A stretch of 64,000 nucleotides of DNA. Origin: Owenia fusiformis (taxonomy: Eukaryota > Annelida > Polychaeta > Sabellida > Oweniidae). The position numbers and the translations under genes were made by a program. The notes under the pieces are model-generated. The model was not told the DNA's origin. It searched no databases and saw only the letters and a list, made by a program, of their open reading frames with translations. Positions 1-64,000 of the stretch are shown piece after piece; the first letter of the stretch is position 1, and every line of letters begins with the position of its first letter. Location: contig CAIIXF020000010.1 in NCBI GenBank assembly GCA_903813345.2, positions 15,063,181 to 15,127,180 on the forward strand, in the 5' to 3' direction.

Positions 1-480
1 TTTTCACACAAAAATGATCCAATGACTTTAAATGGATATGAACTTCTGATAGGTACTATTATTAGTCATGTTTGATCAGTATACAAATATTTTGACTAAT
101 TAAATCATAACTTTAGACATTTTTGATGATTTTTTGATACATTGCGGCGGCCATCTTGGATTTTCGGTGAAAAAGTCAATTGATTGCTTGGTGCCACTTC
201 AGGTTTTCAAAAGAATGGTATGAAGTTTTGAAATCCACCTTAAAATTGCTTCTATATATTTTTGAAATATTTTCACCTAAATCTTCTTGACTAAATTGAA
301 AATGAATATATAAATACCAGATTAACATCCAGTCTCATATCAAAAAGTTTAAAGTTAAAATATTGTGAACGTAAATAAAATGAATTGTATTACTCGAAAT
401 TCCCGCTGTAAAGATATAGTCCTACGCGGAAGTGCATGTCATACAACTGATGGGTTAAGGCAATGTGCCGTCCCACTGGC

Positions 481-602
481 ACGGATTTCGGTACAACGCG
501 CATTGGTAGGCCTTTTCGGCAAAATGCGCGTCAGTATAATGGGTTTCGGTATAATGCGCGTCGGTATAATGGGTTTCGGTATAATACGCGTCGGTATAAT
601 TG
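481..602. repeat. Short 30-bp tandem repeat
   Basis: Three clear units of 30 bp, built around GGTTTCGGTATAATGCGCG, run from about 511 to 600, preceded by a diverged fourth unit. Because 30 is a multiple of three, the repeat creates a short open frame on the plus strand with a G-I-M-R-V pattern, which I do not regard as a gene. The CpG-containing unit stands out from the AT-rich surroundings. Confidence 0.7.
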
Positions 603-980
603 TTGTTTAACCTGAGATTACTTTGATCTCATAGCTCATTTTCAGTCACGCCGGGTCGACTGCAGTATTTTGTTCAAAACTGATTTCAACTTGCTTCAAA
701 TTGATCAAACTTTGAAGCCGGGCACTGGCTGATAAGTCGGAGCAAATGTGACCCAGGCATTAGTGAACATGAAATCTGTTGACCTTTAAGTTAACAACTG
801 TTCCAGTTACAGAGGTGTTCTACTTGACAGTTTTTACAAATACTTTTTCTTTGACCATCACAATCAAGGGGAAATTATAGTAGAGTTTGAGGGAGATAAG
901 TTGGCAAGATATATCTGTATCCTGATTTTGAGGTTTCCATATCCAGAACCTCCATACATGTATCTCTTGCATATTTCCCA

Positions 981-1013
981 CTCCAGGGTATGTTACGGTA
1001 ACATACCCTGGAG
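981..1013. repeat. Perfect 16-bp inverted repeat with 1-nt spacer
   Basis: CTCCAGGGTATGTTAC is followed by one base and then by its exact reverse complement. The loop is too small for an ordinary RNA hairpin, so cruciform DNA or the remnant of a fold-back element is more likely. No T-run follows, and it is not near a gene end. Confidence 0.8.
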
Positions 1014-1456
1014 GGGTTAAGGGTTAAACCGTTTTACCTTTTATTCTGTAAATTTTAAGTTTTTCCCATTTGATTTGCCAAAGTTAAGGTTGGACACTTA
1101 ATTGTAGCTCACAGTCATCTTATACATATGGTATTTTCCAAGATAATGATGCATTTTGAAATGCAAAATAACAAATTAAATTCAACTGGCATTGGATGCA
1201 TACATATGTTAACAAAGTCATATGGTTGTAAGGTGACTTTTGTGATGTCATAATTTGTTGTATTTTATGGTGTTATTAGGATATATTTTCTCATAACAAA
1301 TGCATGCATCACACCCAGGAGAGACAGTGCCCATGCACACACAGCTTTGCTCACTAAGTGATGCTATTAGGATACTAGGGCTAGCCCTACTTAGACACCC
1401 CCCCCCCGTATATTCCACAGAGGGAAAATAAATATGCAAGAACAAATAAACTCAGA

Positions 1457-1578
1457 CCAAATGTCTTAGCAAGACTTCGGGAAATGAACAAGAATGACTT
1501 TAAAAGTGCATTCAGAAAATGGATGACCAGGCATGAGAAATGTGCAGCTAAAGATGAGACTTTAGGACTGTTTCGTAT
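1457..1578 (+). pseudogene. C-terminal relic of a mariner-like transposase
   Basis: Read on the plus strand, one frame gives AFRKWMTRHEKCAAKDE, which resembles the C-terminal tail of mariner-family transposases (basic residues, then K-C, then D). Upstream the frame is broken and the catalytic domain is missing. A second copy of the same tail lies on the minus strand near 15.86-16.4 kb, where it reads AFREWVNRHKKCIARDG. Agreement of two independent copies supports a transposase origin. The exact subfamily is inferred only from the tail and from the terminal repeat. Confidence 0.55.
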
Positions 1579-1854
1579 TATATCTGTAGCAGAAATATAC
1601 CTGAAGAGTGAATAAAGCTACCAGAAAGATTAAATATGTTTTGAAAAGTTGTGACGTAAACAAACCTGCCTGCCTTTTTGTTGTTTCGATTACTATAGCA
1701 ACAATATATCTGCCCAATCAAATGGAAAATTTTCAAATGCAGAATCCATTTTAAATGGTTTGTTTAAATTGTTTTACACCTTGGGCTTTCATTAAGATTG
1801 GTGCAATATTAAGAAAGTTTTAGTATAGTTACCTTATTTATTGGACACCCTGTA
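1457..1854 (+). mobile_element. 3' end of a mariner-like DNA transposon (copy 1)
   Basis: The transposase tail is followed by an untranslated stretch that ends in TTATTGGACACCCTGTA at about 1838-1854, a terminus of the ACAGGGTGTCC type common in mariner elements. The stretch from about 1553 to 1854 matches the reverse complement of 15537-15840 along most of its length, including the block GGTGCAATATTAAGAAAGTT. Only the right end of the element is preserved, so it cannot move by itself. Confidence 0.6.
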
Positions 1855-2540
1855 ATAATTAAATGCACGATAAATGAATAAAATAAATGAAAAATCATAG
1901 ATATATGTGTATTTCCCTTTGGATAAATCATATATCCAAAATCTCTGGTAAACAACCCTTATCTACATCCAAGATGTAGCATACTACTTCAGGTAATCTC
2001 AGAGAATACTTGTCTTGAGTCTAGATTAATTATATTTTTATGGCAGATCATCATAAGGGCAAACAGCCTATTTGAAGTTCATTCATATTTAAATCATAAA
2101 GTATGATTTATTATGTGGATGGCTGCACAGACCTTTTTCAATTGCATCAGTTAAGTTAGAAAAACACTTATACATCTATAAGTATTACATATACAATATT
2201 TATAACCATTTTATTGGCACTAAATTTACTTTGTAGAGTTTGATACACTCTTGAGATTATCAGTTATAGATAAAAAATGAATGTGTAATGTAAGATATTA
2301 AAACGATAAATCAGATGAGTTAACAACAAACTGAATTGATTTCAATATTAAAATAGAAAAACAACTCTACTTTCTTAAGCCTTTTGAATAAAACATACAT
2401 ATTCTCATATTATCAGAATAAGAAGACATGAGCAGCCTTTCTGATTAAAATGCCCACTTATTGACATATTGTTATAGTCTCTAACCTTTTTGTGGACAGT
2501 GTTCAGCATTTCACATTCAGTGTCTGTAACAAATGGCAGG

Positions 2541-2700
2541 TGATGACATTTTGCATGTTAATGCCCTGTTATTGTTGCCATAGAAATTAGACAAGCCAAC
2601 CACCATCCGCCCATCACCAACCGCTGATCATATCAATATGTCACCACTTTTTGGTGGCGACACAAAAACCAAACCCCCATAGAACAACAATTATGTGGGT
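2541..2700. repeat. Dispersed repeat, related copy near 60.74-60.85 kb
   Basis: A CCACC-rich segment followed by ATATGTCACCACTTTTTGG and a GGCG-containing tail resembles the segment at about 60740-60850, which has the same order of blocks (GCCAACCAC, ATATCACTACTTTTTGG, GGCGGTGCC). The two copies are clearly diverged. No terminal repeats or target duplications were found, so the element type is unknown. Confidence 0.45.
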
Positions 2701-3072
2701 AAATAATAATAGTTGATTCAACACCAACTGGATTTAAAAGGCTTCATTTGGTACTGAGAATTTGAGAATCTACTGGAACTAAATAATACAGAATCCATGG
2801 TTTGTCCCATTTGTTAATATTTATTCCTATAAATCAACACCAATGTTTTTACAATTGCACATTCATCCAATTCAAGACCAAGAAATGGCCTCTAAAAATT
2901 CAAATTTATTCTAATTCATGCGTTAAAATGTTAAGAAATTGAAAGATTGATATAATAGAGAGGACATGTATTTTACAAATAAAATCATCAGTCTTGATAT
3001 ATGGTACAACAGTAAGTGTGACAGCGAATGATAATGAAAGTACATTTAACTTAATCAAGTAAACACAGTGCA

Positions 3073-3095
3073 AAGGTGATACACTGTATCACCTT
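3073..3095. repeat. Small perfect hairpin
   Basis: AAGGTGATAC, a 3-nt loop and GTATCACCTT form a perfect 10-bp stem. No gene context gives it a function. Confidence 0.6.
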
Positions 3096-4069
3096 ACGAT
3101 GGTTGAAAAGAAAAAGAATAAATACTAGCATTCAAATTATGAAAAACGAAGGTGAAATTGACATCATAAAGATGAATCTATTTGTTAAACTAATTAAACT
3201 GATTTAAATTTCATATTTCACTCATCTAAACATATCGACATTGCGTTATACATGCAAATATTCTTAAGCCCTGCATAATATAGACGAATACTTATAACTT
3301 CATGTAAAAATCATGTTTTTACATTGTGATAACATTGACCCACAAACATCTGATCAATATTAATAATCAACAACTATCTGTCAACAAACAATACAATGGC
3401 TAAATATATAGTGTTAACTTGTGGTACTGAAATTACTTCTAACACCAATATATTTACCCTCTGCATTTTTTGAACTTTGCTTCGTAAAAGAGAGCTTCGC
3501 ACGGTACATAATATTATTACTGTTGTTGCCAATATCAGATGTTGTGGGAATGTTTCAAAAGTCCTCTAAAATTATGATTGAAAGGATTTTCATGAATATA
3601 AGAATGCGCACAATTCTGCAACCAAGGTTATGTCAGAAGCATTGTTAAATATGGTATTATTACAATGTACGACATTTATATATGATTATTTTATGCAGTT
3701 TTTTTAAATGCATAAATTCAGAAACAGTTTATAACACAGTGCAAATTGGAAATGTCTGATGATATACTACAGTACAAATACTAAACATGATATATTGATA
3801 AGGGCCTTAAAACGCATCATTCTGGGAGTTACTGAATATTTGTGCTATACATAATCTACAATATCCACGAGGGACTGTATACAAGTATGAGATTTTTAAT
3901 TTCTTTGACAATGAAGTAGAGTAGCCTTGCATTAAGCCCTTATGTAGCCCTTCCATATTTGAGGTTTGATACGAGGCTACTGATACACACATTTTCCGAT
4001 TTCCCTGAATGTAAAAATTCATATTGTTACACATACATAATGAAGATATTAACTAAAGTCCATTTAAAG

Positions 4070-7000
4070 TCAGTTATATTTGTAGGAGTTAGTCTCCTGT
4101 GAGAGGCTAAAGTAAAGCTGAACAGCGATGGTTCCCAATATGCCAGTGAAGAGGAATTTTGCAAACAACAATGTCCAGGATCCCAGACCAACAGCATGGA
4201 TTAAGATTCTGAAAGTACACAAAATATGACTTGTATTAGCCTACAATGTAAATATCTTGAATGAGAAAGCATAGTTTTTGATAGACACTTCGATATGTGA
4301 TGTCACATGATTTTTAGGCCTCTTATTTTGAATCTCTGAAAGCATCGCCTATATTTCATTTTGTAGAACATCCCATACACTCCCTCATTCTTTGTTCTTA
4401 GAACACACAGCAGTGTGATGCAGTCATTGGAACAAACGCCTTCAATTAATCTTGGAACTACCTATTTGTGCAACAGGATAGAACTGTCCACCAATAGACT
4501 ACAATGATTGGAACCCTTAAGACAAGCTAGTATAGCCACATCTTTTACTTCGGTAAAACCAGTAGAACACTTCAATAAGTAGAGCACATTTCAAATCCCA
4601 GTTAGTCATCAGCCAATGTAAACTTAACCTGAAACTGAAACACCTCCAGAATGGACATTCCACTAACACAGGTTTTATTGTATCTACATGTGTTGAGGTG
4701 ATTTTACAGTCTGCATGTTTATGTTTTAAATGATCTTTCATGGTCAGTTGAGTTCCTGCAAAGTTGTCTTCCATATTTTCCATATCAAAGGAAATATATT
4801 CAAAGATGTGAAAATGGCAATGAAGTTAATTAATTCATGTTTTAAATACAAACGGACTAAAATAGCAGACATAATACCATGATAATAAGGTCACTTCAAT
4901 CAACTGTGAATTTCTTATGGCAAAATCAATTCTAGAATGACTAGATGTAATAATAAATAAAAAATAGATTCAGTACATCCACATTAACTTCTTTTTGGTA
5001 CAGTGCATGGCTGAGCACTTTATTAATTACCCATACTTCGGCCATTGTTAAAGATGCAGTATACCATATGCTTCTAGCCCATATTATCAATGAAGTCCCA
5101 TTATTATTGCCCATATGATATCTCACATACAATGGATCTTGAGAATAACTTAGGGATATATTATTGCCAAAATATTGAAATAATCAACAGAACAACCAAC
5201 CTCCAGAATTAAACAAAAAAGCGATTCCTTGGCTAGCGAGGGGAATCCCTGTTGATCGAGCCACAAAAGCTCCCAGATGCACCTTGAACCAGACAGCCAA
5301 TCAGGTTCATGATAAACAAAATTCAACAACCAATCAGATAATGGGGCTTTTCCCGGTATATTCAAACTTCAGATTGAATTAATTTCCATGAAATTTTGAC
5401 AAATTGTTGACATGTGATAATGCATATTAAAATTGTATTTTAGTGATAAAATTTCAAGTATAGGTCACAGGGTATACATAATTTCCAGTTTTGCCTAAAA
5501 AACACTCTTACTTAACCATCAACAGGCCAACATTTTCCTCTTATATTCACGTCGGGAAAGCGTTAAACACATTTTCAAGACTCTTTATCATACTCTAAGA
5601 TATAATGGTCTATAACTGGATAATTACTGCAATAACAATAGCAATTTTGCAACTATAAACAAAATAACAATAAATTGCTTTCAAGGATTATTAAATACAA
5701 GAGTACAAATGTCATCTTGTTAATAACATGATTTTTGTTTTAAAAATAGTGTTAATCAGGATCTGAACGCACGTGTATGAAATATTCAGTAATTAGCAAA
5801 ACAGGAAGATATTATGAAGATCACAATACCCACATGTACATGTTATTACAGTTTTATGGACTGATTCATGGAGTTATTAAGTATTTATAGTTTAATGTAG
5901 ATGAGCGCAAAGCGCTGCTCGATTGCAAGCAATTAATTAGCACAAAGCGCTGTCCAACTGCCAGCAATAAATTAGCAAAAACACTGACTGATTGCAAGTA
6001 ATAAATCAGCAAAAACACTGACCGATTGCAAATAATGAGTGTAAAATGCTGATTGATTACAGGGCATGAAAATTGAGAAAATCAAGGACATATTGAGTGA
6101 CACTGAAATCGAAATTGTTGTCTGATAATGAATGAGTGAGATTAACCATTGCCTATATGTCATCATGGACTTCTAATCATTAAGTTATTTGAAGTCCATG
6201 ATGTCATCAATCTCAATTTGGAATTCATTCTTGCAATTCCTCTATTTGGCTCTCTTCACAAAACATATAAAAACTGACAAGAAAGAGTCGGGAAACAGAT
6301 TATGGCTGAATTGACTTGTGTTCAGCTTGACTTGGAAATGACATCACAATTTAGAATTGTGCCACAGATTTAGTTGTTTATCAATTAACATAAATAAGCA
6401 ATCTGATTGGTCTAGAATATTTATCTGTCATAGGTGAATGTTGAATAAAGTTACTCACTTCGAGAGCCATGTTAGATTTTGAAACTTATATCAAAATCCA
6501 CATAGCTTTCGCAGGAAGTAAGAATAAAGTAGACTTTTAGTTTTTTATGTTTTAAATGATGTGATAATGTATTGCATATCTAGCGCCAATCTTCTGGATC
6601 TTTCACATTACATCTTCCTGTTTATACCATTAAGATATAAAATGATACACTTGCTAATCCACATCATTGATTTCAATGCATAAATCATATCAATCAGCAA
6701 TTCTTGAATAATAAAATTAATATAAAAATCATAATACTTATGATTTATTCGTAAGAATAACTGAAGGTCAAAATATTGGCAAGTGGCACGTTCTTCAACT
6801 TCATCATTGCGTTAACACTCTTCAGTCTCTTAAGAAGTTAAAAATATGACAATCCTATTAAGTATAATGTGTTAATAAATCCTACCAAGTACAATGCACA
6901 ATATCTGAATCCCACCAAGGACAATATCTGAATCTTACCAAGCACAATATCTGAATCATACCAAGCATAATATCTGAATACTACTAAGCATAACATCTGA

Positions 7001-10000
7001 ATCCTACAAAGCATAATATCTGAATCTTACCAAGCATAATATCTGAATCCTACCAAGCACAAAATCTGAATCTTACCAAGCAAAATATCTGAATACTACT
7101 AAGCATAATATCTGAATCATACCAAGCATAAAATCTGAATCCTACAAAGCACAATATCTGAATTCTACCAAGCATAATATCTGAATACTACTAAGCATAA
7201 CATCTGAATCCTACCAAGCATTATATCTGAATCCCACCAAGCATAATATCTGAATACTACTAAGCATAACATCTGAATCCTACCAAGCATAATATCTGAA
7301 TCTTACCAAGCAAAATATCTGAATACTACTAAGCATAACATCTGAATCCTACCAAGCATTATATCTGAATCTTACCAAGCTCAATATCTGAATACTACTA
7401 GGCACAATATCTGAATCCTACCAAGCATAATATCTTAATCCTATCAAGCATAATGTGTTATTGAGGTCAAATATAATAATGGGGAACTTGAAAATGTTCC
7501 ACTTTTCACATTAAATACATCTTCTAATATAGTTAAATCTAAAAGAAAGATACATTTTGATGCAAAAACAAAATGTCTTCTTTGGATCAAAGGCAAACAG
7601 AACAAGACATCATAAATCACACAGGCCACAAAATAGATGAAACTTATCTACTCAATCTTTATAAGAAACACACAGACAGGTTAACAAGACAAAATGGAGT
7701 GTAATGTGACCCTATATATCAATGTGACATAACAGTTCAATGTGATCTTCAATTCACTTATCAATCAATATATAGAATATCTCACATTTACATATGCAAA
7801 TACATCTCCATGATGTTGGACTTGACTAAAAAATAATTCAAGAATAAAGGAATGCATTTAAAGCAGATATGAAATGGTATTTTTAACCTAAAGGAATCAA
7901 TATAATTTTTTGATAAATATATTTGGACATGTTTTCTCATCAGTAGTGCGAAAACTATTTCACTCTAACGATCGTTATAGCTGCTTAATAAGCAATATTC
8001 GAATTGGTTGTGACGTTATTGGCCCCCACGTGATCTCTCACTGGTCCCCAAGTGGCCCATAACGTCATAATGCCAAAATGTTTTGTTTTGGTTTACACTA
8101 CAATCCTATGGTTGCCGTGACGTTGTGATTACTAAGGCACCAATAAACCAAAGCTATATTTTGTATATGACGTTACTTATCACGTGGGGGCCAATTTGAT
8201 TGATCAGTTAGTTTTATTTCGTTATTTATGACCGTTAGCAGTTATCTAACATTTATTTTATAATGGCATCGCAAGAACTCTACGTTGGGCTTACAATGGA
8301 GAAAACCGCATGTTTGTAGCTGCAAGTTGAGAAAAGCTATTTCAGTTGTCCTTTAATGCTTAAGATCAAAGATATCTGGTGATTGATGGCTTTAATATGT
8401 TACGTCAATTCTTTTAATAATTGAGAGCATGGTACTCTCTCCAGATCATTGACTATTTAAGTACCCATAGAAATCAAAATATATCAAAGAAAAGTACTCA
8501 TATTATTTGTATCGATGTTATCTAATAGGCAAACTTAAAGTGGCAGTGAAGAATGGAGAGCAAAATCGTTGGGTTGGCTGCTTTTCAATTTAAAAAACAT
8601 AAAAATCTGAAGGTTATCATGAATCGAGTCAGAACTGTTGGACCTTTGAGAAAAAATGGAATGTTCGAACAAAAAGTCTGAGGAAAAATTTCAAAATTAT
8701 ATTTGAAAAAGGTTACTCCTTACTCATCTCAAGTACTGGTAATTTAAATAAGTGGGAATAAAATAATAAAAATCAATATTAAACATATATTTATTCTTTA
8801 GTGCCACTTAAACGATTTCAATCACTGATACCCAAAGTAAACCCTTTGAAACAAGTAAAATAAAAAATACTAGCTTACTCTACAATAAGTGGTTTATAAC
8901 AGCTCAGCGCCAATAGAGTAACCACGATGGGGGTGAATGACTTGTTGAGATCATGTCGGCTGTACAACCACACAAGGGCCGCAGTTGTGATGTGTTGCAC
9001 AAGACTGATGTTCGAGTCAAAGCTCATCTGCATATACTTCCAGTCAAACTCTATCCCCCTAGCACCAATCCATAGAGGCAAAAATCTGCAATTGTTTTTA
9101 AAAGCATTTTAAAATTATTTTGATAAGTCTCAGATTTTTTGTAAATTGACTTTTAAACAAAGCATTTAGGTATTGTTCAATCATATATTGTTTTGAAACT
9201 AATCACATGATGGGAACATCTGATAACAGGGAAAATAAGTGAACAGTCAAAATTATTGGACATTATTTCTACCATAAAAACTGAATTTCTCAATGTTGAG
9301 AAAATCACCTGTTACTTGCCGCTAGTGAATGATATGTATTTAGTAAATGTTCATTGCAATAAATATGTTATTTCCTTTTTTAAATTATAGCATATCATTT
9401 TATTCAATCACAATAAAATTTGGAAAAGATGAGAATATTTAAATAAAAACAATGAAAAACCTGTTAAATGGAACAGCTCCAGAAGTAGAACACCTCTGTT
9501 AGAGGCAAATTTCAGAGTCCAGAGATCAACTGACTAATGTTAAATGAACCTCTGTAAGTGGAACACTTCCCAAGTAGAACACTTTATAGAGGTACCAGAG
9601 ATGTTCTACTATGACAGGTTTTACTGTACTAAATTGCAGAGGATCAGTGAATGCTTCACAGTCCCAAGACCAACTGACTTAATGTTAAATGAACCTCTGT
9701 AAGTGGAACACCAAAAAAAACACTTTACAGAGGTACCAAAGATGTTCTACTAAGACAAGTTTTATTATACATGTATGTCTATTTTGCCATTATATTATTC
9801 AAGACAAATATAAACATCATATTCACTACAAGTACAAGTACTATACATGTATATATTATTTCACTGATATAAGATCTTACTAAAAGTCAACACATTCCTT
9901 TTTAATGTCCGAGTCTATTTTATTCACTCTCACTGCTCTTTCATCAAAGCAAAAGCCTAATAAAGATTTCTGTTTACGTTTATTTAATGTTTTTTCCTTC

Positions 10001-13000
10001 AATAAAGTCCCATAAATATTCAACTGATTGATACAGCTCATTGAATGCGGTTGGTCAGATATATTTCTTGAATTTATATTCTAATCGAATCGATTAACTT
10101 TACTGGTGTATTCAAACTGCATATAATGACTGTTAATGGCGAATTAGATGCTTTAAAGATAAAAGGTAATATTGTTTCCTGTCACTAGTCAGATGGCTCA
10201 AAAAAGTTTAAAATAGTTCGCTTAATCATATGCATATACAAGTAATGTATAAATAAGACAAGACATTAACATGACAAAATGTCATCAACTTGTTACAATT
10301 ACAAATGTTTAACAAGGCATTACCATGACAAAATGTCCCCACCTTGTTAAATCAAGGCATATGGTTACTAAGGTGTAACAGATTGTTACAGATGCCAAAT
10401 GTTGATTGGAATTGCCGAACATTGGTCACAAAGAGGCTATAACAATATGTTAGGCACTACTTTAGCTATTAAACATAAATAAGCAAATTCTTTTTCAACA
10501 ATTTTAAAAAATGTGATTATGTCATAATTAATAATGAAAGTACATCCAAATTAATACACAAAATGTTGGGAAATTATTGTTCAGACAAACTGTTCATAAA
10601 TATGTTCTGCATTCATTTTTGCCATTCTGCATTAGCTCTGATTTTATTTTGATTAATCGTATTTACATATCAGTTAGATTCCATCTTTTGTTTATCATTA
10701 GATTTTCAGTATCATAAAAATCATCATGTTGTTGGCATTGGACAACATGAGGGATTAATGTCATTTTTCAAATAAATACCTGAAAGTACCTTCAAAAAAT
10801 GCTCATTGGTAAAAGAACAAACTCTCATTTGAACATCTAGGGCATATTCACAAGAAAATCTTGCAGATTAATTAAATGCCAGAAAATGGACATTTTAAAA
10901 AAGAAGCTGTTATTTTGAATTAGCCATGTTTATATCAAATCAAAAGTGATTGATCTGAATAGGGGCATTTGTTTGATTATTTCAAGTTCATGACATGCTT
11001 GTTGAAGTGCAGATTAAAGACTTAAAACCAGAATAAAAGTTCAATACCCTCATTGTTATCAGACTTTATAAAATGACATAATTGTAATTAAAGGGTAACG
11101 CATATCATTTAGCAAATCGAACACTCGTTTTTTGGTGTTGCTCACAATTGAGTATCAAAGGCGCAATCCCGGAATAAAATTCAAGGGTACAAAGGTTTGA
11201 GGTCATTGTGTAAAGACCTCTGCCTGTTTATGTAGCAATAGTATAGTATAGATCATCACCGATTTATAAAGGGAGATTTTTATTTTGACAAATCAATTTC
11301 ACATTCTATAGATGAGATTTAAAAATGGACTGATCCAGTTGACTCGCCTGGAGCCTCCATGTTGTTCTTATATGGGAAGCTTATCGTAACCCTTTAAGTG
11401 TAATATTTCAATGAAAATTTCTCTCATCTGAACACCTCTCAATGTGAACACTATTTTGTTCAATTTCATCATCATTTAAGCTACTATTCTTATAAAAATG
11501 ATGTTATATTAATTGTAATTAAGTGTGATATTGCAATGGAAATTATGTAAGTTATAATGCTGGATATATAAATTCGATCAATATGTTAAAAGCAACATTT
11601 GCATAATCCTAGTATTAATCTACTAAATCATTGAAGCTGAGGATGTTTTCAAATATTACGATGTTTGACACAATTTGGAAGGAAAGATTAAATAAAAGTT
11701 TGCACCAACAAAAATTCATATATTTATTTTTGATTAACTCTTTTGACCGGTAATTAGCAAATTTGCTACATTGCTAGAATGGGTAATTAATTTCATAAAA
11801 TTGACAAATTGTGACTGATTGTATTCAAACAGTCATAACTTTTTAACTCGTGATCAGATGTTGATGAAATTTTTAGCACATGCTGTCAATATATTATTTT
11901 ACCATTTCAAACCATCAAGGCGGTAAACATAAAAATCATTTGTCAAATCAAATTTAGACCAATCTTACTTTACTTCGATCACAGTGACATATTTTCAAAC
12001 AAATAGCTCCCTGTCTCTCAAGTAAACATGATGCTTTTTTAAGTTTATGTTTTATTTATTTCATAATCTATTCAAAAAATAAATACAGGGCCTACGCGAA
12101 TCATTATACTTTTTAATTCGAATTACAGGTGGGTGGTTTAACACTGTTGCTGAATGGGATATGGATTGTTTTGTTAACGAGGCGTATAGCCTTTTTACAA
12201 AAAAAAACGAAACACATAGATACTCGAATGATGTTGATTGGACATCAGGGTGCAGAAAAATCGTAATTTTACTGAGTGGCTTCATGAAAAAATAAGCAGC
12301 ACTTTAGGCCACCTTTAGCTTAATATGCTGGCTTTTTCTTTGTTAATTCAGCAAAACATTTTTGAAATGAGCAGCTAGCTGAATGTTGATAATGTGTCCT
12401 GTGTATATGGCATCTTTTATGATTCTTGATTTGTAAAAATGGCATTTAATGACAATTTGAGCATAGAGAATTAATTTCTATAAACATTACATTATCAGCT
12501 GTGTAAAGGAGGCACTTATTTTCATTATATTATTTATTGATCATAAAAATAATTAGAATAACTAACGATGATGTATTATTCCATACAATCTGTTATAAAA
12601 ATAACTGAACAAATAAATATACATAAAAATGAATCAAATCTTGACATTATGATCACATTGACTTGAAACAACACAGGCAATTTATTGAAAAGTAAAATGT
12701 GAAGTGAAAATATCATCATCTTCAGACATTACATTCTTTGAATTTTTATATTTGTTATACTGTATTTCTGTTAAATTAAGAATATAAATGATTCTTTATG
12801 AAATTGATTAAACATGAATAGCCAGTGTTTAATTATTCAAGAATATTCTCAGGTTTCCCCCCTCATAAGATATTCCTGGGCCATTCCAATCTAAATAAAG
12901 CCGCACAAGGGATTGATGTGTTTTATTCAATGATCTCCAAGAGATATGCTTATTATAAAAGTTTTAATGTGAATGTATGTGGAGCAACCAAGCATGGTGT

Positions 13001-15367
13001 AACATTACTTAACATGAAGCAGGACTTAACTAACATTTTGTTTGATTAATCCCAAATTGCAAGAGATACCATCAAAACATCTTTATTTTCAAATTTTTTT
13101 TACAAAAATTATACTTTGAATCATTATTGTTATAAAAAATAAAAAAGAAGATATGTGCGACATTGGTCCATTTTATAGGATACCATGGTTACCTGGTCAT
13201 GATAAGTTCAGCCGTGGCCCAGCCAACTCCTGCCACTAAGAACTTTAACTGTCCCTTTCCTGCTACACGTGTCATTATCAGGTGTAGTCCCACAAGGTCA
13301 CCTAAGTCAACTGTCGACTTCAAGAATTCCTAAAATAAAACAAAATATGCATTCAACTTCTACAGACTTATATTGTGAACTGGCTTCTTCATCACTTCAT
13401 TGGAACTCATGAAAATTCTTGTAAACTGACCCGACCTAAACCTTGAACAATGACCTTGAACTTTAATAATGACCTTTTGTTGGCCTTAATTTAGGTGAGC
13501 CACAAGCCATCCAGGGAGATGTACATAAGCTATATCAATTAGAGAAATAAGATTTAGAAAAATCTTGTACAATTGTTATATATTGTACTTTGAAAAGTTA
13601 AAAAATGAAATATTGTACTTTGAACAATGTATAAAATTCAATGTTATTGACCAAACCAATGTCTGGAAGGTCAAGCACCCATTTGTGAAACAATTATGAG
13701 ATATTCATTATGCTGTCCCATATGTAACCCCTTCGGAATCTTTCCGGGGAACAATGCATTCTTATTTCAAAAAAAATAAAAGGATTTATGAATAATGAAT
13801 TAGAAAAAAATATTACAGCTGTACAGGATGTAGGAGTATCTTGGTATGCATAATGATTAGTCTAACATCCAATTATTATACAGTCATTATCTATACAAGG
13901 AACAGAAAATAAATGAGGGATGTTAACATTATACTTATACAATTACTAGGAATTATGTTTATTAATACACAACCTGCATGCCCACAAACTCTCATGTAGA
14001 TTTAACTGACATTGGTCATTCCTCATTGTTAAATACAAAACTCATTACACTGATATCTGTGGGAGTTTCTATGTATTCTTTTGTATGATTGATGTTAAAT
14101 TCTGATATACGATCTATATATGGAATACTGCAAAAAGTTATCTATGGTGTTTATGAATTATATGTACTGTGTGTACTAAGGTGAATGGAGATCATTTATT
14201 TTACTAATAAAAATTTTATCTCAATTTTATCTTTTTATTTTTTATAATTATTATTGCCAAACTTGTTGTTAATAACAGACAGAATATTTCTTATTTTTGT
14301 TATTTATTTGATTGTCATTGCTGATAACAATTCACACTGAGGGGAAATACCTCATTATAACCAGCTTGAAAACAATCCATCAAAACAGTTTGCATGAAAA
14401 TTTACCAAGCATGACCCAATCACTACTTTACAATTTCCAGACATAAAAAAACATCTATATAAGGCAGCGTTCCACCTAGAATCAAATGTTATATTCAGAA
14501 ATCTACTCCAAGATGAGAGAAGTGTTTGCTTGTTGTGTACCTAAGTAATACTTATTATATAGATCTATATATAAGTAATGGTCATTACATAAAGTATATT
14601 TTCATTTATCAAAGTCTCTCTTTTTCTAATGCTTGCTTTGGCATCCATAATGTCTGTAGTGAAGTACATTATAATTGTATATTATACTATTAGTGAACTA
14701 CATGCATTATAATTGTTTGCTTATATTAGCAACATGAAGAGAGATTTTGGAGACAATATGACATGATCAAAATTCAAAAATAACCACCATAAAACCTTTC
14801 CCTATGTCTAATAATAAATAAATCAGACCAATAATGCCGAACCAAGAAGCACATGCATGAAAATTTCAAAACAAACATCAAATAGTTTGCCTGAAAATTA
14901 CCCAGCATGACTTATATGAATTTTCAAACATCCATCATAATTTCAAATAAACCGGCCGACAAATCTAAATGTTTTGCCTCGCAAAAATACAAAATGGCCG
15001 CCTTATTTACTCATTATTTTTTAAAAATTATTAGATTTTTGTATTAAAAAGCATCTATGAATCCCAAATACTTTGAGCACCAAAAACAAATAACAATTTT
15101 GTTTACAATAAAATTGTTATTTTCAACTTTGTAACACAAAAACTCAAAAATTGCCACATGGACAACAATATTGTATTTATTGTACATGTATATTCTTAAT
15201 TATGACAAAAAGTTAGAATACATTGACATACCCCTACAACATCAAGGGAACCCTCTGCCACATCAGATCCAGGGAAGAAAGTGGCCAGGACAAGCATCTT
15301 ACACAGCTGCGTGAACAAATAGGCGGCCCCTGCTTGCACGCACTTCCAGAATGCACTGTACTCATTC
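4070..15367 (-). CDS. TMEM147: TMEM147, BOS-complex multipass ER membrane protein (5' exon missing)
   Basis: TMEM147 joins Nicalin and NOMO in the ER-membrane BOS complex that helps Sec61 insert multipass proteins. Minus-strand exons: 15367-15232, 13329-13193, 9085-8879 and 4208-4070. Introns are GT-AG and the reading frame is continuous through all four. The translation is close to the vertebrate protein as I remember it: [17 protein letters not shown], then [35 protein letters not shown], and a hydrophobic C-terminus with [13 protein letters not shown] before a TGA at 4072-4070. About 205 codons are visible; the family is about 224 aa, so the missing part is the initiator Met plus about 25 residues. 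The first base of the 15367 exon completes a split codon, so a further upstream exon must exist at higher coordinates. I looked for it on the minus strand from 15.4 to 21.7 kb without success. The gene is intact otherwise and runs head-to-head with the vWA cluster. Confidence 0.9.
5903..6060. repeat. Diverged tandem repeat, about four units
   Basis: Units of roughly 40-45 bp share GATTGCAAG or TGATTGCAA followed by AATAAATTAGCA-type sequence and then CAAAGCGCTG or AAAACACTGA. The units are diverged, so the array looks old. Confidence 0.55.
6849..7460. repeat. 23-bp minisatellite, about 26 units
   Basis: The consensus unit has AATCCTACCAAGCATAATA followed by TCTG. Unit variants (CTACTAAGCATAACA, CTTACCAAGCA, ACAAAGCA) recur in mixed order, as expected from unequal exchange. 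The first and last units share a diverged AAG(T/C)ATAATGTGTTA form, so both edges are visible. The array lies inside a TMEM147 intron and has no long open frame. Confidence 0.9.
8018..8195. repeat. Inverted repeat with clustered CRE and E-box motifs
   Basis: The 17-bp arms ATTGGCCCCCACGTGAT (8018-8034) and its exact reverse complement (8179-8195) enclose about 145 bp. Within and beside the arms there are four TGACGT half-CREs (either strand) and two CACGTG cores. No flanking target duplication was evident. It may be a MITE or an intronic enhancer; the sequence cannot decide. Confidence 0.6.
9086..13192. other. TMEM147 intron between the 137-nt and 207-nt exons
   Basis: A 4.1-kb intron with no supported gene. 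It contains the dispersed repeat at about 9460-9770, and near 10256-10350 a two-unit duplication with ATGACAAAATGTC in each unit. The open frame at about 12825-13049 has no recognisable content. Confidence 0.6.
9460..9770. repeat. Dispersed MITE-like repeat, partly duplicated
   Basis: Two neighbouring copies share GAACCTCTGTAAGTGGAACA and ATGTTCTACTA. The first ends in GACAGGTTTTACTGTAC, the same terminus as the TA-flanked element at 17415-17585. Similar ends occur near 4690 and 820. This looks like a family of small elements ending in CAGTAAAACCTGT, here diverged and rearranged. Confidence 0.5.
13330..15231. other. TMEM147 intron, no internal features
   Basis: AT-rich intron sequence of 1.9 kb. 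I see no open frame, repeat array or transposon end in it that I can support. Confidence 0.5.
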
Positions 15368-15536
15368 CTGAAAATATAGTAAAATGGCAATATAAGTAAC
15401 AATAACAAAAAGAAACAGCAATTTGGCAGTAATATAGTAGGAAACAAAAATATAAAACACATAAAATAGATAGCAAACAGCAGCGATATGGTAGGCTATA
15501 AAATTGGCAAAACAAAAAATATAGTTACATGTTAAA

Positions 15537-16400
15537 TACAGGGTGTCCAATAAATAAGGTGAAAGATATTGTAACTTTCTTAATATTGCACCAATCTTGA
15601 TGAAATTTTCAGAGTTTGTAGATCAAACCTTTTTACCTTTATTCTGTGAATTTAAAGCGTCTTCTATATGATTGGCCAGAGTTGTGGTTGCTATAGCAAC
15701 CGAAACAACAAAAAGGTGGGGCAAGTTTGTTTTTGTCACAACTTTCCAAAACATATTTATTATTTCTGATAGCTTTATTCATACTCCCAGGTCTATTACT
15801 ACTACAAATACAATATAAAAACAGTCCTAAAGTCTCATTGCTATGAAAATAAGCTATTCAATATAATGTCCATCTCTAGCTATACACTTCTTATGCCTAT
15901 TCACTAGGGGTGAGACGAGTCGAAAAAATCCGATTCGAGTCGAATCCAATTCGAGTCAGAAAATGACGATTCGAGTTTCGAATCCGTTTCGAGTCGCGCG
16001 AAGTGCGAACAACATCGCTTTTGACCGTTCGTATTTTTAATGCGTCAATGGTGGAAAGCCGGAAATATAAACAAACACAATTCGTCGTAAGTTTATTCTG
16101 ATTTTATTACATATATTCTTTCATTTATGTGTACATACAATATAATAATTTAATACAAGCATATCCAAGTCATTGAAACTTATATATATTCAACGCAATA
16201 TCGAGTAAAAACATGCATATTGACAGTATTTTTCTGAATTTTTTTCTTTTTTCGAATTTTTTTCTCAACTCGAAAATGATTCGATTCATCAACTTCGACT
16301 CGATTCGACTCGACTCGAAGCCCCAAACCCGCGAGTCCTCGACTCATCGGGTTGTCGTCTCACCCCTACTATTCACCCACTCTCTAAACGCACTTTAGGC
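15537..16400 (-). mobile_element. 3' end of a mariner-like transposon (copy 2), interrupted by a hAT MITE
   Basis: On the minus strand this reads, from high to low coordinates: a transposase C-terminal tail (AFREWVNRHKKCIARDG then H-Y-I-E and a stop), an untranslated stretch, and the terminus TTATTGGACACCCTGTA ending at 15537. It is the inverted partner of the copy at 1457-1854. The hAT-type element at 15905-16368 is inserted within the V-N-R codons of the tail, so the hAT insertion is younger. An in-frame stop just upstream shows decay. Confidence 0.6.
15905..16368. mobile_element. Non-autonomous hAT element (MITE) with 8-bp target duplication
   Basis: Terminal inverted repeats TAGGGGTGAGACGA (15905-15918) and TCGTCTCACCCCTA (16355-16368) enclose 464 bp. 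The element is flanked by a perfect 8-bp direct repeat CTATTCAC (15897-15904 and 16369-16376). An 8-bp duplication is the signature of hAT transposases. The interior has many GATTCGAGTCGA-type motifs near both ends, continuing the imperfect inverted symmetry, and no transposase frame, so it needs a helper. GC and CpG content are higher than in the surroundings. Confidence 0.85.
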
Positions 16401-16681
16401 TCTATAGCAGGCTATAAAGATACCCAAAAACGTAAGTATCAGAGGCTTTGATTTTTAGAGAAAAAAAGGTTTGATCAAAGTTTATGGTGAAAAATTATCT
16501 GAGCTATCTTTTAGAGCTGAGCTATTTTAGAATCGCCTCTTGAATCCAATAAACAAAACTGGTGAATTAACATGATAAAATATTGTAATTGTCACAACCT
16601 GGTTGTAAATACAAAAGTGAAATCATTTGTAACATTTGTCATTTGTAACAATGTCATTTGTGACAATGTCACAATATTGAA

Positions 16682-17065
16682 TACCAAATGCCAATGCTGA
16701 ATACCAGTTGATTTGGTTGGTGGTGATATAAAACTGGTTGTTGCGTACCAAATGCCGATGCTGAATGCCAGTTGATTTGGTTGGTGGTGATATAAAACCG
16801 GTTGTTGCGTACCAAATGCCGATGCTGAATGCCAGTTGATTTGGTTGTAGGTGATATAAAACTGGTTGTTGCGTACCAAATGCCGATGCTGAATGCCAGT
16901 TGATTTGGTTGGTGGTGATATAAAACCGGTTGTTGTGTACTAAATGCCAATGCTGAATGCCAGTTGACTTGGTTGGTGGTGATATAAAACCGGTTGTTGC
17001 GTACCAAATGCCAATGCTGAATACCAGTTGACTTGGTTGGTGGTGATATAAAACTGGTTGTTGCG
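16682..17065. repeat. 64-bp tandem repeat, six units
   Basis: Units begin with TACCAAATGCC(G/A)ATGCTGA at 16682, 16746, 16810, 16874, 16938 and 17002, exactly 64 bp apart. Few substitutions separate units. Overlapping minus-strand open frames through the array reflect the lack of stops in the unit, not a gene. The array is just upstream of the known TMEM147 exons. Confidence 0.9.
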
Positions 17066-17414
17066 TAACTCAAGTTATTATCATTGACTACAGTCTGATA
17101 AATATAAAATATTGCAAATGGAAGGATGCGATAATAACCTAAGATTAGCATATGGAAGTATATTAATCAAGATTCTCTTTGCATAATGTGGAATATTAAA
17201 TCAGTTTTTAACACAAATGTTTTATCACATTGGCAGTTAGCATCAATCATTTGTATTGCCTTCACCTTCTACTTAGAAATATGCTAAAGTAATGTCATTT
17301 TGTAGATAATCGTCCATTATGGCCACAGAATGAGGAAATGGTCAATGATTCACTTATTTACAAAATTTATGCTTCAAATCATATTATACCTGCACTTACT
17401 TGACTAGATCAGTA

Positions 17415-17585
17415 CAGTAAAACCTGTCTATGCGAACACCTCTCTCTAGTGAACACCAGTATATAGTGAATATCACTTCAAGACACATTGAACATCCTAT
17501 ATAAAAGCCCCCTCTGTAGTGAACACCTGTCTATAGTAAACACTTTTGTAGTCCCATAGGTGTTTACTATATACAGGTTTTACTG
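17415..17585. mobile_element. Small TA-flanked MITE
   Basis: The ends CAGTAAAACCTGT and ACAGGTTTTACTG are exact inverted repeats, flanked by TA on both sides (17413-17414 and 17586-17587), as expected for Tc1/mariner-type insertion. The interior carries repeated GTGAACACC motifs. It has no coding capacity. Related ends at about 9630 and 4690 show a family. Confidence 0.7.
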
Positions 17586-18172
17586 TATGTACTTTTGTTT
17601 TGACAATCGCAAATACAAACCATAATAGAGAGTCACAATGTGAAGAAAATAAAGCATTCTTACTGTTGAATACTAGTATACTAGATCTGTTTGTTCTCTC
17701 TCAACAACACTGACAATCTTAATTAATTGTTCAATCATTTGCATGTAAGCAATTTCATTTTTACTAAATGTGAGTCGACATAAAGAGGTGATTTTTAGTG
17801 CTTACTCTTATAAAAGTGAGGATATGAGGGGTGCAAAATTCTCATACTTCAATTCTATCCAAAATCAGTGAGGTAAAATATAATAGCCTTATTTTCTTAT
17901 TCTGCAATCTTGGTTCTGTTTAAAGTACATGTTACGGTAGCTGAAGAATATCAAGAACTTCAGATCAATCATACTCTAATATACTAAAATACTGTTGCTA
18001 TAAGTGCATTTATTAAATGAACATGTATAGTATGTAGTTGTACGAGACGAAGAATCACCAAAAGCAGAGAAAGATTGTCAAAAGGATTTGAAAGAGAATG
18101 AGATACGACCTAACCTGTCTCCAAAAATGAAATAAATATGAACCAAAGAAGATGAATTTGTGTATCATGAGA

Positions 18173-18245
18173 CCCGCTATGGCTCAGTGGCAGAGTCAAG
18201 GTTGCCAATATCGCTTGGCCCCGGGTTCGATTCCCGGTTCAGACA
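18173..18245 (+). repeat. tRNA-like SINE head with pol III A and B boxes
   Basis: TGGCTCAGTGG (18180-18190) matches a pol III A box and GGTTCGATTCC (18224-18234) is a perfect B box within a CCGGG/CCCGG T-arm. The D-arm also pairs. However, the 7-nt acceptor strands do not pair and no normal anticodon arm can be drawn, so this is more likely the head of a tRNA-derived SINE or a tRNA pseudogene than a working tRNA. Confidence 0.65.
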
Positions 18246-19060
18246 AGTTTGTTTGTGAGTTATGTAATCCTGGGTGTTTGACTGAGTGCATCTAGAGTTG
18301 TAAGCTAGGAAAACAAACTAAGTTTGATGACGGCAATCAGAGAACACGGTGATAAACCTTACGTTATGAGATTATTCATATTTGAATCAAAATTGATACA
18401 TTGATATTGATACATTGATAGAGGGATATTTCTCAAAGTATGGTAAAACGACTAGAAAAGTGTCGTCTGCCTATCTAGACTACACTAGAGACATCACATC
18501 TTCATTCTATATTTTGTTTACATTACAAGTAAGAAAGAGTTATGTAAAAAATATGTTTTTGTCACTTCACAAGAGTATGACGACCAGACCAATATATTGT
18601 TCGCGGTTGGGTGATTATATATTTTTATTGTTGTGAAAGCTATTAAGCTATCAATAGTAGATCTACTAAGTTTCTATTACGCCTAAACAGTTGACTGACA
18701 ACATTGTTACATACAAAAATGTAATTATGTACTTTAGATGTTATTTTTTCCAAGGTGCCATATCCAGACTTATCTGAGGAATTTCCAAGGAAAAGCAACG
18801 ACAATGGAAGGAAGAGTGCTAGCTTAACTTTTATTCATATCTTCATATAATTCCAATGTTCTGCAGTAAATTTCTAGATGTCCAGTTTATAGAGGGCAAG
18901 GTTATGCACTGGGAGGTTTGGATACTGGGAATATCCCGAGGGATATATTGTGCATCATGAAGGACTGTTCATAACTGTTGTATTCCATACCTGATGAGGC
19001 GAAATGAAAAAATCTTTACTACTGGGAAATATGGTTTTGAACATGTTTTTCAAAAATAAA

Positions 19061-20258
19061 ATAATGACTCACATGTTGAAGAAAATGACAATGATGACTC
19101 ACATGTTGAAAAGAATGATAATGATGACTCACATGTTGAAGAAAATGACAATGATGACTCACATGTTGAAGAGAATGATAATGATGACTCATATGCTGAA
19201 GAGAATGACAATGATGACTCACATGTTGAAGAGAATGATAATGATGACTCACATGTTGAAGAGAATGATAATGATGACTCACATGTTGAAGAGAGTGACA
19301 CTGATGACTCATATGTTGAAGAGAATGACAATGATGACTCACATGTTGAAGAGAATGACAATGATGACTCACATGTTGAAGAAAATGACAATGATGACTT
19401 AAATATTGAAGAGAATGACAATGATGACTCACATGTTGAAGAGAATGATAATGATGACTCATATGTTGAAGAGAATGATAATGATGACTCACATGTTGAA
19501 GAGAGTGACACTGATGACTCATATGTTGAAAAGAATGATAATGATGACTCACATGTTGGAGAAAATGACAATGATGACTCACATGTTGAAGAGAATGATA
19601 ATGATGACTCATATGCTGAAGAGAATGACAATGATGACTCACATGTTGAAGAGAATGATAATGATGACTCACATGTTGAAGAAAATGACAATGATGACTC
19701 ACATGTTGAAGAAAATGACAATGATGACTCACATGTTGAAAAGAATGATAATGATGACTCACATGTTGAAGAGAATGATAATGATGACTCATATGCTGAA
19801 GAGAATGACAATGATGACTCACATGTTGAAGAGAATGATAATGATGACTCACATGTTGAAGAGAATGATAATGATGACTCACATGTTGAAGAGAGTGACA
19901 CTGATGACTCATATGTTGAAGAGAATGACAATGATGACTCACATGTTGAAGAGAATGATAATGATGACTCACATGTTGAAGAGAGTGACACTGATGACTC
20001 ATATGTTGAAGAGAATGACAATGATGACTCACATGTTGAAGAGAATGACAATGATGACTCACATGTTGAAGAAAATGACAATGATGACTTAAATATTGAA
20101 GAGAATGACAATGATGACTCACATGTTGAAGAGAATGATAATGATGACTCATATGTTGAAGAGAATGACAATGATGACTCACATGTTGAAGAAAATGACA
20201 ATGACGACTTAAATATTGAAGAGAATGACAATGATGACTCATATGTTGAAGAGAATGA
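19061..20258. repeat. 30-bp minisatellite, about 40 units, with higher-order structure
   Basis: The unit is near GATGACTCACATGTTGAAGA followed by GAATGATAAT. Variants such as GAGAGTGACACTGATGAC (19291, 19501, 19891, 19981), TATGCTGAA and GACTTAAATATTGAA recur at fixed spacings (600 and 690 bp), so blocks of units were copied together. Since 30 is a multiple of three and stops fall in only one plus-strand frame, long open frames arise in five of six frames, up to about 400 codons. I treat these as by-products, but one frame gives a regular acidic decapeptide E-E-N-D-N-D-D-S-H-V that lacks its own ATG (see findings). Confidence 0.92.
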
Positions 20259-21757
20259 ACCAGACTGTTGTATCAATTCTGTATCTCACAATATGAAAAT
20301 AAAGAATATTTTCAAGCTTAAGTATGACCACGAAGTCCAAACTCAAGCTACATGAAAATTTGTGTGTCTTTACTTCGTTGCTCTGCAAAATAGTTATTAT
20401 ATGATCCAATTACTGTTATGTAAGTTATTTATAGGGATGAGTATGTAACATTGAACAATCATATGAAAAATTGAAATCAGATAGTACATTATTTATCCAT
20501 CTTATCCATACCAATAAGGGACCACAATGAAAGTATTTTCTTTATCAAGCATATACTGATTGTAGGTATATGTAGGTACTACAGCAGGTGTTCATTATTA
20601 CAAGATGGTGTTCACTATCATATTGTAAGAGAGCTGAAAAATAATGACATTCCCCTTTACCCTAAACCTCTATTGTCATTTACCTATCATGTTTAACATG
20701 ACACGCCTATTCCCATCATACATACATATATCTATTCCTCTATAACATCCATCTCTCACTATGACCTTTCCAATTTGCATATTACCCTTCAAAAGCCTTC
20801 CTATATTCTTCTATTCAATCAGCCTTGATCTTGACTTTCATACCATTTCCTTGTCATTTTTGTTTTATTTGTTTGATGTCATCAATATTTTACTGACCAT
20901 CAATAAATCCATTAATCATTATGACAATGATAGGACAATCAAATAAAAACAAACATATGCACTTTCTACTTGTATATAATTATTCATTAAAGGAATACTA
21001 CTGCCATATTGACTGACTATGATGGATAATATTTTCAACATCCCTGAAGTATTTTTCTCCATTGAAATTTTATTACAGATAGAATAAGATCAAAATTTCT
21101 TCGAAATAAGATAATCGCTTTGTTGTTATTTCTTTGTAAAACATTCACAATCACAAACTGTTTCAATCAGATTTCTTATGAAGATATCAGTTCACACACT
21201 ATTCCTTAAAATTGGTGAATATGAATATCTATGACTTTCATAATTCATTCAATACTGGGTCAAAAACCATATGGTACCTCTGAGATAATATATATAGTAT
21301 ATACAATATACATGGGCATACATATATAGTGTTATATATCATTTTAAAGCATATGATAAACTCTTTCAGAATTAATAGGTTTTTGAGTCCCATTTTATAA
21401 GTTGTCATGGTTACCAGATTCCAAAAATACATTGGGTTTGTGCTTGGTCATGATATCACATCCTTCATAATCAACGTATGTGCTTTATGACGTCATATCA
21501 CGTCCTCGTAGCGAATGAGTTAATAATGTTAAGTAAATGTGATAGTGCTCCTTTAACAGTTTGACAGATATATGAAAATATATTGACATTCTTGATACTT
21601 CCCCTATGCAAAAATAAATGTAATTAAAGTAACAATTTGAATCAATTTTTAATAAAATAACAAAAGTGATATATTATAGATGAAACATTGAATTCATACA
21701 CGACAGAGAAATGTTAATTCATCTTTCATGAAAAGAGAAAGAAGAGATATTAGTAAG
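20259..21757. other. Intergenic region before gene A
   Basis: AT-rich sequence between the 30-bp array and the first vWA gene. No gene, array or transposon end is supported. A TATA-like TATATTA at about 21670 lies some 88 bp before the chosen start of gene A and may be its core promoter. Confidence 0.45.
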
Positions 21758-24700
21758 ATGGAGGAAATTATGAATGTTGTGTATTTATCTTTAATTTTGG
21801 CCATTTTACATGTTGAGGCAAGAAACAGTCGATTTTCTGATATGGGAAAAACTCCTGATTCAAGTAAGTTTTTAATTGATAACAATCATATTTCTGCTTT
21901 TTCTCTTCTACTTAATGCTCAACAAATGCTTTAAAACATTAATTTAATGATCTGCTAATAGTTTTCGTAATAAAAGCATTCTAAATAACCTTTGTAAATC
22001 ATGAAGATACATGATAAAAGGATATGATAGGGATGACATAACTCATTTACAGCCATTTAGCATTACTGGTTGCGTCCATATTTAAGCGAATAATATTTTC
22101 ACGATGGAAGAATCCAGATTTTCTTCATACTTATACCATAAAGATATAATATCTACAAATATCTGATCCTTTTTTGATTAAAAGAAAGCTTAGTTTGGTT
22201 CCTTTCCTGTGGTACATTTGGTTTGATATATTTACTTTGATTAACATGCATTTACTTTGATTATGTCATCTTGATTTGATACATTCCCCAAAATATCTAT
22301 TTTGCTCTATTTTCTTTAATAAACATGCATTTACTAAGATATATTTTTAACCATCATGATATATTCCAGGGTGCCATGAAAAAAATGAAAATTACCTCGT
22401 AGAGTATGTGGCAATTGACCCAATTGACAAAACACAGTGTACCTATTACCGATGTGCAGATTCTTACTATAAGAAAACCAGATGCCCAAAGGGCACATCG
22501 ATAGGCATAAAGTATAAGATAAAAGGAAAGAAAGGAATTTCACAAAGAATGATGCCATGTACCATACAAGCTGATGCATGTGGAGATCCAAATGAGGAAG
22601 CACAACGAAACAGTAAGTATGATAATGAAGTACATAAGGGGGAACTAGACTTGCTATATGTTATATGTAAGTTGTCACGCCCATAGCCAGGATTTGCAAA
22701 AGGGGGTCACTTTTTAAATCATGATAAGTTAAAAACAAGAACACAAATGTGTACAATATGTCCCGACCAATGGGTGATCCCATGAAATGGTTATCCTGAA
22801 AATGAGTAGACAAGACTTTACTGACACAATTTGAGGACGGAAAGTCCAAAATGGCCGCCTTAAAATTTACCCAGAATCCCCAAAAATTAGCTAGTTCTAG
22901 ATCCGTCAAACAGTTAAACAAGACTTTACAGACAAGATTTTAGGATGGAAAATCCAAAATGGCTGCCTTGACATTTACCCAGAATGTCAAAAAACTAATC
23001 AGTTCTAGATTTTTATACTAAGAATCATCCCTGAAAATTTGAAATTGATCTACCAAACGGTTCACCTGAAAACGCGTAGACAAGACTTTACAGACAAGAT
23101 TTTAGGACATAAAATCCAAAATGGCTGCCTTGACATTTACGCAGAATGTCAAAAAACTAATCAGATCTAGGTTTTCATACTAAGAATCATCCCTGAAAAT
23201 TTGAAATTGATCTAACAAATGGTTCACCTGGAAATGCGTAGACAAGACTTTAGAGACAAGATTTTAGGACGGAAAATCCAAAATGGCTGCCTTGACATTT
23301 ACCCAGAACGCCAAAAAAACTAATCAGATCTAGATTTTCATACTAAGAATCATCCCTGAAAATTTGAAATTGATCTACCAAACGGTTCACCTGGAAATGC
23401 GTAGACAAGACTTTACAGACAAGATTTTAGGACAGAATATCCAAAATGGCTGCCTTGACATTTACTCAGAACGCCAAAAAACTATTCAGATCTAGATTTT
23501 CATACTAAGATTCATCCCCGAAAATTTGAAATTGATCTACCAAACGGTTCACCTGAAAACGTGTAGACAAGACTTTACAGACAAGATTTTAGGACGGAAA
23601 AAACCAAAATGGGCGACAATAAAAAAGTGATTATGATTTTTTGCTGATTTCCTTTTACAAAATTATCACATATAACTACTGTTAACAATAACATAGGCTT
23701 TTTCAACAAAGTACACCTGGAATTATTTATAAAGCTACAAAATAGTTAAAGTATGAAAACTCAAAAACACCATTCAATATGATACAAAGTATTATCGCGC
23801 GCTAACTTTTCTTCAGACATTCAAAATGGCTGGCATGACTGGGCTAACAGGTCCAAAACCTAGTCAGATGTAGAATGAAGTGAGCTGAACAAGATGTTAA
23901 AGTTTTAAAAGCAACTGTGAAGCCGTTTTTCTTAAAGTTTGCAGACAAGGATTTTAGCATTTGACCTCAAAATGGCCGACAGGAAGTAGCTATCGAGTTA
24001 TTTTTTTTTATCCACATCTGTATGCACTCACAAGTTATTCCTGAAAATTTGAAGGTGATACCTGTAGCGGTTTTGGAGAAAACTGCCGGACGTACGGACG
24101 GACAGACAGACAACCAGACAGACGGACGGACGCGCCTAGGACGCAAGCTGGCCCCACACTATGTGGTGGGGACATAAAAATGATAATCATGGCTGGGAAT
24201 CATAGAATTAGATACAATTGATTACATAGATTTTTGTGGTCATAGAAATGTTCATATTGATTGCAAGGAGGTTGCATTTTGTCAAGAAGTTGGACTACAT
24301 TTAATTAATGATTAGTACTGCATTTGGAGAGGAGGTTGCATTTTGTCATTTAATTGATAATAAGTAACTGCATTTGGAGGAGGTTGCATTTTGTCATTTA
24401 ATTAATGATTTTTACTGCATTTGGAGGAGGTTGCATTTTGTCATTTAATTAATGATTAGTATATGTACTGCATTTGGAGGAGGTTGCATTTTGTCATTTA
24501 ATTAATGATCAGTATATGTACTGCATTTGGAGGAGGTTGCATTTTGTCATTTAATTAATGATTATTACTGCATTTGGAGGAGGTTGCATTTTGTCATTTA
24601 ATTAATGATTATTACTGCATTTGGAGGAGGTTGCATTTTGTCATTTAATTGATAATAAGTAACTGCATTTGGAGGAGGTTGCATTTTGTCATTTAATTAA

Positions 24701-27693
24701 TGATTTTTACTGCATTTGGAGGAGGTTGCATTTTGTCATTTAATTAATGATTAGTATATGTACTGCATTTGGAGGAGGTTGCATTTTGTCATTTAATTAA
24801 TGATCAGTATATGTACTGCATTTGGAGGAGGTTGCATTTTGTCATTTAATTAATGATTATTACTGCATTTGGAGGAGGTTGCATTTTGTCATTTAATTAA
24901 TGATTATTACTGCATTTGGAGGAGGTTGCATTTTGTCATTTAATTAATGATTAGTATATGTACTGCATTTGGAGGAGGTTGCATTTTGTCATTTAATTAA
25001 TGATTAGTATATGTACTGCATTTGGAGGAGGTTGCATTTTGTCATTTAATTAATGATCAGTATATGTACTGCATTTGGAGGAGGTTGCATTTGTCATTTA
25101 ATTAATGATTATTACTGCATTTGGAGGAGGTTGCATTTTGTCATTTAATTAATGATTATTACTGCATTTGGAGGAGGTTGCATTTTGTCATTTAATTAAT
25201 GATTATTACTGCATTTGGAGGAGGTTGCATTTTGTCATTTAATTAATGATTAGTATATGTACTGCATCTGGAGGAGGTTGCATTTTGTCATTTAATTAAT
25301 GATTAGTATATGTACTGCATTTGGAGGAGGTTGCATTTTGTCATTTAATTAATGATCAGTATATGTACTGCATTTGGAGGAGGTTGCATTTTGTCATTTA
25401 ATTAATGATTATTACTGCATTTGGAGGAGGTTGCATTTTGTCATTTAATTAATGATTATTACTGCATTTGGAGGAGGTTGCATTTTGTCATTTAATTAAT
25501 GATTAGTATATGAACTGCATTTGGAGGAGGTTGCATTTTGTCATTTAATTAATGATTAGTATATGTACTGCATTTGGAGGAGGTTGCATTTTGTCATTTA
25601 ATTAATGATTAGTATATGTACTGCATTTGGAGGAGGTTGCATTTTGTCATTTAATTAATGACTAGTACTGCATTTGGAGGAGGGTGCATTTTGTCATTTA
25701 ATTAATGATTAGTACTGTATTTGGAGAAGGTTGCAATTTATCATTTATTAATGATTAGTACTGCATTTGGAGGAGGTCACAATTAGTCATTTAATTTATG
25801 ATTAGTACTGCACTCGATTGCACCACAAATGTTTATATCAACCATTAAAGGTTATATAACTCATCAACAAACTAGTTAATCAATTTCAATTCTGAATAAT
25901 TACTTTTCTTCATGCTAAATGTTAATCTGATCTCATATTACAGTGTATTGTGATATCTTTTAAGAAATGATTCACCAATTTATTTTCAGTGCTCTCAGAG
26001 AGGACATTGAGATTCTGTGGTATGGATCTGATATGGGTGGCTGATATGAGCTGTTCTATTGCACCAGACGACAAGGAGCGTGTTAAAAAATTCATAATGA
26101 ACGTCATTGAATCATTCCGTATCAGCCCTATACATGTTAGAACTGGTGGTGTTTCTTATGGACATGAGGTCCACAATATACAAACTCTAAAAGAAGGGAG
26201 AAATCGTCCTATCACACTTAGGAACTTTGAAAATATGAATACTGATGACGGCAAATGCAGAACAGTTACAAATGACGCACTTAGAAGAGTAAGAGACAAA
26301 TATTTCATTGAAGCTGCTGGAGATAGACCTCAGTTCCCAAATGTATTAATAGTTATTACTGATGGAAAAACAAATCAGGGAAAAAAAGAAGACAACGATG
26401 CTTTCTCTAAAGAAACGATTCGGCTAGCTGAGGAAATACGTAAGAGTGGAGCCGAAACGATTGTGGTAGGTCTAGCTCAAAAGCGGTCTGGCAAGCTGAC
26501 TGGGTATGAAGAATGGTTAGGGATTGCAGGTACTGAGGAGAATATTTACGTAATGGAATCATTTGAACAATTGGCTACAAAAGTGAAAGTTCTTGCTGAA
26601 AAGTCATGCTGTAAGTAATTTATTCAATAACTAGCATGGTTTATCTATCCCATCATCTATATATCTGATGAAAATACAGGTTTATGTCAGAGTGTAGGTA
26701 TACCCAGGAGGAGTGAGTAGCTCCCATAATTCTTTCATATTCTATCGTATTCGGGGATTCCCCATTACATCATCTCTTGCATCATCTCCAATCAAATTGC
26801 AGGATTCGATCACATGAACAATCATGAGTACGTGCTCTCTCAGTGCTCCGCATGCGCAGAGTTAAATTTGAAATCGTGGGGTAGCGTTAATAGCTGAGTT
26901 CAACATCATCATTTTAAACCTACGGTAATACTATTGAAGTTACTCGATCCATACTTGTAGAGAATACTCATAAAACTACAGTGAACATTTGGAGATTCAT
27001 TTTAACGGCAAATTGAGGCCTGATTATGAAATTTGTTTTCGAACGTTCTAATATGATAGGTCATCTTTGGGAAATCTCTCCCCCCCTGGGTATACCAATG
27101 GGTACAGATTGTGTTCCCCTTTTAGCAGATCTTTTTCTGTTCTCATTTTTTACAACTAAGGATGAAGAAAGCTAAAGCTAAATTTCATTCTGCAAAGTGA
27201 TTTAATAAGACAGATGGATATATTGATGACCTGTTAAGTTCAGACAACCCAAAATTTAAAGACTTCAGATGAGATATATTCTCCTAAGCTAGAATCGAAA
27301 AAAGACTTATAAATTACCAATATGAAATAACTATTAACTAGTAATAACTAATATTAGTATGATAGTAAATTATGCTGAGAAAATAACAGGCAAAACTGTA
27401 GTTTTGTTTGATCTGTGAAACAAAGCTTTGGTAAAAACATGCGTGTGATTAACATAAATGATATCAATGCTTGATGTCATGTGTGTTGATTTTCCCCAAT
27501 GGTGTCTTAATTTTACAATTTTCAGCTCCTATCATTTCTTGTCAAATCCATGTTTTAAAATCTTGATGGTCTCCTGGGTGTTAATCCATAGTTAATCCTT
27601 GAAAATGAGAAATATTTTTGGGGATTATATGATGCAATCTTACTAACTGTATTTAACTTATTCTATTTTTCAGTTCATGGACATGAAGTGTAA
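21758..27693 (+). CDS. Gene A: secreted CBM14-like + vWA protein
   Basis: Predicted secreted protein of 329 aa. Exons: 21758-21863, 22370-22612, 25990-26610 and 27674-27693, all GT-AG and phase 1. Exon 1 is a signal peptide (core VVYLSLILAIL). Exon 2 has six cysteines with C-TYYR-C and then C-P-K-G, resembling a CBM14/peritrophin-A chitin-binding domain. Exon 3 is a vWA domain: it opens FCGMDL, has the MIDAS signature DMSCS, a Thr in CRTVTNDAL, Asp in VITDG, and closes with EKSC. The 20-nt exon 4 adds FHGHEV. In-frame ATGs also occur at 21728 and 21770; I chose 21758 because the basic extension before it is unlike the other copies, but 21770 would also give a good signal peptide. Intron 2 (3.4 kb) is swollen by two arrays. 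Ligand is unknown; chitin binding is inferred from the domain only. Confidence 0.85.
22675..24178. repeat. Repeat element with 162-bp internal units in intron 2 of gene A
   Basis: Units of about 162 bp carry CAAGACTTTACAGACAAGAT at about 22919, 23081, 23243, 23405 and 23568, with CAAAATGGCTGCCTTGACAT nearby. The block ends in a GGACGGACAGACAGAC-rich segment (24090-24135) and then CCCCACACTATGTGGTGGGG, a small hairpin near 24152-24171. GGACGGA-rich tails of this kind recur in the window (also near 38690). The element family is not identified. Confidence 0.65.
24240..25815. repeat. 47-55-bp minisatellite in intron 2 of gene A
   Basis: About 30 units share GCATTTGGAGGAGGTTGCAT followed by TTTGTCATTTAATTAATGAT. 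Units come in a short form (spacer TATTACT) and a long form (spacer TAGTATATGTACT or CAGTATATGTACT). A block of six units from about 24340 is repeated from about 24650, which shows a higher-order repeat of about 305 bp. Units at the right edge are more diverged. Confidence 0.92.
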
Positions 27694-28015
27694 CATACAG
27701 GATAGGACTTGGTATGCAAAACTGACAAAGCTGGAAACTCTGCAGGAATTCTAATATAGGAGACAACATTTCGTTTTTGTTCATTTGTTCAGATAAACTC
27801 ATTTGTACTGTACATTTTTGTAAATGTTAAAATGTACAGTAAATGTAAAAAAATATAACAAAACTAAAGGCAGAATCAGATCTAGTAAGATTTTAAGGAG
27901 TTCTTTTGACGAACATTGTTTCAATTTTAGAATATTGTGGGCTCACATCATTCCTTGTCATGTCTATTTACTAAAAATGTATGCATTTGAGGAAAGATTT
28001 TTAGTTTGGACCATA

Positions 28016-28021
28016 AATAAA
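28016..28021 (+). promoter_or_regulatory. Candidate polyadenylation signal of gene A
   Basis: AATAAA within CATAAATAAATGAC. The same context (CATAAATAAATGAC preceded by CAGTTTGGA or TAGTTTGGA) occurs 3' of gene G at 57029, which supports a shared 3' end. Confidence 0.5.
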
Positions 28022-28023
28022 TG

Positions 28024-28135
28024 ACAGGTGGATTTGCTAAAGTGAGGATTTCCCATGTTAAAAATAAGAGAATTTTCAAGAGGCCATACATCAGTGGATG
28101 AGATTATACAAAATGTAAAATATGCAAATTTTATT
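28024..28135 (+). repeat. Dispersed repeat, inverted partner downstream of gene G
   Basis: Contains GTGAGGATTTCCCATGTTAA, GAGAATTTTCAAGAGGC, ATCAGTGGATGAGA and CAAAATGTAAAATATGCAAA in this order. The same blocks are found in reverse orientation at about 57163-57270, beside the long palindrome there. Confidence 0.65.
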
Positions 28136-29018
28136 TTTTTATTTTATTTCTATAATCAACACCGTTACTGAATTTACCAATTTCCCACCAATTTTTAACA
28201 TATGGATCTTTTGGGAGATATTATATCTGAGATTGTAAGGAATATATTGGTAAGCCAACTGTCCACTTTGCTTGCAATTTTGTCACCCCCTGTAAATCTG
28301 ATTCTGTCATTAACGTTTTAATATGATTCTTTTATCATAAGGAAACACTCTTCTTATAATAATTGATTTGAATGAAATGGATGTTTGAACAAAATATTTG
28401 AACAATTACAAAAAAATATTGACATTTAGCTTATATTGTTAGGATTCTGAAGTTTGTAATCTCAAATATAATATATTACATCATATGTCTCTCAGGTCTA
28501 CAATCCTCTTAAATGAAGCTCAGATCCTCGATTTCAAAATTACACTTAAAACAATAATTTCATCCTGAATAATTTGTAATACTCGTATCATACATGTTTT
28601 TAAATTTGACTTTGATATTACCCTTACTCAATACTGTAAATATATGCAATTCATTCATACTATATACTGATATTTGTACCTGATAGAAAAAGTTGAACTA
28701 ATATTGTAAATAAATGAAAACGTTTGGATGTGATATATTCATATATGATCTATCACCAAATCATAATTCAGCACTAAACAAATAAAATATTTGTTTAATA
28801 ACCCATTATAAACTCTGACCATAGCTCATTTCAAGGGTCATTACCATATTCCAGTAAGGCCACTTAGATCTTATAGGTTTTCTACAGAAGCATCAGTGTC
28901 CATGGTACATAAATTATTTCAAGGTATTGTTATAACAACCATCTATCTACCAGTGTCCTTCCTGCATGACTGCTATGTACACTCATTTGAATAAAGAAAT
29001 ACTCTGTCAAATGATCTG

Positions 29019-29027
29019 CATAAAAAG
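29019..29027 (+). promoter_or_regulatory. TATA-like element upstream of gene B
   Basis: CATAAAAAG lies 70 bp before the gene B start codon. The spacing resembles the clearer TATA boxes of genes D, E and F (71-77 bp from the ATG). Confidence 0.35.
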
Positions 29028-29089
29028 AAAGTTCGAAGAAGTTCAATCTATTGCCAGATTAACTAGTCAGTCATAAGTCAGGGAGAAAC

Positions 29090-32000
29090 ATGCAGCAAGT
29101 TTTGCAGGTTTTTATATTCATATGTGTGTTTGTACTGGCATACTCTGATGAAGAAATCAGACGTAAGTAAACTTTATATGAATTATGAAGAATTTTCATA
29201 TTTTCTATTATTAATTTTTGATTAATCAATTAATTAAATAAATGACATACTGATAGCATTGGAGTAAAAATGACACAACCTTTTTTGGCATGGGCAATCA
29301 AAATTCTATTATCAATATTTTTTAATCAATCAATTAAATGAATGACACTAACTGATAGCACTGGAGTTAGAATGATGCAACCTTTTTGGCATGGGCAATC
29401 AAAATTCCATTATCAATATTTTTTAATCAATCAATTAAATGTATGATACTAACAGATAGCACTGGAGTTAGAATGGCACAACCTTTTTGGCATGGGCAAT
29501 CAAAATTCCATTATCAATATTTTTTTTATTAATCAATCAATCAAATAAATGACACAAACTGATAGAACTGAAGTCAGAATGACACAACCTTTTTGGCATG
29601 GGCAATCAAAATTCCATTATCAATATTTTTTTTAATCAATCAATAAATGAATGACACTAACTGATAGCACTGGAGTTAGAATGGCATAACCTTTTTGGCA
29701 TGGGCAATCAAAATTCTATTATCAATATTTTTTATTAATCAATTATTTAATAAATGACACAAACTGATAGAACTGAAGTTAGAATGGCATAACCTTTTTG
29801 GAATGGGCAATCAAAATTTCATTATCAATATTTTTTAATCAATCAATTAAATGAATGACACTAACAGATAGCACTGGAGTTAGAATGGCACAACCTTTTT
29901 GGCATGGGCAATCAAAATTCCATTATCAATATTTTTTTTATTAATCAATCAAATAAATGACACAAACTGATAGAACTGAAGTCAGAATGACACAACCTTT
30001 TTGGCATGGGCAATCAAAATTCCATTATCAATATTTTTTTTAATCAATCAATAAATGAATGACACTAACTGATAGCACTGGAGTTAGAATGGCATAACCT
30101 TTTTGGCATGGGCAATCAAAATCCTATTATCAATATTTTTTATTAATCAATTTATTAAATAAATGACACAAACTGATAGAACTGAAGTTAGAATGTCATA
30201 ACCTTTTTGGCATGGGCAATCAAAATTCTATTATCAATATTTTTTATTAATCAATTTATTAAATAAATGACACAAACTGATAGAACTGAAGTTAGAATGG
30301 CATAACCTTTTTGGCATGGGCAATCAAAATTCCATTATCAATATTCTTTATTAATCAATCAATTGAAAACATGACACTAACTGATAGAACTTAAGTTAGA
30401 ATGATACAGCTTTTTAAAATGTAACAGAAGTGCAATTATTTCAGATCATTGAAACCCTGGCTAGTTCACAATAAGAAGAGGTGGTGACATTGTTATGCCC
30501 CATGCTAAATTTTTTAGTTAATTTATATAATAATTGTGATATTTCTACACTTCCATATAGGCTAAATAATAAAAAAGAATAATGGGATTAAACAGATAGT
30601 TCATAAATTTGATGTCAAAACATAAAAGGAGTGTAATATTGTTTAATATTTCTAAATCCAGGTTGTAATGATGCTACAGAAAAATACATGGTTATCCCAA
30701 AATTGTTCCGTCAGCCTAATGAGGACCAGTGTGAATATTTAAGGTGTGTAAACTCCTATTATGTGCGGGAACAATGTCCTAAAGGGTTAGCTATTCAGGA
30801 TAGATATCTACAACGTAAGGATGGACAACCTCTTCAAAAGAGTAAGAAACCCAGCGATAATTATCCCTGCAGAAAACGAAGTCAGGCTTGCCGTCAAGGG
30901 AACCCTCCTATAAGTAGGTAATTTTTTAGTAAACATTATTTAGCATAAATAAGACTGAGCGAAATAAGCCATTGCGACATTCTTTGACATATCAGCATAT
31001 TTAGCATAAATAAAACTGAGCGAAATAAGCCATTGCAACATTCTTTGACATATCAGCATATTTAGCATAAATAAGACTGAACGAAATAAGCCATTGCAAC
31101 ATTCTTTGACATATCAGCATATTTAGCATAAATAAAACTGAATGAAATAAGCCAATGCAACATTCTTTGACATATCAGCATATTTAACATAAATAAGACT
31201 GAGCGAAATAAGCCATTGCAACATTCTTTGACATATCAGCATATTTAGCATAAATAAGACTGAGCGAAATAAGCCATTGCAACATTCTTTGACATATCAG
31301 CATATTTAGCATAAATAAGACTGAGCGAAATAAGCCATTGCAACATTCTTTGACATATCAGCATATTTAGCATAAATAAGACTGAGCGAAATAAGCCATT
31401 GCAACATTCTTTGACATATCAGCATATTTAGCATAAATAAGACTGAGCGAAATAAGCCATTGCAACATTCTTTGACATATCAGCTTGTAATGTATAGACT
31501 GCATAGAGGTGTAGAGGTCATAGAGGTTCATGGTAAATATGTTCATATTGTATAATAGAAGGATATTTCTTTTTAATGTTGTTATCAATTATGATAATGA
31601 TCAATAATCCTTGGTACATGATGTGCTTCTATTTACTACAGGGCCAGATCTTTCTTTCTGTGGCATGGACCTTATGGTGGTCATTGATATGAGCTGTTCT
31701 ATCAGTGACGAAAACAAAACAACTGTCGTTAACTTTGTCCAGGACCTCATTTCCAAATTTGTTATCAGTCCGCTACATGTAAAAATTGCAGGAATCTCTT
31801 ACGCATCAAAAGTGAATAACATTCAGACATTTAATGAAGGTCGAAACCGACCAATCACAATGAGAAACTTTAAAAGGATGACGAGGGAAGATGGCAGGTG
31901 CCACACAGTAACAGACGACGCATTGGAAGCTGTACGAGATATATACTTCAAAGAAGTCATGGGAGACAGACCGTTGTACAAAAATGTACTGTTACTTTTG

Positions 32001-32400
32001 ACTGATGGCCATTCCTACAAAGGGAAGAAAGTTGACAAAGAAATGTTGTCCAATAAAACTATTGCTTTAGGGGCTGAACTTAGAAAGAACGGAGTCTTGA
32101 CTATCATTGTTGGGTTGCCAAAGAAGAGAAAGGGGACTCTTGCTGGAATGAATGAGTGGCTCGGAATTGCTGGAGACCCGGAAAATATATTATATATGAA
32201 CACATTTGATGAACTTGAAACGAAAATCCAGTTAATAGCTGAGAAGTCATGTGGTAAGCTATTGATGATTTGTCATTCTTTTTATATGCATAAATTGGGT
32301 CTTAACAGTCAATTTAATATTAATGTAATATACAGTACCTGCACTCTATATTATATCTATTGTTTATTTATTCATTTCAGTGAGCTTGAATGAAGTGTAA
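29090..32400 (+). CDS. Gene B: secreted CBM14-like + vWA protein
   Basis: Predicted 318 aa. Exons: 29090-29162, 30662-30913, 31642-32253 and 32381-32400, all phase 1. Exon 1 is the shortest in the cluster: a signal peptide with core VFIFICVFVLA and only a few residues after it. Exon 2 is the most diverged cysteine module (C-EYLR-C, then C-P-K-G), keeps all six cysteines and has an extra basic loop (QKSKKPSD) before the fifth. Its donor is GTAGGT rather than GTAAGT. Exon 3 is the vWA domain with FCGMDL, DMSCS, CHTVTDDAL and LLTDG. The 20-nt exon 4 encodes VSLNEV. Introns 1 and 2 are filled by a 102-bp and a 61-bp array. Closest neighbour in sequence is gene C (same KGKKVDKEMLSN segment). Confidence 0.85.
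29200..30400. repeat. About 102-bp tandem repeat in intron 1 of gene B
   Basis: Around 11-12 units, each with CCTTTTTGGCATGGGCAATC about every 102 bp, followed by CATTATCAATATTTTTT, TTAATCAATCAA and ACTGATAG(C/A)ACTG. Two alternating unit types (TGGAGTTAGAATGGCA and TGAAGT(C/T)AGAATG) indicate a two-unit higher-order structure over part of the array. Confidence 0.9.
30941..31489. repeat. 61-bp tandem repeat in intron 2 of gene B, nine units
   Basis: Units with TAGCATAAATAAGACTGAGC and TTCTTTGACATATCAGCATA recur every 61 bp from 30941. The last five are nearly identical, so the array has been homogenised recently. It begins only about 27 bp after the exon 2 donor. Confidence 0.92.
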
Positions 32401-33915
32401 CCATACATCAATGCTGATCTCTAACCTGGTACAACAATTGTTAGTAGGAACAACACCATAGTAGACAGGTTTTAAAAAATGAAGATGAACAATCCAAACA
32501 AGCATATAGCAGTGACATGAATAAGCATGTTCATATTAACAGATGACACAATCTGCCCTGACTCTTGAATAGGGTAAAGGGGTATAACATTGAGGCCATT
32601 TCATTTCTATTTGGGTTAACTTCGACGTAAGGGGTAACTTCGACACCTTGTTCTTTATTTGCTCTAATTTCGGATTTAGGTGGGAAGCCATGTATTTCTT
32701 CTCAAGTGATCTCACAAGATTTTTTTTTATTTGATTTGAAAACTATATTTATTATATAGTTTTTTGAAATCCATCTTTGCAGAAATGGTAATTCTAACAA
32801 GTAAGTGTCGACTTAATCCATTTGTCGTGTGAAGATTACCCCACATGTTGACATTACACCCCCTTCGCCCCATTCTTTATGTAACATCTGGAATAACATA
32901 AATAACATCTGGACTAAAATCACCGAGTTTAATAAAATAAATAGAGTTTATTGCTTTTCTGTATAATACAATGTAAAATATAAGGAAACGTTACTTGAAT
33001 TTACTATTTTTTTAAATCTGGAATTTCATTTTTATTAGTAGGTACAGTATACCTGTTAAAGTATTAATTAAGAAATTAACTAAGCAATGCCATTTGCAGA
33101 AAAAACATATACTACAATTATAATACATGATACAATTGAGAAATGTTATTTTATTATTCATACTTTATGATTATTATATGATTATTATACCATTAACGAC
33201 ATGATACAAGGTAAGCACAACGCAAATCATAATAAGGCAATCAATTGTATCAAGTCCTCAAGTAAAGTATCAACACGGTGTCGTTTATGTCATTCCATTT
33301 TACATGTACATGTATTAGTTGTTTTTTACATTAATACGGAATAAAACATACCATTTTATGAAAAATGGTGATCTAGTCCTATGGAAATAGAGATTATGTT
33401 TTACAGCAAGTTTGGCAACATACTTTATTGCACACTCTCAAGGGAAATACATCTTTGACGATAGAAGAATGAAAACGTCTTAGGGTCGCTTTTTTGTTTT
33501 TTGTCCCTCCCTTGTTTACATTCTCCAAAATATGAGAAATGAGAAAAGTCATCATAACTTTTTGAAACTCCAATTATCAAAACCAATTTCACAAGCTGGT
33601 GGTGAATATTTTAGCCCTTCACAAATTCTGGATTCTAATATAGAGATAAATAAATGGACTCATCCACCAGACCACCGCTCATCTGATAATGCTCCCACAC
33701 GTGAGTTTTAAGCATATCAAATGAGCATAAAAAATAACTTTTCAACTATCGATCTAATCATTACCATTCACATTATTTTAATTTTCCAACTTATGATACT
33801 GTAAATAATAGTAATTATTCTGCTTGGTGTATTTAATGGGAAATAATCATAGATTAAAGTTACATTACATCTTGTTACCAAGAAAACAACAGCAATCAGC
33901 TGCATATCAGCAGAG
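32401..33915. other. Intergenic region between genes B and C
   Basis: Presumed 3' UTR of gene B with a candidate AATAAA at 32931-32936, then AT-rich sequence. No gene or array is supported. A weak TATA-like TATTTAA at about 33830 lies 86 bp before the gene C start. Confidence 0.4.
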
Positions 33916-36900
33916 ATGAAGAATTTGATTTCAATTTTTGGATTGATGTGCCTCACACTGATAGCACATGCTCAAAAAGAAATCAAAATTAAAAGGGATC
34001 CAAGAAAGTTTTCAGAACCTGGAAAAACGATTAAATCACGTAAGTTACTTTATTGTGATTACATGAACACATGTACTTGTCACAAAAATTCACTCACCAA
34101 AGATTATAGATTTATTAGATTTAGAAAAGAAGTTTATTATTGAGCATGCAATTCACTTCTTTGACTTCATAAAAACTTCCAGATAATTGACGACTGCCAA
34201 CACTCTTCACTCTTTTCACCCCCTAGAGATAGATTAAACTAATGTAGCAATATCAGTGATCTCCCCAGGATTTTTTTGCTTGCTTTAATGCTTAGGAGAT
34301 CACTGAATATATTGAGACATTAGAAAATACAAAATATATTATATATTATTATACAGACCTCACAGGTTAAAATGTAATTCTGGACGCCAGTCTAATGATT
34401 ATCTTATACATCCTATAACATCTGGTGGTTGTAAATAAATATGATAACAACACAAATCTTTGAATATTTTTTAAACATTTTTGCATTCAAGAAATTCTGT
34501 TCACAGAATTCTTATTTGTGAACATAGCCATTCATCTTTATTTTCATCGAAACAAAAAAATTCTCTGTACTTCCTTAAATAATATAGAACATTTGGGAGT
34601 ATTGGAAAATATATCTATATGCTAAAAATGACATGAAGTGTAAGGGAAAATGATACCCTGCGTGCAGAGTCTAGTTAAACTACACTCTGCCTAGTAGAGA
34701 CCATATTACAGTTTAGTAGCCCCGCCCCATGACGGGTACCGGTGACAGTATGGGTAAATCACTTTTGACCTACGCACTGACCTTCCACCAATCAGTGAGC
34801 TTGAAGAAACATACGGCAAATGCGTTCTAATTAAATATGCGCATGTCATTGGTCAATTCCGGGCTCAACGATGACGTCAGAAGGAATGACCATATAAAGA
34901 ACGTCGGTCAAATTTGGCCGACGAACACTGATTGGCGCGGTGAGTTCACAGGTTTATTTTAGTTTGAAAGAGTGAAGACGAAGCTCTCTTTTAAGAAGTG
35001 TAGTCAAACGAATGCAAAGGGTAGGAAAATGACACTAATCACAAAAATATTTTCTTCTTGTTTTCACAACCTTTATTTTACTAAACAGGATGTTTCGGAT
35101 CCTGTCTGGATCCTTTTTCAACTGTATTTTGTTTAGTAAAATAAAGGTTGTGCAAAGAAGAAAAAAATATTTTTGTGATTTGATAATCTAACCTGAAGAA
35201 CATGTTTAAGAAAATGACACTAGTTTGAGAAAAGACACTTGTACTTAGTCTCTGATACACCTTGACATTGTTATAATGACTCTAGTATGATTGAGTGTTC
35301 AAATATCTGGTTATTTTGGATTTTGAAATCTCCTTCCATTGTTTAACATCAACCTAACAAATATGCAAAATATTTTTTCTTTTCTCTTCAAGGATGTCAC
35401 CATGCAAATGAACGTTATATAGTTGAAAACATACCTCCAATATTTCGCCTCGAGAAGGTGCTCTGTGATTATTACCGGTGTGATAATTCATATTATGAGA
35501 AAACAAGGTGTCCTGATGGAATAGGCATTGGAGAAGATTTTTTGGAAACAGCTAAAGCTGGAATTGCCCACAGTCTTAATCCATGTAATTTACGTACAGA
35601 GGAATGTGCACAGCAAAATCCCATACAAAGTAAGTTCCAATTTCGGCATGTATTATCAGAATTGCAAAGTTCACTCTACTATACCTTGCATTTGGTGTTC
35701 ATGAGCAACCCATCTGGCTTATTAGTAATGTCATGTTATTTGTTTTTATTTGTCTGTTCCTTATTAATGGTTTAATGGATGACTGTTAGATGGTAATAAG
35801 GTACTTTCAAAAATATACTGAACAATACAATTAGACAAACAGAGTGTCTTATGCATTTCTAGGGGTTAGGTATAGTAGAGTGAAGTTATTTATTGAAATA
35901 TAGATACTGGTACATGAAAATATAGACTATATATGTATATGCATATTGTTTACTTTAAAATGGAATTCTAATTTTTTGAAGGTTTAAATCATTCTGTTAA
36001 AAAACAATATAGTTGATTGCATGATTTGATATAATGTACATTTATCAATAATGATTTATAACATGATTCTCATTTGTCAATGATCTTCATAGGGCCAGAT
36101 CTTTCTCTCTGCGGTATGGATCTTATGTTGGTGATTGATATGAGCTGTTCCATCAGTGACGCAAACAAGACAACTGTCATAAAGTTTGTAAATAACCTCA
36201 TTAGGAAGTTCAGACTCGGTCCACTACATGTAAAAATTGCAGGAGTCTCTTACGCATCAAAAGTCAATAATATTCAGACATTTAAAGAAGGCCGAAGCAG
36301 ACCACTTACATTGAAAAACTTCGACAAAATGGTGAGGAATGATAGCAGGTGTCACACTGTTACACACAAGGCACTGGAAGCTGTACGAGATATATACTTC
36401 ACAAAAGAAAATGGGGACAGAGGTTCATTCAAAAATGTCATGATTGTTGCAACTGATGGCAATTCCTATGAAGGGAAGAAAGTTGACAAAGAAATGTTGT
36501 CTAACCAAACCATTGCTTTAGGGACTGAACTTAGAGAGAGGGGAGTCATGTCTATGGTAATTGCGTTGCCAAAGAGGAAAAAGGGTGCTCTTGTTGGAAT
36601 GAATGAGTGGCTGGGAATTGCTGGAGATCCAAAGAATGTATTATATATGAACTCATTTGAGGAACTTGAAAACAAAACCCAGTTAATAGCTGATAAGTCA
36701 TGTGGTAAGCTGTTGATGATTTTTCATTTTTTATATGTATAAATTGGGTCTTAACAGTCAATTTAATATCAATGTAATAGTACAATAACATCATTTTAAG
36801 GGCAATATAGTGAAATATTGGACCAAGGGCCAAAGGCCCAAGGTCAAATATTTCACTATATTGCCCGCAAGGTGGTAATAATATAGTATTTGCAGTATAT

Positions 36901-36951
36901 ATTATACCTATAGTTTATTTATTTGTTACAGTGGTCTTGAATGAAGCGTAA
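33916..36951 (+). CDS. Gene C: secreted CBM14-like + vWA protein
   Basis: Predicted 330 aa. Exons: 33916-34039, 35393-35629, 36093-36704 and 36932-36951; all phase 1 and GT-AG. Signal peptide MKNLISIFGLMCLTLIAHA is followed by a basic linker and a SEPGK motif shared with D, E and F. Exon 2 has six cysteines (C-DYYR-C, then C-P-D-G). The vWA exon has LCGMDL, DMSCS, CHTVTHKAL and VATDG, and ends DKSC. The 20-nt exon 4 gives VVLNEA, close to gene B. If intron 3 were retained the protein would continue for about 10-15 codons. Intron 1 carries an inserted promoter-like block and a fold-back segment; intron 3 carries a 67-bp hairpin. Confidence 0.87.
34657..35023 (+). promoter_or_regulatory. Promoter-like insertion in intron 1 of gene C
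   Basis: A CpG- and GC-richer block in AT-rich intron. It has a GC box GCCCCGCCCC (34719-34728), CCAAT (34788-34792), inverted CCAAT (34848-34852), a perfect CRE TGACGTCA (34872-34879) and TATAAAG (34893-34899), in normal promoter order and spacing. About 40 bp after the TATA box there is a donor-like GCGGTGAGTT. The block is flanked by GGAAAATGA(T/C)AC at 34645-34656 and 35024-35035. It is either the promoter part of a retroelement or an alternative promoter for gene C; no coding frame is attached. Confidence 0.55.
35036..35208. mobile_element. Fold-back insertion in intron 1 of gene C
   Basis: Imperfect arms of about 51 bp (35037-35088 and 35130-35180) are inverted copies; both contain CAACCTTTATTTTACTAAAC or its complement, with small differences near the outer ends. 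The centre holds GGATCCTGTCTGGATCC. The segment is bounded by AAAATGACACTA at both ends (35026-35037 and 35211-35222), which looks like a target duplication of 12-13 bp. The length of the duplication suggests a retroelement rather than a cut-and-paste element. Family not identified. Confidence 0.6.
36800..36866. repeat. Long imperfect hairpin in intron 3 of gene C
   Basis: GGGCAATATAGTGAAATATT pairs with AATATTTCACTATATTGCCC across a GGCC-containing centre; arms are about 25 bp with one or two mismatches. It lies between the vWA exon and the terminal microexon. Confidence 0.75.
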
Positions 36952-39167
36952 ACAAGGAAGCCGATCTCTGCCTTCCTACAACAGCTTTCGCATAGTGGCA
37001 CCTAATCAGAAGTACAATATCAGACAGGGTCTAGTTTTAAAATGATTAATATAAAATACCCAAAGAAAATCAACCGTATGCATGTATGGAATTAATGTTC
37101 CTTGTGAATATTCATACTAAACTACTCTTTTGACTCTATATAAAAGAAAATTTGACATATCCTAAGCAAGCACTCAACAGTTTAATAGTAAATGTGCTAT
37201 ATTTGAACAATAAGATTAGGAACGTTTGTACATCTGGATGATCTAAGAACAAAGGATGAAAAATTATACTAAATGAAAAATAGGTTCACATATGGTGACT
37301 GTGTCCTTCTGAAGTCAATAATTCTGATATACTGTATATTTTATTTTTTAATAAATGACATATTCTAAACTAAAAGCTAGTTTTTCACTATTCTTAGCTT
37401 GTATTCACGAATGCAACTAACGCCTGTTGGCTACTAGATTAACTTACTTTTACATGAACAACTCATTAAAATATGAATGGAATAGTGGCAGGGACAAAGT
37501 GCGTAAATGAAGACTCACTTTTGATCTTCATAGTATTTCCAATGGATTAATAAGTACCCGATCTTTCATTTGACACCAAAAAAAGCTCAAACAGACCACA
37601 TCAGAGTTGACACTTGATCATGACAAAATATTTTTGATCTATCAATTTATATATGTCAAGTTTTTAGCAATGCCATAGAAAGATGGCATTGTTGTTTGCA
37701 TTAATTATCAATTCATTTTTGACAGGATTTTCAAGCATACGCCATCTTTTAATCCAAGAGTTATTTAAAACATACACTATTTGTGAAAAGTGGTAATTCA
37801 CTTTTTTCAATCTCTGAACTTCAAATGCTGTTTTCTATGCATGTAATTTTTTTTTCACTTCAGTATTATCCCAAATTAAAATTTTTATCATATTTGATTG
37901 ACTGTGTGAGTGACATGTCTCAAACAATATTTTGTCCTTTTTCATTCAAAAATAGGCGCATTGCCTGTTTAATTGAGTTGGCTAATGAAATAGCAGGTTA
38001 ATCTGGAAGCTGATAGGTGTTAGTTGCATATGCAAAACTATTCTTAGTTAACCTATCGGGACTCAACTTTTCATTTCTTCATGACATTGTTTGCAATGAA
38101 TTTATTGTCTTGGTCTGTTGACAAATACAGGGGGGTGACATGTAAGTAGACTGCCTACATAAAGTGAATAGTAATAGTAATATTCATATTGTAATAGATA
38201 TACTTGCTATGTACGTGGATGTATAGATGGCATCTATACATGGTGTTTGTTACTGTCGTAAAAGTTCGCAAACTATTGCAAAGATTCGTAATGGGATCGT
38301 TCTTGTTTGCTTAATATGCAAATTAGGTAACCATGACCTGATAACTGTCGGCATGAAAAGTTTAGATATCTACCCCTGTAATGCCACTTAACGAACGTTG
38401 ACGAAGCCTATGCCAAGACTTACTGATAGTTAACGCATTGAAACGAATTACAACGAATGATACACTAAACTTTTATTCGCCGCAAAATTTTAAACATGTT
38501 CAAACCTGAAAACTAGGCGAGTCCAACCACTAGGTTTTAGCGTATAAAATCAGTCAATCGGAATTTGGGTTATCAAAGATTACTTTGATAAATAGTGGCC
38601 ATCTTGAAAATTCCTTCTCGAGTAGATTTCCTACAATCATAAGGCATAAGCCGATGAAACTTGTATCAAATCTGTCAACCACGGATGGACGGATGGATGG
38701 ACGGCTTCTCTTTATCCTCCTCAAACTTCATTCCGTAGGATAATATATCATGGCCTAGACATTTTCTCATATATAAGGCAATATTTTACAGTAATTTATA
38801 AAACCTAATTATATGACGATAATTGTCATCAACAATGCATTAAATTAGCATATCCTGGCAAAGGTAAATAATATAATTGAAAAAAAAAACTAATTGTAAA
38901 GTCAGGATTGAATAATCATTATTTTTTAATCCTTTTCACTCAAATTTATATTCTTTTTCTGAATTTATTTCATTAAATATTCATCATTCTATTTGTTGTT
39001 CTGTGATATATAGTTATTTCTTAGACTCGGCGCTGGATTGTTATGGTATTAATATTTAATTTAATCCTAGCATAAATGAATAACTACATGGTTTATAAAA
39101 CACAAAGCAAATTGACTTCATCACATCAAGTTTGGATCTGAAGGACTGAAGTGCCATATTGACGAAG
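36952..39167. other. Intergenic region between genes C and D
   Basis: Presumed 3' end of gene C with AATAAA at 37350-37355 (in AATAAATGAC, as in A and G), then AT-rich sequence with no supported gene. A GGATGGACGGATGG stretch near 38690 resembles the tail of the repeat at 24.1 kb. The left breakpoint of the D/E duplication lies at about 38790. Confidence 0.5.
39094..39100 (+). promoter_or_regulatory. TATA box of gene D
   Basis: TATAAAA 74 bp before the start codon, followed after about 20 bp by TTGACTTCATCA, a motif also seen in genes E and F (TGACTTCAT) at the expected transcription start. Confidence 0.65.
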
Positions 39168-42100
39168 ATGAAGAATATGATTCCAATTTGCGCACTGATG
39201 TGTGTGATAGTCATGGTTCATGCTGATAAGGAAGTGAAAATAAAAGAAGAATCTGAGTTTTTCTCAGAACCAGGAAAAAATATTTCTTCAAGTAAGTGAC
39301 ATATTGTTACTTCATTCTCTCAAAACTCAACGCTAAAATCGTTAGTATGCTGAGTGGCAGTGTTCTTCAAATTATGCTTTATTTAAGAACTTCATGAACT
39401 TAAATAATTAGTTTTACCTTTTTAAAGCATGAAGTTGTATTTGAATTTACCTCGACCATTTGAATTTGCCTTGACTATTATAATTTGCCTCACCTATTTG
39501 AATTTGCCTCAACTATTTATCGCTTTGATAAAGTTTCTTTATCTCATCTTCGACTCGATAAAGAAGAATTATCAAAGCTCATCAAGAATGGACGATCTTG
39601 CACAGGTACTCATATAAGAACCTCTATATCTATAAGAATAGTTTGAAAAGTGAAAATTTGCTATAGTAGAAAATCCAGTAGTAACATTTATCTATAATTA
39701 CACTGATATATTGCTAGTTAATTTTCTATTCTACTCAGTATATTTTATTACAAGTGCCACATATCATTACAGTTCTCTGACTTATAAGGTTTAAAATAAT
39801 ACACATCATCTTTGAACTTGCATATGAAACATGCATATCATGTCAGGATAAAATTGCATTGTATTTGTATATTTTTGATTTATATTAGCCATAAATGTCG
39901 TAAACTAGCAATACTATTTTCTCTTTTTGCCAGGATGCCACCAAAAGAATGAACAATATATACTTGAGGAGCTTCCACCGTTTGGCGCCGAGGAACTGGT
40001 CTGCGATTACTACAGATGTGTCAATACACGTTACCAGAAAACCAAGTGTCCCCCTGGTAGGGCTGTTGGAAAAAAGTATTTGGAAATGGCAAACCATGGA
40101 ATTGCCACTAGTCTATTTCCCTGCAGCCAGCAAACTAAGGCTTGCGGAGGACTCAGTGATGTTTCATTTCGTAAGTTCAATATAATTGATCTCTTCATAT
40201 GTTAATTCCTGACTTTGAAAGCTTAAGAAGTTTATTAAAGTTGCAATGAAAGAACAGTCAGAAGCTCTAATTAGCTTGTACTCAGCACATAGAACAAGTC
40301 TTTATTATTTTAACTTCAAAGCTAGTGATATTCTCTACAAAACACGATAATTAAGAGAAAACTGTCAACCCCTGAAACATCATTATTTTCGCTTTTTGAG
40401 ATGATCAGGAGCTTGATATGGCAGAATACCTATTCCAGCAAAAAATATTTCTTCGAGGATAGGTATTCTGGCCATATTCAGCTCCTGATAATACTGTATT
40501 TGTTTTATTTTCAATCAATCTTAATATCAATCAAAATATAGTAGAGCAAACTAGAGTGATATAAATTACCAGCTCTGAACTAAGGTTTATTATAAAGTCA
40601 TTTATAAATTTTATGAAAATCAATTTCAAAATGACAAGTACCCCTATGTCCAGAATAGATAATTTTTGAGTTTGAAAATAATATGTTATTTGGGTATTAA
40701 GAAATGTACAATACAAATTATTAATTTTCTTCTGAGAATATTAAGATTGCACCAAGCATTTATTGACTTAACATGAGAATATGCAACTTTGACTTAACAT
40801 TAAGGGTATCATTATATCCCTTCAACCTAATATTATGTTTTTGCCCTTTGACCTCTATTGTCACACCTATATACTCATGTAGCATTTTTTATGTCACTCT
40901 TATTGGGGTCACACTCCCACCCTCATATAAACTAAGGAGAGAAGCAAAGTCACATAACTGATCATGGAGAGTAACACAAATATATCCTTTATGCAATTAA
41001 AGCACATTCTCCTGTTTTATATGAAAAATTATGATGTCAAAAAGAAACTTGGCATTGTTTTCATGGATATTTGGCTTGCAATTTCTAAGAGAAAATGTAT
41101 CCATAACCACAAAGTGTAAACATCATAATTATATACTGTTGTGTTGCCTAGACCACAAACTTAAGTGTTATGGAAATTTAGATTGAAAATAGAAACCAAT
41201 GGTCAGAATATATTTTGATTCTAAAAGCATGACTGATTTCTTAATTTCACCCCTTGGTGACGAAGGGTTAATATCTAATTTTGCATATTTCATACCAACT
41301 GAGGTTTTAGGTACATCATACCTTATAAAGATCTAAAATTCCTAAATATACTTAAGGTACGCATTTTACTGGTCTTAAAGTTTGCGAGATTTTCAAAAAA
41401 TTTGATAAAAAGAAATTTGAACAAAATAGAAAAAAAGTGAAAAAAAATTTGAAAAAAATTTGAAAAAAAATTTGAAAAAATGTGAACCTCGCATTGGATA
41501 ATCTCTATACATTGTATGAGCTGAAATGATTCTTGAATTTTGTTACACTGAAATCATTTTGATTTCAAACATAACAATGGTAAAAGGTGCAAATGAACTT
41601 TCTCCAAAAATGATGAGTAATCCACATTGAAAATATTTTTTAATGGTTCCTTCTTGATAGTTCGAGTGCTCCTTATTCATATAAGGATTGTTCATATGTA
41701 TATAACTTGAGGGTAAATATGTAAAAGTAGGACTAAAATTAGGTTGATCAATATAATACTGGTTGTCAAGATCTACTAAAAACTGTCTCTAAGTCAATCA
41801 TATTTTTCATGATTATTTATTTACATCTAAATTATTTTACTCTTGTTATTATTATATTGTTTTTTTAAAACCTTTATATTGTTGATTAACAGCTTGATAA
41901 ATAAACATCAATAGATTAGATGCGAGTAGATATAATCTTGATTAATGTCATTAAATATTCAGAATTCAGTCAAAGTGATATCATATTTAAAATCTACAAG
42001 TAAAAATACTTCTAGAAATATGGTTACAGAAATAGTTTATCAACTTTGAAAATTTACTTTTTTTGAAAATATAATTTCTGTTCGGGGAGATTCCCCATAG

Positions 42101-43186
42101 AGCCCATGTTATAAAATAACAAAAAGTTATATATCTTTTCTTGTAATGCACAGATAATATTTTCTTTAACTGGACATATTTTAATTTGCATAACTGTTAG
42201 ATACATAAGGGTGATATGAAAATTGAACCGCTAAAACAGATAAATATTAAGTTAAAGGGAACTTTCTCCTATACCCGCCATGCTATCTGACCCGAACGAG
42301 CCACCTAGTGGTGAAACTGGTAACTACCTACTCGCATCTGAGTCATTGACAAAATCATTCTAATTCATACCTTCATATATTACAGGACCAGATTTAAGGT
42401 TTTGTGGCTTTGACCTGATATGGGTAGTAGATATGAGTTGCTCCATTGCGGATGAAGACAAAGCAAAGGTGGTTGACTTCATCAACAAAGTTATTTCAAA
42501 GTTTCATATTGGTCCAATGCATGTTCTAACAGGAGGTCTCTCTTATGCATCAGAGACAAATGACATACAGACACTTAAAGAAGGCAGAAATAAACCAATC
42601 ACACTTAGAAACTTCGCGAAAATGGAACAAAAAGATGGCAAGTGTCGAACAAGGACAGATTTAGCCCTGAAACAAGTTCGAGATCATTACTTCACGAAAG
42701 CTGCTGGAGATAGGCCTGATTACCAAAATGTTATGGTATTCATCAGTGATGGAATGACATACATTTCAAAGCAAGATGACAATGAAGCTTTTTCTCAAGA
42801 AGCAATTGGTTATGGGGTTGATATCAGGAAATCAGGAGCAATAAATATTGTGGTAGGGATGCCGCATGCAAAAAAGGATGACTATGTAGGAATGGAAGAA
42901 TGGATAGGGATAAGTGGAGACTCATCAAGAATATATCTTATGGAATCTTTTGAAGAGCTCGCAGAAAAAGTACAATACATGGCAGAAAATATTTGTCGTA
43001 AGTAGTTGCCTGTCATCTCCAAACTTTTGAAAGCTTTACGAATACATTGTGTTATACAGTATATTTCTAGGTGAAGACTTTAATATCAATTCCGACATAC
43101 AGAAAAGTAAATGTTAATCAAAACCAGTAATAATTAATACTCTTAATCACTTTTATCTAATTTTAGCATCATCTTCGGAGCAGTAA
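39168..43186 (+). CDS. Gene D: secreted CBM14-like + vWA protein
   Basis: Predicted 330 aa. Exons: 39168-39291, 39934-40170, 42386-42997 and 43167-43186; phase 1 throughout. Signal peptide MKNMIPICALMCVIVMVHA, then an acidic/basic linker with SEPGK. Exon 2: six cysteines with C-DYYR-C and C-P-P-G. Exon 3: vWA domain opening FCGFDLIWVVDMSCSIAD; other MIDAS positions in CRTRTDLAL and FISDG; closes ENIC. The 20-nt exon 4 gives PSSSEQ. Without intron 3 removal the frame stops two codons after the exon (R-K-stop). It is the first member of a recent tandem pair with gene E. A clear TATA box lies upstream and AATAAA at 43417 downstream. Confidence 0.88.
39433..39530. repeat. Short 38-bp minisatellite in intron 1 of gene D
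   Basis: About two units made of TATTTGAATTTGCCT and ACTATTATAATTTGCCTCACC. The same array is expanded to about six units in gene E. Confidence 0.7.
40406..40487. repeat. Fold-back segment in intron 2 of gene D
   Basis: CAGGAGCTTGATATGGCAGA and its inverted partner TCTGGCCATATTCAGCTCCT form arms of about 30 bp that also include AATACCTAT(T)CC, around an AT-rich loop. Present at the same site in gene E, so it predates the duplication. Confidence 0.7.
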
Positions 43187-43416
43187 ATACATGCATTAGT
43201 AAGCCTATCAATGGTGCCTTTATAAAAAGGACTCTTGCTACTAACTACAGAATGTCAACATGGATGCTCGGAGCATCTCACTTATGAATATCTGAAGGCC
43301 TCGAGAAACTAAAACTAATCAAAAAGGAAATATGTCAATGAACTATGCATATGCATATGTTTAAAGTAACAAAGTGAATTGAGTTTTGAATTCCATGTAT
43401 ATTCCACCAGAAATGC

Positions 43417-43422
43417 AATAAA
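43417..43422 (+). promoter_or_regulatory. Candidate polyadenylation signal of gene D
   Basis: AATAAA in GCAATAAATGG, 231 bp after the stop codon; conserved in gene E. Confidence 0.55.
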
Positions 43423-43936
43423 TGGTTTTGACTAAAGAATTGTGCTTATGGTTGTTAATGATTACGACAGATCAATGACACAATGTGTCACAATGACAGA
43501 TCTTCTATGTAACTTTTCTAGTCATATATACAAAATATGTCAACTATTCAAAATGCATCACTAGCACATTTTCCCTCATGATTGTAATGCTTCAGAGCTC
43601 TTTTAAAAGAATTACATATAGAAAATATTTTAAAGTAATTTATAAAACCTAATTATATGAGGATAATTGTCATCAACAATGCATTAAATTAGCATATCCT
43701 GGCAAAAGTAAATAATATAATTGAAAAAAAAACTAATTGTAAAGTCAGGATTGAATAATCATTATTTTTTAATCCTTTTCACTCAAATTTATATTCTTTT
43801 TCTGAATTTATTTCATTAAATATTCATCATTCTATTTGTTGTTCTGTGATATATAGTTATTTCTTAGACTCGGCGCTGGATTGTTATGGTATTAATATTT
43901 AATTTAATCCTAGCATAAATGAATAACTACATGGTT

Positions 43937-43943
43937 TATAAAA
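43937..43943 (+). promoter_or_regulatory. TATA box of gene E
   Basis: TATAAAA 74 bp before the start codon; identical context to gene D. Confidence 0.65.
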
Positions 43944-44010
43944 CACAAAGCAAATTGACTTCATCACATCAAGTTTGGATCTGAAGGACTGAGGTGCCAT
44001 ACTGACGAAG

Positions 44011-47000
44011 ATGAAGAATATGATTCCAATTTGCGCACTGATGTGTGTGATAGTCATGGTTCATGCTGATAAAGAAGTGAAAATAAAAGAAGAATCTGAG
44101 TTTTTCTCAGAACCAGGAAAAAATATTTCTTCAAGTAAGTGACATATTGTAACTTCATTCTCTCAAAACTCAACGCTAAAATCATTAGTATGCTGAATTG
44201 CAGTGTTCTTCAAATTATGCTTTATTTAAGAACTTCATGAACTTAAATAATTAGTTTTACCTTTTTAAAGCATGAAGTTGTATTTGAATTTGCCTCGACC
44301 ATTTGAATTTGCCTTGACTATTATAATTTGCCTCACCTATTTGAATTTGCCTTTACTATTATAATTTGCCTCACCTATTTGAATTTGCCTTGACTATTAT
44401 AATTTGCCTCACCTATTTGAATTTGCCTTGACTATTATAATTTGCCTCACCTATTTGAATTTGCCTTTACTATTATAATTTGCCTCACCTATTTGAATTT
44501 GCCTCAACTATTTATCGCTTTGATAAAGTTTCTTTATCTCATCTTCGACTCGATAAAGAAGAATTATCAAAGCTCATCAAGAATGGACGATCTTGCACAG
44601 GTACTCATATAAGAACCTCTATATCTATAAGAATAGTTTGAAAAGTGAAAATTTGTTATATACTAGTAGTAGAAAATCCAGTAGTAACATTTATCTATAA
44701 TTACACTGATATATTGCTAGTTAATTTTCTATTCTACTCAGTATATTTTATTACAAGTGCCACATATCATTACAGTTCTCTGACTTATAAGGTTTAAAAT
44801 AATGCACATCATCTTTAAACTTGCATATGAAACATGCATATTATGTCAGGATAAAATTGCATTGTATTTGTATATTTTGGATTTATATTAGCCATAAATG
44901 TCGTCAACTAGCAATACTATTTTCTCTTTTTGCCAGGATGCCACCAAAAGAATGAACAATATATACTTAAGGAGCTACCACCGTTTGGCGGCGATGAACT
45001 GGTCTGCGATTACTACAGATGTGTCAATACACGTTACCAGAAAACCAAGTGTCCCCCTGGTAGGGCTGTTGGAAAAAAGTATTTGGAAATGGCAAACCAA
45101 GGAATTGCCACTAGTCTATTTCCCTGTAGCCAGCTTACTAAGGCTTGCGGAGGACTCAGTGATGTTTCATTTCGTAAGTGCGATATAAAGCTTATAAAGT
45201 TTATTAAAGTTGCAATGAAACAACAGTCAGAAGCTCTAGTTAGCTTGTACTCAGAACATAGAACAAGTCTTATTTTAACTACAAACAAGTGATATTCCCC
45301 ACAAAACACGATAAATAAGAGAAAAAAATGTCAACCCCCAAAACATTGCTATTTTCGCAGACTTTTTGAGGTCATGTGACCATGACAGTTTTAACGTACT
45401 GGATGATCAGGAGCTTGATATGGCAGAATACCATATTCAAGCAAAAAATATTTCTCCGAGGATAGGTATTCTGGCCAAATTCAGCTCCTGTTCATCCTGT
45501 ATTTGTTTTATTCTCAATCAATCTTTGGAGTGTACTGCAATGTACTTAAATTTTTAGAATTTTGATTTTTCTTCAAACTAAGACTTCATCCGTTTACCTA
45601 TATGCCTACACTGAACAAAAAATTGTCCCAGAAGATTTCTTTTTCATTTAATATTGTTTTTCTGTTATATTGTTTTGACTAATAAATGTGTTTTAATAGT
45701 TATAGGTACACTTTTTTCTCTTATTTGGCACACAATACAAGTATTTATTTCACAAAATATTTGAGTTACAGTGAAATGAAATTCTTGTGTGGGATTCTTC
45801 AAAAAATACTGGACAGTCCTGACCGATATCAAAAAAATATTGGTCAGTTTTAAAAAAAATATTAATCTGTTATTAAAGAAAGCCAGATATGGCCAAATTA
45901 CCAGCCGCTTAAAACCACCTCTGAACTAAAGTTCCAATACACCATTGGAAAGCTGAAAGTGTCAGCTTTAAGAATCTGACCTCCATTATATTGGCCTCGG
46001 AATAATCCCAAAATCCGGAACCTCGTATAGGATAATCTCTTTACATTGTATGCGCTGAAATGATTCTTGAATTTTGTTACATTGAAATCATTTTGATTTC
46101 AAACATAACAATGGTAAAAGGAGTTATCCACATTGAAAATATGTTTAATGGTTCCTTCTTCATGGTTCGAATGCTCCCTATTCATATTAAGGATTGTTCA
46201 TATTTATATAACTTGAGGGTAAAATGAGGTTGATCAATATAATACTGGTTGTCAAGATCTACTAAAAACTATCTCAGAGTCAAACATATTTTTCATGATT
46301 ATTCATTTACATGTAAATTATTTTACTCTTGTTATTATATTGTTTTTTAAAACCTTTATATTGTTGATTAACAGCTTGATAAATAAACATCAATTGACAA
46401 AATCATTTTAATTCATACCTTCATATATTACAGGACCAGATTTAAAGTTTTGTGGCTTTGACCTGATCTGGGTGGTAGACATGAGTTGCTCCATTGCGGA
46501 TGATGACAAAACAAAGGTGGTTGAGTTCATAAACAATGTTATTAAAAAGTTTCATATTGGTCCAATGCATGTTCTAACCGGTGGTCTCTCTTATGCATCA
46601 GAGACAAATGACATACAGACTCTTAAAGAAGGCAGAAATAAAGCAATCACACTTAGAAACTTCGCGAAAATGGAACAAAAAGAATGCAAGTGTCGAACAA
46701 GGACAGATTTAGCCCTGAAACAAGTTCGAGATCATTACTTCACGAAAGCTGCTGGAGATAGGCCTGATTACCAAAATGTTATGGTATTCATCAGTGATGG
46801 AATGACATACATTTCAAAGCAAGATGACAATGAAGCTTTTTCTCAGGAAGCAATTTGTTATGGGGTTGACATCAGGAAATCAGGAGCGAAAAATATTGTG
46901 GTAGGGATGCCGCATGCAAAAAAGGATGACTATGTAGGAATGGAAGAATGGATAGGGATAAGTGGAGACTCATCAAGAATATATCTTATGGAATCTTTTG

Positions 47001-47231
47001 AAGAGCTCGCAGAAAAAGTACAATACATGGCAGAAAATATTTGTCGTAAGTAGTTGCCTGTCATCTTCAAACTTTTGAAAGCTTTACGAATACATTGTGT
47101 TATACAGTATATTTCTAGGTGAAGACTTTAATATCAATTCCGACATACAGAAAAGTAAATGTTAATCAAAACCAGTAATAATTAATACTCTTAATCACTT
47201 TTATCTAATTTTAGCATCTTCGGAGCAGTAA
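44011..47231 (+). CDS. Gene E: secreted CBM14-like + vWA protein, recent duplicate of D
   Basis: Predicted 329 aa. Exons: 44011-44134, 44937-45173, 46434-47045 and 47215-47231; phase 1. Signal peptide and linker have the same residues as in gene D. Exon 2 differs from D at very few residues. The vWA exon keeps DMSCS, CRTRTDLAL and FISDG, but has two cysteines absent from all other copies: KECKC (D has KDGKC) and EAICYG (D has EAIGYG). The first part of the exon resembles gene F more than D. Exon 4 is 17 nt because one codon is missing, giving PSSEQ. No disabling change is visible, so it is probably functional, but the new cysteines are notable. Confidence 0.87.
44276..44520. repeat. Expanded 38-bp minisatellite in intron 1 of gene E
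   Basis: About six units of the repeat seen with two units in gene D. The expansion explains most of the 160-bp length difference of intron 1. Confidence 0.8.
45408..45490. repeat. Fold-back segment in intron 2 of gene E
   Basis: Counterpart of the 40406-40487 segment in gene D, with a few substitutions in the arms. Confidence 0.65.
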
Positions 47232-48666
47232 ATACATGCATTAGTAAGCCTATCAATGGTGCCTTTATAAAAAGGACTCTTGCTACTAACTACAGAATGT
47301 CAACATGGATGCTCGGAGCATCTCACTTATGAATATCTGAAGGCCTTGAGAAACTAAAACTAATCAAAAAGGAAATATGTCAATGAACTATGCATATGCA
47401 TATGTTTAAAGTAACAAAGTGAATTGAGTTTTGAATTCCATGTATATTCCACCAGAAATGCAATAAATGGTTTTGACTAAAGAATTGTGCTTATGGTTGT
47501 TAATGATTACGACAGATCAATGACACAATGTGTCACAATGACAGATCTTCTATGTAACTTTTCTAGTCATATATACAAAATATGTCAACTATTCAAAATG
47601 CATCACTGGCACATTTTCCCTCATGATTGTAATACTTCAGAGCTCTTTTAAAAGAATTACATATAGAAAATGCTCAATTTGTGGGATTACAAAGTGATTC
47701 CTTCAGTTTTGCTGCTTGACAACAAAATCTGATTTCTGTGAAAGTTGCTGATATGATGAAGGAATAGACAGATGGTTAAGAACAAGTGGGCAATTCCGTT
47801 GATTCAACATGTACTATGTGAGCAAAACATTCTCATGGTGAGTAACGATGTACCTAAAAAGTAAATGTTACACAATTGAAGCAAACAAATGGAGGATTTT
47901 TTTAATTGGACTTTTAAAATCATTTAACATAGACCCCAGAGTTCTACAAAGCCATAGATCCCTTACAAAAAAAAAAATATATAGAAAATATACAAATAGA
48001 ACACAATATGGTTTCAGTGAGGTATTATCACTCATACTTGTAAGTGGCTTGGAAGCAGTACTCACTTTTTATTTTATTTTATTTATTTATTTGGAAACTA
48101 CGCTTTTACAACAGCAGCACATAAAAATTGGTGCGTCCATTTAAGATACATTTATATGAAGATAAAAAATGTAGTTGGTATTATTTGAGACATTGCATTA
48201 ATAAGTTGACTTAAATCTTGATTAAAATCATTGTATCTGACTTTATTGAATGCATTAACCAAATATCACTCAGTGAACCGTAATGTTTTTTAGTCTATTT
48301 CAAATCAATTCATTCAGATAGTTTTTTAATAAAATTGTGAATTGGAATTGACACAAAAAGTGACCAGATGGTTGCACACAATATTAAAGTATTCTGACAG
48401 GAACATAAATTGTAGCACATTCTATTAGATAACAGTGCCACCAATTCCCGTCAAATGTGTTGTTTTATTACATTAACCCTATATGTATTCTACATATTTA
48501 TGGGTCAATTCATGGTCACATGATATGAAATAGATCTAGACTCTTTCCCTGGAAAGTCCAAAATCCCCGCTCTCTCAGATTACGGGGAAGATAAAACGTA
48601 GTAATCACAGGCGATGTCATTGAAATCCCAGGAAAACCACTCACAGTTCAAGTTCTGACAACAATA

Positions 48667-48860
48667 TGGCCAGTCGTTTTTAAACGATGAATGAAGATGA
48701 TTTGGATGAATTGATGGACTAAGCCAACTCTTTGGCCACAAAAAAACATATATCAAATCTTCAAAGAAACTCTTTGAAGAGTACTGTAGAGAAACTAATT
48801 GCGATGATGGCTCAGATAGTCCAGAAACCATCCAGTGGACATATATTCCCTCGGGGAAAA
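48667..48860 (+). pseudogene. Possible relic of a Crypton/DUF3504-like recombinase N-terminus
   Basis: Three short plus-strand frames in succession read MASRF, then NEDDLDELMD (stop) ANSLATKK, then KSSKKLFEEYCRETN. This order resembles the start of tyrosine-recombinase-like DUF3504 proteins, which have D-L-D-E-L, N-T-K-K and F-x-x-Y/W-C blocks, a pattern I recall from other invertebrate genes. At least two frameshifts and one stop separate the blocks, and nothing of the catalytic domain follows. The family assignment is tentative; the frame disruption is plain. Confidence 0.35.
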
Positions 48861-49945
48861 TAGCTTGCACTATTTCCCTTAATGGCAGTCACTATTTGTA
48901 TAATGACCAACCAAAATGGCCATAATTTGTGATGAATTGAGAAATAACATGTAGTATGTAGATATTTAATATAGACAAACAATCTACAAAATGTGCTTTA
49001 ATAATTTTCCATTTTTCAAATTGACTGCCTTAATCGAAAAAGGGTAGAAAACACTGCACCATGCTTAAAATCAAACAAATATCATATAAGATACCAATAA
49101 AATCACTCTAATATCTACTTTTTGAGCTCATGCCAAAAACATAAAACAAAACATGCAAAAATAGCTGCATAAGTTGACAAGAAAGAATAGTCACTAATTT
49201 GAACAAAAAGTGATAATCACACTTCCAACAAAATAAAATAATGGAAAAAAAGTAACTCTATTGTCTAAAAATCCCTAGAAACTATATACTGTACATGGCA
49301 ATTTTTTGCCAATAATGGCTTATTTGTAACATCAGAACATCCAATGTTATCCAAATAATATTGCACTTTGGTCCTTTGATTGCTTACTAATATTTTAAGG
49401 TTTTATTGACGCCAAAGTTGAATTGAAATGGTCTGAATATGTAACTAGTCTAACATCTGGGCCTCAAAACAAACTGAATTTGAAAAATGACCCAAGAGAG
49501 CTTTGAATTTTGACAAGACACATAATGACTAGTCCAGTGATATACTGTACAGAGTAAAAACTATATCAAAGACAAGAGCTTTTGCTCATTTTCAATGGTG
49601 GTAAACAAGACAATTAAAATACTATAAACAACAAAGATATCTTTATGATATTGTTTGAAATATAAAAATGTATTTTATAATGATTGCTAGGAATCGTTAC
49701 TTTTACAAATTGTGTCGGCGTTACCTGTTTTACTTATAAGAGCATTCATCAGACAAATAATATGAAAATCAACATTGTGCAATCTGAATTACTTTAACAA
49801 TTATCAAATTAACATTTATTTAATATTTATGTATTTGTTATATCAAAGTTCATGTTGAGTCAATTTGATATTTTATGCCATAAAGTTGTTTTTATTCATT
49901 TTTTATTGCTAAGATTGTTTTCAATTGCAAAGTTATTGATATCAT

Positions 49946-49952
49946 TATATAA
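49946..49952 (+). promoter_or_regulatory. TATA box of gene F
   Basis: TATATAA 77 bp before the chosen start codon, followed by AAGCTGACTTCATTT, which matches the D/E start-site region (TTGACTTCATCA). Confidence 0.6.
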
Positions 49953-50022
49953 GAAACCCAAACAAGCTGACTTCATTTAAATTGTTGCTTAACTTCAGTT
50001 AATGACACACGTTCTAACAATA

Positions 50023-52160
50023 ATGAAGAACATATTATCAATTTTTCTATTGATGTGTATCACACTGCTAGTACATGCTCAAAAAGAACTGGAGGTCAAA
50101 AAGGAAAGTGAATATTTCTCTGAACCAGGAAAATCGATAAATTCACGTAAGTGACCAATTATTATCATGCTCTAAACAATGGATAACCTTTAAGGGATGT
50201 CTCTTTCCTGAGGTTAAGATATTTTGATAATGGACTCTTCTACCTGCCACCCCAATTCAATGATTGATTTAGGGTAGCTTATTATCTGAAATGAAGCAGC
50301 TTATAAGTTGTTTGAAATTCCTACTAAAATGAGACATTCTAATTTCTAACTCTGTGTGAGAATGCATTAGTCAATCAGTGAATCATTTTACAGAAAAAAA
50401 TATTTGATATATATTTTTTGAATAAAAAATTCAAAAAATACTTTTTGATGTTTTTTGACTGAAATAACTGTCCCAAAATGGTATATCCTTTATTTAGTCA
50501 AATTTTGACTTACCTATACAATAACATTATGTATATATATATATTGTATTGTGTAATGATAGCCTAGAGTAGTGTAGTGTAGTTTAGGGTAGTTAAGTTA
50601 ATTAATACTTATTTTGTAATGACTAATATGCCAGGTCATGACATCTAAGAGTCAATAAAAAATATAAAAGCAATAAAGCATGTCTCACCTAATTTTCATT
50701 TTAGTTACATTTCTGTATTGAGCATTACCGATATTATTGGCTGAACAGTTTTTCTCTTTGCCAGGTTGCCATCAAGAAAATGAATACTATATAGTACAGC
50801 CTTCAATATTTGGGGATGTGTGCGACTATTACAAATGTGTAAATACATATTATGAGAAATTTAGATGTCCTCCTGGAAGAGGTGTTGGAAAAGATTATTT
50901 GGATTACGGAAAAGAGGGTATTGCCCATAGTCTATTTCCCTGTAGCCTAAACACAGAAGCATGTGCTTTAGGAAACCCTGTACCTCGTAAGTTCAATTCA
51001 TAATATTCATTTCTTATCATTTCACATATCAAAATAAAGTTCTACATGTATTAAAAATACAAAAAAGACAATTGACAAAATCATTTTAATTCATACCTTC
51101 ATATATTACAGGACCAGATTTCAAATTTTGTGGCTTTGATCTGATCTGGGTGGTAGACATGAGTTGCTCCATTGCGGATGAGAGCAAAGCAAAGGTGGTT
51201 GACTTCATATACAATGTTATTAAAAAGTTTCATATTGGTCCAATGCATGTTCTAACTGGTGGTCTCTCTTATGGGTCAAAGATACATGACATACAGACTC
51301 TTAAAGAAGGCAGAAATAAACCAATTACACTAAAAAACTTTAAGAACATGGTTCAAGATGATGGCAGTTGTAAAACAGTGACATATAAAGCACTCAAACA
51401 AGTTCATGATCACTACTTCAAGAAAGAAAATGGAGATCGACCAGATTACCAAAATATTATGATATTTATCAGTGACGGCATAACATATGAAGGGAGGCTT
51501 GCTGACAACGAAGCTTTATCTCAAGAAGCAATTGGTTATGGAGCGGATATAAAGAAATCGGGAACAATAAATTTTGTACTGGGGATGCCAAACAAAAGGA
51601 AGGATGATTATGTTGGTATGAAAGAATGGGGAGGGATAGCTAGCTCGAATGGCAATGTAACACACATATATCTAATGGAATCATTTGATGAGCTTGCGGA
51701 AAAGGTGCAATACATGGCAGAAAATATCTGCTGTAAGTAAGCCTCTGTCATAAATAAGTTGTTCTTATTTATTATCACATTATTACAGGCATTATACATG
51801 TATTTAATTTTTATATTAATACATGTAATATTGATTTTGGAAAACATATCTGAGCTTGACCTTCTCCTTTGGGAGACTAGAGAGCTTGACCTTCTCCTTT
51901 GGGAAACTAGAGAGCTTGACTTTCTCCTTTGGGAGACTAGAGAGTTTGACCTTCTCCTTTGGGAGACTAGAGAGCTTGACCTTCTCCTTTGGGAGACTAA
52001 AGAGCTTGACCTTCTCCTTTGGGAGACTAAAGAGCTTGACCTTCTCCTTTGGGAGACTAGAGAGCTCCACATAATACTACTGCATAACCGCTTATCCTTA
52101 ATATAAAAAAAAAATTAATCAGATGTTTCTTTAATTCCAGTACAATCTACATTGTATTAA
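50023..52160 (+). CDS. Gene F: secreted CBM14-like + vWA protein (compact copy)
   Basis: Predicted 328 aa and the shortest gene of the cluster (2.1 kb). Exons: 50023-50146, 50765-50986, 51112-51732 and 52141-52160; phase 1. Signal peptide MKNILSIFLLMCITLLVHA; an in-frame ATG 21 bp upstream (50002) would add seven residues, but the chosen start aligns with C, D and E. Exon 2 keeps six cysteines but has a shorter loop between the first and second. The vWA exon has FCGFDL, DMSCS, CKTVTYKAL and FISDG and is three codons longer near its end (ASSNGNVTHIYL). The 20-nt exon 4 gives LQSTLY. Intron 2 is only 125 bp and its last 43 bp match gene E exactly. AATAAA at 52328. Confidence 0.87.
51852..52066. 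repeat. 30-bp minisatellite in intron 3 of gene F
   Basis: About seven units containing GAGCTTGACCTTCTCCTTTG and GGAGACTAGA. Because the unit is a multiple of three, open frames run through it on both strands (some overlapping the vWA exon); these are not genes. The array sits between the vWA exon and the 20-nt last exon. Confidence 0.92.
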
Positions 52161-53757
52161 AAGGCCAAGCACAGTACTCTCGATGCTGCTTCTTGATGAT
52201 CACCTTATAGAATCCTTCCACTATGCTGACATAGAGGCAATGACAACCAAACCATTAGTATCTTCTGAGGCTGCACTGACAATATGCAGGCCACAAGAAA
52301 ACATCTTATCTATTAAACCATATGAACAATAAAATTGCTTGCCTGCACTTCCATATATATTTCTACTGTGTTAAGCTTTGTCTACCCCCATATGTCTACC
52401 CCACAGAGTATTAAATAACTTAATTTAAATGATTCACTATAGTCATCAAGGTCTTGTGGTTTGCTTGATTTGAAGAGTGAAAAATAAACTAGATGATGGG
52501 AACACCAAGGTATAACAATTATTGAACATCTTATTAAATGTCAGACATTAGATTGGCTTCCATCATTTCTCAAAACGGTCCTTCATACTAACTAGATGAA
52601 TCACAATTATGGTTTGGGATTGTTGGGGTTTTCTTTTTCTGTGTTCTGTTTTGGTCTTTTCACTTTGCCACTTGTGAAAACATATTTCTTGTTACAATAA
52701 AGTATGTCATGCTTGCATGCATTTACATACCAATTAAATTGGTCTATCATATTTTAAAGTTTTCAGGAGTATTTAAAGTGACACATAAAACTGGCTAAAC
52801 ATTTTAGCAGCGGTCCGGGTAGATCGGCTCGGTTTCTTTAAAATTTCTGCTATCTTCATGTCAACCAGAAACACAAATGACCTTCTATTCAACAAAGACA
52901 TCACTACCAGCCATATGATATGAGATGCAAATAAATATGTAACTAAATAAAATACAATGATGCCATCTTTCATAGTAGACAGACTTGAATATTTATATCA
53001 CCTGGAATCAATATTATATTAATTTTATTATAAAATAATTCAACTTACACAGCATCTGACGTTACAGCTTGAAGTGACTCTTCTCAGAGTAGCAAAAGAT
53101 TCATTTGAAACTTTGAAATTAGAAAAAAAGACATCATGAAAAGTACAACAATGAAAAGTATCTACACCTTCAAATGTTTTCCTCTTATTTGTTCCATTTA
53201 TTTGGATGTATGACCTCATAACCTGGTTTAATATAACAATGAAACACAATAGAAGCTAATCATTCCAATCAGCTGTTAACTTTTACTTATCTTATACACT
53301 CTCAGTTTGCGGGTTGCTATTACACAATTATTTTGAGATTTTGTATCATTTGTACCTCCTTTTCCCAACCCGTACAAAACTAGCCACATGATTGTTTCGT
53401 TTCTTATCTTAACTTGTACCTTAAAATTTTAAATCTATTGTTATTAATGCTAGCAGATTACTAGCAACAATTTGTTTCAAATGAAATCCACACTTACGTG
53501 AGAAATAAAGACACATACATACATACATACATACATAACATTATAAAACATAAAGCTACTAGGTGATAATAGTTTACTTTGTATTTAGTTCATTAAGTAA
53601 CTTTCAATACCTGTCAATATATTGACAAAACTTATTTAACTGAATAATCATGATGAAACACATGATTAAATTGTCACTAAATTTCACAAATTATCTTAAT
53701 ACAACTGATAAACTAACTTTTTTATGTGAAATAGAACAGTAATAAAGAAAATACAGC
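52161..53757. other. Intergenic region between genes F and G
   Basis: 3' flank of gene F with AATAAA at 52328-52333, AT-rich sequence and a CATA microsatellite at about 53512-53537. Minus-strand open frames at about 52773-53249 are short and unrecognised. Confidence 0.45.
53512..53537. repeat. (ACAT)n microsatellite
   Basis: About six uninterrupted ACAT units. Confidence 0.85.
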
Positions 53758-56682
53758 ATGGAGGTCATTATTAGTGCTTTTATATTAATAAATTTATATT
53801 GGACATCAAATGCAATTTCAAGCGATTACTATTTTTCAAACAAAGAAAAAACAAAAGAATCAAGTGAGTATAAATACATCTTACATATTTATTTTCTGAT
53901 TTGTATAAGGGCCACTTAACTTGTATTGGTGAATGTAACTTTCGACTGGGCTACCGCATTCACTTACTATTTTATGGGCAACTTATTTAAATATGAATAG
54001 TTACTCCCAATGTTCCATTCAGTAGAGTTTGTTATAATTTGTTAGATTAGATTCATTTGTATTTAAGTTAGGTCCTGAAGAAGCTAAAGAATTGGATAAA
54101 GGAAACATAGGGTAGTTTGTTCATTTATTCTATATGATTCATGTTCATCAGAAGGTAAGTTGTGCCATATCTATCTAGAGAAAAGAATATGTTGTCAGAT
54201 CCCAGAATTATGCAAGAAAAATTGAAATTGTGCAGCAAAAAAACACAAAAAATTATATAGAGGAAAATGCAAATTATCTAATTATCTACAACAAAAACTT
54301 AAAAAATCCATATTTAAGTATATAAAAGCCTTCTTAAATTTTGTGATAGCACCAATCCCATCTCACCATATGTACCACCATTTTCGGTATAGGAGATTTT
54401 AAACTTTTTTACCTATTAATTATGAATATGATGAAGCAATGAAACATCAGGTGAAATAACTATGCACTGATGAATGAATCATGTAACATTTCTAGAAATT
54501 CAAAACTATGAAAAAATTTAAAAAGCACCACATGGACACATGTTTCTGGAATCTGTGAGTGTTTTGTTATTAAAAATACTAGATACATTATATTCAGTTC
54601 ACATATATGTGGTGGAGTCAACATCTATTCATAAAGCTGTCCATAAAATACAAAAGTTCACAACAGTCACCAGGAGGAAACTATGGCCATAAAACCCAGT
54701 CTCAAAGCAAAATGCTGCAGAAACAACCTTTTTGATGAGAGATCTAAGGTGCTGGCATATCAAAAAGTAGGCACATCAATCTTAGCCTAGATCAAGTTTT
54801 GGATTTTATTGAGTTACACTACGTCCCAGTTTCTACTCATTTCTGGCATTACTGACATCTAAGAATGATTTACCTTTGCTTGATTCTCTTTAAGGGTGTC
54901 ACCAGGCCAATGAGCGTTACCTAGTCATTCCTCCACCACCATTTGCAAGCCAGGATGATGAAGGGTGTACTTACTATGAATGTGACAACACACGTTACAT
55001 AAAGCGGACATGCCAAAAAGGACAGGCTGTGAGTCGGAAATACAAAAAAAGATCAGGGTATCCAGGACGACTTCACCCCTGTATTACAAGTTCATTAACA
55101 CCATGTGGGTTAAGAGACGAAATCAAACGTTAGTATTTTATTGTTAATTCAATTCATTCAGGAAATCAATCAAGCATGTTAGAAACATGATTTTGTAAGT
55201 GATAACATTAGTGGTTGGCTTTAAACAATTGTAGATATTTATGTCACTGATCATTGTTCAATCATATCATTTTTCCAGGTCCTGAAGTAAACTTATGTGG
55301 AATGGATTTAGTCATTGTGATGGATATGAGTTGCTCTATTGCAGAAAAAGACAAACTTTTAATGATCAAATTTGTGCAAAATCTTATTAGCAAGTTTCGC
55401 ATAAGCGCTCTCAATGTTAAAGTAGCTGGAGTCACATACGCAGGAGGAGTCCACAACATACAGACTTTCCAAGAAGGTAGAAATCGTGCGATCACTCAGA
55501 ACAACTTTGATCGCATGGTAACGAAAGACAATAATTGTCACACAGTGACAAATGAAGCCTTAGAGCTGATTAGAGATGTTTATCTCAAAAAGGAACAAGG
55601 AAGCCGGAAGAATTACCCAAAAGTTATGATGATATTTAGTGATGGGAAGACATTCAAGGGAAAGAAAATTGATTCTGAGGTTTTATCCAATAAAACCATT
55701 GAAGTAGGGAAAAGTATAAGAGATATGGGAGTGTTATCACTTGTAGTAGGGATACCAGGCAGGAATAAGAAATTGAGTGGCTATCACGAATGGCTTGGGA
55801 TAGCTGGAACAGAAAAAAATATTTTTGTTGCAGAGTCTGCTGAACGGTTGAACATGTTACAAGAGAAAGTGCTACACTTAGCTGAGACCACCTGCAGTAA
55901 GTCTAAAGCTAAACATTTATGACTGCAAAAATGATCCAAATAAATTTGGGCTGGTGATTGAGAACTATAATTCGTCAAGTGGACTGAATTTTTTAACATT
56001 TGAAACCACTCAGGATGATGAATAGTTGGTAACGAATCCTCTGAAATGGCCAATATGTCCCGATATTGATTATGTCTAAATGAAGGATCATACAGTAAAA
56101 ATCATATGATTTTATACAAATCATATGATTTTATATTATTAAATATAGTGTAGAACAACTTAGTTTTTATATTGAACATTACAGTTTCCATGACAGAACA
56201 TTCTGTTTTTAATAAACTTTATTTTACAATATTTTTAAATTTTTATCAACATGCTATATTTTCGCCAGATTAAATTTACAGGGCATTTAAGAGTTTGAAA
56301 CATGTGTACCATTACTAAATATATGTACCAAAGTCAAGACCTTTTGGTATACAATTGTTTAAATTACAACAAGAGGCCTTTCCTCTACCATGATCAAAAT
56401 AGTTCACATGCATGACCACTATTTTGAGTGAACATTGTTTGTCTTGAAGTATACCATTTTCATATATGGAACTGTCACTTTTTTAGTGACTGACTAATAT
56501 GACCCAATTCCCGACCCCTCCACCCTATTTCAGAGCCACTCCCTCCCATTTGGGAATACAATAACTCAATATTATAACAACTCATATAATCTAAGTTTAT
56601 GATCATCAAATGCTGCTCCCTAAAAGGATACATGCTGCTAACTTATGTTTTGTATTTTACAGGCAGCAACCCGAAGCAATAG
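53758..56682 (+). CDS. Gene G: secreted CBM14-like + vWA protein (diverged copy)
   Basis: Predicted 325 aa. Exons: 53758-53863, 54895-55128, 55279-55896 and 56663-56682; phase 1. Donors are GTGAGT and GTTAGT for introns 1 and 2. Signal peptide core VIISAFILINLYW, then a linker unlike C-F. Exon 2: six cysteines with C-TYYE-C; the usual P after the fourth cysteine is replaced (C-Q-K-G) and a proline run (IPPPPF) precedes the module. The vWA exon has LCGMDL, DMSCS, CHTVTNEAL and FSDG, closing TTC. The 20-nt exon 4 gives SSNPKQ and a TAG stop. AATAAA at 57029 lies in the same context as in gene A, so A and G may share ancestry at the 3' end. Confidence 0.86.
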
Positions 56683-57121
56683 AAGATAGAAGATGTGGCT
56701 CTGCAGCTAACAAATCTGCAGAATGCTGTTTCAAAATAATTTGTCAATCACAGAAACTTAAAAAAATATAAGTCAAGAGATTGAATGTATTTAATTTGTT
56801 GATTTCTTTAAACACTAGTAATTGTAATAGCATTCAACCTTTTTGTTTGTTCTTACAATATAATCACTGTCAACCTTTAATATAAAAGTAAATATTAAAG
56901 GCTGTCAATCTTTGTAAAGTATACAAAAAGGTCATTTGAATAGAAACATGACACACATTAAATCATCTTTATAGAGGGCTTGCTTCTGACATAAAAATGA
57001 GTCACAATGATATTCAGTTTGGAACATAAATAAATGACTACTACATTTGTTATCACCATTTCCAAACCATGATGGTTTGAAGTTCATAGTTTCCAATATT
57101 GTTTTGATAAATATCCCCTAC

Positions 57122-57202
57122 AATTTGTATATTTTACATTTTGCTTACTCTCATCCACTGAATCAGTGGATGAGAGTAAGCAAAATGTAAAATATACAAA
57201 TT
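57122..57202. repeat. Perfect 81-bp palindrome (40-bp arms, 1-nt centre)
   Basis: The left arm begins AATTTGTATATTTTACATTT and ends CATCCACTGA at 57161; after one base the right arm is its exact reverse complement to 57202. The right arm continues into sequence that is the inverted partner of the repeat at 28024-28135. Such a perfect palindrome is unusual in an animal genome and points to recent inverted duplication. Confidence 0.92.
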
Positions 57203-57639
57203 TTAATTGTATCGCCTCTTGAAAATTCTCTTCTTTTTAACATGGGAAATCCTCACTTCAGCAAATCCAGGTATCTCTAACCTGAATGTGACCAAAAATA
57301 TGGGTGCTATTGTCAAAGAGAGGATGGATATTGAGTTGTAAAAAGAGGTCGGTAAGGGCAGATACTCCAAGGAAACTCTTCTAAAATGCCTTAAAAAAGT
57401 TTTATGAGGATTATAAAATGTCATACCCCTATTTGAAGTGCATTTAAGGTCATATCTGCTGTTAACGTGGCCAAGGGAGACACGCCAACTATTAATTTTG
57501 TGTAAAACTAAACTTTAATTTTGGTAAAACACTACATTTTGAAATACGTGTAACTTTTTCTCGTTCGAGAGTTGAACCATGATACTTTGCAAATCAATTT
57601 AAATAACCTCACAACTTATAGGAACTGTGATAAAGAATT

Positions 57640-57795
57640 ATAATTATTATATACCCCTCTGCAATAAAATAACATGACCTAATTCTTGTTTGGGTAACTT
57701 TGGACAAGCTTTAAAATGATATATGGCACATACTATGGGGACATTGGTGTATGTCTGCCTAGGGGGGAGGCATACTTTCGGGACACCCTGTACAT
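57640..57795 (+). mobile_element. Fragment ending in a mariner-type terminus
   Basis: Ends in ATACTTTCGGGACACCCTGT (57772-57791), the ACAGGGTGTCCCGAAAGTAT type of terminus typical of mariner relatives and different from the one at 1854/15537. No transposase frame was recognised next to it, and the other end was not found. Confidence 0.45.
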
Positions 57796-57847
57796 ATACA
57801 GAATCAAACAACAAATTACACAATATCTCTCCATCATCAAACCCTCT

Positions 57848-58020
57848 CAGGGATTCTTGACTAATGCACCGATAATTGCGATGGCCTCTTAGCCATTTAA
57901 ATATGATTATTTCTGAACAAACAATAAAAATCAATATCTCAGAGATTCTCAGATTATCTTTTATCAATGCACCGAGCATTAACGTGGCCTCTTTGCCATT
58001 TAGACACTATTATATGTGCA
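57848..58020. repeat. Diverged two-unit tandem duplication
   Basis: Both halves contain ATGCACCGA, GGCCTCTT(A/T)GCCATTTA and AACAATAAA- or GCAATAAAC-like ends, about 120 bp apart. Confidence 0.5.
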
Positions 58021-58550
58021 ATAAACTTTTTCAGTCAATAATCAATAAATCTTTTATTCTTCAACACTCAAATACTGAAATATATTTGTGGCTATACCTG
58101 TTACTTAATTGTATATACTGTGTGCCAAATATGAACATGAACAGTCAAAATTAACAGTAGTTACATTAAAAGACTGCAAATTTTCAACAAAGTTTCAACA
58201 TTACTTTGATGAAATAAGATAATTTGAATAGCATGTCTAAATTGTTTTGAACTTATGTCAGTTTCGTGGATACCCTTATCACGAAGTGTAAGAAGAACCT
58301 AATTGTTTGTATTTAGAGGTCTACCTCCATCCGAAGCTTAAACTGACGATGGTGTAGGCTCCAAAGCGCTAATGTAAAATATTGAGATATTGAGATATTG
58401 AGAACTGTCTTTGACAAATGCATTCTAATGTAATTCTTAAATTGCCTTTCAAACAACAAACAAATTCGAGCCCCGGTATCACACTTAGCGCCAAATTCAA
58501 AAGTGGTTTAACAGTTCTATTCAGTTAATGATTTCACTAAATCATTTTCG

Positions 58551-59253
58551 AAAGACCACGTGCAGTATAGCAGCTTTCACCATGAGTACTTTCTGGGCAT
58601 AAATACAGTGGTTTTTATTAAGACAATATCTTTTCTTTCAAGTGAAGTACCCATGATGATAAAAATATAAATCAAACATTTCGAAAAAATTATGAATAGG
58701 GACCCCATGTCAACATATTTTTCAAAATATTGAACCAATTTACTCAAAAGAGGATCTTCTTTTTCTGATTTTTATTGCATGAAAACATTATTCAACAAGG
58801 GGTCTAAGTCATGTTCAAAAATAGAATGGTATTGAAAGTCTAGTTTTGAAGATATCAATTTTCGATGACCAAAATTATGCTGAAAACAATGGATAGCACG
58901 AGTTTTCCCTATGGGAAAATAACATGGGATATGTGGTTTTAAACTCATTTCAATACCCATCCCCTTTTCAGAAATTGTTAATATAGTATAGAGGAGACTT
59001 CCGATATGTTTAAATTGAGAAAATAAAAGATCCTCTTTTTCGAAAATAAGCCTAACATTCTTCAAAAAGTGCCAAGGTGGGGCCCTTATCCATAATTTTT
59101 CAGAGAGTTGGATTGATATTTTACTATCATGGGGACTTCACTTGAAAGAAAACATATTGTTTACATAAAAGCCACTGTATTTATGGCCAGAAAGTACTCA
59201 TGGTGAAAGATATGACAGTCTAAAATCACTTGCCATACTGCACGTGGTCTTTT
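58551..59253. mobile_element. Fold-back (MITE-like) element with about 230-bp arms
   Basis: The ends AAAGACCACGTGCAGTAT (58551-58568) and ATACTGCACGTGGTCTTT (59236-59253) are exact inverted repeats. Further in, CACCATGAGTACTTTCTGG pairs with CCAGAAAGTACTCATGGTG, TTTCAAGTGAAGT with ACTTCACTTGAAA, and GGACCCC-type and AGAGGATCTTC-type blocks pair at lower identity. The central part has no transposase. No clear target duplication was found, so the superfamily is unknown. Confidence 0.75.
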
Positions 59254-61251
59254 ATTCACTTCGTTCAAATGTTAGAAAATATATTTCTTTTCCTCTATGG
59301 TGCTTCCTATTGTGTCCTTCCTAAACAAAACTGCCTGACATTTTAGATAAAAAAAGTTGATTTTTTTCTGCATAAAAAAGCAAAAATATATATTTTAACT
59401 CACACACAAATATTTGCTTCATTAACATGTACCTAAAGGCATTAATATGAGCCTAGTTATAACACTCTATGCCTCATTGACTTGACTTCATTTAATTTTT
59501 TCAATAAATAAGTTTACCTTATTATAACTGATACAGCATGTGATAGCTCCTTCGCTTACACAGTGAACTGTTACTGCATTTATCCATGTTAAAATTGTTC
59601 TTTAATTTATCTGTTTAGTTTACAATTTTTCTTTAAAATTGGGATATGGGAGTCTAACCTCGCATCTTGGTGTACCTAAGATGCAGTGCTTGCAGTTTCT
59701 TGAACTGGAATAAGAAGATGTTGTAAAAACAATAAAAAGATGAGTTCACCATGTGAGCCAAAAATTAATATGCATATGATCTAAGAAAGATCTAATTCTA
59801 AATAAATATAAATATGAATAACATAATCTAATTCTAAATATATGAATAACACAATCTTCAACTGAATTCATCTATGAGAAGACTCAAAATTACATTTTGA
59901 GTAAACATGATATATTCAGAAAAAATTCTTAAAGTGTGTGCCAAAGTTTAAAACTGCGCAGGTGCAGCGCTCTCGCTAACCTATATAAAGAGATTACAAG
60001 GTACAGGCTTCAGAGGTAAGCCAGGGAGGTGAACAATCTTCGTCCTGTGTTGATTTCCCGTATTATCATAACCAGGCAAGTTTCACCATTGAAATTGAAA
60101 ATTACTATTAGATATACTTTGTAGATATTATTTATGAAGCTATTAAGTGTATGCATCAATCAAATGGCTCATTTTGAACATATAAAAAGTATTTGTGTTT
60201 TGTTTCCCAGGGAACTGTATTCCCATGTAGTACACACATAAATAGTGTACATTATGAATAGCCTGGTTTATATAATATTGAAGGGCATGCTGATTGTACA
60301 CACGAGTACATGCATGAAGGCCTAATATTGATATAGCTTGCATACCTAAATAAAAAATAAACTCTTCTAATCCCCTTATGTAAACATGGCGGTATACGTA
60401 GCCCGATTTATCGGGGACTTTAAAAACCAAAAGTACTTTAAACATGATGATGACAAGTCCCTGACATAATGTCACCACCTAGTTGCTCAAATCGCAAATC
60501 TTAAGTCAGATTTGAACTTTTGAGAACTAGTAGATGATTTTGAAAAACAATGGTCAATTTGAAGCAAGTTGAAAAATACCTTTTTGACCTTGAGAAGGTC
60601 ATTGAAGGTCAAATCTCAAATCTAACGTCAGATTTGAACTTCTGAGAACTTGAACTTGTAGATGATTTAGAAAAAATTGAAATCAGTCTAAACAGTATTT
60701 TGTAAAGTTATTGGAAGTTGTAAGAATTTGTTATTTATAGACGGCAACCGCCAACCACAGGATGCCAACTGCTACCCACCAGCCACCATCCACTGTCACA
60801 AAAAAGATCAAAACAATATATCACTACTTTTTGGCGGTGCCATAATACACACAATATATGGACAAATAAATGTCCATATAGCTTTAATAGTGTTTTGTAA
60901 CATCAATTTTGATGGACAGATGGAGCAACAGACAGATGGACTATTGAATACATAGGCAGTCCCACAGTGGCCACCCAACTTTATGCAAGAACGCTAAAAA
61001 TCGAACATATCAACAAATCATCATGACTGCAAAATATAACTACAATTGGATTAGCGAGTGATGATAATTATGTTAATGTAAAACAAAATTTTATTAGATT
61101 AGATTAATCCTAAGCATGGAGATAAATCTATTCTATATTCGTATTGATTTTAGATTACAACTAGATATACATCTATTTCCTGCCCCCTTATATTGACAAT
61201 GACTGATTCGTAAATCATTTGGACATCGACTTTAAAGACTGGAATATCATC

Positions 61252-61345
61252 ATGAAAATTTTTCATTGTTTATTTCTTCTGTCAATTCTGTCAGAAATCA
61301 AAGGAAAGAGCACTATAAAAGCTCCAATGAGAAGACCAGAAGATA
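61252..61345 (+). CDS. Gene H: first exon of an eighth vWA-family gene (partial)
   Basis: MKIFHCLFLLSILSEIKG forms a signal peptide, followed by a basic linker (KAPMRRPED) and a GTAAGT donor at 61346. The exon ends in phase 1, as all first exons of the cluster do, and its position continues the spacing of the array. No cysteine module or vWA exon was found between 61346 and 64000, so exon 2 should lie beyond the window (other first introns are up to 1.5 kb, so this one is longer than usual). Assignment to the family rests on position, phase and signal peptide only. Confidence 0.5.
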
Positions 61346-64000
61346 GTAAGTACTATTATTATTAGAATATTTACTGTCTCTATAATATGAAGTTAAATTT
61401 TTTTTATACTTTCTTATATTAAACTAATTCATTGTTAACTGGCTGATGTTTCAGATGATTGATGAATGAATCATGAATGTATCATGAATTAAAAGTACAA
61501 TATATTTGGCAAACAAGTTTATAAGCTTTATCTTGCTTAAAGGCCCCATGTAAAGTTTAAACCACTTTGGCTTATATTGTAGTCTTACCCAATGTTATCA
61601 AAGTGTGATATGTGAAACTTTTTTTTTAAATTTCAAAAAGTGGTTTTTGATAGACTTGTTGTTCAAAAATTTGTTAATTTATTTAAAACCAACTTTTAGA
61701 GGTCACTCATATCTTCTAATTAGCCACAATTCATACCAATGCATAGCATTCATCCTTCCATGTTTTTTGCCGAAAAAATTAAGAAAATCGGTTGATAAAC
61801 AAGCGAGAAATGAACTTATCAGTGCATGAAAATGGTTCTGAGAAAAATGCATTTCAAAATTTTAGTTCTCATAGAAACCAATGGTACAATGATATCTAAA
61901 ACATAATTCATTCTTCTTTTTAATCTGGTGAGACAATCAACATTGGTTTTTTATGAAAGTCTAGCATATTTAGAAAAGATTGACATCGAAAAAAAAAATT
62001 CAATTTTTTTCAAAAAGTTTTTGTTACCTTAGTGACATCACTAATGTTTCAAAATATTTTTGATAAGCTAAAACATTGAAGTGGCCCATTAAATATGACA
62101 TTTTATTATTGAAATAGTGTGTCTTTTGTTCAATCTTTGCATTGGTGTTAAAAAGATAATCTTTTTTGAAATGCATTAAGAAATATTTGATGATTAAGAA
62201 ATTTCAACTGAAAAATGGCGGGAAATTTGAACATTTGAGAAATGAAATGCTCACAACTTTTTTTTCAAAAATTTTTTTTGTTCAAAAATCTCTTAAATCA
62301 CTTTTTAAGTCCTGACAAATCGTCGCATGAGAATAACTTTGTACTATCCCACATTTTTACGGAACTGAGAAATCAAGGTTTGAAAGTTTAGAGGTCTGTA
62401 TCTTACTTAGTATTGCTATGTGAAACTTGATTTTTTGTATGTTACCTGGTCTCACCCTAGAGATATCTCATATGAAATATCATACCTTGAAACAATTTAC
62501 AAGATCCTTTTTTAAAACTATGGAAATGGAGTTGATACAATTTCCCACCGGAATAACAGCTTATTTCTAATTTCAAATTGTCATTTCTGATATCAACTGT
62601 TTCAACCAATCAACTCTCTAAGAATTGGTCATGTGACTTGCAAAACTTGGAGTTATAACAATCTTATATTAAAACAAAGTATGCCAATATGCATGTTATT
62701 GTATCTAGAATGAAAATAATGTTTTGCTTTGTAAAAAAGTCTTCAAAAACCAAAGAATATTATTTAATAAAATAAAGAAAATTCAATTTATAAAACTTTA
62801 AAATCAATTTCTCAAATAAGTACAATTATTTCTTAATTTTGGAATCTCAGGACACTCTTCAAAAAGAATTTATTGCCTTTGAAACTAAGGCAGAAGTACA
62901 ATGCATTGAAACCAATGATGCCAATACGGTCCCCCACATATTTCCCTCGGTATAAACCCTGTAGCCTAAACCTCCCAGCACATTACAATGTAGCCCCTAA
63001 GGGCCGGTCCGCTGGTCATTATCAGGTTATTTTTGATACAGACCAGTTGATTTTTTCACTGGGTATAGGAAAATAACATTGCAACTGGTCCGTAATTCCA
63101 TTTTGACCAGAAGGTTTCAGATCCTTAGGGCCTAAGACATAACCAATTTTTATGACATGCACATGGAAGAAATTTGAAAATAGAAAAATAAATTCTAATT
63201 CATTTTAGATTAATGAAAGTGATGAAACCTCGATTTAGGTAATCACATTTTGTTCATTGGGATGCAGCTATCATTATCCATTCATTTTCTGTTGTTTGCT
63301 ACTCTGTGGAGTACAATTGGGAATTGAAGCAATTGTAGAAGTGGAGACTAAGAGTGGCTCTTTGTAAAGAAATTGAACCAATTTGTTACTTTTCCAAAAT
63401 AAAATGTAGATGATCTAAAAACAATGATCCCAAAAATGCAAAAGAAAGGACAAATCTGAAAAACATACTAGTAATAAAATAACTAAAAAGATCCCAGATG
63501 TTCAGTGAAAAGTAAATCATAAATGAAGAGAAAATTAAATAAATGTTTTAAGGGACTATACTAACATAAAGATAACTCCTTATTGATATAGTGTATGGTC
63601 AGTAAAAGTTAAAGCTAGTTTGAATAGATTTAGCTTTTTTCCACAAACTTTAAAACATAATTTTGAAAGAGATTTCAATACTAATCTAGTATACAGACAG
63701 TGATTGCCTTTGAGCAATGTAGTGCAAAATATGACAGTTACTATTTGTTTTGATTACTATATCTAGTAATATATAACCTATTATTATGTACTCTATTTGA
63801 AGAAACAAATAAGTAGTCTTTCATTTTCAACATTTAATGATGACAGCTTCGTATATGCATTTCTATTGCATTTGGCCATTCAAACTCCTATAAGACCTGG
63901 TAGCAGGGAAGATAAAGGGTACCTTTGACTGCTCACATGATCTAATTAACTGGTCATTTGTACTTTTCATCTTCCCTGGTAGCGAGGATTTAGGTTTTCG
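61346..64000. other. Presumed intron 1 of gene H, no further exon seen
   Basis: AT-rich sequence with no six-cysteine exon. The open frame at about 62873-63076 contains only one cysteine and does not join exon 1 through a plausible acceptor. Near the right edge, GGGAAGAT and ATCTTCCC at about 63914 and 63970 form a loose inverted pair flanked by direct CCTGGTAGC copies. Confidence 0.45.

Follow-up and report, generated by a model that had tools for sequence, protein, structure and literature searches.

VWA-CB proteins are known in Mollusca, Nemertea, Phoronida and Brachiopoda, and the excerpts of PMC7747718 describe them as expanded in molluscs only. Among them, the Pif/BMSP proteins (VWA-CB dcps) of molluscs and other lophotrochozoans, are secreted, carry VWA and CBM14 or CBM14-like domains in one protein and were expanded by duplication (excerpts of PMC11291548 and PMC7747718). 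Their VWA domain lies upstream and their CBM14 downstream, often with LamG, and a CBM_14 or CBM_14-like domain follows VWA in 38 of 50 Pif/BMSPs (PMC11291548). For pearl oyster nacre, the excerpts of PMC5597905 report a chitin-binding domain in two of ten VWAPs, and RNAi of six pearl oyster VWAPs is said there to disorder nacre. VWA proteins are also listed among the shell proteins of Lingula (PMC4595640, in excerpt), and VWA and ChtBD2 are enriched in the tube proteome of the tubeworm Paraescarpia (PMC8476170, in excerpt). According to the same excerpt, the expanded LamG proteins of this worm join LamG to VWA or to ChtBD2, and the order ChtBD2-then-VWA goes unmentioned in it.

Here we describe a tandem cluster of Owenia fusiformis that resembles the Pif/BMSPs in predicted secretion, in the joining of the two domains and in expansion by duplication, and the Paraescarpia tube proteins, which bring VWA and ChtBD2 domains into a chitin matrix, in the tandem expansion reported there for chitin-binding related proteins (PMC8476170, in excerpt). 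In contrast to Pif/BMSP, the CBM14-like module comes first in the cluster and the predicted products of the genes in the window (the whole stretch of DNA analysed, 64,000 nt) are only 324–358 amino acids long and end at the vWA domain. A preliminary description of this DNA had already noted that shell proteins usually put VWA first, unlike the cluster, and the 38 of 50 Pif/BMSPs agree with it. All seven complete models of the window end in the vWA exon, and no LamG or further domain follows it in these gene models.

The domain order, together with the distance of 119 kb between the nearest CBM_14 and VWA starts among those compared, led us to reject a canonical Pif/BMSP identity. No CBM_14 start was found within 119 kb of a VWA start among the 131 CBM_14 and 148 VWA starts compared, and thus no ordinary Pif-like gene was seen among these positions; the two family searches scored 150 of 337 and 150 of 685 candidates, and matches beyond these could change the result. 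The 148 VWA starts exclude most of the near-identical rows of C1:37.84–37.86 Mb and some others. We regard the cluster as a new form of the known VWA/chitin-binding proteins, with reversed order, small size, a divergent CBM14 and a pair of cysteines at the MIDAS.

Gene models, extent of the cluster and relatives in the genome

The window covers positions 15063181–15127180 of contig CAIIXF020000010.1 (C10) and contains seven complete gene models on the plus strand, from 21758 to 55922, all predicted from genomic sequence alone. Each model has three exons, encoding a signal-like segment, a six-cysteine CBM14-like module and a vWA domain, in this order in seven of seven. Gene 1 (21758..26618; VWA E-value 3.7e-24) consists of exons 21758–21863 (signal-like), 22370–22612 (CBM14-like) and 25990–26618 (vWA). 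The same arrangement is seen in gene 2 (29090..32393; exons 29090–29162, 30662–30913 and 31642–32393; 9.7e-22), which has a C-terminal extension beyond the conserved CxK end, and in gene 3 (33916..36742; exons 33916–34039, 35393–35629 and 36093–36742; 1e-21), a mosaic discussed below. Gene 4 (39168..43005; exons 39168–39291, 39934–40170 and 42386–43005; 2.3e-19) is followed by its recent duplicate, gene 5 (44011..47053; exons 44011–44134, 44937–45173 and 46434–47053; 4.2e-19), by gene 6 (50023..51740; exons 50023–50146, 50765–50986 and 51112–51740; 2.4e-20) and by gene 7 (53758..55922; exons 53758–53863, 54895–55128 and 55279–55922; 4.8e-22). Gene 8 enters the window, also on the plus strand, with its signal-like exon 1 only (61252..61345); its exons 2 and 3 lie past the right edge, in locus L001, and gene 9, whose exon 1 is a candidate only, was found further on in locus L002. 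Since the row runs on beyond the window, the cluster comprises nine genes in about 55 kb, and in a quick tree a branch with SH-aLRT 97 sets the nine vWA domains apart. These models confirm the architecture proposed in the preliminary description, with a signal-like exon, a six-cysteine module and a vWA domain, as well as its count of seven complete plus-strand genes and an eighth begun at the right edge; the tandem amplification that it proposed also holds, with its extent corrected to nine genes. The relatives elsewhere in the genome, the coupled cysteines at the MIDAS and the exchange of exons, all treated below, go beyond that description.

The 14 introns of the seven models are all GT-AG and all in phase 1, and the reading frames are open in the seven genes. 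For the N-terminal signals, a hydropathy cut-off was combined with visual inspection: five of the seven pass the cut-off, and genes 3 and 7 were accepted by eye. With cleavage sites placed by eye, the predicted mature products have 304–339 amino acids, about 35–39 kDa, 10–13 cysteines and a pI of 6.0–9.4. Of 42 exon comparisons by the Nei-Gojobori method, 22 yielded a dN/dS ratio, with values from 0.14 to 0.58; several of these 22 have dS above 1 and are rough. Synonymous sites are saturated in the remaining 20, which are uninformative. We rejected a local artefact or pseudogenes as explanations, because the frames are open in all seven genes and these 22 ratios are all below 1.

Searches of the genome (498 Mb in 525 contigs, of which C1–C12 are longer than 30 Mb each and the other 513 share about 21 Mb) with four exon queries revealed relatives of the family on many chromosomes. 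Searches for the molluscan haemocyanin beta-sandwich, COX1 and haemerythrin gave no match; the controls of the haemocyanin search gave none either, and it carries no evidence on the taxon. Exon 2 of gene 4 gave 29 matches at E 0.1 and exon 2 of gene 7 gave 19 at 0.1; exon 3 of gene 4 gave 92 at 1e-5, with other vWA types among them, and a split first vWA exon gave 66 at 0.001. A CBM14-like exon followed by a vWA exon on the same strand was found in 29 genes of the loci read (seven in the window, 16 in L001–L013 and six in L015–L018 and L020). Clusters differ in the introns inside the vWA domain, which is uninterrupted on C10 and in part of C3, has a single intron near residue 42 in L003 and L004, and has two introns in L015–L018. 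Locus L014 (C12:10674500–10684000) shows four six-cysteine CBM14-like exons with degenerate vWA-like frames without DxSxS, a derived and probably metal-free branch. In the segment C1:37840411–37860487, vWA repeats of almost equal score follow one another in tandem at intervals of about 1.9 kb and form an array of another vWA type.

The six-cysteine module and the vWA domain

The six cysteines of exon 2 are invariant in the seven window genes. The family pattern, C-x(12-25)-C-x4-C-x(9-11)-C-x(20-30)-C-x(6-7)-C, fits 29 of the 29 rows put to it, which were taken from 35 family rows after g5, L012, L013, L019 and two of L018 had been left out beforehand, and the pattern itself asked for the family spacings. 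In L012 and L013 the second cysteine is missing and extra cysteines are present. Compared with 20 CBM14 domains read in the genome, the spacing between the second and third cysteines is 4 instead of 5, and that between the fourth and fifth is 20–30 instead of 12. As an observation on canonical domains, C11:15407496–15411773 (L023, L024, L025, L027 and L029) holds CBM14 repeats in a single open frame of 3683 amino acids.

The Pfam CBM_14 profile (PF01607) called none of the seven window exons at E 0.001, the best value being 0.032 in one exon, and so the HMM check that the preliminary description had proposed for this domain was negative. A profile search of the PDB with the six-cysteine exon gave, up to E 10, a single match (E 0.24), to the C-terminal part of a chitinase, which we take to be the CBM14 of that chitinase. 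When the AlphaFold model of the module (pLDDT 71) was compared with solved folds, no match reached E 0.001 among 45 PDB matches; the top five are all CBM14-containing structures, namely full-length chitotriosidase (two chains), its CBM14, Der p 23 and tachycitin (E 0.18–0.83, query TM-score 0.31–0.36). Profile-profile comparison of the family module with the 20 genome CBM14s gave P 0.0014, against 0.05–0.43 in ten column shuffles, with an hhalign probability of only 7%. Judged from sequence, the module appears to be CBM14-like with a lengthened stretch between the fourth and fifth cysteines, and the likeness appears real but weak. Of the chitin-binding-like module proposed earlier, then, the six cysteines stand, while the Pfam call is missing, the spacing differs and the fold matches are weak.

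The same data bear on the idea that the module no longer binds glycan, or was not a CBM14 to begin with, and serves instead in protein-protein contact or folding, so that the protein would be a vWA cross-linker only. The failed Pfam call at E 0.001 speaks for it, as do the spacings of 4 and 20–30 in the 29 modules (put to a pattern requiring them), where the 20 genome CBM14s have 5 and 12. However, the order of the six cysteines is kept, a strand hairpin is present in the predicted model and chitin binders occur in the best fold matches, and we consider this explanation unlikely.

The vWA domain was identified firmly. Pfam VWA (PF00092) matches the seven vWA exons of the window with E-values from 3.7e-24 to 4.2e-19 (69.9–86.3 bits against a curated cut-off of 23.8), and chance is therefore excluded. 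The DxSxS motif, the Thr and the later Asp of the MIDAS are invariant in the seven domains, so that the complete vWA with intact MIDAS of the preliminary description, and its proposed VWA profile check, are both upheld. With pLDDT of 71 and 68, the AlphaFold models are of middling quality; a structure search with the predicted model matched the vWA to integrin I domains, collagen VI and the vWA of byssal PTMP1. Integrin I domains and collagen VI vWA are the closest solved folds and sequences and have a MIDAS as well; in contrast to the cluster, integrin alpha-1 has no cysteine at either of the two MIDAS positions treated below in the alignment, and the same holds for collagen VI alpha-3 where the alignment covers one of them. 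PTMP1 of the mussel byssus, a secreted matrix vWA protein, is the second PDB sequence match (4cn8) and the sixth fold match (4cnb), and differs in that it has two vWA domains and, in the alignments, lacks the pair of MIDAS cysteines.

Coupled cysteines at the MIDAS

Four cysteines are invariant in the vWA domains of the window. Two of them lie near the ends, and the other two belong to the MIDAS region, where C18 is part of DxSCS and C86 precedes the MIDAS Thr by two residues. Among 77 vWA domains of the genome in which both positions are readable, 45 have both cysteines, 32 have neither and none has one alone. Four otherwise family-like genes lack C18 (replaced by F, Y, K and K) and all four lack C86 as well; L064 and L073 are also without C18, and L017 lost the MIDAS pair and kept the two terminal cysteines. 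In L074 and L109 the MIDAS residues Ser and Thr were lost and both MIDAS cysteines kept.

The table of 77 domains includes 32 (L092–L123) picked by hand from the VWA lists, not at random, six of which carry the pair, and eight genes from short stretches whose halves were paired by strand and closeness (0.3–3.5 kb). L114, misaligned by the profile, was set by hand; its motif is DCSMN and it was counted as neither. From the 40 short loci L041–L080, 23 were excluded: 17 with the first cysteine present and only the first half read (L043, L046, L047, L049–L056, L060, L061, L065, L066, L075 and L077, with the Asp of the MIDAS motif replaced by His in L052), L064, L068, L069 and L073 without the first cysteine, L078, which is unreadable, and L079, represented by its second half alone. 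The table also omits L091, again only a second half, as well as one of the genes of L016 (the second) and the degenerate vWA-like frames of L014. L059, L062 and L063, without the first cysteine, were re-read with their flanks as L081–L083, and the second cysteine is missing in all three.

Since the two MIDAS cysteines are both present or both absent and never found alone, we infer a disulfide between C18 and C86 across the metal site. On the best tree (76 rows, L067 being too short) C18 and C86 each change four times, with at least two changes forced by strong branches; a sign test on independent pairs gave p 0.5 and, with too few pairs, was unable to reach significance. An open-licence literature search combining MIDAS, disulfide and cysteine in VWA turned up work on PilY1 and on a calcium-channel subunit.

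The corresponding face is exposed in integrin I domains. Both cysteines would lie on it, which could favour another arrangement, in which they do not pair with each other and instead form intermolecular disulfides, leading to polymers, or bind metal as thiols. The strict joint presence or absence (45 and 32 of 77), kept even in L074 and L109 with their broken MIDAS, fits an intramolecular pair best, and we consider the non-pairing arrangement quite improbable. In integrin alpha-2 the positions of C18 and C86 contact collagen, and thus an intramolecular clamp would also shape the binding face.

Duplication, exon exchange and the proposed role

Genes 4 and 5 are recent copies, with dS of 0.05–0.09. 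Gene 3 is an exon mosaic, and the exons of the cluster recombine: its exons 1 and 2 are closest to those of gene 6 (amino-acid identity 0.61 and 0.60), whereas its exon 3 is closest to that of gene 2 (0.71, against 0.49 with gene 6). The DNA similarity between genes 2 and 3 begins at the exon-3 acceptor. We compared synonymous divergence in five chosen gene pairs. Exon 3 has diverged less than exon 2 at these sites in genes 2 and 3 (p 3.4e-9), 8 and 9 (1.2e-5) and 5 and 6 (0.005); the result is borderline for genes 4 and 6 (0.054) and there is no difference for genes 4 and 5 (0.51). The lower divergence of exon 3 and the similarity of genes 2 and 3 from its acceptor onwards are best explained if the vWA exon underwent gene conversion or exon exchange. 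A search of the open-licence literature for gene conversion with invertebrate VWA/chitin proteins gave no match.

Minisatellite arrays with various units occur at 6896–7454, 16682–17067, 22918–23612, 24315–25807, 29203–30415, 30937–31484, 44287–44512 and 51852–52066, five of the eight in introns of genes 1, 2 and 5, and minisatellites may promote the duplications and the exon exchange. Upstream of gene 1, at 19060–20258, a 30-bp unit repeated 40 times forms a plus-strand open frame of 431 amino acids with an acidic NDNDDSHVEE-type repeat; it is open on the minus strand too, and so may be a minisatellite only.

These events would also suit secreted recognition molecules of innate immunity, in which diverse CBM14-like heads bind microbial or self glycans, the vWA engages a receptor or a complement-like partner, and the copies and exon exchange provide diversity. 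The 29 two-module genes of the loci read, the mosaic structure of gene 3 and the greater divergence of exon 2 than of exon 3 (amino-acid identity 0.39 against 0.71 in genes 2 and 3, together with the synonymous tests of this pair and of genes 8 and 9) are in line with such a function. However, no positive selection was seen on exon 2, with dN/dS of 0.18–0.58 in the eight of 21 exon-2 pairs that yielded a ratio, and we regard recognition as somewhat unlikely. On our analysis, a matrix cross-linker joining chitin-like glycans to a metal-dependent partner is the most likely role and is favoured over recognition, since dN/dS is low and the closest parallels in the literature are proteins of matrices.

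We infer for the family secretion, binding of glycan and of metal, the MIDAS disulfide and a role in the matrix, and we give about an even chance to the proposal that its members are small secreted two-domain adaptors of chitin-containing extracellular matrix. In such an adaptor the N-terminal CBM14-like module would hold a chitin-like glycan, and the C-terminal vWA would use a divalent metal in the MIDAS to hold an acidic ligand, which could be a matrix protein or a second copy of the adaptor. The cysteine of DxSCS and that located two residues before the MIDAS Thr would form a disulfide tying the MIDAS loops together, giving them one fixed shape and making the domain hardy outside the cell. 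Tandem duplication and exon exchange would have produced a large number of copies in which the heads are diverse and the vWA body is more uniform. It seems to us equally probable and improbable that the family is a large set of secreted vWA adhesion proteins with a MIDAS that is permanently set and non-switching, clamped by a disulfide that joins the loop of DxSCS to that of the Thr, the chitin-binding-like head being diversified by exon exchange and the vWA exon homogenised.

The family shows modular evolution, with the two halves of the protein evolving at separate rates, and it adds a small, reversed and highly copied form to the known VWA/chitin-binding matrix proteins. Integrin I domains switch their metal site allosterically, and engineered mutations at other places in the domain can lock it. 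Should the disulfide exist, the family would represent a natural way of locking an I-domain-like metal site, and ligand binding by a MIDAS that undergoes no conformational switching could be tested in a simple system.
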